Assembly: GCA_024401365.1 (NCBI GenBank)
Contig: JAKSLE010000008.1
Span: 80,823-144,822, forward strand
DNA: 64,000 bases
Direction: 5' to 3'
Source of the DNA: Bacteroidales bacterium
Lineage (GTDB): Bacteria; Bacteroidota; Bacteroidia; Bacteroidales; Marinilabiliaceae
Notes under the pieces: generated by a model
What the model was told of the DNA's origin: nothing
Database searches by the model: none
The model's input: the letters and a program-made list of their open reading frames with translations, nothing else
Shown: positions 1 through 64,000 of the stretch, piece after piece
How positions within the stretch are numbered: the first letter of the stretch is position 1
How the letters are laid out: every line of letters begins with the position of its first letter
Translations under genes and position numbers: made by a program

Positions 1-1
1 C

Positions 2-235
2 GTTGGTATCATCTGCTCGGCAGCTGACATTCTGGGGGCAGACCTTCCTACTCGTGGTATGGTATTGAAGAATATTGGAGTACAGAAAACAACTTGTCTT
101 TTGGGCGATATCCGATATCTTCTCTCGTTGCAGGACGACGATGGTGAGTGTGGTATTTTCTGGACAGTTTGGAAGACCGGTAATATCACTGACATCAGAG
201 TTGTGAGCACAACCATTGCCGAGGCTATTGATTGA
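2..235 (+). CDS. C-terminal end of an unidentified protein (partial)
   Basis: An open frame runs in from the window edge and stops with TGA at 233-235, giving 77 residues of a C-terminus. It contains readable protein-like sequence (TRGMVLKNIGVQKTTCLLGD, then FWTVWKTGNITDIRVVSTT) with normal codon use. I do not recognise the family. The gene converges on the MFS gene that ends at 259. The start and most of the protein lie outside the window. Confidence 0.6.
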   Translation, partial: VGIICSAADILGADLPTRGMVLKNIGVQKTTCLLGDIRYLLSLQDDDGECGIFWTVWKTGNITDIRVVSTTIAEAID

Positions 236-258
236 CGACCTCGGGCTTACAAACCGTC

Positions 259-1497
259 TTAAACTTGTCGACTGGATGTCTCCTTCTTGAACATCAAGAA
301 GACATATATTAGGGAGGCTACTGCCAACATACTTTCGAACAAGAAGAGGTTGCAATAACCAAATGTATCAGCTACGCGTCCACTTATCAGAGACAGTAAG
401 ATTCCCACGAAGTGCGTGATAACTATCTGTACAGTGAAATCGGTGCCCTCACGTCCAGGACGCACATTGTCCATAGACGTTGTATAGACAACAACCGAGC
501 TCAATCCATAACAAAGCCATATAAGCGACACGCCAGTAATGACCATGGCATACGAAGGAGTCCCCATTGCCATGAATGACAAGAACAATGTAGCGCCAAG
601 CGAGATAAATGCCACCAATCGTCGGGTAAAGAATCGTCCCAGAGAAGAGATAAGATGTCCACTGACTATAGATGCGACACACGCCATGGCAGAACCTAGA
701 ATACCACTCATAAAGCCTATCTCCTGCATGGAATATCCCAGATCCACCAAATATGGGCGCAACATGGAGAGAGAGCCTATGATACCTGCATAATAGAGAC
801 ACAGAAAGCCTATCTGCTTCCAAATACTCCTACGCGTAAAGAACCATAGGAAATCCGCCATTGAAACAGGAGTTGTCTGCTGTTGCGTCTGTATTTTGAG
901 TTTCTTGTTGCGCCACAATGGTATAATAGCTATCATCACAAAGAGTGCCAGAAATGGCAATACATAATGCCACCCAAATTTCTGCAGAAGAGCGAGCAGC
1001 ACTCCACTACCTATTAAAGTTGCAGAGAAACTACCCAACGACTGCATACTGTTGACCAACCCCTTGTCTTTCTTACTAAACGAGAGGACTGCCAATGCAT
1101 CGGTAGCAATATCCTGTGTAGCAGATGCAATAAGCGATATAATAATTAACGTGATGATAAAGAAGAAGTCTTTCTCCAAATCCAGATGACCTACGAACAG
1201 TATAAGAAAAGCGTAAATACCCTCACTCCAGAAGATACACTTCTTGAAGTTGGCCATAGTATTACAATACTTATCTACCATAGGAGCCCACAGGAACTTG
1301 ACTACCCATGGCAATTTGATAAGTTGCAACATAGCTATAGCAGACAACGAGAAAGATGCCTGTCTCATTGTCACCTGTAGAGCCGTCGAAAAGAAAGTCA
1401 TCGGCAGGCTCTGAGCTATATATAGGCAAAAGAAGGTAAATAGATTATACTTACCACCCTCTGATTTGGTAGTTATCAGTCGTTCTGTCCAGTGCAT
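259..1497 (-). CDS. MFS transporter, AmpG / RhtX-FptX-like
   Basis: A 412-residue inner-membrane permease with about twelve hydrophobic segments. The segment LIKLPWVVKFLWAPMVDKY near residue 60 is the signature of the AmpG / acetyl-CoA-transporter / RhtX-FptX branch of the major facilitator superfamily, whose members import muropeptides or iron-siderophores. It is the last gene of a four-gene operon and its start overlaps the 3' end of hemG by 22 bases, which suggests translational coupling. From the context (TonB receptor, hemN, hemG) I infer that it carries a porphyrin, porphyrinogen or iron complex across the inner membrane. The substrate is not visible in the sequence. AmpG itself is less likely because no cell-wall recycling genes are near. 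Confidence 0.8.
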   Translation of the reverse strand: MHWTERLITTKSEGGKYNLFTFFCLYIAQSLPMTFFSTALQVTMRQASFSLSAIAMLQLIKLPWVVKFLWAPMVDKYCNTMANFKKCIFWSEGIYAFLILFVGHLDLEKDFFFIITLIIISLIASATQDIATDALAVLSFSKKDKGLVNSMQSLGSFSATLIGSGVLLALLQKFGWHYVLPFLALFVMIAIIPLWRNKKLKIQTQQQTTPVSMADFLWFFTRRSIWKQIGFLCLYYAGIIGSLSMLRPYLVDLGYSMQEIGFMSGILGSAMACVASIVSGHLISSLGRFFTRRLVAFISLGATLFLSFMAMGTPSYAMVITGVSLIWLCYGLSSVVVYTTSMDNVRPGREGTDFTVQIVITHFVGILLSLISGRVADTFGYCNLFLFESMLAVASLIYVFLMFKKETSSRQV

Positions 1498-2858
1498 ACT
1501 CTTCGTGCTTCGTCAACACCTTGTTTTATTCTGTCTCCTATACCTATACCATCTCGCAAGTTGCCCGCTATGCGTAGTGTAGGATATTTAGTCTGTAATT
1601 TATCTATCGCTGCAAAACGGGCATCCGACGATGCCTCGTACTGCGGGATAGCCCTTTCGTGTCGAAAAACCTTTATGACATCTGCCTTTGTACCTGGCGC
1701 GTACTTCAACATATCCACCAAAGTGCCATTGACCATCGATTCAAATTCGGCATCACTCTTCTCCAACATCTCTGGATGACGTGCGCCTCCGATGAAATAG
1801 GCCATAGCGGCACCCTTTTCCGGACATCTCCCCTTGAAACAAGCAGAAGGGAAGAGTATACCCAAAACTGGCTTGTGCTCCTTGGATGGAACTAACCCTC
1901 CGAAAGCCAGACACTGGTTATCGCCGCAATCCTTCATTCCCACTCCTACTTGTACAACAGGAGCATAGAAGAGATTGCTGAGATCCTTCATAGTATCACT
2001 ATCTACAAATGGGAGCAATTCGGGTAAAGAATAAGCCCCACAAGTAGTAATAACATTACGAGCTACTATCTGCTCAGATTTTCCATCTTTGGTATAGGTT
2101 ATATTCCACGCACCATCCTCCACTGGATTGATGTGAATATCAATAGCACCTGTCATGATATTGTCTCGGCCTATTGAATCAGCTAGAGCCTCTACCAAAT
2201 TGGAAAAACCTCCACGCGACGAAAAAACTTTTTTCGTAGCCTTACGGTCGCGATCAGTCTTAGGTTGTTTTGCCTTAGCTATAGAACCACGGACAAATGA
2301 ACCATAATTCTGCTCCAACTGATATAGTTTGGGTAATGCCAACCTCGCAGGCAACTTATAAGGGTCGCCAGCATATACACCCGAAAGGAATGGATCTACA
2401 GCATACTCAACGTACGACTTACCGAGACGTCGTTCCGCCAAAGAACCTACCGACTCCATAGGGTCGTCGCCTTTTTTACGCCATGGTTCACCTAATATTC
2501 GGAATTTATCATACCAAGTAAAAAGAGGTGTTCGAAGAGCCGAGCCTAGACCAGAAGGAAGCGCATGAAACTTATCGCCCTTCCAAATAAGACGGCGTTT
2601 ACTAGACTCAAGAGCCGTTTCCAACTCACATTTATCACCCAACTGCTCGAACAACTCAGCCACCTCGGGATGTTTGACTACACCCGTATTGGGACCTGTT
2701 TCGAAAATATAATCATCTACCTTTATAGACTGTATCTGTCCTCCTATACGATCTTGTCTCTCTAATACTCTGACCTGTCTATTATTTCTTGTCAACTCAT
2801 GGGCACAGGATAATCCTGTAATACCTGCACCTATTACCACTGTATCTACACTATTCAT
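1476..2858 (-). CDS. hemG: Protoporphyrinogen/coproporphyrinogen oxidase, HemY-type FAD enzyme
   Basis: A 460-residue flavoprotein. The N-terminus has the FAD-binding dinucleotide fold (VVIGAGITGLSCAHEL, then VLERQDRIGGQI), and the C-terminus has the amine-oxidase-type closing motif (LRIAGNLRDGIGIGDRI). The length and layout fit the PPOX/HemY family, which oxidises protoporphyrinogen IX to protoporphyrin IX; some members act on coproporphyrinogen III. It lies 7 bases after hemN, so it catalyses the step after HemN in the same transcript. The symbol hemG is commonly used for this enzyme in Bacteroidetes, although the fold is HemY-type and not the flavodoxin-like E. coli HemG. No early haem genes (hemA-hemE) are in the window. 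Confidence 0.9.
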   Translation of the reverse strand: MNSVDTVVIGAGITGLSCAHELTRNNRQVRVLERQDRIGGQIQSIKVDDYIFETGPNTGVVKHPEVAELFEQLGDKCELETALESSKRRLIWKGDKFHALPSGLGSALRTPLFTWYDKFRILGEPWRKKGDDPMESVGSLAERRLGKSYVEYAVDPFLSGVYAGDPYKLPARLALPKLYQLEQNYGSFVRGSIAKAKQPKTDRDRKATKKVFSSRGGFSNLVEALADSIGRDNIMTGAIDIHINPVEDGAWNITYTKDGKSEQIVARNVITTCGAYSLPELLPFVDSDTMKDLSNLFYAPVVQVGVGMKDCGDNQCLAFGGLVPSKEHKPVLGILFPSACFKGRCPEKGAAMAYFIGGARHPEMLEKSDAEFESMVNGTLVDMLKYAPGTKADVIKVFRHERAIPQYEASSDARFAAIDKLQTKYPTLRIAGNLRDGIGIGDRIKQGVDEARRVCTGQND

Positions 2859-2865
2859 TGTTCTA

Positions 2866-4227
2866 TCAAATCGGTTTAGAGAATTTCTTATCTGTATTCT
2901 GCATCAGAGGATCCAAAGCAGCTGCTACGTTTCTAACAAAAGGGTGACCTTCGTCTGTCATTGCCATACCATCAGCAGAGATTGTTATTATACCATCACT
3001 AGCCATCTCATTAAGTTGAGACTCCTCGTAATGAAGAGCCGACTTAACTTGGTCGATGGAAATCCCCATAGTACTTGCCAATTCGCTCCACGATATACGG
3101 TAGTTGCACATCAGACGCTCTATCACCTCCTTAGCTATACGCTCCTGCTCGGTGAGCAGATAACCCTTAGTGGTAGTCAAGACGCCATTCAATGTAGTAT
3201 TGACATACTCATCAATTACCTTTGTATTCTGAGCATAAGAACTATCGAGCTGACTTATACCTGTGGCACCAAAAGCGTAAACCTGCCCTGTAGTACGTCT
3301 TGTACAGTATCCCTGGAAATTGCGATATAGCAACCCTGCCTCAAGCGCCCTATACAACTCATCATCCGGGAGCACAAAATGATCAAGACCTATACTCTTG
3401 TACCCAGCCTCGTGGAGCATAGCCGATGCAACCTCATACATCCTCTGTTTCTCCTCAGTCGCAGGCAGGCCATGTTTCTCAAGAATCATCTGACGTTTAA
3501 ATACCCAAGGCACATGACCATAGCTGAAAGTCACCAATCTATCTGGGCGCAGTTCTATTGCTCGCTCAATATTCTTGGCAAAAGAATCGGCTGTCTGATA
3601 TGGCAACCCAAACAAGAAATCCATATTCACTGTGGCCCCCGCTTGGCGTAAGATTGTCATTATGACATCCAGCGGAAGATTGGATGGAGTACGTCCAACA
3701 GCATCTAGTACCTTATCGTTCAGATCCTGTATACCCAAAGAGAAACGGTTGAAATGGCTCTCCGTCAATTGTTGCCAATCGCTCTCAGTCAAATAACCCG
3801 GATGACATTCAACAGCTATCTCTGGCTTCTCTATAGTTGGGAATAGCGACAACAGATGATCGTTAACCTCTTTCAGAACAGATACGGGCATGGCTGTAGG
3901 ACTACCACCGCCAAAATGTATCTGACTAATAGGGCGTGACTTATCCAAATGAGCCGCTACGATATCAATCTCCTTGTGTATAGCCTCTATATATCTATTC
4001 ACAGTATCGCCATTAGAGGGCATGATATAGGAATTGCAACCACAATAATGGCACAAGCGCCTACAGAAAGGCATGTGGATATAGAACGAGATAAGTTTTG
4101 TTCCCTCGTTATTGGAACGGCTGACAGCCTCTAAATAATCGGAAGGCTGTAATTCTCTGAAAAAATTAGCTGGTGGATAACTCGTATAGCGAGGAACCGA
4201 CACATTATATTTTTCTACGAGACTCAT
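2866..4227 (-). CDS. hemN: Oxygen-independent coproporphyrinogen III dehydrogenase
   Basis: A 453-residue radical-SAM enzyme that decarboxylates coproporphyrinogen III to protoporphyrinogen IX without oxygen. The cluster motif is CRRLCHYCGC (C-x3-C-x2-C with the CGC extension typical of true HemN). It is preceded by the conserved YIHMPF and followed by FGGGSPTAM. The segment SLGIQDLND matches the GVQD form of HemN; HemW, the haem chaperone paralogue, normally reads GVQS. Length also fits HemN, not the shorter HemW. It starts 6 bases after the TonB receptor stop, so the two are co-transcribed. Confidence 0.92.
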   Translation of the reverse strand: MSLVEKYNVSVPRYTSYPPANFFRELQPSDYLEAVSRSNNEGTKLISFYIHMPFCRRLCHYCGCNSYIMPSNGDTVNRYIEAIHKEIDIVAAHLDKSRPISQIHFGGGSPTAMPVSVLKEVNDHLLSLFPTIEKPEIAVECHPGYLTESDWQQLTESHFNRFSLGIQDLNDKVLDAVGRTPSNLPLDVIMTILRQAGATVNMDFLFGLPYQTADSFAKNIERAIELRPDRLVTFSYGHVPWVFKRQMILEKHGLPATEEKQRMYEVASAMLHEAGYKSIGLDHFVLPDDELYRALEAGLLYRNFQGYCTRRTTGQVYAFGATGISQLDSSYAQNTKVIDEYVNTTLNGVLTTTKGYLLTEQERIAKEVIERLMCNYRISWSELASTMGISIDQVKSALHYEESQLNEMASDGIITISADGMAMTDEGHPFVRNVAAALDPLMQNTDKKFSKPI

Positions 4228-4233
4228 TATTTT

Positions 4234-6351
4234 CTAGAAATTTACGACTATATCAGCACCCAACGTAAGAGGAGTGCCCTTCTGCGCATACTTGGCCGAA
4301 GATACGAAATAATAGCTCAAGTACTCTGTATTACTTAAATTTTTACCCCACAAACTCAATGCGACGATACCCTTACGGAACTCTACTCGAGCATTTGGGA
4401 GAACGTAGAACCGCTGGCATACAGCATTATCCTCCAGCCAGTACAACTTACCTGTACCGGTGATTCCTGCTGTAATATTTATAGCATCCAAACAAGATGT
4501 TGGGTATATTGAGTAACTTGCATTGAATCCTAGGGTATGGCGAGGCACCATAGGAACCATGTTGCCTGTGTATATCTGCCCCTTAGACTCGTCTTTCACG
4601 TAATTGAGGAAGCGGGCATACGTATACCCGTAATTACCTTGCAATGTAAGGTTCATAGTCGGGCGATACAACAACATCATCTCTATGCCCTTGCTATCGG
4701 AGTGACCAGCATTGCTGACTACTGTACCCAATCCGGGGATGACCTGACTAACATGCTGATTGTTCCAGTCGATATAGAAAAGTGTCAACTCTCCCATGAA
4801 ACTATGATCGGAGGTACCCAACTTAGCTCCCACCTCATAGTTCCAGTTGTGCTCTGGATTATATGTACGCAACTCATCGCTTGGGATGGTCACATTAAAA
4901 CCGCCACCCTTGTATCCCCTACTGATGTTAACGAATAGCGTGTTGTCGCTATTGAAAAGGTATTGGAGTCCAAATCTAGGGATAAACTCTGTGGCTTCCA
5001 TACTCTGATTGAACGGATTACCTACTGGTGCAGTCGAGCTATCAGTATAATTCACCTGCTCACGGTGGTATACCATTCGGTTGTACTCATAATCTATTCG
5101 TGCGCCTACAGTTGCCGAGAGACCCTTCCACACGTTGTAAGAAGCCTGAGCGAAGAGAGCTATACCTCGCAAATCATTATCATAGTATGAATGTTGTTCG
5201 TACCTCTTAGTTATATAGTCGGTACCTTGCTCCTGGTCGCCCGCCTGATTAAACATGAAAGTACCTGCTATCCATTGGAAACTGCCATCGTGCTCCGACT
5301 TCGCGGTAAGTTCCTCGCTAACAATCCTATGGGTAATAGCACTAGTAGCAAAATAAATATCCTGGTCGGTAAAATCCTGATCTACCTTTTGGTTATCATC
5401 AATATACTGGTACGACGTCTGGCTATTCAGGCTCCACATATCAGAGGTGTACTTGATATTGATACCACTATTAGTTATTAGTCTCTCATAGCCACAAGGA
5501 CGATTGTAGTTGACATCACTTACCCTCTTAGTCGCCACGTCATAAGTAGCATATGGATAGCCACCCTGATTGAGATAATCAAGATTAGCCAACAGACGTA
5601 TCTCCCATTTATCGGCAGGTTTGAAATGGAGAGTCAAGCGACCACCGGCGGTATTCAACTTATCAGCCTTCTTGTGGATTGTTACATTATCGAAATATCC
5701 ATCACGGTGTTCATAATAACCACTAATGTTTAGTCCTACATTTTCATTAAAAAGAGAATAGTTAGACGCCTGTACCTTGAAGTTATTATAGTTGCCATAA
5801 CGCAAACGCAACCTAGTACCCTGGTACTCAAATGGCGTGTATTTGTAGACATTTATCACGCCGCCTATGGTATTACGGCCGTAGAGAGTACCCTGGGGAC
5901 CTCGAAACACCTCTATCGACTTCACATCCAGCATATCCGTATCGAAAGCCGATATCTCGAAATGAGGCATACCATCGACATAGAATCCTACGGTTGTGCC
6001 CTTTGCTTTGGAATATATACCGCGAATCACGATAGGAGTTGTCTGGCGCGAACCATAGTCGGGAATAAATATATTGGACATCTTAGAAGATATATCCTCT
6101 ATATCACTTATCTGCTGAACTTGAAGTTGACGTGCGCCCAAGAGCGTTACTGCAGCAGGAGCAATGTTGCGCCGATTAACCTTATTGCTCATGACAGTTA
6201 CCTCAGTTATATCCAGGTTGGCGCCCACGCTATCTGTCGGCTCCGACTCCAAGGCGACTGAGGCATTGGGGCAGATTGGTTCACCTGCCGAAAGTTGAGC
6301 TTGACCGATAATGAAAGAACTAATTAATGCGATTGTTTTAATACACCACAT
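4234..6351 (-). CDS. TonB-dependent outer-membrane receptor
   Basis: A 705-residue outer-membrane receptor. Residues 1-22 form a signal peptide (hydrophobic run ALISSFIIGQAQLSAG). A TonB-box-like stretch (DITEVTVMS) follows near residue 46. The plug domain includes VEVFRGPQGTLYGRNTIGG-type sequence (VFRGPQGTLYGRNTIGGVIN), and the rest is aromatic-rich beta-barrel ending in Phe (GADIVVNF). It is a stand-alone receptor of the iron-complex/siderophore type; there is no SusD partner or CarboxypepD_reg domain. It is first in the operon, just before hemN, hemG and an MFS permease. I infer that it imports a tetrapyrrole or an iron complex. Confidence 0.9.
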   Translation of the reverse strand: MWCIKTIALISSFIIGQAQLSAGEPICPNASVALESEPTDSVGANLDITEVTVMSNKVNRRNIAPAAVTLLGARQLQVQQISDIEDISSKMSNIFIPDYGSRQTTPIVIRGIYSKAKGTTVGFYVDGMPHFEISAFDTDMLDVKSIEVFRGPQGTLYGRNTIGGVINVYKYTPFEYQGTRLRLRYGNYNNFKVQASNYSLFNENVGLNISGYYEHRDGYFDNVTIHKKADKLNTAGGRLTLHFKPADKWEIRLLANLDYLNQGGYPYATYDVATKRVSDVNYNRPCGYERLITNSGINIKYTSDMWSLNSQTSYQYIDDNQKVDQDFTDQDIYFATSAITHRIVSEELTAKSEHDGSFQWIAGTFMFNQAGDQEQGTDYITKRYEQHSYYDNDLRGIALFAQASYNVWKGLSATVGARIDYEYNRMVYHREQVNYTDSSTAPVGNPFNQSMEATEFIPRFGLQYLFNSDNTLFVNISRGYKGGGFNVTIPSDELRTYNPEHNWNYEVGAKLGTSDHSFMGELTLFYIDWNNQHVSQVIPGLGTVVSNAGHSDSKGIEMMLLYRPTMNLTLQGNYGYTYARFLNYVKDESKGQIYTGNMVPMVPRHTLGFNASYSIYPTSCLDAINITAGITGTGKLYWLEDNAVCQRFYVLPNARVEFRKGIVALSLWGKNLSNTEYLSYYFVSSAKYAQKGTPLTLGADIVVNF

Positions 6352-6434
6352 TCTATTGTCTGATAATTAGCTAGACGCCTATTGACATCCGAGGTTCGCT
6401 GAGTTATGGAATACCACTTCGAATATTCCAGGTG

Positions 6435-6466
6435 CAAAAGTACCTATCTATTCAATTATGGGCAAT
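6435..6466 (-). promoter_or_regulatory. Promoter of the TonB receptor-hem operon
   Basis: On the minus strand a -7 element TACTTTTG (6442-6435) is preceded, with 20 bases between, by TTG at about 6463-6465. This fits the Bacteroidetes consensus TTTG-N19-21-TAnnTTTG. The leader to the receptor start at 6351 would be about 75 bases. Confidence 0.6.
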
Positions 6467-6595
6467 AGCAAGGGTGCAAAATCACCATTATTGGGTATGG
6501 GATTTCTGGTGTTATATAGCTATCATGAGGGGAGAATAAGACAATAGTGGCTGATTGCTGCAACAGATTCCTACTATCAAGCAGAAAAGAGAGTA

Positions 6596-7168
6596 ATGAT
6601 GGTCGGGCAAGACTCATTTGGTTGGTATGGAGAAGATGAAATGAAAGGTGAGTTTAATCCCAAATTTCCCATCAAGAATCTGATGTCTTTATATGATTTA
6701 TTTGTCAACAAAGATCATGGCTACAATTCTCCTTTTTGGAACAAGTATAAAGAGTTATTGAATTTATGCACCACAAAAGGTATTGGTTTGATTCAGACAA
6801 ACATATCATTCCTAGGATATATGCAACAAAAAGCAGGAATGAATAGGGAACTTAATAGTATATTCAAAGATGTATTGCTCGATGAAATTAGGATACTCAA
6901 GCCAAATCTTATACTATTTTTCTGTGGACCGGGATATGACAAACATATCAATGATCGTTTAGGCAAAAATGAACAGGAAAGAGTGTTAAGCAATGTTGAC
7001 GAACGTAAATTCTGTGAACTTCGGTTTTCTGACCCCAAAGTCATAGACACACTTAATGGTGCCAAGGTATATAGAACTTATCATCCTAGCTACCTTCAGC
7101 GATGTAGTAAAAACGAATGGGTCAAACAGGTTAACGAAGCAATCATATCGTCTGTCGAAAGATTGTAG
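6596..7168 (+). CDS. Uracil-DNA-glycosylase-like protein, N-terminally truncated
   Basis: A 190-residue protein with the look of the uracil-DNA glycosylase superfamily: an early MMVGQDSFGWYG (glycosylase motif I region), a core ILKPNLILFFCGPG, and YRTYHPSYL near the end where the family has its HP(S) motif. It is a shorter relative of the 335-residue protein at 23619; the core EIRILKPN and the HP motif align. It lacks about 55 N-terminal residues. Coding-like sequence continues upstream in frame (WLIAATDSYYQAEKRV) to 6548, where an in-frame TAG blocks it, so the gene may have lost its 5' end. It also lacks the C-terminal winged helix of the relative. Whether it is still functional is unclear. 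Confidence 0.6.
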   Translation: MMVGQDSFGWYGEDEMKGEFNPKFPIKNLMSLYDLFVNKDHGYNSPFWNKYKELLNLCTTKGIGLIQTNISFLGYMQQKAGMNRELNSIFKDVLLDEIRILKPNLILFFCGPGYDKHINDRLGKNEQERVLSNVDERKFCELRFSDPKVIDTLNGAKVYRTYHPSYLQRCSKNEWVKQVNEAIISSVERL

Positions 7169-7183
7169 TTTAATCACAATTAT

Positions 7184-7242
7184 ATGTCCTCCATAGCCGC
7201 ATAAGGAAATGGCAGAGTTTCTTATGCGGCTATGGAGGATAT
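7184..7242. terminator. Long hairpin between convergent genes
   Basis: A perfect 19-bp stem (7187-7205 with 7221-7239), partly extended by GAAA/TTT in the loop. It lies between two convergent genes and its right arm covers the last codons and the stop of the ADP-ribosylglycohydrolase gene. There is no strong T run on either side, so it may be a bidirectional terminator or a mobile remnant. Confidence 0.5.
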
Positions 7243-8171
7243 GCTTTCAATTTTACCACCTTCTCAAACCTCCTACACTTTTCCTCAATAAAGTCCATCT
7301 TCAAAGTCGCATCTATCCATGTCTGAGGTATACCATCATCTTCGTTGATTCCATATATTATGCCAGCCAATCCTCCGGCTACACATGCAACTGTATCTGT
7401 ATCATAACCAAAGTTGACAGCTTGCAACACTGCATCCTTGTAACTAGTCGTGTTGCAAACACACCAAAGTGCCGTTTTAAGAGTATGCACTACAAAACCA
7501 CTACTCTCAACCTCATCCGAAGGAATAGACATATAATAGCTCAAATCTTTATAAATCTCAACGTTTGTCTTAGCTACAGCTCTCTCAATAGCCGTTCTAA
7601 TGTCGCACCCTGCCAGTATATCTCGTGCGATAGAAACATAAACTACGCATGCCTCAGTCGACAATTCATGAGCATGAGTCACAGAAGAAGCTTTCCTTAT
7701 CTCATCATCAGTAAAGTTGGTAAAAGCCAACGGAAGGATACGCATAAGTGAGCCGTTCCCATTTTCATCTTCCCGAGCGCCACCACACTTCTCAATATCT
7801 ACCCCCTTTACAAAACGTCTCATAGACTTATGAATACAGCCACCAAGACCGAACGGCTTGTTCAAAGAACAATTATCTCCCTTATTCCACCACTCTAAAA
7901 ACTTAACCATCATGGTCTTCATATCAAGTTTTCCTCCTTCATCTATGATGGCATCCATCATAGCCAATGCCATAGATGTATCGTCAGACCATGCACCAAA
8001 AGGTACGATTCCTTTCCAACGTGATCTTACAGGTACTCCTCCATAATCAGCATCAACGTGATAACCTGTAGCCTCAAAAGTGCCACGCCTCTCGAACTCA
8101 AAAGGCACCCCAAGCGCATCTCCTATAGCCATACCAAATAAGGCAGCCTTTATTTTCTCGTAACTATGCAT
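7230..8171 (-). CDS. ADP-ribosylglycohydrolase family protein
   Basis: A 313-residue protein of the DraG/ARH family, which removes ADP-ribose from proteins or nucleic acids using two Mg ions. The metal-binding motifs are visible: GMAIGDALGVPFE at the N-terminus, WSDDTSMALA near residue 62, and GYDTDTVACVAGGLAG near residue 265. Length fits the family. A -7 element lies 54 bases upstream. It stands alone on its strand beside the DUF262 genes. ARH-like hydrolases can reverse ADP-ribosylation made by toxins or phage enzymes; that role here is inference from context. Confidence 0.88.
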   Translation of the reverse strand: MHSYEKIKAALFGMAIGDALGVPFEFERRGTFEATGYHVDADYGGVPVRSRWKGIVPFGAWSDDTSMALAMMDAIIDEGGKLDMKTMMVKFLEWWNKGDNCSLNKPFGLGGCIHKSMRRFVKGVDIEKCGGAREDENGNGSLMRILPLAFTNFTDDEIRKASSVTHAHELSTEACVVYVSIARDILAGCDIRTAIERAVAKTNVEIYKDLSYYMSIPSDEVESSGFVVHTLKTALWCVCNTTSYKDAVLQAVNFGYDTDTVACVAGGLAGIIYGINEDDGIPQTWIDATLKMDFIEEKCRRFEKVVKLKAYPP

Positions 8172-8224
8172 AATTTATCCTTTTTACAATGCCCTAATAA
8201 CAACTTTACCCACATGTACGGAGG

Positions 8225-8232
8225 CAAATATA
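8225..8232 (-). promoter_or_regulatory. -7 element of the ADP-ribosylglycohydrolase gene
   Basis: Minus-strand TATATTTG matches TAnnTTTG and lies about 54 bases before the start at 8171. The -33 region is poor. Confidence 0.45.
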
Positions 8233-8441
8233 CAAACATCGTGTGTATAAAATGAACACACCATATAGTAAAGTAGAGTAAAATTTCTTACGCCAACTAT
8301 CATCGCGACAACACCTAACCCTACAATCTAACGTGTACATTCCCTACAATAATACAACATCAAACATATCCATTCAACAATTCTGGAATGTTTGCGACCA
8401 TACTTTCCCCAGTAATACCAACGCCTATCCCCCTCCAAACA

Positions 8442-8507
8442 CATACGCACGTCATACGCACGTCATACGCTCATCATACGCACGTCATACGCACAACATA
8501 CGCGCAA
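8442..8507. repeat. 11-bp tandem repeat, six copies
   Basis: Six back-to-back 11-mers of the form CATACGCACGT; copies 1, 2 and 4 are identical and copies 3, 5 and 6 vary in the last positions. The array lies in the otherwise unassigned 8172-8645 interval beyond the 3' end of a DUF262 gene. Apart from a promoter element near 8230, I see no gene in that interval. Confidence 0.9.
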
Positions 8508-8645
8508 GCAAAATTTTCCGTGCCTTCGCTTGCTATCTATATATAAGAATCGGCATTATGCAAAACGAAACAATCAACAGTCAAGTGTGGGTGACAATAC
8601 CCGGAATGCCTAAGTGACGTTGAAACAGAATATGCTGTATTTATG

Positions 8646-10757
8646 CTAATCTGTCGTTTGTGCAGAATTGTTATTCAAGAAAACACACAAGTCATTGTTC
8701 GGTTCTGAAATTCTCTTACTATAACACGTATACACATAGTCGTACCCTTTCCAATCATTCAGTAGCCAATAAGAACCTTTTTGCTGATCATAATTTTTGG
8801 TCTCAATTAACCCTTTGATTATGCCCTTTATTCCTGTCGTATCCGTATCAACATTGGTCAAAGTCAAATAGTTATGTACTGGATTTTGATAATTTGAATC
8901 AGTAAATATTCTTTTCCATTGCACTAGCGATTTATAATCGAAATTATAGTTACTACACCAAAATTCTAATGGCACATAGTCTATAAATTTTTGCATTGCA
9001 GCAGCCAAACTTCCATCATTTCTAAACAAGGAATCTAGCTGTTTAAACTTCCTAGCAAACAAACTCCAGTCTTGAGGTTTTTTAGGATCGGAAGAATAAT
9101 ACAGAAAACGTATAGCCCCTTTTAGGAATGGTTTATCCTTTCCACCAATTTGGGTTTTGTAGGATTCGGCTTTAATAATGGCTGCTTGCCAACTCTCCCA
9201 TTTTCCTAAAGTATCTTCATCCCAATCCTGCGGCTTATTTGGATTTGAAAGTATCTGCTTTGCCTTATCAATTTCTTCTTGAAGCTGGGCGTTACCTTTG
9301 TGGCCCTCAATCACGCTTTCTGGATTTTTTGAAAGGTATGACAATATATCTTGACACCCTTTAGACAAATCATTTATTAAGTGCAACTTATCAGTTAACC
9401 CAGTCTGGTTGTTTTCTGTAATGTTACAAACAACTCGCATCCATTGTTTAAAAGATTCATCTTCAAGAGATGGAGCTTCTGTTTGTTCTAGATAAACGCA
9501 AATAGCGTAGAATAATACTCTTTGATTTCTATCTAAGATCGTTATTATATTTCCCTCTTCTTCTATATAATATGTAGGAATAAAAAACAATTCTTCATCT
9601 TGAGCCCATTCAGGCAAGACGGAGGTTATCTTAGAAATGGCAGAATTATTTAAACTAACAAGAGTCTTATTTAATCTATCTACCATTTCGGGAGTAATAG
9701 AACAATATTTATCATTATTATATAAAGAGAAATCGTTATAACTAACATTGCTATCATCACCTTCATAGCCATACAAATTCCAAATGTCTAGTTTCTTTAC
9801 ATCAGTCTCGGCATATTTCCAATTATTTTCGTCTTTCTTCTGACAAAGAAAATTATTGAAGACAAATCGATTAATGAAAGCAAAGAATATTTCGTCAATA
9901 CAACCATTTTTATTATTCTTCCAAAAAAGATCTGTCCAAGCGTTGTCAATGTTTGCAGCAATCTCAACCCATTGACCTGGCATATTTTTCTGCATCCACC
10001 CTACAAAATCTGCCTTGAAATTTTCAAAGTTGGTCAACGCCTTGCCTCGTGCGTTCATTTTGATATATAAATCATCTGACAGATCAAAAGATTCGAGACC
10101 ATTATCATGGGTGTTCATTGGGAGATAATGAAATTGCAAAGCGCATTCGCTACCTGTCAAGTAACACCACGCGGATTCTATAGCGCAATTACAGAATAAT
10201 TTTTCTATACCATCTATTGAATTTTCATTTTCACCACGTAGCATATTCAACATTGCTTTGATTGTTGGATCTTGCTCCCACGATGACATGAACCAGGTTT
10301 GCTGTTTAATGTAGGCTACGATATCACGGGTGCCTTCTTCCGCATACTTTAATCCGCAAATCTCGTTGCAAAACTCACGTGACGATGTACGAGTTTCATA
10401 AGAAAACCTTCTTAATATGTCCGCAATTTCTTTTTTTTCAAGATTTCGTGTCAGGAACGCTAAATACCAATGTACTAGCCAAAGAGTAGTCAGACGCTGC
10501 TGACCATCGATAGGGTATACACTCGGTTCATTGTTAATAGGATTTACCTCCTCCATCCCATAGACAAAATCTAAGTTTCCAGATAACGTTGCATCCCCAT
10601 TTATATTAAATATACCTAGAACAGCACCTATTTGCTTAAGAAAATTCTCTCTAATATGCTGGTATCTTTCGCCTGAACGGCCTTGTGCATAATCTCGTTG
10701 AATAATTGGCACAACTATGCCTTTATTTTTCAGCAAATTCCAAAATGTACTTTTCAT
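8646..10757 (-). CDS. DUF262 domain protein B1 (GmrS-like)
   Basis: A 703-residue protein. The N-terminal DUF262 domain has the two hallmark segments: PIIQRDYAQGR (residues 17-27) and YPIDGQQRLTTLWLVHWYL (about 83-101). DUF262 is the ParB-like NTPase fold of GmrS/SspE-type modification-dependent restriction proteins. A third conserved patch, LYIKMNARGKALTNFENFKADF, is also typical. I see no DUF1524 HNH motif in the C-terminal half. It starts 9 bases after DUF262 protein A1, so the two form one transcript. Its paralogue is the gene at 15328-17577, with the same order relative to an A partner. I infer a two-subunit restriction-like unit; target is unknown. Confidence 0.8.
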   Translation of the reverse strand: MKSTFWNLLKNKGIVVPIIQRDYAQGRSGERYQHIRENFLKQIGAVLGIFNINGDATLSGNLDFVYGMEEVNPINNEPSVYPIDGQQRLTTLWLVHWYLAFLTRNLEKKEIADILRRFSYETRTSSREFCNEICGLKYAEEGTRDIVAYIKQQTWFMSSWEQDPTIKAMLNMLRGENENSIDGIEKLFCNCAIESAWCYLTGSECALQFHYLPMNTHDNGLESFDLSDDLYIKMNARGKALTNFENFKADFVGWMQKNMPGQWVEIAANIDNAWTDLFWKNNKNGCIDEIFFAFINRFVFNNFLCQKKDENNWKYAETDVKKLDIWNLYGYEGDDSNVSYNDFSLYNNDKYCSITPEMVDRLNKTLVSLNNSAISKITSVLPEWAQDEELFFIPTYYIEEEGNIITILDRNQRVLFYAICVYLEQTEAPSLEDESFKQWMRVVCNITENNQTGLTDKLHLINDLSKGCQDILSYLSKNPESVIEGHKGNAQLQEEIDKAKQILSNPNKPQDWDEDTLGKWESWQAAIIKAESYKTQIGGKDKPFLKGAIRFLYYSSDPKKPQDWSLFARKFKQLDSLFRNDGSLAAAMQKFIDYVPLEFWCSNYNFDYKSLVQWKRIFTDSNYQNPVHNYLTLTNVDTDTTGIKGIIKGLIETKNYDQQKGSYWLLNDWKGYDYVYTCYSKRISEPNNDLCVFLNNNSAQTTD

Positions 10758-10766
10758 AGTATTACA

Positions 10767-12794
10767 CTATTTTTTGACATTAGTAATATATTGTATATAC
10801 CTGTTTAAAACAGCTCTGTCTATCTGACAAATAATCCGATTATTTAGGGCGGGTCGGCTATCTACCCGTATTTTATACAATTCAGGGTAAATATATTCCA
10901 TTAATACCTGCTCCATGTTCCGAAGATAATCAGCTGCATCCTCTTTTGTCCATGCCGATAGTGTCTGAGGATTCTTGGTGTAACCTTTCACAAATACATT
11001 TTTTGTGCAAACAGGAACAAACGCTACATCTTTAAAATCCTCATTGAAAACCAACTTATTCTCTTTGTCTATATAGAATTCCGTCTTTATCCCATTCTCT
11101 TTATTTATAACGAAAATACGTTTGAAGGGGAAAACAGCATTATGATATTGTTGATTAGTGCCGGAATCAAGAAGTGTAAAATTCCATATCTTATTTTTGT
11201 CTTCATCAGACCAATTGATTTTCAACTCTTTATTCACTTCATTACGAAGATCATTAAGAGTTTTTACATCTTCACGATTTATATTTTCTATCTTTCCTCG
11301 AAGATTATCACTCACATAATCTTTTGCACTATACAGATAAAGCAAAATGCCTTTATTATCATCACAGTCTCCTGCGTTTGATGCAATATGCTCAACTTCC
11401 CATCCATATCGTCCTCCCTTATATGCCTCCTTCTTGAAAAGATGAAATGGAAATCTTGTTCCCAAATATCCTTGATATCTATCGCTGTCTTGCAATGATT
11501 TATTTTGATTCAAAATAGTGAGTACATTGTGAAGTAACAATATTGGACGACATGTCGTTTTTTTAGGCTCTCCATCTATTTCATACTGTTTATTCAAATC
11601 CTTGCAGAGTTCTATTGAATTTTTAATTATCTCTTTAAGCTTATCAATAAATTCTTTTTTAGAAGAACTTTTTGCCCAACAATCAAATAAATATTCGACT
11701 ATAGGCTTGTTTTCATATTTTGGACATATATGAACTAGATAACCTACATAATGATACAATTCAATATCATTATACCATTCTTCAAACACCTGAAAATAAG
11801 ACTTTACTTTACCCCAAACATTCAAAATTCTAAAATCTGACTTTTTTGATTGTGTAGAAAAGAATTTATAAAAATATCGAAATATCTTATGTTCATCATC
11901 TCCGAAACAACCTTCGTTGCTCCATGCATTTTCCCAATCTTCCTTTAAAATATCTCTAATGCCAAGACCATCTCTTTCTTTAGTTGCAATCAGATTCAAG
12001 ACATAATCTATACGAGTAGGTTTATCCCATTTTGTGTTTTCATTCAGGAACAGCCAAAACTCATCTTTTTGCAAAGCATACTCCATTCGATCCCATTCTG
12101 CCGCAATTTCCTGCTGAAGGAGATGAATTCTGCTATTGTTTCCGAAATATGATCGATTCAGGAACATTGCCTTTACCAATTCAGAATCAGTAAGAGCAAT
12201 TTTCCCAATATTCAAGCGGGCGAAAACACGGATTGGATCACCCTCATCCGTTTCGTACCAAATAAATTTGACATTTTTAGTTAGTATTTCCTTGAATTCA
12301 TTCCTGAATAAATCATTGTTTTCAAAATGGTTAAACCAGTTTACTATTGCTCGATAAGCATTGTATATATGATAAAAGTCAATATTTTGACTACCATCTT
12401 TTTCTGTTGCGTCTCTTACAGTTTCCAAAAATTCCTTGCTTCCCTTTTTATCCTCTTCTGATACTTTTCGAGTCTCGTATTCTATCGAATATTTTGTATC
12501 TTGCTCATTTTGTAAGTACGAAAGCAACAAAAATATGGTCGTCAATCGTTGCTGGCCATCTATAACATCCCATTTATCATCGTTTCTCTTTACAACTAAA
12601 GGCTGAATACAATAATATGCATTCTCATCTTTATGCTGTTCTTTAAACTCATTGATATCATTTAGCAAATCATATACTAACTGTTTTGTCCACCTATACC
12701 CACGCTGATAACTAGGTATAAAGAACTTATATTTAGGACTTCCGTTCTCTTGTTCTATAAGCGCTCCTATAGATATCAATTTAATCTCTGCCAT
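10767..12794 (-). CDS. DUF262-DUF1524 protein A1 (GmrSD-like)
   Basis: A 675-residue GmrSD-type protein. The N-terminal DUF262 domain shows IPSYQRGYRW (about 27-36) and VIDGQQRLTTIFLLLSYL (about 77-94), then ARLNIGKIALTDSELVKA. The C-terminal DUF1524 HNH-like domain shows GWEVEHIASN and later NFTLLDSGTN plus a K/R-rich PFKRIF. In the family DUF262 uses nucleotide and DUF1524 cuts DNA, often only when phage DNA carries modified bases. The first 35 residues are nearly identical to protein A2 (17561-19333), while the rest has diverged, which suggests mosaic evolution after duplication. The promoter at 12852-12890 drives A1 and B1. Confidence 0.85.
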   Translation of the reverse strand: MAEIKLISIGALIEQENGSPKYKFFIPSYQRGYRWTKQLVYDLLNDINEFKEQHKDENAYYCIQPLVVKRNDDKWDVIDGQQRLTTIFLLLSYLQNEQDTKYSIEYETRKVSEEDKKGSKEFLETVRDATEKDGSQNIDFYHIYNAYRAIVNWFNHFENNDLFRNEFKEILTKNVKFIWYETDEGDPIRVFARLNIGKIALTDSELVKAMFLNRSYFGNNSRIHLLQQEIAAEWDRMEYALQKDEFWLFLNENTKWDKPTRIDYVLNLIATKERDGLGIRDILKEDWENAWSNEGCFGDDEHKIFRYFYKFFSTQSKKSDFRILNVWGKVKSYFQVFEEWYNDIELYHYVGYLVHICPKYENKPIVEYLFDCWAKSSSKKEFIDKLKEIIKNSIELCKDLNKQYEIDGEPKKTTCRPILLLHNVLTILNQNKSLQDSDRYQGYLGTRFPFHLFKKEAYKGGRYGWEVEHIASNAGDCDDNKGILLYLYSAKDYVSDNLRGKIENINREDVKTLNDLRNEVNKELKINWSDEDKNKIWNFTLLDSGTNQQYHNAVFPFKRIFVINKENGIKTEFYIDKENKLVFNEDFKDVAFVPVCTKNVFVKGYTKNPQTLSAWTKEDAADYLRNMEQVLMEYIYPELYKIRVDSRPALNNRIICQIDRAVLNRYIQYITNVKK

Positions 12795-12851
12795 ATTACT
12801 AAGTCTATTTACCTTACAAATATATTATAATAATGATGTTTAAATCTGCTC

Positions 12852-12890
12852 GCAAAGTAAAAACATAGCTATGCAGAAAACGGACACACA
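12852..12890 (-). promoter_or_regulatory. Shared-type promoter of the A1-B1 operon
   Basis: Read on the minus strand, TGTGTC, then CGTT, then TTCTGCATA, then a palindromic CATAGCTATG and a TTACTTTGC -7 element. The same box arrangement occurs at six other promoters in 12.8-25.7 kb. Confidence 0.55.
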
Positions 12891-13030
12891 TTTTTATGAT
12901 TTCAAATATATATACGCAACTACTCGTTTTCTTAAAGAACCCACGTTAATAACCGCTATTCCAATCAAAACAAGACGAGAACAACTCCCCTATTCGCCTC
13001 AAACTGCATTTTTTCTACAACAGTTCAAAC

Positions 13031-13070
13031 CTGTGTCAAAATTCTGCACACCCCTCTCCTTACTTTGCAA
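13031..13070 (+). promoter_or_regulatory. Shared-type promoter of the truncated AAA gene
   Basis: TGTGTC-AAAA-TTCTGCACA followed after 11 bases by TTACTTTGCAA. This stretch and its flanks (12974 to about 13200) are almost identical to 20622-20850 before the full-length paralogue. Confidence 0.6.
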
Positions 13071-13096
13071 TCAGAAACCAATAAAAACATACTAAT

Positions 13097-13978
13097 ATGG
13101 AACAGACAACAATACATTACATCAAGGAAGCGGTTCGGAACCTTGAGAATTGCCAATTACAAGGCCCCAAATACAAAGAGGCGTATCTGCTCCTTCGGAA
13201 GATTAGGGATATTCTTGACTTTCAAGACACCGACGAGGCAGCTATTTTTTCAATAGCATTTACCCGGATGGCAGATGGTAATTACACAAATTTGTCCGAT
13301 ATCGCAAGTCATATCGGTTGCTCGCCTATCGATATTCTTGCGTATACTACAGTATTGTCACGACTCTCTAAGTCAGGTTATATTCAACCTAATGGACGCA
13401 GAGTGTCGAACATCATTATGCAGGATTTCGGTATAGATGATGTTGTATCAAGTGCTATAATCGAGAACCGCCCAGTGGAGATAAAAGCCAATGTTAGCAA
13501 TACTCAGTTATCAAAATATGACTTTTGCGAAGCCATCGGAAAGACTGTTATCGAAAAGGCTATTGGAGTTTTCCGTGGCACTCTTCCTCTTATTAACCGC
13601 ACAGCAAAACTAGAGGACGAATGCCCCCACCTGTCATTCATACTCAATCTTAAAGCGCTTGCTCCTGATATACAGGACCGCATCTTATTCTATGACGTTT
13701 GTTTTGATACTTTTGCTGACCGAATCTTTTCCGACTTAAACGATACAGTTAGTTATATATATGCCCCCCGTAGTACAATATATATCGGCAATCATAAAAA
13801 AAACGATATCTATCATAGTCTGTATAAGGGTTACCATCCTCTCATAAAGGCCGGCCTGATTGAACGTTTGGGTAAATGGGGTATCGTTCTGACACACAAA
13901 GGAATGGAGTTGTTTTTCGAGGATGATTTGTCTGCCGTCTGTCCTTCTTTGAAATGGAAGGACATTTATAAGTTCTGA
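13097..13978 (+). CDS. Truncated copy of the AAA+ ATPase gene (N-terminal part only)
   Basis: A 293-residue product nearly identical at its start to the 696-residue protein at 20744 and clearly homologous throughout. It contains the winged-helix-like N-terminal region (DIASHIGCSPIDIL..LSRLSKSGYIQPNGR) and a second such patch (PLIKAGLIERLGKWGIVLTHKG), but no ATPase domain. Near 13970 it lacks one T relative to the full copy, which shifts the frame to a TGA. Downstream, about 1.14 kb of the paralogue is missing. The promoter is intact, so a shortened DNA-binding-like product could still be made, perhaps acting as a competitor of the full protein. It could equally be plain decay. Confidence 0.7.
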   Translation: MEQTTIHYIKEAVRNLENCQLQGPKYKEAYLLLRKIRDILDFQDTDEAAIFSIAFTRMADGNYTNLSDIASHIGCSPIDILAYTTVLSRLSKSGYIQPNGRRVSNIIMQDFGIDDVVSSAIIENRPVEIKANVSNTQLSKYDFCEAIGKTVIEKAIGVFRGTLPLINRTAKLEDECPHLSFILNLKALAPDIQDRILFYDVCFDTFADRIFSDLNDTVSYIYAPRSTIYIGNHKKNDIYHSLYKGYHPLIKAGLIERLGKWGIVLTHKGMELFFEDDLSAVCPSLKWKDIYKF

Positions 13979-14069
13979 AGTAGTTAATATATCTGATTTA
14001 TTTCACGACCGCCATGAATATGAACGAATCCTGAGCAAGGGAAACAACAAGGTGGGATTCGGGAAATAA
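13976..14069 (+). pseudogene. Deleted 3' remnant of the AAA gene copy
   Basis: After the premature stop the sequence still matches the full copy (21600-21644, out of frame). It then jumps at 14020 to the last 50 bases of the paralogue (22785-22834), including the terminal GKGNNKVGFGK codons and TAA. This marks an internal deletion of about 1.14 kb. Confidence 0.75.
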
Positions 14070-14071
14070 GT

Positions 14072-14587
14072 CTATAACGACAAAAGATACGCAATCACAT
14101 TGTCTGCCATGGCTTTGGTTAGTCCTTTCTGGAAGCTGGTCTGGAACAGATGTGACTTTTGTTCATCTGAAGCAATTGGTTCGTCGTCAATGATTGCATA
14201 GTTGCTGATTCTGTGAGTCTTGAGATAGTCGGATATCTCAAGACTCTTGGGGTGAGGAATATTGAAATTGTCCAACGTCGACAGATCAGCATTCAACAGC
14301 CATTCGTCCGACACTCCATTGCGTGTCACGTCGTTTATTTCTCCCATATATCCCCTTTCTTTCCACATCTGGCGCAATCCATCGAGGCCGTATATCCCCT
14401 TCCATGATGAGATTACGACAATCTTTGCACCTGTCGCACGGACAATTCTATAAAGATTGTCCATTGCAACAGGCGAAAAAAGACGTCCATAATTATCCTC
14501 GCGAGGTTTGTCCGCCTCTAGAAGTTCGTGCTGATAGTCTTCTGTATTGAGAACTCCATCGAAATCTAGAAAGATAATTTTACTCAT
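14072..14587 (-). CDS. HAD-family phosphatase of the Swiss-Army-Knife RNA-repair type, copy 1
   Basis: A 171-residue haloacid-dehalogenase-fold protein. It has the nucleophile motif IIFLDFDGVLNTEDY, the second motif VVISSWKG near residue 58, and the acidic motif AIIDDEP near residue 133. The compact shape resembles the HAD domain found in predicted RNA-repair (Swiss Army Knife) proteins, so a phosphatase acting on RNA ends is possible; the substrate is inference. It differs from the copy at 22837-23349 mainly in the first 25 residues. Bases 14020-14512 are identical to 22785-23277, so the duplication or gene conversion is recent. Confidence 0.8.
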   Translation of the reverse strand: MSKIIFLDFDGVLNTEDYQHELLEADKPREDNYGRLFSPVAMDNLYRIVRATGAKIVVISSWKGIYGLDGLRQMWKERGYMGEINDVTRNGVSDEWLLNADLSTLDNFNIPHPKSLEISDYLKTHRISNYAIIDDEPIASDEQKSHLFQTSFQKGLTKAMADNVIAYLLSL

Positions 14588-14633
14588 GTGGCATTGTTAG
14601 ATTAGTCAAAGTTACTTTTATTATCTGCAATTC

Positions 14634-14798
14634 CTAAACTTTGAACCCCTCGATGATTTGATATATGCGCGTCTCTCTTCCCTCTCTTATGTATTCGGAA
14701 ATATCATCACTTGTTACCATTTTGGAAACACGACAGCCATTAAGGCGACAGCTATTATCTGTTTCAAAACTGCAATAATCGACATAAGACACAGCCAT
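14634..14798 (-). CDS. Small unknown protein (54 aa)
   Basis: A short minus-strand frame from ATG at 14798 to TAG at 14634. It reads as plausible protein (MAVSYVDYCSFETDNS, then VSKMVTSDDISEYIREGRE). It lies 46 bases upstream of HAD copy 1 on the same strand and is missing from the corresponding place at HAD copy 2. A TAACTTTG element (about 14605-14612) follows it, so the HAD gene may have its own promoter. No family recognised. It overlaps the start of a Fic-type relic on the other strand, so only one of the two is likely to be functional. Confidence 0.4.
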   Translation of the reverse strand: MAVSYVDYCSFETDNSCRLNGCRVSKMVTSDDISEYIREGRETRIYQIIEGFKV

Positions 14799-15087
14799 AC
14801 GTGACATTCAGGATTTATTAGACAAGAACATCTTGGTAGAGGACATTCCGGGAGCAAAGCGACCAAGTTACTCCATTGTCTATGACGCAGAAGACCTTAC
14901 ACAGTTCTTTACTGAGGTGAACATCATCGAAGAGAATGGTGTTCACTATCTCAAAGCATTGTTCAAAGGTCGGAAACCTGTAAGCGAAAGGATTCTGAAG
15001 CTCGATGCAGAGAGATTTGAGAAAGGAGATCTTCCACTGTCGAATCTGCTCAATAAGTGCTGCTCGTATATAGTCGCCAGCAATTAA
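14788..15087 (+). pseudogene. 3' relic of a Fic/winged-helix gene
   Basis: An open frame without a start codon reads TAIRDIQDLLDKNILVEDI and ends at 15087 after about 99 codons. The first part matches the C-terminal winged helix of Fic proteins such as the one at 19446 (TALRDISDLLEKGLLKK). The later part (YDAEDLTQFFTEV..) is not recognised. An upstream in-frame TAA at 14785 and the lack of ATG suggest a decayed gene. The interval 15088-15265 after it shows nothing I can identify. Confidence 0.5.
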
Positions 15088-15265
15088 GCTGCAATGTTCG
15101 ATTCCGTATGGAAGACGTGCTCACAGCCCCAAATGATCGCGTAAACAATATTGTGCGGACCGTGTGTTGTGATACAAAAGCCAGTAGGTATCAATGGTAA
15201 TCCCGTTGCAACTGAGGCGTGGATAAGTGAGTAATATTAGGCTGGTGTTTTATATGTATAAAAAC

Positions 15266-15304
15266 AACGGATACTATTGAGGAATAGTATCCGTTTATTT
15301 TTTT
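15266..15304. terminator. Bidirectional terminator
   Basis: A 13-bp perfect stem (15266-15278 with 15283-15295) with a 4-base loop. It is followed by T-rich sequence on the plus side and by GTTTTTATA on the minus side. It lies 24 bases past the stop of DUF262 protein B2 and most likely ends that operon. Confidence 0.8.
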
Positions 15305-15327
15305 GTGGCTGTATTTATACGATTAGA

Positions 15328-17577
15328 CTAATCGGTTGTCGTTGATGCGTTTGGTTCAGCATCTTTTTTATACTCTTCTGCCAAACGTAGCAGATTCTCT
15401 TTAAAATCATTTTCTGATAGGCTGGCTGCATTACGGAAACAATAATATTTCTCCTCTTCTTTCTTGCTCAAACTATCTTTTTCGATATAGTTGAATTTCT
15501 TGCCCATAAGGTATATAGTATTATCTCTATACCACTGATAATGGCTATCTTCAAATGTAAAATTAATATCGCTGCCAAATAGGAAGTCAGTTCTATCTAC
15601 TATTGCGCTAGGAACCACTTTTATTCCTTCTGTATGAAGTAGCATTTTGTCACGCTTACCTGCATTCAAGAATACACCAGGACCACTTGGGTATATGGCA
15701 TAATGGTTATGATACCATCTAATATGTGACGTTGGAATATTCTTAATAACAAAATCAAGCAGCATGGTATTTGACAACTGATAAATATACTTTAACTGGT
15801 TATCGGGATTGGGAATAACATCCTTTATATCAGTTTCACCCATCAAAATATCATGAACGGGCGAACATATATCATTCCTAAGTAGATAATATCGCCATGA
15901 CGAGCCATAGTTATTGAATGTCGTAGGGTGATAATCTAATACACTTGTATAATTGTCCGCAGTAAATCGGCTGAAAAGTGCCTTAAGGAGATTCGCGTTG
16001 TCAAATTCATCTCGAACTGCAGGTTTGTCATTATTCTGCGCATCTTCCTTAAAGTATTTCTTGGCATTTGCCAGTTTTGTATGGAAGTTGCTCCAATCAT
16101 CTGTCACTTTTCCATTTGAATTTCTATAGAGAAAACGTATGGAGCCATTGAAGAATGAGTATTTTTCTGCAGCAATGATAATATCTTTCCACTGGAGTTC
16201 GACAATCTTTTTAGCCTTTATCCGCTCTTCTTTTACTTGTTCCGTATTAAATTTTGGCAATTCCCCATTATCAATAAGGTATTGGTATATGTTGCTATTA
16301 TCAATTTTGTCAATTGCCTCACAGATATCACCAAAAGACTCATCATCTATTGTCGTATTCTTTATCAGGTTTCTGAATACTCGTATCCATTCCTTGTATT
16401 CATCCACATTTATGGCTTGATAACTCGTCAGCTGACCATATTTCAATACCGCAAAAAATCTTGCTCTATGAGAATATTCCGGCTTGGTGCTTTTTATCAA
16501 TTCATCAATAAAGAATTTCTTATCATCGGCAAACCTATCATCATTATCTTCGATTGTTTTATAGTTATCAACTAACCAATCTGTATTCTTCTTAAATAAT
16601 TTCCGAACTTCTTCATTCCTATACACCTTATCATATTCGTCAAAACTGATAAACGGGTTATCTACATCATCATCCTTGACTTTGCTTTTCTTAATCGGGA
16701 AAAACTTTCCAGCCAACCTAGAAGCCAACCTAGAGTACACAAAAGTATGTTCGTTTATATAGTTCATAAAATAGACATCAGGATTGGGATCTATATTCTC
16801 TTTGACTTTGACAGAGAACTTAAGCATAAAATCCATCCATTTCGAATCAAAATCGTTCCTAAATTCAGGATTGTACTTATCAATAAACTTTGCTTTAAAA
16901 TTCTCAAACGTCGTCAACTGTCGACCGCGCGAGTTCATCTTAACATAAGTCTTCCCGTCTGTACCTTTATCAAGATGGATAATATCATACTTGATGCCAG
17001 ACTGACTTGAGAAAAGAATAGAACATAGTTCTCCACAATCCTTAGGATATTGACTACCTATCTCTTCAAGCATCACATGCATACTCTTTACAGTAGGATC
17101 ACATTCCCAAATACTAAAATAGTCTTCGTGTTCCTTGATTATCTTGCCTACATCCCCTTCTGTATATGACACTCTATACAACAAATCAACAAACTGAGAT
17201 GAGTAACTGCGTGTGTTCCATTTAAATTTCTTAAGCACCTCTTTGTAGTCCGATAGTCTGTCCTCTCTCCAGGCGACATACCAATGAAGCAAAAAAATAG
17301 TAGTTAGTCTCTGCTGTCCATCAACCGCTATGAATTTCTTTTCATTCTCATCGTAAGAACCAAACACAAGACCAGAATGGCATTCCTGACGTTCATTTAT
17401 TGCCTTATTTATTGCCTTATACAGGTCTCCGACAAATGTCATTCGTATGTTATCTATTCTGCTATTACCCGTTCGTCCCTGAGCGTAATCTCGTTGATAA
17501 CATGGCACAACAATATCATACTTGTTAATCTCCTCCCAAAACGAAGTGTTCGTTTTTATTTTATTCTCTACAGCCAT
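15328..17577 (-). CDS. DUF262 domain protein B2 (GmrS-like)
   Basis: A 749-residue paralogue of B1. DUF262 hallmarks: IVVPCYQRDYAQGRTG (about residues 22-37), FIAVDGQQRLTTIFLLHWYVAW (about 78-99, given here in part) and TYVKMNSRGRQLTTFENFKA. There is no recognisable HNH motif in the long C-terminal part, which is unlike B1 in sequence. Its start overlaps the 3' end of protein A2 by 17 bases, so translation is probably coupled. The repeated A-then-B order at two loci suggests that the two proteins work together. A terminator follows at 15266-15304. Confidence 0.8.
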   Translation of the reverse strand: MAVENKIKTNTSFWEEINKYDIVVPCYQRDYAQGRTGNSRIDNIRMTFVGDLYKAINKAINERQECHSGLVFGSYDENEKKFIAVDGQQRLTTIFLLHWYVAWREDRLSDYKEVLKKFKWNTRSYSSQFVDLLYRVSYTEGDVGKIIKEHEDYFSIWECDPTVKSMHVMLEEIGSQYPKDCGELCSILFSSQSGIKYDIIHLDKGTDGKTYVKMNSRGRQLTTFENFKAKFIDKYNPEFRNDFDSKWMDFMLKFSVKVKENIDPNPDVYFMNYINEHTFVYSRLASRLAGKFFPIKKSKVKDDDVDNPFISFDEYDKVYRNEEVRKLFKKNTDWLVDNYKTIEDNDDRFADDKKFFIDELIKSTKPEYSHRARFFAVLKYGQLTSYQAINVDEYKEWIRVFRNLIKNTTIDDESFGDICEAIDKIDNSNIYQYLIDNGELPKFNTEQVKEERIKAKKIVELQWKDIIIAAEKYSFFNGSIRFLYRNSNGKVTDDWSNFHTKLANAKKYFKEDAQNNDKPAVRDEFDNANLLKALFSRFTADNYTSVLDYHPTTFNNYGSSWRYYLLRNDICSPVHDILMGETDIKDVIPNPDNQLKYIYQLSNTMLLDFVIKNIPTSHIRWYHNHYAIYPSGPGVFLNAGKRDKMLLHTEGIKVVPSAIVDRTDFLFGSDINFTFEDSHYQWYRDNTIYLMGKKFNYIEKDSLSKKEEEKYYCFRNAASLSENDFKENLLRLAEEYKKDAEPNASTTTD

Positions 17578-19333
17578 GCTGTTTTAATCTATTTAATGTG
17601 TTGATAATTGCATCGATGTAATATTCTCTGTCCGATTTCTTATTTCCGTCGTAGGCATTGTCCTTTTCCCACTTGTAGAAATGTCCTGGCATTGGAGTAT
17701 ACACTTTCATGAAAACATTCTGCGTTCCAAGAGGTACAAAACTTCCTGACTTGACTCTATCCATAATGATTCGTCGTTTAGTAGAAAACGGAGATACCCT
17801 ATAAGCTGCAGACCTATTTATATTGGCATTTAGCAATACGATATTTCCAATACTGTTCTGATCTACATTGTCATGACCCGACAAATCGCCTTCTATTAAG
17901 GTTATTATATCATTATACATCTCTTTAAATTCTTCAGGTTTCAGGTTAGATAGAGTCGCTGATACATTCTTAAGATTGTCATCAGTATCTTTTGCCTCTC
18001 TGACATAACACATGTATTTTTCTAGTTTTTCTTTATCAATTTTTTCTTCTAACATCTGACTATCTATTTCAAGGCCCTTCATCCACAATATCCATTCCAC
18101 CTTCTTTTTGAGAGATTCAGATGCCGTCGCATGAATATGCTCCTTATCCCAATCTTCTTTCTTGTAAAGGTCAAAATGGAACTTGTCGTTAAAAGTGTAC
18201 TCTTTATTTTTATCAACTGCTAATGAACAAAGAATATTAAACAACAATAGCACATTCTTAGTCCTGCCGTCCTTATATTCCATTTTTCTTATTTCGTCGT
18301 CGGGTGGTATTGTCTCAATCACTCTTTTTCTTATTGTTTCCTTAAAGTCAGCCAGAGCCTTGTGTTCTCTATTAAGTCGCCAGATATCATGTAACTCATT
18401 GATGCTTTTATTCTCGATAAGATACCCAATAAGATTGTATAAATATTTATCATTATACCAACACATCATACGATTGAATACTGCTTGTATTTCGTTCCAT
18501 ATCTCTCTTGTCGACTTATCTTCCTTATGTATTCTAACAATCTCATTAAAGGTATGCTGCTCGTCCTTCTCCCTATCTGTGCCACAATAAAGATCAAGCA
18601 AAAGTTCTATCCTGTTATACTCCTTAAAATAATCACTGTCAGCCTTGACAAGAAACAGGAAAAATTCGTCGTTTTGTAGTTTATACTCCATCTCATCCCA
18701 TTCACATGCCATTCGTTCTATGGACGTACTATCTGTATTGGTCATAATGTATGCCTTGACAAGCTCTGCATTTGTAAGACTTATCTTTGCATTATTAAGT
18801 CTCTCGAAATGAGCAGGTCCATCTTCAGGATTATCAAGTTCATACCAAATTATCTTGACATTCTTTTTGAGGTTATTGATGAATTTTCCAAACTTACTTT
18901 CGTGTCGTTTAATAGCGTTATTTGCCTGATTGAAGTAATACGTATCACACGTTTCATATTTAACCTCATCTAGCATTCCTTTGTTTAACTTTTGCAAATA
19001 ATTATTGCTTTTATCCCTTGATTCATACTCTATCTCATATAGAGGATACTTCGCCATGTTGAGAATTAGCCATATCGTTGTCAATCTCTGTTGTCCATCC
19101 ACAAGTATATATTCATTAGACATTTTATCTTTGCGAGTAACAACAACTGGCTGCAAACAATAGTCAGAGAGGTCATTCTCGTCAATTTCACAAATGTCTT
19201 CAATAAGATGCTCAACATCCGTTTCCCTCCACTTATACCCACGCTGATAGCTAGGTATAAAGAACTTATACTTAGGACTTCCGTTTTCTTGTTCTATAAG
19301 TTCACATATAGATATTAACTTAATCTTTGCCAT
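17561..19333 (-). CDS. DUF262-DUF1524 protein A2 (GmrSD-like)
   Basis: A 590-residue GmrSD-type protein. The DUF262 part has IPSYQRGYKWRETDVE and LVDGQQRLTTIWLILNMA. The C-terminal DUF1524 nuclease motif is clear: DWDKEHIHATASE, later SIGNIVLLNANINRSA and SPFSTKRR. This matches the H..N..K arrangement of the family better than A1 does. The first 35 residues are nearly the same as A1; the middle differs in length and sequence. It is transcribed with B2 from the promoter at 19391-19430. By family knowledge it is a candidate modification-dependent DNA endonuclease; its trigger is unknown. Confidence 0.87.
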   Translation of the reverse strand: MAKIKLISICELIEQENGSPKYKFFIPSYQRGYKWRETDVEHLIEDICEIDENDLSDYCLQPVVVTRKDKMSNEYILVDGQQRLTTIWLILNMAKYPLYEIEYESRDKSNNYLQKLNKGMLDEVKYETCDTYYFNQANNAIKRHESKFGKFINNLKKNVKIIWYELDNPEDGPAHFERLNNAKISLTNAELVKAYIMTNTDSTSIERMACEWDEMEYKLQNDEFFLFLVKADSDYFKEYNRIELLLDLYCGTDREKDEQHTFNEIVRIHKEDKSTREIWNEIQAVFNRMMCWYNDKYLYNLIGYLIENKSINELHDIWRLNREHKALADFKETIRKRVIETIPPDDEIRKMEYKDGRTKNVLLLFNILCSLAVDKNKEYTFNDKFHFDLYKKEDWDKEHIHATASESLKKKVEWILWMKGLEIDSQMLEEKIDKEKLEKYMCYVREAKDTDDNLKNVSATLSNLKPEEFKEMYNDIITLIEGDLSGHDNVDQNSIGNIVLLNANINRSAAYRVSPFSTKRRIIMDRVKSGSFVPLGTQNVFMKVYTPMPGHFYKWEKDNAYDGNKKSDREYYIDAIINTLNRLKQHGCRE

Positions 19334-19390
19334 ATAACAATCTATTTACCTTACAAAGGTATTTAAAATATTGATTTATAAATCTGCACA

Positions 19391-19430
19391 CAAAGTAAAA
19401 ACATAGCTACGTAGAAAACATACATACGTT
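19391..19430 (-). promoter_or_regulatory. Shared-type promoter of the A2-B2 operon (diverged copy)
   Basis: On the minus strand: TATGTA-TGTT-TTCTACGTAGCTATG followed by TTTTTACTTTGTG. It is collinear with the promoter at 12852-12890 but has changes in the TGTGTC and TTCTGCA boxes. Confidence 0.5.
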
Positions 19431-19445
19431 TCATAAATCCACACA

Positions 19446-20555
19446 TCAATCAGTATTCAGTTCGTAATTTGTACTGCGGCCACCCTCTTCTGTTTTCTTG
19501 AGCAACCCCTTCTCCAGTAAATCGGAGATGTCTCGCAGAGCTGTAGCCTGGGACGAATGAGTCATTTTTGCCCACTTTGAAGTATTGAGCTTCCCCTCAA
19601 AATTGCCCCAAAGCTTATTGAGAACTTTCGTCTGACGTTCGTTTAGAGGCACTTCACGGTATTTCTCCCAGAAGTGCGACTTAGCAAGTACTCGGTCGAC
19701 TGTGGATTGTGAATGCTGGATAGCCTTGCGTAATGTCTCAAGAAACCACTTGAGCCAAGGGGTGATATCTGCCCCCGAACACGTGACCTTCTCGAGAGTT
19801 TCGTAGTACGCTTTTTTGTCTTGGAGAATCTGGGCAGACATGCTATAGAAGCGGTGTGGCATACCATCGGCACGGGAAAGAAGCATATCTGTGATGGTGC
19901 GTGTAAGGCGACCATTGCCATCGTCAAATGGGTGAATAACCACAAACCACAAGTGGGCAATGGCAGCCTTAAGGATAGGTTCAAAAGGGGCGTCAGACTC
20001 TACCCATTGGATGAATTCGTCCATCATAGGCGGAACAATGTCTGATGGAGGTGCTTCGTAGTGGACACGTTCCTTCCCCCAAGCGCCAGATACGACTTGC
20101 ATAGGCTCTTCTCCTACACGGTAAGCACCGACAGTAATCTTATATAGCCCACTTCGACCATTAGGGAAAAGGGCGGAATGCCAGGAGAAAAGACGATCGT
20201 GTGTCAATGGCGAATGATAATTGCGTACAGCGTCTATCATAATCTGTACGACACCTTCGGTATAATGGTCAGGCTCAGGGAGTCCTTCAACTTCTATGCC
20301 AAGGTTGCGTGCTACGGACGAGCGCACTTTGTCGGCATTGAGAATGACTCCTTCTATTTCTGACGATCTGAGTATATCCTCGGATATGATGTCCAATGAG
20401 GTGTTGTTTTGCATCTCAAATCCGAGACTAGACATGAGTCCCGAAATGTGACCTTCCATATTCCGTACGTCAGAAATTAGCGGTAATAGCTGGTCCGAAT
20501 CCCAATTCAGTTCGGACAGCTTAGCATTCTGCCATATATATCTATTCATCGTCAT
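19446..20555 (-). CDS. Fic family protein (AMPylase-type), class II
   Basis: A 369-residue Fic protein. The active-site loop is HPFDDGNGRLTRT near residue 211. Upstream, near residue 65, SSEIEGV fits the inhibitory (S/T)xxxE(G/N) helix, placing it in the N-terminally autoinhibited class II. The N-terminal region resembles DUF4172, and the C-terminus is a winged helix (TALRDISDLLEKGLLKK). Such enzymes transfer AMP to hydroxyl groups of target proteins. A -7 element at 20573-20580 leaves a leader of about 10 bases to the first ATG (20555), so the second ATG (20549) may be the real start. Stand-alone Fic proteins have been listed among defence candidates. Confidence 0.9.
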   Translation of the reverse strand: MTMNRYIWQNAKLSELNWDSDQLLPLISDVRNMEGHISGLMSSLGFEMQNNTSLDIISEDILRSSEIEGVILNADKVRSSVARNLGIEVEGLPEPDHYTEGVVQIMIDAVRNYHSPLTHDRLFSWHSALFPNGRSGLYKITVGAYRVGEEPMQVVSGAWGKERVHYEAPPSDIVPPMMDEFIQWVESDAPFEPILKAAIAHLWFVVIHPFDDGNGRLTRTITDMLLSRADGMPHRFYSMSAQILQDKKAYYETLEKVTCSGADITPWLKWFLETLRKAIQHSQSTVDRVLAKSHFWEKYREVPLNERQTKVLNKLWGNFEGKLNTSKWAKMTHSSQATALRDISDLLEKGLLKKTEEGGRSTNYELNTD

Positions 20556-20572
20556 ATATTATGGTTTGATGG

Positions 20573-20580
20573 CAAATATA
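20573..20580 (-). promoter_or_regulatory. -7 element of the fic gene
   Basis: Minus-strand TATATTTG fits TAnnTTTG. It lacks the TGTGTC box seen at neighbouring promoters. Confidence 0.5.
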
Positions 20581-20678
20581 GTGAAATGATGAGAATAAAC
20601 ACATTATTCGCGTCATATTTTGACGAGAATAACTCCCCTATTCGCCTCAAACTGCATTTTTTTACAACGGTTCAAACC

Positions 20679-20718
20679 TGTGTCAAAATTCTGCACACCC
20701 CTCTCCTTACTTTGCAAT
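20679..20718 (+). promoter_or_regulatory. Shared-type promoter of the full-length AAA gene
   Basis: TGTGTC-AAAA-TTCTGCACA then TTACTTTGCAA, identical to 13031-13070. It starts the transcript 30 bases before the ATG at 20744. Confidence 0.6.
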
Positions 20719-20743
20719 CAGAAACCAATAAAAACATACTAAT

Positions 20744-22834
20744 ATGGAACAGACAACAATACACTACATCAAGGAAGCGGTTCGGAATCTTGAGAATTGC
20801 CAGCTACAAGGCCCTAAATACTCTGAGGCGTCTCTGCTCCTCCAGAAGATTAAGGACATTCTTAACTTACAGGATACCAATGAGGCCGCTATTTTTTCAA
20901 TAGCTTTTACCCGTATGGCAGAGGGTCGTTCCACAGATTTGTCCGATATCGCAAGTCATATTGGTTGTTCGTCAATAGATATTCTTGAGTATACTACAGC
21001 ATTGTCACGACTCTCTAAGTCTGGTTATATTCAACCTAATGGCCGCAGAGCATCGAATGTCATTAAGCAAGATTTCGGTATAGATGATGTCGTTTCAAGT
21101 GCTATAATCGAGAACCGCCCTGTGGAGATAAAAGCCAATGACGGCAATTCACAACTATCTAAATATGATTTCTGTGAAGCCATCGGAAAGGATATTAAAG
21201 ATTCTGGAGTTTCCACAAGCACTCTTATCAACCGTACGTCAGAATTGGAGGTTGAGTGTCAGCACCTGTCATTCATACACAATCTCAAAGCGCTTGCTCC
21301 TGATATAGAAGACCGCATCTTTTTCTATGACGTTTGTTATGATACCTTTGCCAAACAGGACAGACACTGCCGGGCCATTACCTATATATCCCCAACGGTT
21401 ACGGATATATATACCGACTACCGCAAGATAGTCAGTGTTCGCCGTAGCATGAACGAGGATTGCCATCCTCTCATGAAGGCTGGCCTTATTGAACGTCAGG
21501 AGGAAGAAACCATCCGTCTGACACATAAAGGAAAGAAGTTGTTTTTTGAGGAAGATCTGTCAGCCTTCAGCCCCTCGAAGTGCAAGGACATTTATGAGTT
21601 TCTGGATAAGCTTTATGAATTGTTCCATGATAACAACGAGTATGACAGCGATACAACGTGGCACCGTCTACACAGTATTCTTAACGAGCTGGAGTCTGAC
21701 AACGAACATTTGCCAGCCATAGCCGACGTGTGCAAATTAGTCACCAACAATGGAGAGCGTGTTCTTTTATACATCATTGCTTCAAATACAGTTGACGGAT
21801 GTGATACCAACCTGAGCCGTGAAGTGAGAGCAATATGGCAACGAAACCAAAGAAAAACGGTTCTTGAGTCTTACAAAGACAAAAAGGCTGAACTTCAGAC
21901 CCATGGATTGGTGAACATAGAGAAAAACTCGTCTCTATATGGTGAAAATACCTTTATATATCTATCCGACAAAGGTCTGGAACTTATTCTGAGAGAGGAT
22001 GCCGCTTTATACATCAACGACGAGACAAGCAAGAACCTTCTTAACCCAGATAAAATCAACAAGAAGTCTCTCTTCTTTTCCGAAGAGCTTGAATCGCAAC
22101 TCTCGCTGGTTCGCAACAGTCTTATGGAGGATAACTACCGCAACCTTTGTGCGCGTCTTGAGGAGGCTCATCTTCCTAAGGGCATGAACATTCTTCTGTA
22201 TGGAGAACCCGGCACAGGCAAGACTGAATCTGTTCTTCAAATGGCTAAGGCTACTGGTCGTGCTATCCTTCATGTGGACATAAGCGAAACCAAGACTTGT
22301 TGGTTTGGCGAGAGCGAGAAACTCATCAAGAAGGTCTTTACCAACTACAAGGCACTTTGTGAGAAATCGGACCTGAAACCTATTCTCCTATTCAACGAGG
22401 CTGATGCGGTATTCTCAAAACGTAAGGATGTCAATTCGTCCAACGTCGCCCAGACGGAGAATGCTATCCAGAATATAATCCTGGAGGAGATGGAGAACAT
22501 GGAGGGCATCATGATTGCAACAACCAACCTGGCAGATAATCTGGACGGGGCCTTCGAACGTCGTTTCCTCTTCAAGGTCCACTTCGACAAGCCTACATTG
22601 GAAGCCAAGAAAAGCATTTGGCAGAATAAAATGCCAATGCTCTCTGATACTGATGCTCAGTCTCTTGCCTCGCAACACGACTTGAGCGGAGGCCAGATAG
22701 ACAATATTGTCCGCAAATCCTTAATGCAGCAGATCATAGCTGGCGAACAGCCTTCGCTTGCTTCTTTATCTAAGCTTTGTAGCGATGAACGAATCCTGAG
22801 CAAGGGAAACAACAAGGTGGGATTCGGGAAATAA
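20744..22834 (+). CDS. AAA+ ATPase with winged-helix-like N-terminal region
   Basis: A 696-residue protein. The N-terminal half has winged-helix-like patches (DIASHIGCSSIDIL..SKSGYIQPNGR; LMKAGLIERQEEETIRLTHKG). The C-terminal AAA+ module has Walker A GEPGTGKTE (about 487-495), a Walker B variant ILLFNEADAVF (about 546-556, Asn where Asp is usual), sensor-1 IATTNLADN and an arginine pair AFERRFLFK. It resembles the FtsH/SpoVK-like AAA class found in many Bacteroidetes as an unnamed ATP-binding protein. A decayed copy sits at 13097. It is divergent from fic and followed convergently by HAD copy 2 (2 bases between stops). It shares its promoter type with the DUF262 operons, which suggests a joint role. 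Confidence 0.82.
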   Translation: MEQTTIHYIKEAVRNLENCQLQGPKYSEASLLLQKIKDILNLQDTNEAAIFSIAFTRMAEGRSTDLSDIASHIGCSSIDILEYTTALSRLSKSGYIQPNGRRASNVIKQDFGIDDVVSSAIIENRPVEIKANDGNSQLSKYDFCEAIGKDIKDSGVSTSTLINRTSELEVECQHLSFIHNLKALAPDIEDRIFFYDVCYDTFAKQDRHCRAITYISPTVTDIYTDYRKIVSVRRSMNEDCHPLMKAGLIERQEEETIRLTHKGKKLFFEEDLSAFSPSKCKDIYEFLDKLYELFHDNNEYDSDTTWHRLHSILNELESDNEHLPAIADVCKLVTNNGERVLLYIIASNTVDGCDTNLSREVRAIWQRNQRKTVLESYKDKKAELQTHGLVNIEKNSSLYGENTFIYLSDKGLELILREDAALYINDETSKNLLNPDKINKKSLFFSEELESQLSLVRNSLMEDNYRNLCARLEEAHLPKGMNILLYGEPGTGKTESVLQMAKATGRAILHVDISETKTCWFGESEKLIKKVFTNYKALCEKSDLKPILLFNEADAVFSKRKDVNSSNVAQTENAIQNIILEEMENMEGIMIATTNLADNLDGAFERRFLFKVHFDKPTLEAKKSIWQNKMPMLSDTDAQSLASQHDLSGGQIDNIVRKSLMQQIIAGEQPSLASLSKLCSDERILSKGNNKVGFGK

Positions 22835-22836
22835 GT

Positions 22837-23349
22837 CTATAACGACAAAAGATACGCAATCACATTGTCTGCCATGGCTTTGGTTAGTCCTTTCTGGAAG
22901 CTGGTCTGGAACAGATGTGACTTTTGTTCATCTGAAGCAATTGGTTCGTCGTCAATGATTGCATAGTTGCTGATTCTGTGAGTCTTGAGATAGTCGGATA
23001 TCTCAAGACTCTTGGGGTGAGGAATATTGAAATTGTCCAACGTCGACAGATCAGCATTCAACAGCCATTCGTCCGACACTCCATTGCGTGTCACGTCGTT
23101 TATTTCTCCCATATATCCCCTTTCTTTCCACATCTGGCGCAATCCATCGAGGCCGTATATCCCCTTCCATGATGAGATTACGACAATCTTTGCACCTGTC
23201 GCACGGACAATTCTATAAAGATTGTCCATTGCAACAGGCGAAAAAAGACGTCCATAATTATCCTCGCGAGGTTTGTCAGCCTCCTGAAGTTCACGCTGAT
23301 AGTCCTCGGTATTGAGAACTCCATCAAAGTCGAGAAAGATGATTTTCAT
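22837..23349 (-). CDS. HAD-family phosphatase of the Swiss-Army-Knife RNA-repair type, copy 2
   Basis: A 170-residue twin of the gene at 14072. All three HAD motifs are present (LDFDGVLN, VVISSWKG, IIDDEP). The nucleotide sequence from the 5' side of its gene end up to 23277 is identical to copy 1. The 5' ends differ, and this copy has a shared-type promoter at 23394-23430 while copy 1 does not. Function is inferred from fold only. Confidence 0.8.
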   Translation of the reverse strand: MKIIFLDFDGVLNTEDYQRELQEADKPREDNYGRLFSPVAMDNLYRIVRATGAKIVVISSWKGIYGLDGLRQMWKERGYMGEINDVTRNGVSDEWLLNADLSTLDNFNIPHPKSLEISDYLKTHRISNYAIIDDEPIASDEQKSHLFQTSFQKGLTKAMADNVIAYLLSL

Positions 23350-23393
23350 ATATTATGACTTAAAGTTTTAAAAACATCGCCTACTGAACTTTT

Positions 23394-23430
23394 GCAAAGT
23401 TACACACCACCTGTGCAAAAAATGGACATA
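23394..23430 (-). promoter_or_regulatory. Shared-type promoter of HAD copy 2
   Basis: On the minus strand TATGTC-CATTTT-TTGCACA, then a TAACTTTGC -7 element that sits in a small inverted repeat (AACTTT-GCA-AAAGTT). Confidence 0.5.
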
Positions 23431-23485
23431 CCCTTCACTTTTTACAATTCTATTCTTAAATCCTCTTTTTCACGAAATCGTAAAC

Positions 23486-23525
23486 CTGTGTCACATTTCT
23501 GCATACCCCTTCTGTTACTTTGCAA
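23486..23525 (+). promoter_or_regulatory. Shared-type promoter of the UDG-FtsK-gamma gene
   Basis: TGTGTC-ACAT-TTCTGCATA then TTACTTTGCAA, collinear with the AAA-gene promoters. The similarity continues past the start codon of the leader frame at 23551. Confidence 0.6.
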
Positions 23526-23550
23526 CATCAAACCAATAAATCATACAGAC

Positions 23551-23622
23551 ATGGACAGACAACTGCACCGTGATAGTATGATACAGGGAAAAAATGTCAA
23601 ACTTAAAATAGTAGCATTATGA
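23551..23622 (+). CDS. Leader peptide or relic frame (23 aa) before the UDG-like gene
   Basis: ATG at 23551 begins MDRQLHRDSMIQGK and stops at 23622, overlapping the next gene in ATGA. The first codons (ATGGACAGACAAC) align with the start of the AAA genes (ATGGAACAGACAAC). This suggests that the UDG-like gene was joined to a copied AAA promoter and 5' end. It may couple translation to the next frame. Confidence 0.4.
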   Translation: MDRQLHRDSMIQGKNVKLKIVAL

Positions 23623-24626
23623 TACTAGAAAAAGATCTGCAGATAGCTTACAGCCAAGATTGGGAAAGTCTTGGAATTGTGATGAATGAAATCAATGCTG
23701 ACATTCAAACTCCGTTTCTGCTTTCGGTGGCAAGAGGAGAAGGTGACGATGCTGATGAATCATGGTGGACAGAGGCCGATATCCGAGTAATGTTTTTCGG
23801 TAAGGAAGCCAACCAGTGGGAAAACGAGGATACCGATGATCCTCTGGAGAGTGTTGAAGCGGCAATGGCTCTTTACAAGAACTTCTACAGTGTTCACTAC
23901 AATTATGACGCACAGGTTGGTCACTTCTATACCGAAAATATGAAATCTTCCTTTTTCAGGGATGGTGTTAACGGCATAATGTCTGAACTTGGTGTAAGAT
24001 TTCCGGGCAAAAAGATAGCGTGTCTGACAAACAATATATCAAAATTGTCAACAAGTGAAGGGAAACCAGTAAGTGCAGGATTGCACGACATAGAGATGGA
24101 AGAACTTAGGGTTATTGTGAAGGAAATCAGAATACTCAAGCCAAACATCCTTATATTCTTTACAGGTCCAGGTAATAACAAATATTTCAGATACATAAAG
24201 CAACATTTCCTAATGATTAACCAAGAGAAGCTTGGTGACGTGGAGGGAAGAGATGCCGTAAAGCTAATTATTCAAAGCAGTAATAGACTTGCCTATAAGA
24301 CTCATCATCCGCAAGGTCACAAGAATCGTTGGGAGCATTATAATGCCATTCTCGATGATATCATGCTCAGCAACCAGAAGAGATCTGAGCAGTTTGTTCA
24401 ATGTGCCCGATTTATTGTTGAGGTACAAAAGGCAACCTATTCGATGATTCAACGCGAGTTTGGTTTTACCTATAGCGAAGCTACGCATATCATGGACCAG
24501 TTATATGAAACAGGTATAATAGGTCCTGAAAATGCAGGTTCTCCCCGTAATGTTTTAATTCCAGATATGGACTCTCTGGAACAACATTTAGCAAGAATAA
24601 GGGATGAAAACAGAATATACTTTTGA
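23619..24626 (+). CDS. Uracil-DNA-glycosylase-like domain fused to FtsK-gamma-like winged helix
   Basis: A 335-residue protein. Residues about 55-250 resemble the uracil-DNA glycosylase superfamily: IRVMFFGKEANQW, the core EIRILKPNILIFFTGPG, and AYKTHHPQGHKNRW at the HP motif. Residues about 265-330 look like the FtsK gamma winged helix: an LQR-like MIQREFGFTYSEATHIMDQL, then GIIGPENAGSPRNVLIPD, which compares with the family pattern LQR.f.iGYnRAa..mD.LE..GivGp..gskpR.Vl. FtsK gamma reads the polar KOPS DNA motif. The fusion suggests a DNA-targeted base-recognition or nucleic-acid enzyme. A truncated relative without this helix is at 6596. Fold calls are by eye only. Confidence 0.7.
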   Translation: MILEKDLQIAYSQDWESLGIVMNEINADIQTPFLLSVARGEGDDADESWWTEADIRVMFFGKEANQWENEDTDDPLESVEAAMALYKNFYSVHYNYDAQVGHFYTENMKSSFFRDGVNGIMSELGVRFPGKKIACLTNNISKLSTSEGKPVSAGLHDIEMEELRVIVKEIRILKPNILIFFTGPGNNKYFRYIKQHFLMINQEKLGDVEGRDAVKLIIQSSNRLAYKTHHPQGHKNRWEHYNAILDDIMLSNQKRSEQFVQCARFIVEVQKATYSMIQREFGFTYSEATHIMDQLYETGIIGPENAGSPRNVLIPDMDSLEQHLARIRDENRIYF

Positions 24627-24698
24627 CAGGATGCATAGATAACACGGAATCTGTACAACTCAGATATTGCAAGATGTCCAAAAATACATTATACAATC

Positions 24699-25106
24699 AT
24701 GATAAATATAGTAAAGCTTGCTTTAATGGCGTCTGTTATGGTGCTTGCTAGCTGCACTAATACTGGTCATGATAATATCAACACGGATTGTTCCGAAACA
24801 GCAAAACTGGATTCGTCTGACATTTTCAACGATAAGGTTCTGTATGGCAGTTGGTTCACTCCTCACGAGGCTTCTATAATAAACATCACTTTTAATAGGG
24901 ATAACACTTTTGAGATGAACGACTATAAGCAGATGGGCAATATCTTTGTCCATCTTACTCGCGAAGGTTCTTATAGCGTCAATGGCGAAACCATCAAACT
25001 TAAGTGCAACGACGGCGAGGAACGTATATTTGAATGTATCGAAATAGAAGGTAGGATATACCTATGCAATAATAATACAATGATGATAAAAGGATTGCTG
25101 AACTGA
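24699..25106 (+). CDS. Small lipoprotein
   Basis: A 135-residue protein with a lipoprotein signal: a hydrophobic stretch ending in MVLASC, so Cys19 would be lipidated. The mature part (LYGSWFTPHE, INITFNRDNTFEM, then alternating strand-like segments) resembles small lipocalin-like or DUF-type Bacteroidetes lipoproteins, but I cannot name it. It lies 72 bases after the UDG-like gene on the same strand. Its link to the surrounding nucleic-acid genes is unclear. Confidence 0.75.
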   Translation: MINIVKLALMASVMVLASCTNTGHDNINTDCSETAKLDSSDIFNDKVLYGSWFTPHEASIINITFNRDNTFEMNDYKQMGNIFVHLTREGSYSVNGETIKLKCNDGEERIFECIEIEGRIYLCNNNTMMIKGLLN

Positions 25107-25116
25107 TATTTGTCAT

Positions 25117-25527
25117 ATGGAGAATAATCCAATCACAGACGTCGGAAAAATTTGGAGGCGCACGTAAGGATTTGTACAATGGTAGGACATCTCCTCTTAA
25201 AAAGCCGACATCTGCCAATTCTTTTGACGTGGATTTGTTTTTTTGTCCGACTTCTCTTCCGATGCTGATGGCGTAGACCAATTGTCTTCTTTCCAGAGTT
25301 TGTCTTCTAAGGGCAAACTCTGGAAAGCTGCTAAGGTCTTGTCTCAATTGGTTGATTGTCTGCTGGAAAGGTTTCCTGAGATCTCGCTGGATTGTTTTCA
25401 TTGGGCATTGGGTACTGCTGCCATGTCGCGATATCGTATGCTGAAGAACGACAACCTCTTGTCTCATATTGAGGAGATAAAACGGCATTTATGTTTGGTC
25501 GCTGCTTCTCAATATGGACTGGAATGA
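25117..25527 (+). pseudogene. Frameshifted gene of unknown function
   Basis: A start (MENNPITDVGKIWRR) is cut by a stop at 25165. Coding-like sequence continues in another frame (RKDLYNGRTSPLKKPTSANS, then FDVDLFF) up to a run of seven T at 25238-25244. It then continues in a third frame (SDFSSDADGVDQLSSFQS onward) to the stop at 25527. Two frameshifts would restore one protein of about 135 residues. A perfect 14-bp inverted repeat (25289-25302 with 25314-25327) lies inside it. I do not recognise the family. Confidence 0.4.
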
Positions 25528-25585
25528 TAATTACTGTAGATACTAATTGCATCCTTACAATCAAAAAAGCTCAGAATAGTCAAAC

Positions 25586-25626
25586 TTGTGTCTTTTTTTT
25601 GCATACCTTGCAAATAATTTTGCAAG
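25586..25626 (+). promoter_or_regulatory. Promoter and probable operator of the WYL gene
   Basis: TGTGTC-TTTTTT-TTTGCATA matches the shared box. The -7 element TAATTTTG (25615-25622) lies inside an inverted repeat CTTGCAAA-TAAT-TTTGCAAG (25607-25626). A repeat covering the -7 is the expected place for an autorepressor site. Confidence 0.6.
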
Positions 25627-25649
25627 CAGAACTAAAAAACTGATTCAAG

Positions 25650-26579
25650 ATGGGACCATTAAGAAAATATTTGTGGATTCTGACTAAACTCAGATTACAC
25701 AAAAGCTTGACCTTAGAGCAAATCGGTAGAATGTGGGTTGACGATCAGGTCAATAATGGCGAGGAACTGACTAATAGAACTTTTCATAAATATCTTAGAG
25801 ATATAGAAGATCTCTTTGATATCAACATTGTCAATACACGTTGTGGCGATTATACATATTCCATCGAAGGGTTGGATGACCTGAAAAATGACGAATTCAG
25901 ATCGTGGCTCCTTGATTCTTACGCTGTTATCGACCAACTACAGGTGGATAAACGGCTTCAGGGACGTGTGTTTTTTGAAGATATACCTTCTGGTCAACAG
26001 TGGCTCACTGTCTTTCTAGAGGCTATACGCCAAAATAAGACAACAACTATTACTTATCAACGTTACGTTTATGGCTATGAAAACACATACGACATAGAGC
26101 CGTATGCTCTTAAGCTTTTCAACCGCCGCTGGTATGTTATTGCTCGCAATCCTTATCTTTCCGATAAGGAAAAGAATGATGTAATCAGAATATATGGTTT
26201 GGACAGAATGAAGGAGGTGGTGATTACATCTAAATGTTTCCTAGAACCTGAGCCTGGTGTTATAGAGAATATGTTTCAAGATTGCTACGGAATCTTGGCC
26301 GATGAGAATGTTTCTGCTGAACGTGTAGTCATCAAAGCCTGGAGCCCTCAGTATAAATACATCAGGTCACTCCCCCTTCATAAATCTCAGAGGGAGATAG
26401 ATCATGATGATGATGAGTCGGTAACTTTTGAATATTATGTGCGACCAACATTTGATTTCTTGCAGGAGTTATTGGCACAAACAGACTCTATTGAGGTTCT
26501 GGAACCTCAGTCTGTTCGCAATCAAATGCGTAACTTCGCAAAAAATATGTATCATCACTACAAAGACGACAATAATTAA
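25650..26579 (+). CDS. WYL-domain transcriptional regulator
   Basis: A 309-residue regulator. The N-terminus is helix-turn-helix-like (LTLEQIGRMWVDDQVNNGEE.. with LTNRTFHKYLRDIEDLFDI). The middle is a WYL domain (TTITYQRYVYGYENTYDIEP, then LFNRRWYVIARN), and the C-terminal extension (TFDFLQELLAQ..SVRNQMRNF) fits the WCX region. WYL regulators such as BrxR and CapW control phage-defence islands and usually repress their own promoters. An inverted repeat over its -7 element supports autoregulation. Its stop overlaps the start of the exonuclease gene by one base (TAATG). Confidence 0.88.
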   Translation: MGPLRKYLWILTKLRLHKSLTLEQIGRMWVDDQVNNGEELTNRTFHKYLRDIEDLFDINIVNTRCGDYTYSIEGLDDLKNDEFRSWLLDSYAVIDQLQVDKRLQGRVFFEDIPSGQQWLTVFLEAIRQNKTTTITYQRYVYGYENTYDIEPYALKLFNRRWYVIARNPYLSDKEKNDVIRIYGLDRMKEVVITSKCFLEPEPGVIENMFQDCYGILADENVSAERVVIKAWSPQYKYIRSLPLHKSQREIDHDDDESVTFEYYVRPTFDFLQELLAQTDSIEVLEPQSVRNQMRNFAKNMYHHYKDDNN

Positions 26580-27133
26580 TGAAAAAAGGAATAAATTTCA
26601 TTGCTATAGACTTTGAGACTGCGACTGGCAAACGATCTTCGATTTGTGAGGCGGGTATATGTGTGGTAAAGGATGGTGAGATAGTGGAGACTAAATCGTG
26701 GTTGGTACAGCCCGAGGATAATCTCTATTCTTATTGGAATATACAGTGCCATGGCATCGTGCCTGAGGATACGGAGGATGCGCCGGAGTGGCCTGTGGTA
26801 TGGAAAGAGCTGCGACAGTATCTGTATGAGACGCCTGTATTAGTTGCCCATAACGCAGCTTTCGATATTTCTTGTATCCGAAAGGCGAATGAACTGTATC
26901 ATCAGGATGCACCAGAGGCGACTTTCTACTGTACTCTTCGTGCTGCTCGTCATGATTACGATTTCGGCACTAATACACTCGGCTATCTCTGCGAGCAGTT
27001 CAATATCCCAGAGGGAACTCATCACAGAGCTGGGGACGATGCCGAGATGTGCGCTCGTCTTTTTCTCCGCATTATAGATGATGCCAGCATAACGTCGCTG
27101 GAAGAACTCGATTATTGTAATGGGATATTATAA
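26579..27133 (+). CDS. DnaQ-like DEDDh 3'-5' exonuclease
   Basis: A 184-residue exonuclease of the DNA polymerase III epsilon/RNase T fold. The metal and catalytic motifs are in order: IAIDFETATG (D10, E12), LVAHNAAFDISCI (Asp of motif II), and HHRAGDDAEMCARLF (His and Asp of motif III). It is a stand-alone nuclease domain without BRCT or helicase. It is translationally coupled to the WYL gene. This pairing suggests a regulated nuclease inside the defence-like region, but a housekeeping repair role cannot be ruled out. Confidence 0.85.
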   Translation: MKKGINFIAIDFETATGKRSSICEAGICVVKDGEIVETKSWLVQPEDNLYSYWNIQCHGIVPEDTEDAPEWPVVWKELRQYLYETPVLVAHNAAFDISCIRKANELYHQDAPEATFYCTLRAARHDYDFGTNTLGYLCEQFNIPEGTHHRAGDDAEMCARLFLRIIDDASITSLEELDYCNGIL

Positions 27134-27163
27134 TTCTACATCCTCCATATTAGGAAATAATAT

Positions 27164-27196
27164 AAGCCCTGCCAGTGAAAATCACCGACAGGGCTT
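27164..27196. terminator. Hairpin between exonuclease and glutamine synthetase genes
   Basis: A 15-bp stem with two non-Watson-Crick positions (AAGCCCTG..CAGGGCTT outer arms) between convergent genes. Flanks are A/T rich. It probably ends the glnN transcript. Confidence 0.6.
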
Positions 27197-27223
27197 AATA
27201 TTAACATTAACTAAGAGCTTCTA

Positions 27224-29410
27224 TTATCTAGCAAAGAGCAACTCTCTGTACTTTGGCAATGGCCACATCTCGTTGTCTACGATAAGCTCGAGCTTGTCTA
27301 CATGGTAGCGAATCTCGTCGAGCAATGGACGAACTGTTGCGTCGTATGCCTCAGCCTTCTCCTTCTCCGACTCAATCTTGTTTGCAACCTTACGAGCGTT
27401 CTCGAGTGCTGTAGACTTGGTACGGATCTCGCTTACGTGCTTTGAAATCTTACGGATAAGATCCTTCTCTGATGCAGTCAACTCATCAGCCTCGGCACCC
27501 ATAATCTCGATCATACCCTTAACGTTCTTGATAAGGATGTTCTGATACTGGATAGCTGTTGGGATGATATGGTTAACAACCAAGTCGCTCATTACACGAC
27601 CCTCGATCTGGATCTTCTTTGTATACTTCTCATACTCTACCTCGGCACGAGCCTCGAGCTCTCTCTCTGTCAAGATGCCCTGACCGATCAATACCGACTT
27701 AGCGTGATCTGTTGTCATCTTGCTGATTGACTCAGGTACAGATGTGATGTTTGTCAAGCCACGACGAGCAGCCTCTGCCTTCCACTCCTCAGAATAGCCG
27801 TTGCCATCGAAGTGTACTGGAGCCGACTCGATAATGAGCTTACGGATCTCCTGGAAGATAGCCTCATCTTTCTTAACACCCTTCTCAATGAGAGCATCAA
27901 CATTCTTCTTGAACTCTACGAGCTGTGCAGCAACCATTGAGTTGAGGACTGTCATCGCACCAGCGCAGTTTGCTGAAGAACCTACTGCACGGAACTCGAA
28001 ACGGTCGCCTGTAAATGCGAATGGCGATGTACGGTTACGGTCAGTGTTATCAATCAAGATCTCTGGCAAACGACCTACACCAAGCTTCAATGCTGTCTTC
28101 TCTTCTGGAGTCATCTTAGCATCAGAAACCTTCTCTACGATGCTGTCAAGCATTGACGAAATCTGTGTGCCGAGGAAGATAGATACGATTGCTGGAGGTG
28201 CCTCGTTAGCGCCAAGACGGTGCATGTTGGTCGAGTTGAGGATAGAAGAACGGAGCAAATCCTGTCCTTTGTATACTGCAGCCATCACGTTTGTCAAGAA
28301 TGTGAGGAATACCATGTTGCCCTTAGGGTTCTTGCCAGGAGCAAAGAGGTTAACACCTGTATCTGTACCGAGCGACCAGTTGTTGTGCTTACCTGAACCG
28401 TTTACACCAGCAAATGGCTTCTCATGGAGCAATACCTCAAAACCATGATGCTTTGCCAAACGCTTCATAACGTCCATTACCAACTGGTTGTGGTCATTGG
28501 CAAGGTTTACCTCCTCATAGATAGGAGCAAGCTCGAACTGGTTTGGAGCCACCTCATTGTGACGTGTCTTAACTGGAATACCAAGGCGCTGGCTCTCTAC
28601 CTCAAGGTCACGCATGAAGTATGCAACACGCTCTGGAATAGAACCGAAGTAGTGGTCCTCGAGCTGCTGGTTCTTAGCAGAAAGGTGACCCATCAATGTA
28701 CGACCTGTCAACATCAAGTCAGGACGAGCATTGTACAAACCTGCATCTACAAGGAAGTACTCCTGCTCCCAACCGAGGTATGAATATACCTTAGTTACGT
28801 TCTTATCGAAGTACTGGCAAACTGCTACTGCAGCTTCGTCAACAGCCTTCAAAGCCTTGAGAAGAGGTGTCTTGTAGTCAAGTGCATCACCTGTATATGA
28901 AATAAAGATTGTAGGGATACAAAGTGTAGAACCTACGATAAATGCTGGAGAAGTAACATCCCAAGCTGTATAACCACGAGCCTCGAATGTCTGACGGATA
29001 CCACCATTAGGGAACGAAGATGCGTCAGGCTCCTGCTGTGCAAGGTGCTTACCTGAGAATTCCTCGATAATCTTGCCGTCAGGACCGTAGTTGATAAAGC
29101 CGTCATGCTTCTCTGCTGTACCCTCTGTCAAAGGCTGGAACCAGTGAGTATAGTGTACTACTCCGTGATCAAGTGCCCAAGCCTTCATACCTGCAGCAAC
29201 ACCATCTGCAATCGAGCGGTCAACAAGTTCGCTCTTTGCAATGCACTGCTTTACTTTCTTGTACACGCTAGGCTGAAGATATTTCTTCATTGCCTCATCG
29301 TTGAATACTAACTCTCCATAGAACTCTGAAACTCGTTTCTCTGGAAACTTCATGTCTGGAGCCTTCTTGGTCATCAAGTCGGACAAAGCCTTAAAACGCA
29401 ACGTTGCCAT
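27224..29410 (-). CDS. glnN: Glutamine synthetase type III
   Basis: A 728-residue GSIII, the long form typical of Bacteroidetes, which makes glutamine from glutamate, ammonia and ATP. Recognisable GSIII signatures: VKTRHNEVAPNQFELAP, GVNGSGKHNNWSLGTDTGVN and a DNTDRNRTSPFAFTG patch. The length is about 250 residues more than GSI, as expected. It is monocistronic, with a clear promoter at 29468-29498. Codon use is that of a highly expressed gene (few rare codons), unlike the accessory region to its left. Confidence 0.95.
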   Translation of the reverse strand: MATLRFKALSDLMTKKAPDMKFPEKRVSEFYGELVFNDEAMKKYLQPSVYKKVKQCIAKSELVDRSIADGVAAGMKAWALDHGVVHYTHWFQPLTEGTAEKHDGFINYGPDGKIIEEFSGKHLAQQEPDASSFPNGGIRQTFEARGYTAWDVTSPAFIVGSTLCIPTIFISYTGDALDYKTPLLKALKAVDEAAVAVCQYFDKNVTKVYSYLGWEQEYFLVDAGLYNARPDLMLTGRTLMGHLSAKNQQLEDHYFGSIPERVAYFMRDLEVESQRLGIPVKTRHNEVAPNQFELAPIYEEVNLANDHNQLVMDVMKRLAKHHGFEVLLHEKPFAGVNGSGKHNNWSLGTDTGVNLFAPGKNPKGNMVFLTFLTNVMAAVYKGQDLLRSSILNSTNMHRLGANEAPPAIVSIFLGTQISSMLDSIVEKVSDAKMTPEEKTALKLGVGRLPEILIDNTDRNRTSPFAFTGDRFEFRAVGSSANCAGAMTVLNSMVAAQLVEFKKNVDALIEKGVKKDEAIFQEIRKLIIESAPVHFDGNGYSEEWKAEAARRGLTNITSVPESISKMTTDHAKSVLIGQGILTERELEARAEVEYEKYTKKIQIEGRVMSDLVVNHIIPTAIQYQNILIKNVKGMIEIMGAEADELTASEKDLIRKISKHVSEIRTKSTALENARKVANKIESEKEKAEAYDATVRPLLDEIRYHVDKLELIVDNEMWPLPKYRELLFAR

Positions 29411-29467
29411 ATCTTTATATATTTATAGTTTATTACTTATTTCAGCTTTTTGCTTTCATTTACGATG

Positions 29468-29498
29468 CAAATATAGGTGCTAGGTTTCACATATGCAA
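29468..29498 (-). promoter_or_regulatory. Promoter of glnN
   Basis: Minus-strand TTG (29498-29496), 20 bases, then TATATTTG (29475-29468): a good match to the Bacteroidetes -33/-7 pattern. The leader is about 50 bases. Confidence 0.65.
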
Positions 29499-29625
29499 TA
29501 TTTTGGACGAAAATTTTACATTATTTAATCAACTACCCCCTCTAACTTACACTTTGATAGTAAAAATCACCCAATTTCATGCATATAACCCCTCAATATA
29601 TAGTGTAGTGACAGATTGTTTGATG

Positions 29626-29633
29626 TATCTTTG
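29626..29633 (+). promoter_or_regulatory. -7 element of the VanZ-like gene
   Basis: TATCTTTG, 22 bases before the chosen ATG at 29656. It argues against the longer upstream open frame as the true start. Confidence 0.6.
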
Positions 29634-29655
29634 CAAAACAATCAAATTGAAAGCA

Positions 29656-30093
29656 ATGAACCGTAATCTTAGATGGTTTTTACTCATATCTTGGCTAATA
29701 CTGATTTTTGTACTCTCACATATGGCCGGTGAGGAGTCTAGTGAGCAGAGTCGCTTCGTAGTGTGGCTATTCTCTGCCATAGGTCTGGACCTGAATGGGT
29801 GGTTCGGAGAAATGACTATGTGGATAGTCAGAAAAGCAGCCCATACTTTTGAGTACTTCATGCTTTGTATCTTTGCCCACAATGTAATACATATATATAT
29901 AAGGAGTAATCGACGATTCTTATATGCACTGGCAGCCGCATTCTTTTATGCATGCACAGATGAACTGCATCAGATTTTTATCAATGGCCGAGCCGGTTGC
30001 ATAGAAGATATAATGATTGACACTTTCGGAGCTTTATTGGGATTACTCTCAATATTTTTGTGGTATTACATAAAAAAAGCCCGAACCCAATAG
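29656..30093 (+). CDS. VanZ family membrane protein
   Basis: A 145-residue membrane protein with three to four hydrophobic segments (WFLLISWLILIFVLSHMAG at the start). It has the VanZ pattern: RKAAHTFEYFML, then ACTDELHQIFINGRAGCIED and DTFGALLGLL. The open frame extends further upstream to 29404, but the -7 element at 29626 places the real start at 29656. VanZ-like proteins are linked to low-level teicoplanin resistance in enterococci; the native role in Bacteroidetes is unknown. Confidence 0.85.
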   Translation: MNRNLRWFLLISWLILIFVLSHMAGEESSEQSRFVVWLFSAIGLDLNGWFGEMTMWIVRKAAHTFEYFMLCIFAHNVIHIYIRSNRRFLYALAAAFFYACTDELHQIFINGRAGCIEDIMIDTFGALLGLLSIFLWYYIKKARTQ

Positions 30094-30103
30094 GGTCCGA
30101 GCC
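30079..30103 (-). terminator. Terminator of the NifX-like gene
   Basis: On the minus strand a hairpin (GCTCGGACCC..GGGTTCGGGC) is followed by seven T. It overlaps the last codons of the convergent VanZ-like gene. Confidence 0.75.
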
Positions 30104-30127
30104 TGTATTTCTATATCATTGCAGGGA

Positions 30128-30523
30128 TCAAACTATACCCTTAGGCAACACTATACTGATAGTAGGCTGATGATGCCCACAGTCATGATGGTCACAAATT
30201 TGAGGATTGTCGACAATCTTCCCTGCCAGATAATCTCTAACTAACGTCTCCACATTACCTTCACATCCTTTAATTACCTCAATACCGCAACTGCCCAACT
30301 TATTGATTGCACCTTGCCCTATATTGCCAGCAAGCATCAACGTAATGCCCATGTCTTTCATTTCGTAGGCAATATTGGATTTGCAACCGCAACCTTCTGG
30401 ACTGGCCAAGGTGGAGATTTTGACTACCTCATTATTGTCGTCTGTTTCTACTACCGTATAATAAGCACAATGACCAAAGTGATGGTCCACTACCCCATCT
30501 CTAGTAGGAATCGCTATCTTCAT
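30128..30523 (-). CDS. NifX/NifB-type iron-molybdenum cofactor-binding family protein
   Basis: A 131-residue protein of the dinitrogenase FeMo-cofactor-binding fold. The features are MKIAIPTRDGVVDHHFGHCAYYTV at the start (in part: VDHHFGHCAYY), then SPEGCGCKSNIAYEM and LAGNIGQGAINKL. An unusual His/Cys-rich tail (ICDHHDCGHHQP) may bind metal. Small NifX-like proteins are common in anaerobes that do not fix nitrogen. No nif genes are nearby, so nitrogenase work is unlikely. Confidence 0.85.
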   Translation of the reverse strand: MKIAIPTRDGVVDHHFGHCAYYTVVETDDNNEVVKISTLASPEGCGCKSNIAYEMKDMGITLMLAGNIGQGAINKLGSCGIEVIKGCEGNVETLVRDYLAGKIVDNPQICDHHDCGHHQPTISIVLPKGIV

Positions 30524-30654
30524 TACTGTTTGTCTGTTGATTTACGACTGCAATAATACGAATAACATTCCTATGGACGAAATAATTGGCCCAAATATCA
30601 GCCAACTCTCAATATACTTAATTATTGGTATATCCCATTTTCACATAAGTTGAT

Positions 30655-30662
30655 TAACTTTG
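30655..30662 (+). promoter_or_regulatory. -7 element of bioB
   Basis: TAACTTTG, 30 bases before the chosen ATG at 30693. It lies over the longer frame's first codon, so that start is excluded. Confidence 0.55.
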
Positions 30663-30692
30663 TACGCCATTTATCATTTAACAATCAAGAAA

Positions 30693-31667
30693 ATGTTGAA
30701 TCTTGAAAAGATAGTCGATCAGATCATCAACAACGCTTACCAGGTGACAGAAGCCGAAGCCTTGGAATTACTTCGCTGGCCCGACGCTAACGCTCTCTAT
30801 GCTGCAGCCGACAAGGTCAGAAATGCATTGTGCGGTGATTATTTCGATACTTGCTCAATTATAAATGCCCGCTCAGGTCGTTGCTCGGAGGATTGCAAAT
30901 GGTGCAGCCAGTCGCACAAACATCACACAGGCATTGACGAGTACCCTCTCATCGGCGTGGAAGAGGCTATGAAACTTGCCAAGAGAAACGACAGTGCCGG
31001 TGTACAGAGATATTCACTGGTTACCAGTGGCAGAACGATGACCGACGCTCAGATAGACCAGGTAGTTGAGATATTCAAAGCCCTGAAAAAGGATACCAAT
31101 CTGTTCCTTTGTGCCTCAATGGGCTTACTCACTAAACCACAACTTCAGAAGTTGTACAATGCTGGCGTGAGAAGATACCATTGTAATATAGAGACAGCCC
31201 CAAGTCACTTCCCTAATCTATGCACTACACATACTACAGCTGAAAAAGTGCAGACTATCCAGTGGGCAAAGGAGGTAGGCATGGACGCATGCTCTGGCGG
31301 CATCATAGGTATGGGTGAGTCAGAGGAGCAGCGTGTGGAGATGGCTTGCTACCTCCGTTCTATCGGGGTACATTCTATTCCGCTCAACGTACTGATGCCT
31401 ATCAAGGGCACTGCGCTTGAGAATCAACCTCCATTGTCCGAAGAGACTATTCTTCGCACAGCATCAATGTTCCGTCTTGTCAACCCTAAGGCCTATATCC
31501 GAATGGCTGGCGGTCGCGCATCATACTGGGCACAAAGCGACATAGCCCTCAAATGTGGCATCAACTCTTCAATAGTTGGCGATATGCTCACTACTACAGG
31601 AGCCAAAACCATAGAGGAGGACATGGTAAAATTCAAGGAGGCTGGATATACTCTCACAGAAAAATAG
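30693..31667 (+). CDS. bioB: Biotin synthase
   Basis: A 324-residue radical-SAM enzyme that inserts sulfur into dethiobiotin. The cluster motif is CSEDCKWCSQS (C-x3-C-x2-C). Further signatures: RYSLVTSGRTMT, CASMGLLTKPQLQKL, HCNIETAPS-type sequence (YHCNIETAPSHFP), GGIIGMGES, and the late YIRMAGGR. The start MLNLEKIVDQI is preferred over an upstream frame because of the promoter. No other bio gene is adjacent. It is followed after 27 bases by the DUF4491 gene. Confidence 0.95.
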   Translation: MLNLEKIVDQIINNAYQVTEAEALELLRWPDANALYAAADKVRNALCGDYFDTCSIINARSGRCSEDCKWCSQSHKHHTGIDEYPLIGVEEAMKLAKRNDSAGVQRYSLVTSGRTMTDAQIDQVVEIFKALKKDTNLFLCASMGLLTKPQLQKLYNAGVRRYHCNIETAPSHFPNLCTTHTTAEKVQTIQWAKEVGMDACSGGIIGMGESEEQRVEMACYLRSIGVHSIPLNVLMPIKGTALENQPPLSEETILRTASMFRLVNPKAYIRMAGGRASYWAQSDIALKCGINSSIVGDMLTTTGAKTIEEDMVKFKEAGYTLTEK

Positions 31668-31694
31668 TGTCTCTCAAAATAAAAGAATCAAAGC

Positions 31695-31976
31695 ATGAAC
31701 TTTTATGGACTGATTGTAGCCATTGCTACTTTTTTAATGATCGGACTATTCCATCCACTGGTTATCAAGGGCGAGTACTATTTCGGCGTCAAGATCTGGT
31801 GGGTGTTCGCCATCATGGGCGTACTAGGCTGCGCAGCTTCTCTGTTCGTTGAGAATCTTACCCTCAGCATACTGTTTGGCGTTTTCGGCGCATCTTCTTT
31901 ATGGAGCATCGGCGAAATATTCCAGCAGAGGAAACGCGTGGAAAAGGGATGGTTCCCTAAAAGGAAGAAAGACTGA
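31695..31976 (+). CDS. DUF4491 family small membrane protein
   Basis: A 93-residue protein with three hydrophobic segments (FYGLIVAIATFLMIGLFHPL, VFAIMGVLGCAASLFV, ILFGVFGASSLWSIGEIF in part) and a basic tail. It matches my memory of DUF4491, a Bacteroidetes family of unknown function often near metabolic genes. It is probably co-transcribed with bioB. Confidence 0.75.
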   Translation: MNFYGLIVAIATFLMIGLFHPLVIKGEYYFGVKIWWVFAIMGVLGCAASLFVENLTLSILFGVFGASSLWSIGEIFQQRKRVEKGWFPKRKKD

Positions 31977-31984
31977 TAAGAAAA

Positions 31985-32009
31985 AAGAGTCGGCCATTGG
32001 TCGACTCTT
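31985..32009 (-). terminator. Terminator between DUF4491 and acyltransferase genes
   Basis: An 8-bp stem AAGAGTCG..CGACTCTT, with six T on the minus side. It ends the acyltransferase transcript. Confidence 0.7.
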
Positions 32010-32015
32010 ACTATA

Positions 32016-33068
32016 TCATACCCACTTATAATTTAACGTGTGACAGCCCCATCTCAAAACATGTGCCACCACGAATGACAGCATAATAGCCACTATAGCC
32101 GTAATAGGTATAAGCACCTCGGGGCTCAATCCCGCACTTTCTACTAATTGGGTCAAAAATACCACAGGGAATGGATGTATGACAAATGCCAAGAACGAAT
32201 CTGCAGCTGCCGACTCCCAAAATGTATGTTGCCTATTGAAATATCGCCTGCCTATAGCAAGAAGAAAATACGAAACTGCAACACACGACACAGCCTCCCA
32301 TACGGAATATACTAGCGACGTGACATTCAATCCACCTGATGTATCTTCTGGATGCGACGCTGATATCCCTAACATCAATACCCACATCACAAAAGCTATA
32401 GCCATCCATTTACATGAACGTCGTACCGTCAACGTGTCCAATAGTTTCTGCCGTGAAGCTAAAATACCTATAATGTACATGGCAACATAGAGCACAAAGT
32501 TTGCAAAGGTTATGCCCATTATTGGCTGATTGGTACGTACCACGGTTCGTAGAGCAAAGGTCAATAGGCCCGTAACGACTACAAATATTGTCATCGTCCG
32601 ACTGTTTATCTTTATCTCTCCTATCTTGATATTGATTTTTCTGACAAGAATATACGCCATCTCAAAAAACAATAGCGCAAAAACAAACCATAGTGGACCT
32701 AATTGATATTGATACTCAGCACCCATACCCCACACATACTTGACAAGTAGCGGATGTATACCAAAAACATACACCAGCAAGGGCACTCCTAATCTGAAGA
32801 ATCTGTCCCTCACAAACCCTGCCACACCTTTCTTGTCAAGGGACACCGGAGTAAATAACGCCGAGACAAAAAAGAATAGGCTCATAAAATATGATTGATT
32901 TATACCTAGTATAATAGTGCACAGTATTCTGGATGTGCCTTCTACTTGTACAGGCGAATCATAGTACCACCCTCCTATCGAACAGAATCCCATTATCACA
33001 TGATGGAATATGACTATACAGCACAACAAAAGTCGTATGTAGTCAACATAAAATAGTCTCAATTTCAT
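32016..33068 (-). CDS. Acyltransferase family membrane protein (acyltransferase 3)
   Basis: A 350-residue protein with about ten transmembrane helices. The N-terminus RLFYVDYIRLLLCCIVIFHH is the classic acyltransferase-3 start with the catalytic His, and FRDRFFRLGVPLL-like sequence follows (VRDRFFRLGVPLLVY). Such enzymes O-acetylate or succinylate surface glycans. The acceptor is unknown. Its promoter -7 element is at 33106-33113. Confidence 0.85.
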   Translation of the reverse strand: MKLRLFYVDYIRLLLCCIVIFHHVIMGFCSIGGWYYDSPVQVEGTSRILCTIILGINQSYFMSLFFFVSALFTPVSLDKKGVAGFVRDRFFRLGVPLLVYVFGIHPLLVKYVWGMGAEYQYQLGPLWFVFALLFFEMAYILVRKINIKIGEIKINSRTMTIFVVVTGLLTFALRTVVRTNQPIMGITFANFVLYVAMYIIGILASRQKLLDTLTVRRSCKWMAIAFVMWVLMLGISASHPEDTSGGLNVTSLVYSVWEAVSCVAVSYFLLAIGRRYFNRQHTFWESAAADSFLAFVIHPFPVVFLTQLVESAGLSPEVLIPITAIVAIMLSFVVAHVLRWGCHTLNYKWV

Positions 33069-33105
33069 AGTCTATATCACTCAAATAACGTGTATTATAT
33101 TACCA

Positions 33106-33132
33106 CAAAGTTAATCTTATTTTTTATCTTTG
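33106..33132. promoter_or_regulatory. Divergent -7 elements of acyltransferase and nitroreductase genes
   Basis: Minus-strand TAACTTTG at 33113-33106 points to the acyltransferase gene. Plus-strand TATCTTTG at 33125-33132 points to the nitroreductase-like gene. Confidence 0.55.
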
Positions 33133-33189
33133 CCTCGATTCAATAGCAATATTGCACTCAATCTTTTTACTCCATTATCATTTTACATA

Positions 33190-33798
33190 ATGAAACAGTT
33201 TATTTTGCCTTTATTGGCTCTCGTATTCACAGGTCTTGGTGTCTGCATTTCTGGTTGCAGCAATGCTCAGCAGACTGAGGCTAACCCAGAAATCAATGCT
33301 AGCCAGGTCGTAGTAGATAATATCATGGCTCGCCGAAGCATTCGCAAGTACAAGGACCAGCCTGTTTCTCAAGAAATTCTCGACAAAATAGTAGAGTGCG
33401 GTATCAATGCTCCTAATGGCATGAACCAGCAGTGCTACGAGGTCAAGGTTGTCAACGACCCTGCTTCTGCTGCTTTCCTCGCAGAGAACCTCAATGGCTT
33501 GTACAAGGCTCCAGTATATATGTTCATCGCTGCTAAGAACAACTACGATATGTCTCGTATCGACGTAGGTCTCTTGGCCGAGAACGTATGTCTTTCAGCT
33601 TGGGCTTATGGTGTCGGCTCTATCAACCTCGGTATGCCTGTTCGCGCTTTGTATGAAAAGCCTGAGCTATTGGCTAAGTTGGGCTTTAGCGAGGGACACG
33701 ACTTATGTCTCGTTCTTGCTTTGGGTTACGCCGACGAGGCTCCAGATGCTAAACCTCGTGTAGCCGAAAGAGTACAATACATAACCATCGCTGAGTAA
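33190..33798 (+). CDS. Nitroreductase-family lipoprotein
   Basis: A 202-residue protein. It has a lipoprotein signal (LLALVFTGLGVCISGCSN; lipidated Cys near 18), then a nitroreductase fold: MARRSIRKYKDQPVSQEIL, ECGINAPNGMNQQCYEV and a VGLLAENVCLSAWAYG patch. The family uses FMN and NAD(P)H. A nitroreductase attached to the membrane as a lipoprotein is less usual than the cytosolic form, but similar ones occur in Bacteroidetes. The start at 33190 is chosen because the -7 element lies at 33125 and the upstream frame begins inside it. Confidence 0.85.
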   Translation: MKQFILPLLALVFTGLGVCISGCSNAQQTEANPEINASQVVVDNIMARRSIRKYKDQPVSQEILDKIVECGINAPNGMNQQCYEVKVVNDPASAAFLAENLNGLYKAPVYMFIAAKNNYDMSRIDVGLLAENVCLSAWAYGVGSINLGMPVRALYEKPELLAKLGFSEGHDLCLVLALGYADEAPDAKPRVAERVQYITIAE

Positions 33799-33822
33799 TA
33801 CTGAGCTAAACAATTTATACAC

Positions 33823-33856
33823 AGAGCCATCTCTCATAGAGGGATGGCTCTTTTTT
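33823..33856 (+). terminator. Terminator of the nitroreductase-like gene
   Basis: A 9-bp stem AGAGCCATC..GATGGCTCT followed by six T. Confidence 0.85.
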
Positions 33857-34505
33857 ACTTTTCCTTCAGGGCTAGGTACGACTCTTTTATCAATCCCCAG
33901 CAACTTCCAATAAGTATTACAGCTATCGCCAGACTGACTACCGTGTCTATCAAATACCACCCAGTAAAATATATTAATATACCGGATATTACCACCCCTA
34001 CACTCACCAGTGTATCCGCTAGCATATGCAGGTAGGCTCCTTTTCTGTTCAGATCGTCTTTATTCCCTCTGCTCAATAGCCATGTCGTAATTCCATTGAC
34101 TATTATTCCTACTCCAGCAGTCCAACCTATTACAGCACCATCCATATACCCCGTACCCCCGTCCGTCAGTTTCTCTACGCTTTCCCATATAATTGCAATA
34201 ATGGCAATGGCCAACAACAATGCATTGACAAATGCTATCCACGATGCTTTGTGCCTAGCCTTTTCGCCATCTCGTTTTACCAGCCAAAACGCAATAAGCG
34301 CTAACACTAATGCCAATACATCGCTGAGATTATGCCCCGCATCCGAAACTAGACCCATGGAGCCATTCCAAAATCCTACTATAGCCTCTACTGCAACAAA
34401 TACAAGGTTCAACCCTATAGACAACCCGTATACCTTGCCCATGCCTGCCTCTATCTTTAAGGCTTCTGCACCATGATGATGCTCATGTTCGTGATGATGT
34501 CCCAT
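33855..34505 (-). CDS. Cation diffusion facilitator, transmembrane domain only
   Basis: A 216-residue metal exporter with six membrane segments. The zinc-binding pairs are visible: HNLSD-type DAGHNLSDVLAL in helix 2 and HMLADTLVSVGV in helix 5. The N-terminus is His-rich (HHHEHEHHHG). Usual CDF proteins have about 300 residues and a cytoplasmic C-terminal domain of about 80 residues; that domain is missing here, with no remnant after the stop. It is divergent from a Fur-family regulator, and a palindrome between them suggests shared metal control. Zn is the likely metal. Confidence 0.88.
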   Translation of the reverse strand: MGHHHEHEHHHGAEALKIEAGMGKVYGLSIGLNLVFVAVEAIVGFWNGSMGLVSDAGHNLSDVLALVLALIAFWLVKRDGEKARHKASWIAFVNALLLAIAIIAIIWESVEKLTDGGTGYMDGAVIGWTAGVGIIVNGITTWLLSRGNKDDLNRKGAYLHMLADTLVSVGVVISGILIYFTGWYLIDTVVSLAIAVILIGSCWGLIKESYLALKEK

Positions 34506-34533
34506 ATATTCTATGTTTTATTGTTCAACGATG

Positions 34534-34594
34534 CAAAGCTACCTACTCTCTAGTGCAACCGGGTTGCAAATGTTCTGTAGTCATGTTATCTTTG
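34534..34594. promoter_or_regulatory. Divergent promoters with one palindromic operator
   Basis: A perfect 15-bp palindrome TGCAACC-G-GGTTGCA (34554-34568) lies between minus-strand TAGCTTTG (34541-34534, CDF gene) and plus-strand TATCTTTG (34587-34594, fur-like gene). The plus -33 TTG (34564-34566) is inside the palindrome. It is a candidate binding site of the Fur-family protein. Confidence 0.6.
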
Positions 34595-34614
34595 TGTAGA
34601 ATGAGATTAAAAGC

Positions 34615-35055
34615 ATGGACACAAACCAACAGGTAATTGATATTTTGATGCACGGCGAGGTTCGACCAACTGCTAATCGTATAGTAGTAGCTCAGTTGCT
34701 AGCCGCTTCTTCTCGCCCCCTCTCGTTGTCGGAATTGGAGGATTTGTCCGATACTCTCGACAAGTCAACTATCTTTCGTACTCTTTCTTTGTTCCGCGAC
34801 CACCATATAGTCCACGTAATTGATGATGGCTCTGCTTGCCCTCGATACGAACTGTGTGTTTGTCCCGAACATGAGGATAATGACGACCGCCACGTGCATT
34901 TTTATTGCGAGCATTGCCACAAGTCATTCTGTCTCCATGATATACCTGTTCCCGACGTGTCCAACTTGTCTCTCCCCAAGGGATATAGAGCGACTTCCAT
35001 TAATTATGTCATCAAGGGCATCTGCGCAGAATGCTCATCTCGTCACATAGAATAG
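34615..35055 (+). CDS. Fur-family metal-dependent regulator (Zur-like)
   Basis: A 146-residue Fur protein. The winged helix is RPTANRIVVAQLL..SLSELEDLSDTLDKSTIFRTL (in parts). The C-terminal metal sites include DDRHVHFYCEHCHKSFCLHD and a second Cys pair GICAECSSR. Four cysteines in two CxxC pairs form the structural zinc site. The divergent CDF exporter and the intergenic palindrome point to zinc or a similar metal. I cannot tell Zur from Fur or PerR by eye. Confidence 0.85.
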   Translation: MDTNQQVIDILMHGEVRPTANRIVVAQLLAASSRPLSLSELEDLSDTLDKSTIFRTLSLFRDHHIVHVIDDGSACPRYELCVCPEHEDNDDRHVHFYCEHCHKSFCLHDIPVPDVSNLSLPKGYRATSINYVIKGICAECSSRHIE

Positions 35056-35091
35056 ACATTTTTCACTATCTTTGAAAAAAACAATATCCTT

Positions 35092-35649
35092 ATGAGAAAG
35101 AATTTCGGAAGTAAGCCTTGGTGCTACCCAATGCCAGTATTTATTGTTGGCACATATGATGAGAATGGCAACCCTAATGCAATGAACGCTGCTTGGGGTG
35201 GCATTGATTATGACGATCGCGTCAATATCTGTATGGGGGCCGACCATAAGACTACCCAGAATCTCAAGGCCAGCAAGGCATTCACTGTTAGCATGGGCAC
35301 AGTAGACCAACTTGTAGCGTGTGATTACGTAGGCGTGGAGTCTGGCTTGAAAGCTGCCGACAAATGGCAGAAGACTGGCTGGCATGCCGAGAAAAGCGAA
35401 TTTGTCAATGCCCCAGTTATCAAGGAGCTCCCTATGACAATGGAGTGCGAACTGGTAAGCTACGACGAGAAGGAGTGCCACCTGGTAGGCCGTATAGTCA
35501 ACATCTCTGCCGATGAGTCTATCCTGACCGATGGCAAGATTGACGTATCTAAACTCCGCCCTATCTCCTTCGACCCAGTAAGCCACAGCTACCTCGAAGT
35601 CTCAACTAAAGTCGGCAACGCCTTCAAGGATGGCCTGAAATTGAAGTAA
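35092..35649 (+). CDS. Flavin reductase family protein
   Basis: A 185-residue FMN-binding split-barrel protein: WCYPMPVFIVGTYDENGNPN, then MNAAWGG, MGADHKTTQN and AFTVSMG. This fits the flavin reductase/DIM6-NTAB family found widely in anaerobes. It starts 36 bases after the fur-like gene on the same strand and may be co-transcribed. A terminator follows. Confidence 0.88.
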   Translation: MRKNFGSKPWCYPMPVFIVGTYDENGNPNAMNAAWGGIDYDDRVNICMGADHKTTQNLKASKAFTVSMGTVDQLVACDYVGVESGLKAADKWQKTGWHAEKSEFVNAPVIKELPMTMECELVSYDEKECHLVGRIVNISADESILTDGKIDVSKLRPISFDPVSHSYLEVSTKVGNAFKDGLKLK

Positions 35650-35668
35650 TACTCTCAACATACAGAAT

Positions 35669-35700
35669 AACGGATAGCCCCAAAAGCTGTCCGTTTTTTT
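35669..35700 (+). terminator. Terminator after the flavin reductase gene
   Basis: A stem AACGGATAGC..GCTGTCCGTT (one G-T pair) followed by a T run. Confidence 0.85.
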
Positions 35701-35733
35701 ATCTCTAATACCCCCATCAAAAATCATAATCCC

Positions 35734-36258
35734 TCACGCCGCTATCTTCCCTATCGCCTCAAAATATTCTTCTTCGTCCCCGAACTTCCTGTAATAGAAT
35801 GGCGAAGCCTTGTCCATCTCTTCCCATTCTTTTGTATCACACAACTTGCTCATTACCAGTATATTCATCTCTCTCGTCTCTTCCTTCTTCTTCCCCAGTC
35901 GCCCGAGCCTAATTCTCCTCAACGCTTCCTCAAGCTCTATCCCATATTCTTTCAGCAAGCCATAAAAGTAAGAAACCGCTGCTCTGTGCCCTCCTTTTAT
36001 CTTGTGCCTCTTGGCTTCTCGCTCCCAATGTCTCTTTTTGTTCCACTGCTTCAGTTCGTATGAGGCTAGTTTCTGCGCATCGGCAAACATATCCCTACAG
36101 TTTCTCTGCTTCTTCGTTACCTCTACTCCTATCAAGAAATACCCACTGGGACAACGCTTTATATACACGCTCTTCCCCGTCAGCCTGGCTGAGCTATCCT
36201 TCCTGGCCGCCTTCCTCGCTATCGTAATGCACTTATGTACTATGCTGACTCTTGCCAC
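35734..36258 (-). CDS. Basic protein of unknown function
   Basis: A 174-residue, very lysine/arginine-rich protein (ARKAARKDSSARLTGKSVYI, then WNKKRHWEREAKRHKIKGG). The N-terminus has a strand-like YIKRCPSGYFLIGVEV. The C-terminus is acidic (WEEMDKASPFYYRKFGDEEE). It looks like a real gene from composition and length, but I do not recognise it. The plus-strand neighbour ends with a terminator, so it is alone. Confidence 0.6.
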   Translation of the reverse strand: MARVSIVHKCITIARKAARKDSSARLTGKSVYIKRCPSGYFLIGVEVTKKQRNCRDMFADAQKLASYELKQWNKKRHWEREAKRHKIKGGHRAAVSYFYGLLKEYGIELEEALRRIRLGRLGKKKEETREMNILVMSKLCDTKEWEEMDKASPFYYRKFGDEEEYFEAIGKIAA

Positions 36259-36463
36259 TTCTCTTAAAAGTTATATTGATAAAAATCCGACTGCAAATAT
36301 AATACACCAACCCTAATTCCTACCATTCACATTAAAAAAAATTGCGAGCAAACATAGCCTTCTCTTATACTAGCAACTGCCTACCCATAGTCCAGCCACA
36401 ATGTCGCCACTGTGTCAGATGGCTTCATTATCCCTGTTTCTTTACAATAGAAGAAAAAAAGAA

Positions 36464-36712
36464 TTATACACTATCATACGCCCAAGCTACGATAATCAGA
36501 GTCCAAAATGAATTTTTAGCACCGAATCTTCGTTTGTTCAATCGGAAATGTGTAATCTCTATTTCGGTCGTCCTCCCTTCTGCCTTCAACTGAGCAATTT
36601 TCTCTTCAATATCCGCCTGCGAATTACCATTGAGCTGCTTCCAGGCTTCCTCTTGATAGTAGTTGGCTATCTCAAGTCCTGCATGGCGGCTTGCCGATAA
36701 GGACTTCAGCAT
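36464..36712 (-). CDS. Small unknown protein (82 aa)
   Basis: A minus-strand frame from ATG at 36712: MLKSLSASRHAGLEIANYYQ and then a coiled helical stretch (SQADIEEKIAQLKAEGRTTE). The composition is protein-like. The last 15 residues look less natural, so the 3' end may be altered. It is divergent from the small frame at 36720 with only 7 bases between the starts, which leaves no room for promoters; one of them may be a gene fragment. Confidence 0.4.
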   Translation of the reverse strand: MLKSLSASRHAGLEIANYYQEEAWKQLNGNSQADIEEKIAQLKAEGRTTEIEITHFRLNKRRFGAKNSFWTLIIVAWAYDSV

Positions 36713-36719
36713 TACCAAT

Positions 36720-36872
36720 ATGCCGCTTTCTCAGAATGATTATGAGGTTATGCAGGAAGCCATAGATATGCTTCGACAGCTGGAGGATTTCAGCCAATTC
36801 AGCGAGATGAGCGATGTGGTGAGCCGACTTCAGGATAAACTGGCCATAGGTTCGGTTATTTTTGTTTGCTAA
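36720..36872 (+). CDS. Small unknown protein (50 aa)
   Basis: A plus-strand frame from ATG at 36720: MPLSQNDYEVMQEAIDMLRQ, then a helical EDFSQFSEMSDVVSRLQDKL. It looks like part of an alpha-helical protein. Its family is unknown. It borders the defence island. Confidence 0.35.
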   Translation: MPLSQNDYEVMQEAIDMLRQLEDFSQFSEMSDVVSRLQDKLAIGSVIFVC

Positions 36873-37205
36873 AAACTACTTACCTCCTCGAAAATGAAAC
36901 ATATTGAATATCAATATATTATGAAATTATGATACAAATATGGAGCATAAATATTAGTTGCCATACTACCGAAATGTTACTGATATTTGCCTGTTATTGG
37001 AACAAAGATACAAGTATCTATCAATAAACCATAAGCCGCAAAATATGGATTAAGCAATATGGTGTAAAACAACTATTGTGATAGTAAAAATACACATCAG
37101 CAAATGTTATTCAAGTCCATTTATTGATTGTTTTGTCATTTATTTGCAACATTGCTATTTGTTATGCGTATAAAGACATATTAATAAATAAAAAAATATT
37201 ATTCT
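36873..37205. other. AT-rich gap before the defence island
   Basis: No gene seen. A minus-strand TATCTTTG (37010-37003) points left. No clear plus-strand promoter for the XRE gene at 37206 could be chosen; its leader is extremely A/T rich. Confidence 0.5.
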
Positions 37206-37406
37206 ATGGAAACAAGACCATTAAATAGGATCAAAGTCGTACTGGCTGAAAAAATGGTTTCCAATAAGGAATTGGCAGAGAAACTAGGAAAAGACCCTGC
37301 GACTATTTCGAAATGGGTGACAAATACGTCCCAGCCTTCATTGGAGAATCTTATTGAGATTGCCAGATGTCTTGATTGCGAAATTAATGATCTTGTTAGA
37401 AAATAA
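37206..37406 (+). CDS. XRE-family helix-turn-helix regulator
   Basis: A 66-residue Cro/C1-type DNA-binding protein: [20 protein letters not shown] (helix-turn-helix), then [20 protein letters not shown]. It is a single-domain HTH protein of the kind often found as the first gene of restriction or defence operons, where it delays or limits expression. It lies 13 bases before the helicase gene on the same strand, so it is the likely controller of the whole 25.7-kb transcript. Confidence 0.85.
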
Positions 37407-37419
37407 AAAGAGGTGCAAC

Positions 37420-40212
37420 ATGATAAACTATTCTCCAGGACAACGAATAACTGTCCGTGGTGAGGATTTTCTCATCACTCGCGTGGAACGCAACCTTAAT
37501 GGTGCGCACCTCATTTATGTAAAAGGATTAAGCGAATTGGTTCGTAATCATAGTTTTGTTTTCGACACCGATTTGGACAAAAATATAGAAATAGTAAGTT
37601 CTTCTAATTCTGTTTTAGTTGGCGACGATGATCCTCGTTGGCGTAAGACTAGATTGCTGATAGAAACTGCTTTGCGTAGTAATGCATACTTTTCAAATAA
37701 GATTACTGTAGCGCATAATGGTGCATTTGATGTTGCTGAGTATCAAATGACTCCAACATTGAAGGCCTTTGAGTTGCCAAGACCGCGTTTGCTTATTGCT
37801 GATGGTGTCGGTTTGGGAAAGACTATCGAAGTCGGAATTTTCCTTGCTGAAATGATTCGTCGTGGTCGTGGCAAGCGTATTTTAGTGTGTGCATTAAAAA
37901 GTATTTTGGCGCAGTTTCAGGAGGAAATATGGAATAGATTCGCTATTCCTCTTGTACGCCTAGATAGTCTTGGCGTTGCTAAGATTCAGAATGAGATTCC
38001 ACTCAACAAGAATCCATTTGACTATTACGACAAGACCATCATATCTATCGATACACTCAAGAATAATGGTCGTTTTCGTGCCTGGCTCGAGAAGACTCAT
38101 TGGGATATTATCGTTATAGACGAATGCCATAAGGTAGCCAACGACGAGAGTCTGCGTGGCGATTTGGCGCAGTTCCTTGCACAGAAGTGCGACTCGATGA
38201 TTCTTACTTCTGCAACGCCTCATAATGGTTCAGCCGAATCGTTTGCCAATCTTATGCGTATGCTCGAACCTATCTCCATTCCTAGAAATGGTGAATATAC
38301 AAAGGAGCATGTAATGCCATATTATGTTCGACGATTCAAGAATGACATTGCTGATGAGCGCATACGTAGCCAGTTTCAAGAGCGTAAGGTGGTTTCTTTG
38401 GATGTGAAACTGACTCCACAGGAAGAAAACGTTTTGAGCATGCAACATGCTGAGTTTGTGAACTTGAACAATAGTGCCACTCACGATCCTTTGTTTGCTC
38501 TGACAGTGTTTAAGAGCTTTTTGTCGTCTCCAATGGCGGCATTAAAAACCTTGGAGGAGCGACAGAAAAAGGATGAGAACAGTGAATTGGAGAGTATTAT
38601 TGCGGATGTAGAAGCCCTTGTGACTTTCCGCATTGACTCAAGATACGAAGCGCTAAAGACAAAACTCCTGGACATTTGGTCAAAGAACAAGCAAGAGCGT
38701 ATTGTAATCTTCACCGAGCGTATTGTTACAATGAAGTATCTTGCAGAGCGTATCATGAAAGAGTTCGGCTTGAATAGCGATCAAGTGAAGCGTTTCGATG
38801 GCTCACTATCTGACACAGAGCAGGAGGAAATGGTAAGCGATTTTGCAAAAGAAGATAGCAAAGTTCGTGTATTCATCTCCAGCGATAGTGGTAGCCAAGG
38901 TGTCAACCTTCACTACTTCTGCCATATCATGTTCAATTATGACATACCATGGAGCCTCATTACACTAGAACAGCGTAATGGACGTATTGATCGTTATGGT
39001 CAGAAACAGACACCTGTGATTTATTACCTTGTGGCTAAGAGTGAACGAGAGGATCTTAAGACAGATTTCCGTATCATCGATAAGCTTCGTGATAAGGAGC
39101 AGGAGGTACACGACACTCTTGGCGATGCTATGAGCGTCATGGAGCTCTATAATGTGCAGAAGGAGGAGAAGGCCATTGGTGATATGCTTCAGGGTAAGAG
39201 AGATACGGATGTCATAGAGCCAGAGCCACAGCGACGTCGTCGTCCAATGGGCTTTAAGAAAGATGTTGAAAAAACTCCTGCCAAGGAACGCCTGTCGGAA
39301 AACATTTTTGAACCTCGTTTTTCGCTCTACAAGGAAGATATGGACTTTTACAAGGACCTGTTTGATGAACTCGAGGCAATCGGTAGCATTAAGCATGGAG
39401 ATGTAACCCTACGTGACGAAGCTACAGTTCCCTACGTCGAGATTAAGAATAATCAGGAATTACGTGAGGTACTGTATGATATACCATCAGAGGCATTCCC
39501 TCAAGACAATATATTCCGTTTGGCTACCGACAAGGCATGGCTCAACAAGTCGATAGCTGAGTCACGTAAGAGCACGAAGAGTGGTTGGAGCAAATTTTTG
39601 CCTCTCTATGACTTGCATCCCATTATTCAGTATCTGCTTACAAAGTTCACGGCTTCATTGCCTAAGACCCAAGCTATGTCTGTTCGTTCAACTGGACTCA
39701 CTAGAGGTATGAGTTATTATCTGTTCTATGGTAGCCATTGCAATGGGTTGGGGCAAAATCTCGTTAGCAAATTCTTTGTCGTGCCACTGAATACTGCAGG
39801 TGAAGTCAAGGAGGCACCTATGTCATTCCATGATTTTTGCGAGAAATATTCCATCCAGACGGGCTTCATGCATGGCTCGTCAAACAATAGTGATATAGAT
39901 ACCTTGCAAGCTAATTTGGAGCAGGCAATTCTATTTGGATTAAGCTACATGTATAATGCGCAGAATAAGACGAGTGCTGATATGGAGAAACAGTTGAATA
40001 TTTACAAGAAGAAACTGTCTGAGTGGGCAGATATTGCAAATTCACTGTTCCCCGACGAAGATGTGACGATAACTCGTACAAATCAATATAAGAAAGAGAA
40101 AGAAGAGATTCAGAAGATAACGGACAAATCAAGTCAGTTCTATCAAGATCTATTCTCTCTTGACGAAGCTGATCCATATATGCGCCTGCTTGCTGTTTTT
40201 CATAACATCTGA
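37420..40212 (+). CDS. SNF2-type helicase (DrmD-like)
   Basis: A 930-residue SNF2/RapA-like DNA translocase. Helicase motifs: Walker [15 protein letters not shown] (about 126-139), DECH box [22 protein letters not shown] (motif III), and the C-terminal [10 protein letters not shown] and [12 protein letters not shown] (motifs V-VI). The layout, including the N-terminal segment before the ATPase ([18 protein letters not shown]), resembles DrmD of class 1 DISARM. The start at 37420 has an AAGAGG-like site before it; an earlier in-frame codon lies inside the XRE gene and is rejected. It is followed after 13 bases by the AlbA_2 gene. Confidence 0.85.
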
Positions 40213-40225
40213 CTTTTAAACAAAA

Positions 40226-41731
40226 ATGAAAATATCTGCCGAACAAATAAAACTCTGGATTACTGAGGGTGAACACATTTCTATGGAGTTCAAACGTTCA
40301 CGCAAGTCGCTATCACGCTCAGCCTTCGATTCTATCTGCGCAATGCTCAACCGTGCAGGTGGTCACATTCTGCTTGGAGTCGAGGACGATGGAACAATTG
40401 AGGGTGTTGAGGATGCCAAGCAACAACAGGCGACACTCATCAAGGATATGAATAATGAGCAGCTGATTCGTCCTGCTATCTTTATGAACAATGAGATTGT
40501 GTCAGTTGATGGCAAGGATGTGATATGTATTACAGTGCCAGAGAGCAGACATATTCATACCTACAAAGGAAATATCTGGGACAGAAATGGTGAAGGCGAT
40601 TTCATCGTTAAGAGTGATGATGCCATAGCTATGATGGCTATACGCAAGCAAGATGGCTCTAGCGAAAATCGAGTTTATCCGCAACTGCGTTTCGAAGACT
40701 TCGACCCTGCCACTTTTACATATATGCGCAAGGAGATAGCACGTCGTAATCCTCATCATGCATGGCTATCCATGACTGATGATGAGATACTGCGTTCTCG
40801 TCGTATGTATCTGCGTGATCGGGAAGGCAATGAAGGATACACCATGGCTGCTGCATTGCTCTTTGGAGGTCCAATGGCATTGGGCATTGCTGGCAGAAAC
40901 TGCGTGTCCGATTTGCTATATCGCACCAAGCCAGACATGGTGCTTTACGATGATCGTCTAAAACTAGATTGTAACATACTCCAAGCATATAGTCAGATTT
41001 TTCAGTTCTGCGAGAAACATCTCGATGAGAAACCATATATCGGCAGTGACGGACAGCGTATCAGTCTGCGTAACGCTATTATGCGTGAGTGGATTATCAA
41101 CTTCCTCATCCACCGTGAATATGCCAATCCGTCTATTGCACGACTTATTATCACTCCGCAGAGCATCATGTCTGAGAATGCCAACCGCCCTCGCTACAAC
41201 ATGCATATCACGGTTGACCAGCTTCTCCCATTCCCAAAGAATCCTATCATAGCCAGCGTATTTCGCGAGATGGGATGGATAGAAGAGGTTGGTGCAGGTG
41301 CTACCACTTTCAAGAACTACTGTCCGCTGTTCTACGCAGGTCTTATGCCAGAGATAGAGGACGGTGATGATTTCCGCTGTACATTGAGGCTATATAAAGA
41401 AGAAAGTATCCAAGAAAGTAACCAAGATGACCATGTAAATGAACCTGTAGATAGTGAAAGCAACCAAGGTGACGGATTAAATGACGGATTAAATGACGGA
41501 TTAAATGACGGATTAAATTTATTATCATCTGAGGAGCACAACATTGTTATGTTGTTACTTAAATCGCCATCGATTACTTATGCTGATTTAGTAGATGTCA
41601 CCAAGCAATCAGACTCTACAATTACACGAATTCTTCGCCATCTTCGTCAACTCGGCATTCTCTCACGTAACGGCTCTAAAAAGACCGGCACCTGGGTAGT
41701 TTCCGAAAAATATAAACGTCCTAAGAAATAA
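40226..41731 (+). CDS. AlbA_2 / HATPase-type regulator-like protein with winged-helix tail
   Basis: A 501-residue protein of the COG2865 type. Residues about 10-130 are the AlbA_2 (Schlafen-like) domain: EGEHISMEFKRSRKSL and NRAGGHILLGVEDDGTIEGV. The middle (AIMREWIINFLIHREYANPS..GWIEEVGAGATTFKN, in parts) is the HATPase_c_4-like region. A four-residue repeat (NDGL x4) links to a C-terminal winged helix (SDSTITRILRHLRQLGILSR). Such proteins are abundant in Bacteroidetes defence islands; their role is unproven. It sits between helicase and methylase with gaps of 13 and 6 bases. Confidence 0.8.
   Translation: MKISAEQIKLWITEGEHISMEFKRSRKSLSRSAFDSICAMLNRAGGHILLGVEDDGTIEGVEDAKQQQATLIKDMNNEQLIRPAIFMNNEIVSVDGKDVICITVPESRHIHTYKGNIWDRNGEGDFIVKSDDAIAMMAIRKQDGSSENRVYPQLRFEDFDPATFTYMRKEIARRNPHHAWLSMTDDEILRSRRMYLRDREGNEGYTMAAALLFGGPMALGIAGRNCVSDLLYRTKPDMVLYDDRLKLDCNILQAYSQIFQFCEKHLDEKPYIGSDGQRISLRNAIMREWIINFLIHREYANPSIARLIITPQSIMSENANRPRYNMHITVDQLLPFPKNPIIASVFREMGWIEEVGAGATTFKNYCPLFYAGLMPEIEDGDDFRCTLRLYKEESIQESNQDDHVNEPVDSESNQGDGLNDGLNDGLNDGLNLLSSEEHNIVMLLLKSPSITYADLVDVTKQSDSTITRILRHLRQLGILSRNGSKKTGTWVVSEKYKRPKK
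41471..41518 (+). repeat. In-frame 12-bp tandem repeat, four copies
   Basis: Four exact copies of GACGGATTAAAT encode a repeated DGLN linker before the winged-helix domain. Gain or loss of units would keep the frame. Confidence 0.95.
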
Positions 41732-41737
41732 CACATC

Positions 41738-44700
41738 ATGGCAGAAAATATAACATACAGGTTCATACAAAATGTCGGTGATTATTTTCCTTCGGGCTAT
41801 TTTACCGATGATTTCGTTGCCAAGGTGCAGAATTGCGCAGGACGCAGCAGTGAAGAAATGCAGGCGTTGTGCAGTCCATATGTGCAAATCAGAGGAGAAT
41901 ATGAAGAGTACAAGAACTTCATTATCAATGGTCGTGCCCGTATCGAAGATAAGATCAAACACACTCATGATTGGCATACGACCTTGCTTAAGAAGTTGGG
42001 ATATGACACCAATAATGCATATCAGGAAGCCTACGTGGTTAAAGAGGGGGGCAATGATTCTCCTACTGAAATCATTCCAGTTCGCCATATAATCAGAAGT
42101 GGAGATCAGGTCTCTATGCTTATCATGGAGATGCAGAACCTGATAACCATAAACGATAATGAGCCAGATGGACTCTTCAAACAGCAGTATGAGGATGATC
42201 GTACCTCTGGCCAGCAGCGTTATTATGGTGGTCAGTGGAAGCAGGTAATCCCAGCCATGTATCTTGATCGCGAGAAGTATCATTTCTCTCCTGCTATCAT
42301 CAACAAGGCTATTACTCAGATTTTCCTCATGCCAGAGGAACGTCGTCCGCACTATGTGTTGATGCTTGCTGGCAACACCGTGTTCCTGCTTGATCAGGAT
42401 AAGTGGGCTCGTGGCTCATATCTTCAGTTCTCGCTTGATGACCTGTATTTCCAGGGACAGATCAAGAATTATCGTCTGCATTACGCACTCTTCCATTTGC
42501 TCTGCTGCAAGGAAACACTTGCCGCAGATGGTCAGACCGTTCTTATGGACACTCTCATCGAAGAGAGTTACAAGAACGCTTACGAAGTAACCAAGGACTT
42601 GAAGGAAGGTGTAATCTTTGCTGTCGAGACTCTTGCTAACGAGGCTTTATACTACATGCGCAATGTCGTGAACATGCCTTTTGGAAAGTATAATAAGGAA
42701 ACTGGCATTTACGATGAGACGGATGATAGCTTTGAGGCAGAAGTTAAGGATGATTGCTTGACTATCATCTACCGTCTGCTGTTCCTCTTCTATGCCGAAA
42801 GCCGTGAAGAGTTGGAGATTCTGCCTGTTGGTGACGAAGTTTATAAGCTTGGTTACTCTTTGGAGTCATTGCGCGACCTCGAAATGATGCGTCTCAACTC
42901 ACAGGCAAGTCGTGATGGTTATTTCTTCGATGATAGTATTCTGCATCTGTTCGGTTTGCTTGCTAATGGCCATCATGTAACCGATAAGGTCAACAACAAG
43001 AGTTTCCGAGTACGTCCTATTGATTCCCCTCTTTTCAACAACAAGAATCTCCACCATCTTGGTGATGTCCGCTTCCGAAATATCAAGTGGCAGGAGGTCA
43101 TTAAGGCACTGTCTCTTTCAAAGAAAAGGAACTATTGTGGACGTATCAGTTATGCCAACCTGGGTGTAAACCAGTTGGGTAGCGTATATGAGAGCTTGCT
43201 TGCTTTCCGAGGTTTTTATGCTGAGGAGGACTACATCGAGGTTCATAAGGCAAACGAACCACAAGATGGTACTTTCCTCGTGCCATACAGCCGTATGGGT
43301 GACTTCGACATCAGCGAGGTGCTTACAAATCCAGAGACAGGAGCTCCACAGATTCTGCCAAAGGGAACCTTTGTCTATCGCCTGAATGGACGTGACCGTC
43401 AGAAGTCTGCCAGCTACTATACACCAGAGGTTCTGACTCGTAGCACGGTAAAATACACGTTGAAGTCTATCATTGATGACGTGCGTGACAACAAGCGCAA
43501 GGCAACAGAACTCCTTGAACTGAAGATTCTGGAGCCAGCAATGGGTGCAGCAGCTTTCCAGAATGAGGTAATCAACCAACTTGCGGAGGCTTACCTTCTT
43601 CATCAGCAACGTCAACAGCGTGAGGCAGGTTTGAGCAATTGGCGTATTTCGCCTGACCAGTACCGCAATGAGTTGCAGAAGGTCAAAGCCTATATTGCTA
43701 CCCATAATGTCTATGGCGTTGACTTAAACCCAACAGCAGTTGAGCTTGGTAAGCTTTCTTTGTGGCTGAATGTAATCCACAAGGACATGGAAACTCCGTT
43801 CTTCGCTAACCGTATCTGTGTGGGTAATGCTGTGATTGGTGCTTGGTTGAAAGTGTATAGCAAGAATGAGTTCTATGGCATCTCAGAGCGATATGGTGCA
43901 AAGCTGAAGCCTAACAAGTGGTGGGAGAAAGCACCTCACAAGGTTAAGTTCTTCGCGAACCGTGTCAATCGCTCTGTCAATGATGTGTATCATTTCCTCC
44001 TTCCTGATGCAAACATGCTCGGTGTCCGTAGTATCAAGGAACAGAAGAAGGAACATCCAACTGAAGAAAATCGTATGGCTGCTATCCTTAAAGACTGGAC
44101 AGCACCTATTGCGTCATACGATTTCCAGATCCTCCAGCGTCTTTCGGCTAAGATTGACATCTTGCTAAAGGATTACTTCTCCGACCAGATTTCTATCGAG
44201 AAATATACCAATAACCGTCGTGAGATATGGGATGGTATCGACCACTCCAACCAAGAATCCCTTTTCAAGGAAGAGGAACAAGCTGAGTCTTATGCTCGTA
44301 AGCAGACACTCTTCGATACTCGTTACGGACATGACAATGCCTATCGTAAGTTAAAACTGGCGATGGACTATTGGTGTTCGCTATGGTTCTGGGAGTACAA
44401 AGATGCAGATAGTCTTCCTACCCGTCAGGAGTATTGGGCTGACATCGAAGCTCTTCTTGATGTGGATGACGAAAAACTCGACAACAGGACTCGTAAAGCA
44501 CTGGAACGTACTGGAATGGTGTCTGATGACACAGATGTAGAATACAATCGTATCTCTGAAGACGAGTCTCAGATTGTAGCCAAGACGCAGGAGGAGATGC
44601 TTACTGCTGCTCATGGCAAGACCAACCTTTTCTCAGATGATGATCCGCTTCGTTTGAAGATTGTCTGTCGCCTTGCAGAACGATACCGTTTCTTCCATCC

Positions 44701-46711
44701 TATGCTTGAGTTCATCGAAGTTTTCTGGCTTCGTGATGGATTTGACGTGATTTGTGGTAATCCACCTTGGCTGAAGCTGGAGTTTGATGAGCAGGGTATT
44801 CTTTCAGAGAAGTACCCAGAGGTTGCGATACGTAAGGTATCTGCACCTGCTGCGCGTAAAATGCGTGATGAGATGTTTGCTAATATACCAACAACGGAAA
44901 CTATATATCATTCAGAAGAGATAGAAACAGCATGCTGTTCGACATTTATGAACGCATATTGTAACTATCCATTGCTGATTGGTCAGCAGACGAATCTCTA
45001 CAAGTGTGTACTTGAGAATGGTTTTTCATTATTGTCAGAATCAGGATTCATGGGATTGTTGCATCCAGAAACTGTATACGATGATCCTAACGGGCAGCTA
45101 CTTCGCAGAGCAATTTATCATCGTTTAAGATATCATTTTCAGTATGTAAATGAGTTTAGTTTGTTTTCCGAAGTTCACCATCTCACTAAATATGGAGAAC
45201 AAGTATATGGTGGCTTTCAGGAACAAATTAACTTTTTGTCCATTCATAACTTGTTCCATCCTTCAACAATAGATAGCAGTTTTGCCCATGACGGACATGG
45301 TGTTTGTGGAGGTCTTAAATCATCCGAAGGTAATTGGAATACAGAAGGACATAAAGATAGGCTGATTCGTTTCACTGAAAAGGAACTACGAATATTGGCA
45401 GATGCTTTTGAAAATGGCAGTGATTGGGAAACAGTAAAACTAACAAGTGTTCATGCAAAAGTAATTGTCGATGTACTTGAGAAATTCAGTAAGTTTAGTA
45501 ATCATATTAGAAATTACAATACTATTATCTCAGAGGGATTTCATGAAACAGGTGCTGTTGATGCAGGCATCATCAATAGAGAATGTATAGTTCCGCAGTT
45601 AAACAATTATGAGATGGTGTACAACGGGCCACAATTCTTTGTTGGTAATCCATGTTACAAAACTCCCCGTGAGGACTGCAAGCTAAACTCTGATTACGAT
45701 TCAATAGACTTGTTGCAGATAAATGAAGATTACACACCGAGGTCTAATTATAGGCCCAAGATGGAGTTGGCAGAGTATAAGTCCCAAATTAAGGGATTTA
45801 TTGTCGGTTATGATAATGGGCAACCTATATATGATTGTTGGATAGATTATTACAAAGTCGGCTTCAGGAAAATGTTAGCTATTTCAGGCGAGCGCTCGTT
45901 GATATGTGCTGTTCTGCCACGCAGAACAGCACATATCAACGGTGTCATATCCTCATCCTTCGTCAGAGGATATGACACCGTGGATATGGCTGGACTTTGT
46001 GCTTCACTACCAATGGATGCATATATAAAGATTATGGCATCTCAAAATCTTACATCCGTAAGACTTCAAGGATTTCCATTAGGTATTGATGAAAAATACA
46101 ATGTAGCTATGCGTTCTCGTACACTCATGCTTAACTGTCTCACTACTGCCTATTCCAACCTGTGGGAAGAGATGTGGGATGCAGCATACAAGCAAGAGAT
46201 ATGGAGCAAGACCGATGCACGACTGAAGCCATTCTCAACTCTTACTGAGCAATGGCAATGGGAAACACCTCTCCGCAACTACTACGAGCGCAGACAAGCA
46301 CTCGTAGAGATTGACGTTATCTCTGCCATGGCTCTCGGATTGACGCTGCAGGACCTTGAAATGATTTACACCATCCAGTTCCCAGTACTTCAGCAGAACG
46401 AGAACGACACATGGTATGATGCAGAAGGCAAGATTGTTTTTACCTGCTCAAAAGGTCTCACTGGCGTTGGTCTTGACCGCAAGCGCAATGCCAAGACTGG
46501 CATGTTAGGCTGGGAAGACATCCGTGGTGAACAGATAGATGAAAACACCTATCGCGGCACAATGCCAACCCATACCCACACCATCGACCCTGAAAAGAGC
46601 GAACTCTACGGTGGTCAACAACAAACCTTCGTAGCCCCCTACACTCGTTGCGACCGTATCGCCGACTACCGCACCGCCTGGGCGCACTTCGAAAAGATAT
46701 TCAATAAGTAA
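41738..46711 (+). CDS. Large N6-adenine DNA methyltransferase (Eco57I / DrmMI / PglX type)
   Basis: A 1657-residue class I methyltransferase. The SAM-binding motif is ILEPAMGAAAF (about 596-606) and the catalytic motif is VICGNPPWLKLEF (NPPW about 1008-1011). KSASYYTPEVLTRSTV just before motif I is typical of the Eco57I/PglX group. A long N-terminal region (1-560) and a target-recognition region (about 1050-1480) flank the core. No PD-(D/E)XK nuclease motif was found at the N-terminus, so a self-cutting type IIG enzyme is less likely. It probably modifies host DNA for the helicases of the island. The recognition region is richer in A/T than the flanks and contains two strong hairpins (45897-45981). 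Confidence 0.85.
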   Translation: MAENITYRFIQNVGDYFPSGYFTDDFVAKVQNCAGRSSEEMQALCSPYVQIRGEYEEYKNFIINGRARIEDKIKHTHDWHTTLLKKLGYDTNNAYQEAYVVKEGGNDSPTEIIPVRHIIRSGDQVSMLIMEMQNLITINDNEPDGLFKQQYEDDRTSGQQRYYGGQWKQVIPAMYLDREKYHFSPAIINKAITQIFLMPEERRPHYVLMLAGNTVFLLDQDKWARGSYLQFSLDDLYFQGQIKNYRLHYALFHLLCCKETLAADGQTVLMDTLIEESYKNAYEVTKDLKEGVIFAVETLANEALYYMRNVVNMPFGKYNKETGIYDETDDSFEAEVKDDCLTIIYRLLFLFYAESREELEILPVGDEVYKLGYSLESLRDLEMMRLNSQASRDGYFFDDSILHLFGLLANGHHVTDKVNNKSFRVRPIDSPLFNNKNLHHLGDVRFRNIKWQEVIKALSLSKKRNYCGRISYANLGVNQLGSVYESLLAFRGFYAEEDYIEVHKANEPQDGTFLVPYSRMGDFDISEVLTNPETGAPQILPKGTFVYRLNGRDRQKSASYYTPEVLTRSTVKYTLKSIIDDVRDNKRKATELLELKILEPAMGAAAFQNEVINQLAEAYLLHQQRQQREAGLSNWRISPDQYRNELQKVKAYIATHNVYGVDLNPTAVELGKLSLWLNVIHKDMETPFFANRICVGNAVIGAWLKVYSKNEFYGISERYGAKLKPNKWWEKAPHKVKFFANRVNRSVNDVYHFLLPDANMLGVRSIKEQKKEHPTEENRMAAILKDWTAPIASYDFQILQRLSAKIDILLKDYFSDQISIEKYTNNRREIWDGIDHSNQESLFKEEEQAESYARKQTLFDTRYGHDNAYRKLKLAMDYWCSLWFWEYKDADSLPTRQEYWADIEALLDVDDEKLDNRTRKALERTGMVSDDTDVEYNRISEDESQIVAKTQEEMLTAAHGKTNLFSDDDPLRLKIVCRLAERYRFFHPMLEFIEVFWLRDGFDVICGNPPWLKLEFDEQGILSEKYPEVAIRKVSAPAARKMRDEMFANIPTTETIYHSEEIETACCSTFMNAYCNYPLLIGQQTNLYKCVLENGFSLLSESGFMGLLHPETVYDDPNGQLLRRAIYHRLRYHFQYVNEFSLFSEVHHLTKYGEQVYGGFQEQINFLSIHNLFHPSTIDSSFAHDGHGVCGGLKSSEGNWNTEGHKDRLIRFTEKELRILADAFENGSDWETVKLTSVHAKVIVDVLEKFSKFSNHIRNYNTIISEGFHETGAVDAGIINRECIVPQLNNYEMVYNGPQFFVGNPCYKTPREDCKLNSDYDSIDLLQINEDYTPRSNYRPKMELAEYKSQIKGFIVGYDNGQPIYDCWIDYYKVGFRKMLAISGERSLICAVLPRRTAHINGVISSSFVRGYDTVDMAGLCASLPMDAYIKIMASQNLTSVRLQGFPLGIDEKYNVAMRSRTLMLNCLTTAYSNLWEEMWDAAYKQEIWSKTDARLKPFSTLTEQWQWETPLRNYYERRQALVEIDVISAMALGLTLQDLEMIYTIQFPVLQQNENDTWYDAEGKIVFTCSKGLTGVGLDRKRNAKTGMLGWEDIRGEQIDENTYRGTMPTHTHTIDPEKSELYGGQQQTFVAPYTRCDRIADYRTAWAHFEKIFNK
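45897..45981. repeat. Two adjacent perfect inverted repeats inside the methyltransferase gene
   Basis: First: 21-bp arms 45897-45917 and 45921-45941 with a 3-base loop CAC. Second: 16-bp arms 45939-45954 and 45966-45981 with an 11-base loop. They overlap by 3 bases. The frame stays open through both, encoding the LICAVLP and RRTAHINGV segments. Confidence 0.95.
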
Positions 46712-46728
46712 ATAAAAGAAGAATAAAT

Positions 46729-47859
46729 ATGAATAGGAAAGATTATATTGATGACTCTTGGGAAGAAAGAGAAGTTGATTCCCAAGAAGAATCTGTAGAC
46801 AATTTGAAAGGTCCGTTTGACCCTAATAATATAGATGTTGACATATCCACGGTTAATCTTGGTTCAATGCTTGAGCAGTTGGAGTATGGTGAGATAGATT
46901 TGCAGCCTGAGTTCCAACGAGCAAGTGGTGTGTGGACTGATGTAAAGAAGAGCCGTTTGATAGAATCAGTACTGCTTGGTCTTCCTTTGCCATCTTTCTA
47001 TTTCAGCGAGGATGCGACAACCAACAAACTGATAATCATTGATGGCTTGCAGAGACTGTGTTCTTTGAAAGAATTTTGTATAGACAAGACTCTTGTGTTG
47101 AATAATCTACAGTTTTTGACGAACTTAAATGGTGTCTCTTACGATGAACTGGACAGAACGCAAGTCAGACGGCTTAAGAGTCTTAAGATAACAATAAATA
47201 CGTTACGCAAACGTACTCCGACAAATGTGAAGTATGTTATCTTTCAACGTGTTAATACGGCAGGCGAACCATTGAATCCGCAAGAGGTTCGTAATGCTCT
47301 TTATCAGGGTAAGGCAACTCGGTTACTCAAGTCCATGGCAGCATTAGAGTCTTTCCGTATAGTAACCCGAAAAAAGGTTCCTACCAAACGTATGGCTGAC
47401 CGTGACTTGGTAAATAGATATTTGGCATTTTACCTCAAGAAGGATGTATATGATGGCAATTTGGATCAGTTTATGGGCGAAGTGACACTTGGATATATAA
47501 ATACATTGGATGACAAACAGGTTCAAAATATCCTTAATACATTTAAAAGTACGATGGATATATGCTGGGAACTGTTTGGTGACAAAGCATTTAGACGTCC
47601 TAATCCAAAGATAGAAGGAAAATATCTGAAACTCAACAAATCTATTTTTGAGGTTATTTCGGTTTCACTCGCATTGTTGACCAATGACGAGCAGTCAACG
47701 CTCATAAAGAAGAAAAAAAGTTTTATTTCAGAACTGGACAAATTGTTACGTGACGAACATTTTATCCAATCAATAACATCAGGTACAGCAAAAGTGCCGC
47801 AGGTGGAATATAGATTTAATAAAATTGATTTACTCATTAAAACTGTATTAGAACAATGA
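46729..47859 (+). CDS. DUF262 domain protein, short form
   Basis: A 376-residue DUF262 protein. Key segments: IDLQPEFQRASGVWTDVKKS, and IIIDGLQRLCSLKEF, where the usual DGQQRLTT reads DGLQRLCS. Then FQRVNTAGEPLNPQEVRNAL. There is no DUF1524 nuclease domain. The changed motif may mean altered nucleotide use. Its last four bases overlap the start of the DUF3696 ATPase gene (ATGA). This DUF262-ATPase pairing suggests a separate three-gene module with the next two genes. Confidence 0.85.
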   Translation: MNRKDYIDDSWEEREVDSQEESVDNLKGPFDPNNIDVDISTVNLGSMLEQLEYGEIDLQPEFQRASGVWTDVKKSRLIESVLLGLPLPSFYFSEDATTNKLIIIDGLQRLCSLKEFCIDKTLVLNNLQFLTNLNGVSYDELDRTQVRRLKSLKITINTLRKRTPTNVKYVIFQRVNTAGEPLNPQEVRNALYQGKATRLLKSMAALESFRIVTRKKVPTKRMADRDLVNRYLAFYLKKDVYDGNLDQFMGEVTLGYINTLDDKQVQNILNTFKSTMDICWELFGDKAFRRPNPKIEGKYLKLNKSIFEVISVSLALLTNDEQSTLIKKKKSFISELDKLLRDEHFIQSITSGTAKVPQVEYRFNKIDLLIKTVLEQ

Positions 47860-48968
47860 TAAACAAATTAGTATTAAAGGATTTCAAGATACATTCCAAT
47901 CTTGAGCTTCCACTTGGTGGTATTACCATTCTCACAGGACAGAATGGTATGGGCAAGTCTTCTGTTATGCAATCTTTGTTGTTGTTAAGGCAGTCATATA
48001 ATTCGTCGGGAATGATAAAGGGCATCAACCTGAAGGGTGACATGGTTGACCTGGGAAGCGCGAATGACGTTGAATGCAAGACTATAAGCAATGTCGAGCT
48101 GAACATCATGCTAACTGCCGATGAAAGCTTTGCTGATCTCCGTTTTTCTTATGATGTTGCTCCAGAAGATACGTTTCTTCCTGCGATTGACGACATGGAA
48201 TGGGATACGTTAAAGAATATCTCTTTATTCAACGAAAATTTTCAGTATATCAGCGCGTTTCGTTTAGGACCTCAGAAGGGATATGAGCGTGATACCAATA
48301 TTGTGCAGTATCAGCGACAGATTTCAAAGATTAACGGACAATGTGAGTATGCTGTTCATTTTCTTTCGTATTTTGGCAAGAGGATTCATTGTCTGCCAGC
48401 ATTGGTGCTTGATGACAAAACTGATGATTCACTGGAATCGCAGGTGCAAGCATGGATGCAGTTTGTTTCACCTCGTGTGAATATCAAGATAGAACCAGCA
48501 GGCGCAGACTTTAAGCTGAATTATAAGTTTAGCCGAGATGGGCAGCCTATGACGGATGAGATGGCGGCCGTTAATGTCGGATATGGCGTCACATACGTTC
48601 TCCCGATTTTGGTTGCCATCCTCAGTGCAAAGCCTGGCTCATTGATCCTCATTGAGAATCCAGAAGCCCACATTCATCCCAAAGCGCAGGCAGAACTGAT
48701 GAAACTCATTATGCGTGCTGTAGGAGCCGGAATCCAAATAATAATGGAAACACATAGCGACCATATTATGAATGGCGCTTTGGTAGCCATTGCTCAAAAT
48801 GAGGCTTATTTGGAATTAGTTAAAGCTTATTACTTTGAACGTGATGATGCGTCTCATACTTCTATTGCTCGTATGCTTAACATTATGAAGGATGGACGAA
48901 TAGTAAGTCCTCCAAAGGGATTCTTTGATCAGATTGATATTGATATGAGGTTATTAATGGGATTTTAG
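47856..48968 (+). CDS. AAA ATPase of the DUF3696 / OLD-like type
   Basis: A 370-residue SMC-like ATPase. Walker A ILTGQNGMGKSSVMQSLLLL (about 28-47), Walker B ILIENPEAHIHPKAQAEL near residue 265, and a H-loop IIMETHSDHIMNG. The C-terminal KDGRIVSPPKGFFDQID fits DUF3696. There is no TOPRIM nuclease, so it is ATPase only. It is translationally coupled to the DUF262 gene and followed after 4 bases by an unknown gene. Such ATPases often act as the sensor or motor of small defence modules. Confidence 0.88.
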   Translation: MINKLVLKDFKIHSNLELPLGGITILTGQNGMGKSSVMQSLLLLRQSYNSSGMIKGINLKGDMVDLGSANDVECKTISNVELNIMLTADESFADLRFSYDVAPEDTFLPAIDDMEWDTLKNISLFNENFQYISAFRLGPQKGYERDTNIVQYQRQISKINGQCEYAVHFLSYFGKRIHCLPALVLDDKTDDSLESQVQAWMQFVSPRVNIKIEPAGADFKLNYKFSRDGQPMTDEMAAVNVGYGVTYVLPILVAILSAKPGSLILIENPEAHIHPKAQAELMKLIMRAVGAGIQIIMETHSDHIMNGALVAIAQNEAYLELVKAYYFERDDASHTSIARMLNIMKDGRIVSPPKGFFDQIDIDMRLLMGF

Positions 48969-48972
48969 TTCT

Positions 48973-49839
48973 ATGGCTAAGAATGTTATCGCTTTAATAT
49001 TTCCAGAATATGATGACAAAGGCAACATCCTTACTTCGAAAGAATGGGAGGTTTCTAATTTGCCAAATGATTCTGTCTTAAAAGATTGGATTAAATCTCT
49101 ATATTATTTTATTGACTTCTACAAGTATGAAGGATGCGAGTTCATCTATGACTCAAAGAATGCTGACGCATGTATATTTATTGCTAAGGTGTTAGATGAC
49201 TGCTATCCTAATCTTGAAAGTTTCTTCCGTAGAGCATTATATGGAATGGCGAACTGGCGTACAAACAGAGTTTCGTCTGTAGATGATGAATATATGATAT
49301 ATAAATCCACTATTAAGGATGAAATGCGTACTGAGATTGCTGCACGTGAAGTATCGTGTCCGGACTCTAAATATGTAATTGCGGTTCACATTCCAGATTA
49401 CAAGCACAAGAAATGGGTGCTAAACAAGGAAGAAAATTACGTTGAAGTTACTGCATACCCTATGCTGATACCAGATATATTCTGTTGGCTTGCTGACAAT
49501 AGAATTCCGCCAAGAGTTTATAATTGGAACGAGAAGCATGGCGAAAACGGTGTCGGTGCTCATAAATCTCACAAAGGGGATGAGGTATCTGTCCTTCTGT
49601 GTTCAAGGGAACATGCGGAAGAGCTAATGCACAAAGCAATAGGGAATGACACGTTTGATGTCCTATACTGTTTTGATCCACAACATGGCAAATACATGGA
49701 ATACAAGCAGGATACTGTAAAAACGGACAAAGGAAATAACATCTTATCAAGAAGCTACCACTCTTTCCATATTGATGACGAGAATCGAGTTCCTCAAAAA
49801 GTAAAAAAAAGAATGGAACTTTTATCAAGTGAACGATAG
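48973..49839 (+). CDS. Unknown third protein of the DUF262-DUF3696 module
   Basis: A 288-residue soluble protein, no membrane segment. Notable segments: KYVIAVHIPDYKHKKWVLNK, RIPPRVYNWNEKHGENGVGA, and KGDEVSVLLCSREHAEELMH. I recognise no domain. Its spacing of 4 bases from the ATPase gene shows that it belongs to the same module. By position it could be the effector or a target-recognition partner; that is only inference. Confidence 0.65.
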   Translation: MAKNVIALIFPEYDDKGNILTSKEWEVSNLPNDSVLKDWIKSLYYFIDFYKYEGCEFIYDSKNADACIFIAKVLDDCYPNLESFFRRALYGMANWRTNRVSSVDDEYMIYKSTIKDEMRTEIAAREVSCPDSKYVIAVHIPDYKHKKWVLNKEENYVEVTAYPMLIPDIFCWLADNRIPPRVYNWNEKHGENGVGAHKSHKGDEVSVLLCSREHAEELMHKAIGNDTFDVLYCFDPQHGKYMEYKQDTVKTDKGNNILSRSYHSFHIDDENRVPQKVKKRMELLSSER

Positions 49840-49850
49840 TCCTTTGTGTT

Positions 49851-49961
49851 ATGAATAAGCAGTTCGGTGTAAAGTTCGGTAAAAAGTTCGGTGATAACAC
49901 CCTACTAATTACTTGTCAAGACAATGAATACAAAGGATTGTGGGTGACAAACAGAAATTAA
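49851..49961 (+). pseudogene. 36-codon relic with a KFG linker repeat
   Basis: ATG at 49851 gives MNKQFGVKFGKKFGDNTLLI and stops at 49961, 6 bases before the STAND gene. Three 12-bp units of AAGTTCGGTnnn form a KFGx repeat, the same kind of linker that COG2865/AlbA_2 proteins carry before their winged helix. It may be the leftover of another such gene, or a tiny leader frame. Confidence 0.35.
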
Positions 49962-49967
49962 TAGGTT

Positions 49968-52900
49968 ATGAAGATAATGCCAACATGGGATAGCTTTCGA
50001 GCAAAATATCCTTCTGAAGAAATTCAAAGAGCAAGGTTTGAAGATCTTGCCCGAGCATTGTTTTGTCATAGATTTGATATCAAATATGGCATATTTCAAT
50101 ATGTGAACCATGCTGGCAATGAAACCAATACGGTTTGTGTTGGTGATGAAGTCATTGGATTTCAGGCGAAATACTTTAAAGATGAAATAGATGATCAGAA
50201 TATAATACATTCCATAACAAAAGCCAAAAGCAGGAATCCTGAACAAACCAAAATAATCATATTTACCAATCTTACTTTTGGCAATCCACCAAAAGGTCAG
50301 CAGATGACTTCAAAGCAAAGGAAAATTGAAGATGCAGCTGTCGCAAATGATTTAACTTTGGAATGGTCAATGGATACAATGATTCTTGACCAAGTGGCTC
50401 CTTCTGATTGGATATATGATGTCTTCTTTGGTACGGAACCAAATCTTATGACATTTTTGAATGAGGAAAAGGATAATACTGCACGTATTCTACAACCTAT
50501 TAAAAGCCAAATTATTCATAATAATCATGAGATTAAGGTTAATCGGAATCTCCAAATAGAGACTATTAAAAATGCTATAAATGCTCATAATCATATAATA
50601 TTGCATGGAGAAGGTGGATGTGGAAAAACTGCAATCATAAAAGATATATATAATGAAATCGGCATAGATATAGCGTTTTGTATTAGAAAAGCTCAATCTT
50701 TAAAGGGCTTATCACTGAATGAGATATTTAGATTGACCAATAACTATTCTGCAAAGCATTTTGTGAATCTGTTTAAAGATACGGAGTACAAAGTGTTTGT
50801 TATTGATTCGGCTGAACGACTTCAAGAGATTGAGGACCAAACGACTTTGTTCAATCTGGTTAATCTTCTCATTGAAAATGATTGGTCTATAGTATTTACT
50901 GTACGTAACAACTATCTATCGGATTTGTGCTATGAACTGGAGGCTATTAATCCTGTTAATTTTCAATGCGTATCAGTTGATAATATTTTAGAAAAGGAAT
51001 TAGGTGAATATGCTATTAACAATCAGATAGTTCTCCCAGAAAACTCCTTTTTTAGAGAAAGATTGTGTAATCTTTTTTATTTAAACCTATATATACGATA
51101 CTATGATAATGTATCGGCAAAAAGTTCTTACAATCAATTTATAGACTTTGTATGGGTAGAAAAAATCACTAGTCGTCTAAAACTGAATGGAATAAATTTC
51201 AAAAGAGAAAATTGTTTTAAGGAATTAATAAAGGACAGAATAATGTCTGGTGCATTTTTCCTTAACTATGACAAACTTGATGGAGAAGCTTTACAAGCAT
51301 TAGTAAGAGATGAGATTATAGGAGAGAGTAATAATGGAGTCTTCATTACCCATGATATATACGAGGAATGGGGAGTCTTGAAATTTATAGATAACTGTTG
51401 GAGAAGAAGACAAAATGTACTAGACTTTTTCTCTAACCTTGGGACAACTTTTCTTGTTAGAAGAACATTTAGACAATGGCTAACGGATAATATAGATAAG
51501 AGTAAAGACTGTATATCCGAAATATTAGAGCTGATAACTAATGATATTGTTGAAAGTATATGGCGTGATGAAATTGTTGTGGCAATACTTTTATCGACAT
51601 ATTGTGAGGCTTTTTTACAGGATATTGAAAGTAAACTAGTAGAAAAAGATTCTTCGTTGTTAAAGCGATTAACATATTTATTGTTGATAGCATGTAAACG
51701 CTATGATAGGACTGTAAACGTAAAAGGAGAGGAATATCATATCTATATGCCTTATGGGCAGGGATGGAGTGCTTTTATCAATTGGATTTACGCACACAAA
51801 GATCATGATATAAGCATTCCAAACAAAGTTAATATTATATATGAGTGGACTCTGTATAATAAAGTGGGAGATACTACCCGATATGCAGGCCTTATTGCTC
51901 TTGATATATTATCACAAACAGAAAATGGTGTTAGAATTTATGATAGTTCTTTGAAGGAAAGATTGTGCCAAGTAATATGTAACTCTGCAAATGTAATGAA
52001 AGAAGAGTTGTCAATGTTGCTTGACAAAATAAACGAAAACAAATGGGTTAAACACAATGACCCCTACAATGCACTTTCGTTATATATTCTCACACGACCA
52101 AAATACGCTCAAAATCTGATATTTTCAGTTCCAGGAAAAGTTTTGGATTTAGCAAAACTCTATTGGATATCAGAAGAAAATAAAGAAGATGATGATGTAT
52201 ATCGACATAGAAGTACAATAGATATAGAATATCAATTTGGATTACGAGATTTTGAATTTAGAAACAACTATTCTCCGGCAGGTGCGGATCAATCTCCTGT
52301 TTATACTCTTCTGTGTGCATCTCCGCAAAGTACAGTCGACTTTATTGTTGAATTGATAAACTATAGTATTGAGTATTATTATACATCTGCAAATACATTA
52401 AATGATATCGATGAAATAGACGTTTATCACAAAGGAACAGTAACAAAACAATTAGGTAGTTATTATTTGTGGAGTATATATCGAGGTGCGATTCATATTA
52501 CTATTCCATGTCTATTGCAATCTATACACATGGCATTGGAAAAGTATTTAATGGAGTTAGACAAAACTAATGTTGGTTTTGTTAAAACGATCTTAGATTA
52601 TATACTATTAAAGAGTCGAAGTGTCTCTCTGACAGCGATCGTGGCAAGTATTGTAATGTATAATCCTGACCGCTATTGGAGATATGCACTTGATTTGTTC
52701 AGGACAAAAGAACTGTTCGATTATGATTCTACTAGATGTATGGATGAGAATGATCATTCATGGTTAATTGGAATGGATGCGTGGTCGGACCAAAATATAG
52801 CGCAAGAACGTAGCGATAGTGCAAATTTAGATTTCAGAAAGCAAAACCTTGAAGCTATTTGTGTTAGATACCAGTATTTTCGGACAAGCAACTTGACTGA

Positions 52901-54608
52901 AGAAGACAGTAATTATATCGTAAAAGAGATACACAATATTATTGACATTCACTATGAGAGAGCAAAAACATTTAACCCCAATGAAAGAAACTTATATGAG
53001 ATATTGTTGTATCGAATGGATAGGAGGACTCACAAACCGCAGGTGTCTGAGTACAATGGACAGACTTGTATAGAGTTATGCCCTCAGTTGCCTCAAAAGC
53101 TTAAAGAGTATAGTGAAAAAGGAATTGAAAGGGGACAAAAGCCAATGAGGTTTAGTTTTTTGCATACATGGGCATATAAAAAGTTGCGTCATGAAGACTC
53201 ATCTGTTTATGTGGATTATGAGAATAATCCTTCATTTATTATAAAAACTATCAAGGAACTAAATGAAGCAATCTCTAATGGAGAAGAATTACTCCCTTTA
53301 GATGAATATTCAAAATATGCAGCCACAGGAATTCTTGTCCGTGATTTTTACGACGAGCTCACGGATGAAGAATTGATTTATTGTGTCTCAATCATAGATG
53401 AGATGTTAGAAAAATATTTGTCTGACTCTTATTCTCCACAGATGTCAGACGGATTAGAATGCTGCGTACATGCACTTCCAACTTTATTTATGAAAAATTC
53501 AAATGTCATAAACAAATACGGACAATTACTTATAGATATATTGTTAGATAAAACAGCAATTGGCCAGTATAAACGAATCTGTGATTATGCAATAGAAAGT
53601 ATTCAGGAAGCAAATCTGTGGAGTACTCATTATGAGATGATGAGTTCATTATTGGAAGATTATGTTAAAGCAATAAACATTGTTGACAAATTAATACAAG
53701 AGGAAATCTGTAATACAAGAAGAAATCACATTTGGGGAATTCCATCGTATTCAAAAGAGACAATAAGAACACTTGTTCACGATTTCATATCCTCTACTAA
53801 ATCTATATGTATCAATAAATCAAATGATTTAGAAAGATTAGAAATTCTTTTAGAACTCATTCCCGCAGACACAAAAGAGCCTATACTGCAGAACTATGTT
53901 AAGGAGACGCTACCTTACATAGCAAATTCGTTAAAAGAAGATAGGAATAACAGATATAATAGAGTAATTTATCTGTATAAAGCTTTTGCTCATTTTGTTC
54001 TCAATAGGGATATTGAGGATATAGAAGGATATATTCTTCCATTGTTAAGTTCGGTAAATGGCGAAAAAAATACCGAGTATTTTCTTTTAGAGTTTATATA
54101 TACAGAAGACAGACTGAATAAACCTGAGAACTTCTGGCATGTTTGGAAGCTCTTATACAAAACAGTTACTGAACGTGGAGTATGGTATAATGGTCGAGTT
54201 CTGGGTATATATATGCTGACAGATCACATGGCTTTAGACGAAGGTAAATGGCGTAGTTTCAATAAAGGAAATACATGGTTATTTGACAAATTGTCAATAG
54301 ATTGCGGGCGAGAACCAATAGTTATGTTTTCTATCGCGAAATCTCTGAACGGATTGGCAAATGACTATATCGAACAGGGTATAGAATGGTTTTATAGAAT
54401 TGTTCATAAGTATTCAGCAATTGAATTAAGGGACTATCAGAGTAATACTATTTACTATATGGAGAAATTATTTAGTAAATACATTAGACAAAATAGAATG
54501 ACAATTAGAAGTAATAATATGAAGAAGCAAAAGATAATAGATATTCTATCTTTCATGGTAGAACGTGAATCCGTACAAGCGTATATGCTTCGTGAATATT
54601 TAGCTTAA
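49968..54608 (+). CDS. Nuclease-STAND NTPase, Avs-like
   Basis: A 1546-residue protein. Residues 1-120 look like a Mrr-type PD-(D/E)XK nuclease: E25 in ARFEDLARALF, D60 and Q66-x-K68 in GDEVIGFQAKYF, then IIIFTNLTFG. A P-loop IILHGEGGCGKTAIIKD follows (about 210-226) with a Walker-B-like VFVIDSAERLQ (about 276-286). The remaining 1200 residues are helical and repeat-like with no known motif. Effector-STAND-long sensor is the architecture of Avs (AVAST) and other NLR-like phage sensors. It is visibly richer in A/T than its neighbours, which suggests separate acquisition. It sits 15 bases before the large helicase gene. Confidence 0.72.
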   Translation: MKIMPTWDSFRAKYPSEEIQRARFEDLARALFCHRFDIKYGIFQYVNHAGNETNTVCVGDEVIGFQAKYFKDEIDDQNIIHSITKAKSRNPEQTKIIIFTNLTFGNPPKGQQMTSKQRKIEDAAVANDLTLEWSMDTMILDQVAPSDWIYDVFFGTEPNLMTFLNEEKDNTARILQPIKSQIIHNNHEIKVNRNLQIETIKNAINAHNHIILHGEGGCGKTAIIKDIYNEIGIDIAFCIRKAQSLKGLSLNEIFRLTNNYSAKHFVNLFKDTEYKVFVIDSAERLQEIEDQTTLFNLVNLLIENDWSIVFTVRNNYLSDLCYELEAINPVNFQCVSVDNILEKELGEYAINNQIVLPENSFFRERLCNLFYLNLYIRYYDNVSAKSSYNQFIDFVWVEKITSRLKLNGINFKRENCFKELIKDRIMSGAFFLNYDKLDGEALQALVRDEIIGESNNGVFITHDIYEEWGVLKFIDNCWRRRQNVLDFFSNLGTTFLVRRTFRQWLTDNIDKSKDCISEILELITNDIVESIWRDEIVVAILLSTYCEAFLQDIESKLVEKDSSLLKRLTYLLLIACKRYDRTVNVKGEEYHIYMPYGQGWSAFINWIYAHKDHDISIPNKVNIIYEWTLYNKVGDTTRYAGLIALDILSQTENGVRIYDSSLKERLCQVICNSANVMKEELSMLLDKINENKWVKHNDPYNALSLYILTRPKYAQNLIFSVPGKVLDLAKLYWISEENKEDDDVYRHRSTIDIEYQFGLRDFEFRNNYSPAGADQSPVYTLLCASPQSTVDFIVELINYSIEYYYTSANTLNDIDEIDVYHKGTVTKQLGSYYLWSIYRGAIHITIPCLLQSIHMALEKYLMELDKTNVGFVKTILDYILLKSRSVSLTAIVASIVMYNPDRYWRYALDLFRTKELFDYDSTRCMDENDHSWLIGMDAWSDQNIAQERSDSANLDFRKQNLEAICVRYQYFRTSNLTEEDSNYIVKEIHNIIDIHYERAKTFNPNERNLYEILLYRMDRRTHKPQVSEYNGQTCIELCPQLPQKLKEYSEKGIERGQKPMRFSFLHTWAYKKLRHEDSSVYVDYENNPSFIIKTIKELNEAISNGEELLPLDEYSKYAATGILVRDFYDELTDEELIYCVSIIDEMLEKYLSDSYSPQMSDGLECCVHALPTLFMKNSNVINKYGQLLIDILLDKTAIGQYKRICDYAIESIQEANLWSTHYEMMSSLLEDYVKAINIVDKLIQEEICNTRRNHIWGIPSYSKETIRTLVHDFISSTKSICINKSNDLERLEILLELIPADTKEPILQNYVKETLPYIANSLKEDRNNRYNRVIYLYKAFAHFVLNRDIEDIEGYILPLLSSVNGEKNTEYFLLEFIYTEDRLNKPENFWHVWKLLYKTVTERGVWYNGRVLGIYMLTDHMALDEGKWRSFNKGNTWLFDKLSIDCGREPIVMFSIAKSLNGLANDYIEQGIEWFYRIVHKYSAIELRDYQSNTIYYMEKLFSKYIRQNRMTIRSNNMKKQKIIDILSFMVERESVQAYMLREYLA

Positions 54609-54623
54609 AATAAATAATACGAT

Positions 54624-57600
54624 ATGCTACCACTTCAACAAGCACGCGAAGTACGCGACTCAGTTATTGAGTATATCAAAGCTACATTCCGTTTTAAGGA
54701 AAAGGATGTGAGCGATGCGTTCTATCGTTTTATTGAAGACAAAGAAAACGGATTATTCAAAGGCCCATACGTGTCTCTGAAGACTCCATTTGTATCTGCT
54801 ACTGAGGAAGAGAGTTCTAATATTCCGCTTGATATAGCACCTTCTTTCCCTCCATATAAGCACCAGTTGCAAGCTTTTCATCAATTATCTATGATGAATG
54901 GACACAAGCCGGAGCCTACACTTTTAACAACAGGTACAGGTTCTGGTAAAACAGAGTGTTTTCTTTACCCAATTCTTGACTATTGCTATCATTGCAATCA
55001 GTATGAAAGACAAACTGGTGTAAAGGTTATCATCATGTACCCAATGAATGCCTTGGCAAGTGACCAAGCAAAACGTCTTGCCGAAACAATTTGGAATGAT
55101 CCGAGGTTAAAAGGAAAGGTAACGGCTGGATTATTTGTAGGTGAGGGCGTTGATGCTAAGGAATATCCTCGCGATATGGCAGAAGATCACATCATCGAGA
55201 ACCGTGATGCCATCCTTGATACCGTGCCAGACATCCTGCTAACCAACTTCAAAATGCTGGATTATGGATTGATGCGCCAGCGATTCATGTCTTTATGGAA
55301 AGGTAACATAGATACCGACGAGAAGGCTTTACGTTTCATCGTTCTTGATGAGCTTCATACATATGATGGAGCTCAGGGTACTGATGTAGCAAATCTTATT
55401 CGCCGTCTTAAGTTGAAATTGAACCTTCCAAAAGCATCTCTTTGTCCTGTTGGAACTTCAGCTACCATCGGTAGCGGTGATGATAGCAAAAAGAGACTGT
55501 GCGAATATGCTACAAATGTATTCGGAGAACGGTTTGACGAAAAGAATGTCATAGAGGAACACCGCATTCCAGTTGATGAATATATTGACGCTGTCACTAT
55601 GGGCATTCCTGATGGCAAACTCATCAAAGAATGCGTATTCGGCAATAATGATACGGTTGAATCATACATCAAGCGTCTTTGTAAATACTGGCTCAAGAAG
55701 AGTGATGCCACACCGGTGGAGGCAGGGCAGATTCTGAGACGAATGGGAATTGTACGCGATCTGCTTAATGCTCTGAAAGATGGCATTCTTACTCTTGATG
55801 AGTTGCAGAATAGACTGGAAGACAATGCAGAATTTAGACGACTCAGACAGCAATATACAGACAAGACTTGTGGCATTGCAATTGAAAACCTACTGGCTTT
55901 GATTGCTTATGCAAAGCGACCTCTCTCTAGCACGAAGACAATACCTATGCTTTACCTTCAGGTTCAACTCTGGCAAAGAGAGCTGAGTGGTGTATTACGC
56001 TATGTACAGAAGGAGCCAGAGTTCACCTGGCGAGGTAGCATCAAGACAGATGAAGACCGTGTCGCATTGCCTATGTATTTCTGTCGTGATTGTGGTGCGA
56101 GTGGATGGATAAGCAGAAGACTTGCTACAGATGATAGGTTCTGTAGTGACGTTCGAACTATAAATATGGCATTTGCCTCTAAGGAGAAGGAGGTCGTTCT
56201 GCTTAATACGGAAATGAAGCGTCACGAAGCTGTAGATGACTATATTAGCGAAAATGCTACAAATGTCACTCTTCATGTAAGAATGAAGGATCTTACAGAA
56301 GCCAGCGTTAGTGACAGTGATACAATCAGACTACGTGTATGCAGTAAATCTTCATCCAACAAGAACGGTAACCAGAAGTTTATGCGTACCTGTCCAGAGT
56401 GTAACGGTGGAGATACAATTTGCCAGATTGGTGGTCGTACTTCTACATTATCAAGCGTTGCCATCAGTCAGGTGCTGTCCAGTGACTTTGATAATGCAAA
56501 TGCCGATGACAGGAAAATCCTTGTATTTACCAATAGTGTACAGGATGCAGCGCATCAGGCTGGATTCTATGAAGCACGTACATATCGCTTCTTATTCCGT
56601 CAGTCGATGCAAAAGTACATTAACACGCTTTCTGAACCAATTAATCTTGTTGATTTACAGAAGGGATTCAAAGAATATTGGCATGAACAACTGACAGATG
56701 AAGAATACTATAATCGATTCCTTCCTGCGGATTTAGCAAAGAGTATTGATTTGCGCAAGAACTATCGAGTCGCAGGTGAAGGCAGCGACTTCATGGATAG
56801 TTTCAAGAATGAATTTGAGTTGAGAGTAGATTGGGAAATCCTGAGTGAGTTTGCCCTTACTGCTCAGCTTGGTCGTACTCTGGAAAAAACAGGTGCTTCG
56901 GCATCTTTCTTCAAACAGGAATTGTTATCTGAGGTTCATACAAAGATGACAGACTGGTTGAAGGATAATGCAATGGAGAGAATTGGCGAAAATGAATCTC
57001 TGTTTATACATTTCATCTATGGAGTCCTACAGCGTATGAGAACTCATGGGGCTGTTGATCACCCATACCTTGAAAAGTATAGAAAGGAAAACCTGAATCA
57101 GTGGGCTCTTAATTGGCAATGGGATGGTCGTCACTTCCTGAACAAACAGTTAGGTGGTAGTATGCAATTCCCGAAACTGGTTGGTACTATACATACAGGA
57201 AAAAACCACGAAATGCTTGACATGGCAATAATGCGTGGTGATAGTAAGCAGACATGGTATAGCAATTACTTCATTGAGGTATTTGAAGACCCTTGGATAG
57301 GAAAGAACTCTGCTCTTTTCAATGACTTTATGCGCAAACTCCTCGATACTATGGTTGAAGTAGGGTTGCTGAATAGGGAAGAGCAAGGTGGAGGCAACTA
57401 TGCAATCAAACCTGAAAATATATGGATTAGCAACAAGGTAAAGCACATTCAGTGTGATACCTGCCAATCTCGTTTATGTGTAGCTGTTCAAGATACACTT
57501 GCTGAAGGTACACATTGCCTGGACTACAAGTGTAAAGGAACCTATTCAGAAGAGACAAAACCAGAGTTGAACTATTATCAGCAGGTTTACAATCGTAATC

Positions 57601-60600
57601 TTTCTCCACGTGTTCATGCTCATGAACATACAGGATTGTTAGAGCGACATGACAGAGAAGAACTTGAAAAAGACTTCAAACAGCATCCTCATAGCAATTC
57701 GACTAATGTTCTAAGTGCTACATCAACATTGGAAATGGGTATCGACATTGGCGACTTGAATGTTATGGAAAATACCAACGTTCCACCTAAACCGAGCAAT
57801 TTCCTCCAGCGAGTAGGACGTGCCGGTCGTAAAGAAGGTTCTGCTTTGGTGTTGAACTATGCTCATGCAGGTGAACCTCATGATATGTATTATTATGAGT
57901 ACCCATTGGAAATGATGCAAGGTGAAGTGAACACGCCTGGTTGTTTCCTTGAAGCAAAGGACATACTCCGTCGTCACTTCCTTGCTTATTGCATAGATAC
58001 ATGGACAACGGCTGATGTGGCGAATACACTTCCAAGCAATATTCGGGATCTTCATTTGCTGAATGATAACATATTCAATGATGAAGCGTTCATTCTTAAT
58101 AGGATCATTGCATTCATCAAGAATAACAAGGCTTCTTTACGTTCAGCATTCTGCGAACAGTATGAGGAAAAGACCCAACCTGCGCTCGGTAAGTTGTTTG
58201 AAACACTGGATGATGGTACTTTCTATAATAGACTTATTAGTGAGTTTGCTATGCTCACGGATCGTCTGCATCATCTGGGAAAAGAACTTGAAGAGTTCAA
58301 CAATCAGAAGAAACGAATTCAGGCAAATGATCCTGCTCTCAAACAGATTGATGAACTCATTAAAGCGATAAAGAAGCAGTATGGTCAGATTATGAGTGAG
58401 AGTATGATTGAGTATATGACCAACGTAGGTCTGTTGCCAAATTATGCTTTCCCAGAAACTGGTGTTAAGTTACAAGCTAATGTCTATGCCTCACGAGCAA
58501 AAGAAGATAAGGAAGGCAATGTGGCTGAGCCCAAAACGTTTGAACTTACTCGTTCTGCTTCTCAAGGCATCAAAGAACTTGCTCCAGGCAACAACTTCTA
58601 TACCCAGAAATATAAGCTTAATGTGAGTGGATTGAATACTTTCGACTGGAAGGATTCCTTGACAGTAATGAAATTCTGCTCAAAATGTGACTGTGTGTCT
58701 CTGAAGGGTGAATCTGGATTTGAGGATGCTTCTTGTCCTAAATGTAATGATCCGTCATGGGGTGTCAACAGTCACCCAATTCTTAAATTCACAGGGGCAA
58801 GAAGCATTATGCATAGCAATGAAGCGGCTCTTGATGACTCCAGCGAAGATCGTGATAACGAGAATTACATTATAAAAAGACACTACATGTTCCACCATAC
58901 GGGGGCTACAACCTCGTATGCAATCAGAGGTGTCGGATTCGGAATAGAGTTCTGTAACAATATGGAGCTTTATGAAGTGAATTATGGTATGCAGATGCAG
59001 TCTGGAAGCAAGGTTGAAGTGGATAATGACTCAACTGTTTCTCAGAATGGATTTGTCACCTGTCGTCATTGCGGTAAATCCACGCCAATCATGAGTGGAG
59101 TTAAAGTTGAAGACCAACATTATAAGTTCTGTACACACAAAGATACAGCATTTGCCGATGATAGGGATGGCAATGTATTTGAGACTCTTTATCTATATCG
59201 TCAGATGCAGACAGAGGCAATAAAGATATTGCTCCCAATCCAGATTATGGATGCAAAATCAGCTGTGGAAATGTTCAAGGCAGGCATAGAACTTGGAATG
59301 AAAGCTTACTATAAGTCTTCTCCTGAGCATATCCGCATAGACTCATATACTGAAATGAACCTTGCAACTATGCAAAAGGATCATTATCTTGTAATGTATG
59401 ATACAATTCCAGGAGGTACTGGCTATCTTTCTAAATTATATAACACAGAAGAGTTCTCTACCGTACTAAAATTGGCATATGACAAAATACATGATTGTCA
59501 ATGCCAATGGGAAGGAAAAGATGGCTGTTACCATTGCATCCTTACTTATGGAAATCAGTATAAGCGAGATGCATTTAGCCGCGAAGCAGCTGAAGCACTA
59601 TTTGAAAAGCTCATCAGTCATGCTAACTCATGGGAAACCCTTTCTGGCTCAGTTGGAACAATATCACAATCCGGCGTAGCAGAGGATAGCGAACTGGAAT
59701 TAAAGTTTGTTGGTGCGTTGAAAACAGTATGCCGTAACAATAGTTGGTCATTTGAGAAAGTTCCTGATGCAGACAGTTATCGTTACGATATGCATATCAC
59801 AGATGGTGATACTGATATTCGTTATTATATAATACCACAGTTTGCTCTCGGAGGACATTATGGTGTTAGAAACTACACCGTTGCAGATTTCCAGATAATA
59901 TGCATGTCGGCAACCATCAATGGGATTCCTGTAAATAATGTCGAGAAATTACCTATGTGGGCAATCTTCCTTGATGGCTACGCATTTCATGCTCAGTCAC
60001 CAAATATGCGATTCTATGGTGACAAAGAGAAACGTGACGGCATTCGCAATTCGTTGACTCACAATCTCTATTCTTGGACTCTCACATGGGAAGATATTCT
60101 CCTTTTTGAAAACGAAAAGGATGATTCTCTCGAATTGAACTCAGTGACTCGTTTGATTGAATTACTGAAGAATCCACAAGAAGGAAATCTGAAAGAAACT
60201 GCATTTGGCTGTATCGCTAACGCAGAGAATTTCATGGGATTCGGTGGCTCTTTATACCAAGGCGAAATTACTATAGATGATAGTTGCTACGACACTCTTA
60301 CAGATAATTCAACTGATGAGGAAGTAGCAAATGCCTTGGATAAAGCTATTACTTACGATTGGCATCTACAGCAGGTACACCTTAACATTGATAAGGAAGA
60401 ATGGGTAGGATTCTGGCGTAGATATAATCTCCTTCAGTTCTTCTCAAACCAGCCTGCAATTCCTGCAGTTTCTTCAACTGTTGAAGTGGATAGAGACGAA
60501 GTAAAAATGTATTATCCAGGCTTAGAGGATATTGTTGACCAGTTACTGGATAACAACATCGAGTTCGGACTTGAAGGTGATGTTGACCTTACGGATGCTG

Positions 60601-60755
60601 ATGGTATTGTATTAGCTTCGGCTGGAATGCTTATCAGAGAGTCTATGATTGCTATTGATCCGACAGATGATAATTCTACTGCTACTTTAGAATCAGCAGG
60701 ATATAAAATAATTTATTCTGATAACTTTGATATTAACGATATAAAAATCAAATAA
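54624..60755 (+). CDS. Giant DEAD/DEAH helicase with DUF1998-type C-terminus (DruE-like or fused DrmA/DrmB-like)
   Basis: A 2043-residue superfamily 2 helicase. Walker A TTGTGSGKTECFL (about 102-114), DELH box VLDELHTYDGAQGTD (about 240-254), GTSATIG, and the distal SATSTLEMGIDIGDLN and FLQRVGRAGRKEG. Zinc-binding-like clusters are spread along it (CRDCGASGW, CPECNGGD, CDTCQSRLC, CRHCGKST). The C-terminal CQCQWEGKDGCYHCILTYGNQ (in part) is the DUF1998 cysteine signature. Size and layout fit DruE of Druantia; it also equals DrmA and DrmB of DISARM in one chain. It is 3 bases before the UvrD-like gene. Confidence 0.82.
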   Translation: MLPLQQAREVRDSVIEYIKATFRFKEKDVSDAFYRFIEDKENGLFKGPYVSLKTPFVSATEEESSNIPLDIAPSFPPYKHQLQAFHQLSMMNGHKPEPTLLTTGTGSGKTECFLYPILDYCYHCNQYERQTGVKVIIMYPMNALASDQAKRLAETIWNDPRLKGKVTAGLFVGEGVDAKEYPRDMAEDHIIENRDAILDTVPDILLTNFKMLDYGLMRQRFMSLWKGNIDTDEKALRFIVLDELHTYDGAQGTDVANLIRRLKLKLNLPKASLCPVGTSATIGSGDDSKKRLCEYATNVFGERFDEKNVIEEHRIPVDEYIDAVTMGIPDGKLIKECVFGNNDTVESYIKRLCKYWLKKSDATPVEAGQILRRMGIVRDLLNALKDGILTLDELQNRLEDNAEFRRLRQQYTDKTCGIAIENLLALIAYAKRPLSSTKTIPMLYLQVQLWQRELSGVLRYVQKEPEFTWRGSIKTDEDRVALPMYFCRDCGASGWISRRLATDDRFCSDVRTINMAFASKEKEVVLLNTEMKRHEAVDDYISENATNVTLHVRMKDLTEASVSDSDTIRLRVCSKSSSNKNGNQKFMRTCPECNGGDTICQIGGRTSTLSSVAISQVLSSDFDNANADDRKILVFTNSVQDAAHQAGFYEARTYRFLFRQSMQKYINTLSEPINLVDLQKGFKEYWHEQLTDEEYYNRFLPADLAKSIDLRKNYRVAGEGSDFMDSFKNEFELRVDWEILSEFALTAQLGRTLEKTGASASFFKQELLSEVHTKMTDWLKDNAMERIGENESLFIHFIYGVLQRMRTHGAVDHPYLEKYRKENLNQWALNWQWDGRHFLNKQLGGSMQFPKLVGTIHTGKNHEMLDMAIMRGDSKQTWYSNYFIEVFEDPWIGKNSALFNDFMRKLLDTMVEVGLLNREEQGGGNYAIKPENIWISNKVKHIQCDTCQSRLCVAVQDTLAEGTHCLDYKCKGTYSEETKPELNYYQQVYNRNLSPRVHAHEHTGLLERHDREELEKDFKQHPHSNSTNVLSATSTLEMGIDIGDLNVMENTNVPPKPSNFLQRVGRAGRKEGSALVLNYAHAGEPHDMYYYEYPLEMMQGEVNTPGCFLEAKDILRRHFLAYCIDTWTTADVANTLPSNIRDLHLLNDNIFNDEAFILNRIIAFIKNNKASLRSAFCEQYEEKTQPALGKLFETLDDGTFYNRLISEFAMLTDRLHHLGKELEEFNNQKKRIQANDPALKQIDELIKAIKKQYGQIMSESMIEYMTNVGLLPNYAFPETGVKLQANVYASRAKEDKEGNVAEPKTFELTRSASQGIKELAPGNNFYTQKYKLNVSGLNTFDWKDSLTVMKFCSKCDCVSLKGESGFEDASCPKCNDPSWGVNSHPILKFTGARSIMHSNEAALDDSSEDRDNENYIIKRHYMFHHTGATTSYAIRGVGFGIEFCNNMELYEVNYGMQMQSGSKVEVDNDSTVSQNGFVTCRHCGKSTPIMSGVKVEDQHYKFCTHKDTAFADDRDGNVFETLYLYRQMQTEAIKILLPIQIMDAKSAVEMFKAGIELGMKAYYKSSPEHIRIDSYTEMNLATMQKDHYLVMYDTIPGGTGYLSKLYNTEEFSTVLKLAYDKIHDCQCQWEGKDGCYHCILTYGNQYKRDAFSREAAEALFEKLISHANSWETLSGSVGTISQSGVAEDSELELKFVGALKTVCRNNSWSFEKVPDADSYRYDMHITDGDTDIRYYIIPQFALGGHYGVRNYTVADFQIICMSATINGIPVNNVEKLPMWAIFLDGYAFHAQSPNMRFYGDKEKRDGIRNSLTHNLYSWTLTWEDILLFENEKDDSLELNSVTRLIELLKNPQEGNLKETAFGCIANAENFMGFGGSLYQGEITIDDSCYDTLTDNSTDEEVANALDKAITYDWHLQQVHLNIDKEEWVGFWRRYNLLQFFSNQPAIPAVSSTVEVDRDEVKMYYPGLEDIVDQLLDNNIEFGLEGDVDLTDADGIVLASAGMLIRESMIAIDPTDDNSTATLESAGYKIIYSDNFDINDIKIK

Positions 60756-60758
60756 TAT

Positions 60759-62861
60759 ATGAGACTTTTTCTTTCAGATACGTGCTATGAACCACTATTT
60801 GCTCTTCCTAAGAAGATACAGACTAAGGTGGTAAACTTCCAAAAGAAGTTCCGTGAATGTACAACTGCAAATGGTATGCATTTGGAACCAATAGCTCAGT
60901 TTAATGACGACTCAATGCGTACTGCTCGTATTGATGATAACTATCGTGCAGTTATCGGACTTATTGATGATAATGCCTACCTCCTTTATGTAGGAACCCA
61001 TGAGAACGCCTATAATTGGGGTATTCGCAAGAAACTGGTATGGAATGACCACACTCAGGCTTGTCAACTTGTAACCATATATCAGACAACTGAGACAGTC
61101 GTGAAGACCGAGCATAAGGCAGAGGAAGAGAGCTATCCGTTCAGCGGCATAACAACGGAGAAATGGCTAAAGATTGGAGTCCCACAGGACTTGATAGAGC
61201 AGGTCTCTCTCATAAAGTCGCTCGATGACCTCGATCCTCTGGAAGAGTACCTCCCAACTGATGCATTTGAGAACATCTACAATCTCCTTGACGGCATTGA
61301 CATCGACGAGATCATTGAAGAGATAGAGGAAGGACAGGCGAAGGCTAATGAAGACCAGCTTCTCAGCAACAATAACAAGCGCCGCTTTGTCGAGTTGACT
61401 GACGATGACGCCCTGCAGCGCATCCTGGACAATGATATGGACAAGTGGCAACTTTTCCTTCACCCTTCACAGCAGAAACTTGTAGATGCAGACTATAAAG
61501 GAACAATGAAGGTCAGTGGTGGTGCAGGTACAGGAAAGACTGTCGCAGCACTTCATCGATTGAAGCATCTTAGTGAGGATCCAAACGCAAAGATTCTTTT
61601 TACAACATACACAAGAACTTTGAGAGAGAACTTGGATGAGCTTGTAAAAAAAATGGATATCAATCACTCCCGTTGCACATTGAATAACATTGACCAAGTA
61701 TTAATCGAGACTGCACGTGTATACAAAATCAAAGAAGGGTATAAGATTCTTGACTACTCTGGAGACGAAGAATCGTTGAAGTTGTGGAGAGAGGTTCTGG
61801 AAACGGAAGTGACTGAATTTGACGAACAGTTCCTATATGATGAGTATATCGACGTTATAGTGTATTTTGGAAATACAGATTCTAAATCGTATATGCTTCA
61901 GCAGCGAGTAGGTAGAACTAAAGCTCTGAGTCGTAAACAACGTTTGGATATATGGAAATTAGTTGAAAAATATGTGGCTCTTAAACAGGAACGAAAGGTC
62001 GTTGATCGTCTGGAGTTGTTCAATGAAACTACCAAGTATCTTAATGACAATAATGTACGTCCATATACAAACGTTATAGCTGATGAGTTCCAGGACTTCT
62101 CAAATCCTGAACTTAAGTTCCTTCGTGCATTAGTTGCAGAAGGAAGAAATGACCTTTTCCTAACAGGTGATCCTATGCAGCGAATATATAGCGGTCGAAA
62201 GATTAATTTTGGCGCTGCGGGTATAAATGTTCGAGGAGTTCGTAGTAAGAGACTAAAGATCAACTATCGAACAACAGAACCTATCAAGAAAGTCGCTGTC
62301 GGAGTTATAAAAGGGCAAGCTTACGATGATATGGATGGAGGTACAGAATCCATGAAGGGTTACGTATCTCTCATTCACGGAGGAGAAAAGCCTGTTTACA
62401 AGATCGTAGGCAATGCTTCCGAAGAAGTTAGCCAGATTATAGAATGGATAGAAGAGTGCAAGCAGAGTAGCATTGAGTTAAAAGATATCTGTATAGCAGC
62501 ACCAAGCATGGGTATGATGAAAGAACTTCAAACCCGTTTACATACTGATGGTACGGAATACAAAGTATTAAAAGGAACATCCAAGCAAGGTTCTCAAAGT
62601 GGTATTTCTCTTTGTACTCTTCATTCATTGAAAGGTCTTGAGTTTAAGGTTGTAATACTGATGGGTGTAAACGAACGCAACATCCCATCCAAGGCGACTG
62701 ATGGTTATCCTTTCAGTGGTATGGATGCGTTGGATGTAAAGGAATTCCTTTCTTCCAAAAGGTCTTTGCTATACGTCTCAATCACTAGAGCCCGTCAGCT
62801 AGTATTTATGGTTGGCTATGGTGAACCATGTGGATTAATTAGTCAATTGATAAACGGATAA
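60759..62861 (+). CDS. UvrD/Rep-type helicase with RelE/ParE-like N-terminal domain
   Basis: A 700-residue protein. Residues 1-95 resemble the RelE/ParE toxin fold: TARIDDNYRAVIGLI then YLLYVGTHENAYNW, the usual strand pattern of these small RNases. A helical linker (about 100-240) follows. Then a superfamily 1 helicase: Walker A VSGGAGTGKTVAAL (about 252-265), IADEFQDFSNPEL, LFLTGDPMQRIYSG, STLKGLEF-like LHSLKGLEFKVVIL and VSITRARQLVF. It closes the operon. A toxin-like domain on a helicase could be an effector or a protein-contact module; its catalytic residues are not evident to me. Confidence 0.85.
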   Translation: MRLFLSDTCYEPLFALPKKIQTKVVNFQKKFRECTTANGMHLEPIAQFNDDSMRTARIDDNYRAVIGLIDDNAYLLYVGTHENAYNWGIRKKLVWNDHTQACQLVTIYQTTETVVKTEHKAEEESYPFSGITTEKWLKIGVPQDLIEQVSLIKSLDDLDPLEEYLPTDAFENIYNLLDGIDIDEIIEEIEEGQAKANEDQLLSNNNKRRFVELTDDDALQRILDNDMDKWQLFLHPSQQKLVDADYKGTMKVSGGAGTGKTVAALHRLKHLSEDPNAKILFTTYTRTLRENLDELVKKMDINHSRCTLNNIDQVLIETARVYKIKEGYKILDYSGDEESLKLWREVLETEVTEFDEQFLYDEYIDVIVYFGNTDSKSYMLQQRVGRTKALSRKQRLDIWKLVEKYVALKQERKVVDRLELFNETTKYLNDNNVRPYTNVIADEFQDFSNPELKFLRALVAEGRNDLFLTGDPMQRIYSGRKINFGAAGINVRGVRSKRLKINYRTTEPIKKVAVGVIKGQAYDDMDGGTESMKGYVSLIHGGEKPVYKIVGNASEEVSQIIEWIEECKQSSIELKDICIAAPSMGMMKELQTRLHTDGTEYKVLKGTSKQGSQSGISLCTLHSLKGLEFKVVILMGVNERNIPSKATDGYPFSGMDALDVKEFLSSKRSLLYVSITRARQLVFMVGYGEPCGLISQLING

Positions 62862-62919
62862 TTAATTCGTCAGATTAGTTAGCAAGAATGCCCATATATC
62901 AACACAGCACGGTCATTCC

Positions 62920-62965
62920 ACTTCTAACTGTTCATTTCCCATTGAGGGTCTTGACAGTTAGAAGT
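62920..62965. repeat. 12-bp perfect inverted repeat
   Basis: ACTTCTAACTGT at 62920-62931 is mirrored at 62954-62965 with 22 bases between. It is not followed by a T run. It lies in the gene-free stretch 62862-63259 beyond the operon. Confidence 0.8.
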
Positions 62966-63012
62966 AATGGTTCGTCTTTGTTGATGATGTTCAAATAGAT
63001 AATTAAGAATTA

Positions 63013-63157
63013 TTGGGCGTCCGCTAAACTTTTTTAGACCAACATAAAAAATAGGCTGAGTCTCAATTGCGAAGATTCAGCCTTTTTCGTTTAATTTGTT
63101 TTCACTACAAAAACTTATTAACGATGGTCAAAAGTACACATTTTAGCGGACACCCAA
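63013..63157. mobile_element. MITE-like element, about 145 bp
   Basis: Terminal inverted repeats (63013-63028 and 63142-63157) match at 15 of 16 positions (TTGGGCGTCCGCTAAA against TTGGGTGTCCGCTAAA). TA stands on both sides, which would fit a TA target duplication. There is no transposase inside. The interior holds a terminator hairpin. Confidence 0.7.
63053..63087 (+). terminator. Terminator inside the MITE-like element
   Basis: An 11-bp stem with one G-T pair (63053-63063 with 63073-63083) followed by five T; an A run precedes it, so it could work both ways. It may end the defence operon transcript. Confidence 0.7.
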
Positions 63158-63259
63158 TAGTTTGAAATAAAGGTGCCAAATAAGGTGGCAAGTTTTGTTG
63201 GTTAATAACCCTAGCGGCTCAAAGGAAACGCTCTGATTGCATTTTCACGGAACTGATTA

Positions 63260-63871
63260 TTATATAATCTTGTGCTTATTCAGATCTAATCCTAATCCTT
63301 TTATCACTCCAGAATCCTCCGATTTAACCTCATCTAGATCGCCATTACTGTCAAGGACATACTTTTGTATTTTTACCTTGTAACGCTGCCTTTCCTTGTA
63401 CAAAATAACTACAATCACTTCTGCCCCAGGCATATTTCTCAGCAAATCCTCCAGTTTTTTTTTCCCTGTAACATAATCCAGATTCTCTCCCAATACCTCA
63501 ATAGCACATATTACTGTCTGCCTACCTATAGTTCGATATGTCAAAACATCAATATTATAATCCTTTTTAAATCCCTTCAACTTGGGACTCTCATAAGCAT
63601 TTAGTTTACTGATATTCAACTCACTCAGCACATTTACCCCTTTCATTTTTTCATTTGCCAGGTACTGTTTTATCAGCATTAGGATATTTGTTATCACCTG
63701 CTGATGCGGTAATTTATTGTTTGCGCCAAAACTGTGCGTTTCTTCACACCCTGCATATAGGCACTTTTCAATATCGGTTTGTTCTTTCCCATAACCGCCA
63801 TACATTTGTGCGATTCCCTCATCATCATAAATAATAGTCAAACCACTGATTTCGTCTTTTTCTTTAATCAT
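63260..63871 (-). CDS. Unknown protein, possibly nuclease-fold
   Basis: A 203-residue protein. The middle has YNIDVLTYRTIGRQTVICAI followed by EVLGENLDY and VTGKKKLEDLLRN. The D..EV arrangement faintly recalls PD-(D/E)XK or Uma2-like folds, but there is no clear ExK. A short Cys segment (KCLYAGCEETHSFG) occurs near residue 40. No family assigned. It is the gene nearest to dnaK and on the same strand, separated from it by the dnaK terminator. Confidence 0.6.
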   Translation of the reverse strand: MIKEKDEISGLTIIYDDEGIAQMYGGYGKEQTDIEKCLYAGCEETHSFGANNKLPHQQVITNILMLIKQYLANEKMKGVNVLSELNISKLNAYESPKLKGFKKDYNIDVLTYRTIGRQTVICAIEVLGENLDYVTGKKKLEDLLRNMPGAEVIVVILYKERQRYKVKIQKYVLDSNGDLDEVKSEDSGVIKGLGLDLNKHKII

Positions 63872-63893
63872 TCTCTATTACTTTAAAACATTA

Positions 63894-63930
63894 TAAAAAA
63901 AGTCCGTCACTCCAAGCGAATGACGGACTT
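63894..63930 (-). terminator. Terminator of dnaK
   Basis: A 10-bp perfect stem AAGTCCGTCA..TGACGGACTT followed on the minus strand by a T run (63900-63894). Confidence 0.88.
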
Positions 63931-63951
63931 ATATAAATCTAAACTTATAAA

Positions 63952-64000
63952 CTACTTAACCTCCTCGAAGTCAACGTCAGTAACGTCACCTTGGTTGTTG
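63952..64000 (-). CDS. dnaK: Chaperone DnaK, C-terminal end (partial)
   Basis: Minus-strand codons read NNQGDVTDVDFEEVK and then TAG at 63954-63952. The acidic DVDFEEVK ending is typical of the DnaK (Hsp70) C-terminus in Bacteroidetes, and a strong terminator follows. Only 15 residues are in the window. Confidence 0.8.
   Translation of the reverse strand, partial: NNQGDVTDVDFEEVK

Follow-up and report, generated by a model that had tools for sequence, protein, structure and literature searches.

A predicted ARMADA type II operon of Bacteroidales with other defence systems in its armB–armC slot

Introduction

How does a single run of genes come to carry parts that elsewhere belong to several anti-phage systems, and do these parts form one machine or several? 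The question is raised by a locus of a Bacteroidales bacterium (Marinilabiliaceae; contig JAKSLE010000008.1). The DNA analysed (hereafter the window) is a stretch of 64,000 nucleotides at the end of this 144,822-base contig, which belongs to a draft genome of 3.05 Mb. Positions 37206–62861 hold ten complete ORFs on the plus strand, in the order given in Table 1, with adjacent genes overlapping by 4 bp or lying 3–128 bp apart. An initial annotation had described ten one-strand genes behind an XRE gene; the ten ORFs are there, but the XRE gene is one of them, so that nine follow it. The same annotation regarded the locus as a composite of helicase, methylase and STAND parts, and possibly as an undescribed variant or a new system.

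ARMADA II, Menshen, Avs4 and the nesting of one defence system within another are already known. Payne et al. are said to have described, in a 2024 preprint, defence candidates embedded in Hma. According to the article texts, TgvAB lies inside a type I R-M operon (PMC11411939), DarTG2 sits between hsdS and hsdR (PMC12255303) and backup nucleases occur inside BREX loci (PMC12839542); defences nested in other defence operons also appear in PMC12988326.

Table 1. Features of the operon in the window, and defence systems recognized in the armB–armC slots of other loci
Feature	Position or locus	Strand	Evidence
XRE-type regulator, 66 aa, first gene of the operon	37206–37406	+	NCBIfam HTH repressor models, matches under cut-offs
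armA, SNF2/RapA (BrxHII/DrmD-like) helicase, 930 aa	37420–40212	+	PADLOC, Pfam, NCBIfam; identity to E. coli ArmA
Schlafen-type AlbA_2 protein, 501 aa, optional accessory between armA and armB	40226–41731	+	SLFN_AlbA_2, 73.1 bits
armB, PglX-like adenine methylase, 1657 aa	41738–46711	+	PADLOC REase_MTase_IIG, 1407 bits; identity to E. coli ArmB
Cargo slot armB–armC, 7,912 bp (nsnA, nsnB, nsnC, avs4)	46712–54623	+	Gap measurement
nsnA (Menshen), DUF262/GmrSD_N-like	46729–47859	+	PADLOC NsnA, 388.0 bits; GmrSD_N, 77.9 bits
nsnB (Menshen), OLD/SMC-like ATPase	47856–48968	+	PADLOC NsnB, 329 bits; Walker A present
nsnC (Menshen)	48973–49839	+	PADLOC NsnC, 122.7 bits
avs4, STAND protein, 1546 aa	49968–54608	+	PADLOC Avs4, 1208.1 bits, residues 3–1544; Walker A present
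armC, YprA/DruE-like helicase with MZB (DUF1998), 2043 aa	54624–60755	+	DEAD, Helicase_C and MZB matches; identity to E. coli ArmC
Vsr-like C-terminal tail of ArmC, residues 1930–2043	60411–60752	+	Sequence profile, structure model, fold comparison
armD, UvrD (GajB-like) helicase, 700 aa	60759–62861	+	PADLOC and Pfam; RelE-like N-terminus by homology only
Zorya I cargo	L106 (outside the 59 resolved loci)		ZorA 848, ZorC 772, ZorD 1502 bits; relatives in L099
Zorya II cargo	L123		ZorA 703 bits
Mokosh cargo	L116		MkoA 1732, MkoB 370 bits
Tiamat-like cargo	L067		906 bits
PifA cargo	L117		706 bits
DrmD cargo	L098		854 bits
PtuA cargo	L060		406 bits
AbiEii cargo	L074, 2-kb slot		345 bits

Identity of the outer genes

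ARMADA type II was defined in a 2025 preprint (PMC12458937), the main text of which describes a BrxHII-like SNF2 helicase (ArmA), a PglX-like methylase (ArmB), a YprA helicase (ArmC) and a RelE–UvrD helicase (ArmD), encoded in strict order, with examples from E. coli NCTC 12900 and ATCC 8739. The four-gene set of E. coli is reported there to suffice for defence and to protect against 13 of 80 phages without signs of abortive infection. Judged by sequence comparison, the outer genes of the window are ARMADA type II. As reference we used an E. coli plasmid locus (L053) carrying a Zorya–Druantia–ARMADA array, in which the residue numbers of the preprint land on the expected letters. The window proteins share 34.4% (ArmA), 38.5% (ArmB), 33.4% (ArmC) and 34.7% (ArmD) identity with their counterparts in this locus, and ArmB aligns over its full length with seven relatives. 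The Walker A lysine and Walker B aspartate are conserved in ArmA, ArmC and ArmD, as are the asparagine of NPPW and the glycine of the SAM motif in ArmB; all eight residues (K136, D236; N971, G605; K110, D234; K266, D454) whose mutation lowered or abolished defence in E. coli, according to the main text of PMC12458937, are identical in the window. The relative order A-B-C-D is likewise conserved. The difference from E. coli lies in contiguity, which is broken in the window by an AlbA_2 gene between armA and armB and by nsnABC and avs4 between armB and armC; the main text of the preprint calls the order strict and makes no mention of inserted cargo. Since the outer gene set recurs across many genomes, the arrangement is not due to chance.

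The annotated UvrD helicase with a RelE-like domain stood in its UvrD part, which Pfam recognizes; the RelE part gave no Pfam or NCBIfam match at E ≤ 0.001, and a RelE-like N-terminus is tentatively assigned to the window ArmD by homology to E. coli ArmD and the description in PMC12458937. The start of armA is probably at 37420 rather than at 37354, to judge from the sequence. Of 68 loci examined, 10 carry a relative of the XRE regulator immediately 5′ of armA (BLAST, E ≤ 0.01). An alignment of seven upstream stretches yielded no convincing common motif, and the Bacteroides-type promoter pattern, matched 12 times in the window against 9.2 expected, does not occur directly 5′ of the operon.

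The names that PADLOC gives to the helicases point elsewhere, and could suggest that the locus is not ARMADA but a divergent form of DISARM class 1, of Druantia or of Hma. ArmA matches DrmD best (312.7 bits) and HmaA less well (182.2 bits), and ArmC, with its MZB zinc domain, is DruE-like (366.5 bits). However, the NCBIfam score of ArmA for DrmD (336.6 bits) is far under the cut-off of that model (610), and the listed PADLOC matches of the operon genes (the best 25 where lists were long) include no DrmB, DrmC, DruA–D, DruH, PglZ, HmaB or HmaC. DISARM class 1 was accordingly rejected for lack of DrmB and DrmC among the listed matches and for the low DrmD score, Druantia because the DruE-like helicase has none of its DruA–D or DruH partners among them, and Hma because the HmaA match stands there without HmaB and HmaC. 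As the complete set, its order and the key residues all fit ARMADA II, we regard membership of any of these three systems as extremely improbable. The initial annotation had anticipated much of this: its calls of a DrmD-like helicase, a large adenine methylase, a DruE-like helicase with DUF1998 and an AlbA_2 protein agree with our matches, as do the absence of DrmC, DruA–D and PglZ from those listed and the view that DISARM, Druantia and Hma are relatives of the locus, none of which it matches exactly.

Compared with the closest relative of the window locus, that of Bacteroides gallinarum (L071), residues 1000–1500 of ArmB are 49–71% identical, and the first 800 residues 82–91%; the variable region looks, on this alignment, as if it were an exchanged or fast-evolving target-recognition part. 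ArmB found no match in phage records at E ≤ 1e-30.

The inner block and the accessory gene

By profile matches, the inner block consists of NsnABC, which we take to be Menshen, and Avs4, both of them known systems. The adjacent nsnA, nsnB and nsnC genes each match their own PADLOC model and the Avs4 match spans the whole protein (Table 1); what sets these copies apart is their site inside ARMADA. The locus is thus composite, as first annotated, with an outer ARMADA II set and an inner NsnABC/Avs4 block. The suggestion of a new system, in turn, fails by the refuting condition that had been set alongside it, the outer set being published ARMADA II (main text of PMC12458937) and the inner block fitting existing NsnA, NsnB, NsnC and Avs4 models. 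None of the four inner proteins has a similar slot protein in the other loci at E ≤ 1e-3.

The AlbA_2 protein also matches HATPase_c_4 and MarR, both under the cut-off, and AlbA_2-like proteins are encoded within or beside the operon in five other loci (L062, L117, L140, L073 and L078). The text of PMC12839542 reports, from at least 1017 taxa, Schlafen proteins that combine a minimal histidine kinase with a wHTH and are linked to BREX loci and their relatives.

Position of inserts across ARMADA type II loci

In a second Bacteroidales locus (L039), a Tiamat-like protein of 1809 aa and a helicase are encoded at the armB–armC junction. Loci were collected with an ArmB alignment of eight sequences led by the window protein, and are hence drawn by ArmB similarity to it; 79 came from genome_contigs (best 80 of at least 531 confirmed stretches), and searches with ArmD and ArmC in source genomes (40, then 16), together with further stretches, completed loci. 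The genes armB, armC and armD were resolved in 59 loci, comprising 49 from genome_contigs, five from plasmids, four from viral contigs and the window. Gaps of at least 1 kb separate armB from armC in 36 of the 59, as against 3 of 57 for armA–armB and 1 of 59 for armC–armD; in the genome_contigs loci taken separately, the corresponding counts are 34/49, 2/47 and 1/49. Fisher tests on the junction gaps (p ~4e-11 and ~3e-13) are descriptive, the loci being related and not randomly drawn. Loaded armB–armC junctions were found in 16 of 19 loci from Bacteroidota versus 20 of 40 from all others. Across ARMADA II loci, the armB–armC junction appears to be the preferred site for cargo, which seems to be a new observation. 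Nesting that recurs from locus to locus in this way is invisible to the reader of one window. The sole locus with a large armC–armD gap (L122, 10.3 kb) has an armB–armC gap made up mostly of short ORFs.

Such a preference might be passive. Foreign DNA may simply be least harmful at a seam between two half-operons, A-B and C-D, and be kept for its own value without functional ties to ARMADA. In two rearranged loci, one with the order C-D-A-B (L055) and one in which C-D is divergent from A-B (L128), the pairs A-B and C-D are still intact, and this points to a seam between half-modules; a third, with the order B-C-D-A (L042), fits this poorly. In the 36 loaded slots, however, 93 ORFs of at least 150 aa are co-directional with the operon and 8 opposed, and co-directional ORFs cover a median of 0.96 of the slot; the cargo is also closely spaced, the first gap being at most 150 bp in 25 of 33 slots and the last in 28 of 33. 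Moreover, where the slot is shorter than 300 bp (19 loci), the genes are packed as closely at the armB–armC junction as at the other two (medians of 1.5, 14 and −4 bp for the three), and therefore free space does not explain the choice of slot. A purely passive seam is a serious contender to which we give somewhat less than even chances.

Cargo of the slots

We consider it probable that the window locus is an anti-phage operon of the ARMADA II type and serves as a chassis whose armB–armC slot houses other defence systems. Of 26 slots of at least 4 kb (L097, L109 and L122 being left out of the PADLOC scan), 23 encode one or more proteins that match PADLOC models, in 13 cases by direct scanning and in 10 through a scanned BLAST homologue. 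Zorya, Mokosh, Tiamat-like, PifA, AbiE, Septu-like and GmrSD-like types are recognizable (Table 1), although not every match is strong or complete (that in L089, for instance, scores 74 bits). The slot of L109 encodes a UvrD helicase, and relatives of Zorya I and Zorya II lie together in that of L099. The diversity of these families, which are known to function alone, would also be expected of a passive seam.

In seven loci (L039, L058, L060, L063, L064, L076 and L084), a TmtA-like gene is paired with a downstream SF1 helicase gene, and the Tiamat-like cargo may be a two-gene system in ARMADA slots. Another recurring group is a four-gene set common to L066 and L096, which includes an Hsp70-like protein of 850 aa (positions 17690–20242 and 4655–7207, respectively) and is preceded in L066 by two extra genes.

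Turnover of the cargo

In a FastTree phylogeny of 58 ArmC proteins, at least 11 switches between loaded and empty slots are required. ArmC of the window is 80% identical to that of B. gallinarum, and the cargo of the two is unlike, NsnABC and Avs4 in the one, SIR2-like and Mokosh-like proteins in the other; the next locus on the tree, from Prevotella ihumii (L065), has an empty slot. Sister loci differ as well: L099 and L123 in their cargo, L098 and L116 by carrying DrmD and Mokosh, respectively, and L113 and L121 by a Zorya II cargo as opposed to an empty slot.

These comparisons bear on whether all ten proteins, including Nsn and Avs4, constitute one obligate machine, a new composite system. 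Their single strand, close spacing and intact motifs would fit this. Yet the outer set commonly recurs without the inner block, in ARMADA II loci whose slot is empty or differently filled (a check foreseen in the initial annotation), the nearest relative carries unrelated cargo, and in E. coli the four-gene set is enough for defence according to the main text of PMC12458937. One obligate ten-gene system was rejected on the strength of the recurring loci, and we hold it to be highly improbable.

In E. coli, a 2-kb query across the armB–armC junction matches 519 of 5,426 genomes, 475 with at least 80% of the query in one place; of the 25 matches listed, 24 run uninterrupted across the junction, and the remaining one is a 3% side match. 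As the E. coli junctions among the matches listed look empty, the slot is not used by every lineage. This may also be why the order is described as strict in the main text of PMC12458937.

A C-terminal domain shared by ArmC and cargo proteins

Some cargo proteins, as well as E. coli ZorE, end in a small Vsr-like domain that is also found at the C-terminus of ArmC. Besides ArmC, the carriers include ZorE, helicases of the UvrD and SF1 types, a GmrSD-like protein and a small protein of the B. gallinarum locus; NsnABC and Avs4 of the window lack the domain. Residues 275–354 of E. coli ZorE match the ArmC-tail profile with 47.8 bits (E 5.7e-13, 7,954 ORFs). Neither a Foldseek comparison of the tail model with the PDB nor a search of its sequence against PDB sequences gave a significant or convincing match. 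The small B. gallinarum protein (246 aa, L071 positions 16910–17650) ends in the ArmC tail; its N-terminal part matched no family.

The distribution of the tail bears on the passive-seam explanation from both sides. In ARMADA genomes, most copies outside ArmC are on slot proteins (4 of 4 in one set; 5 of 8 in another, with 2 more in the same island), which argues against it. Over loci L058–L136, in contrast, the enrichment near armB is weak: among ORFs of at least 100 aa, the tail is present on 5 of the 156 inside slots and on 3 of the 389 outside them (Fisher p = 0.047), a count that includes by hand two slot proteins first taken for ArmC and otherwise becomes 3/154 versus 5/391 (p = 0.69). 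Tailed ZorE also occurs away from ARMADA, as a passive seam would allow. Of ten plasmid records with the ZorE tail, four from E. coli also carry ARMADA, and the other six (five Vibrio, one Pseudomonas putida) are not among the best 20 of 275 ARMADA plasmid matches; in two of these six, a 37-kb Vibrio stretch and the whole P. putida plasmid, tblastn gave no hit to ARMADA proteins. The ZorE-like cargo proteins are full-length relatives of ZorE (38–45% identical), and the tail is therefore a feature of this group of ZorE proteins and was not gained with ARMADA.

The C-terminal nuclease-like extension of Druantia-associated ZorE has been discussed in a 2026 preprint (PMC13192584), the text of which assigns it to no family, relates it to Druantia III and links it to Zorya–Druantia synergy, a stable ZorE–Druantia complex not having been detected. 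Here, the same region matches the ArmC-tail profile. The tail may be a recruitment or shared-substrate module.

Proposed model and relation to nested defences

The chassis reading, which we favour, builds on what the present analysis observed directly, namely the composition of the locus, its intact motifs, the position of the slot, the co-orientation of the cargo and its turnover; direct, non-abortive protection is described in the main text of PMC12458937 for E. coli ARMADA II only. ArmB methylation would mark host DNA as self, and the motors ArmA, ArmC and ArmD, together with the putative nuclease domain of ArmC, would be the first to act, striking incoming DNA directly. To judge from their families, NsnABC, Avs4 and the AlbA_2 protein probably form a second layer that fires once direct restriction fails, and the whole gene set is probably co-transcribed behind the single XRE regulator. 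Across bacteria, the slot is filled and emptied time and again. The ArmC tail may tie cargo proteins to ArmC or to the DNA on which it acts.

It is tempting to extend this into a general statement: ARMADA II would be a chassis whose slot collects whole defence systems across phyla, a portable Vsr-like tail would allow carriers as different as ZorE, the helicases, the GmrSD-like protein and the small protein to act on ArmC or on its DNA structures, and the ZorE extension would belong to the same module family. We advance this wider proposal tentatively, and think it rather unlikely to hold in full.

With the defences embedded in Hma, type I R-M and BREX loci, as far as their texts describe them, the window shares the nesting of one system in the operon of another. 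The differences are the host operon, ARMADA; the single preferred junction, here quantified against two others; and the extent of the cargo, which can amount to entire systems of several genes (one slot has both Zorya I and Zorya II). In the article texts searched, we found no mention of the ARMADA cargo slot or of the link between ArmC and ZorE tails. If the slot is functional, ARMADA loci would provide a map for defence-gene discovery, with the armB–armC proteins that have no library match as candidates, and would explain the patchwork look, in other lineages, of a system described as a strict four-gene operon. A domain common to ArmC and cargo would give concrete, testable ground for the cooperation of co-encoded systems, and the tail match relates the ZorE extension, left without a family in the text of the 2026 preprint, to a known protein.

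Neighbouring elements

Upstream of the operon, on the minus strand, the window contains two tandem GmrSD_N (DUF262) pairs (8646–12794 and 15328–19333), distant relatives of the DUF262 cargo pairs in L082 and L089. A Fic protein and an IetA-like AAA protein (19446–22834) are encoded between this region and the core genes; an IetA-like protein occurs as ARMADA cargo in L075, too. Directly after armD lies a MITE-like element of about 155 bp (63008–63162) with 21-nt terminal inverted repeats (90%), of which the genome holds one further copy, 88% identical.
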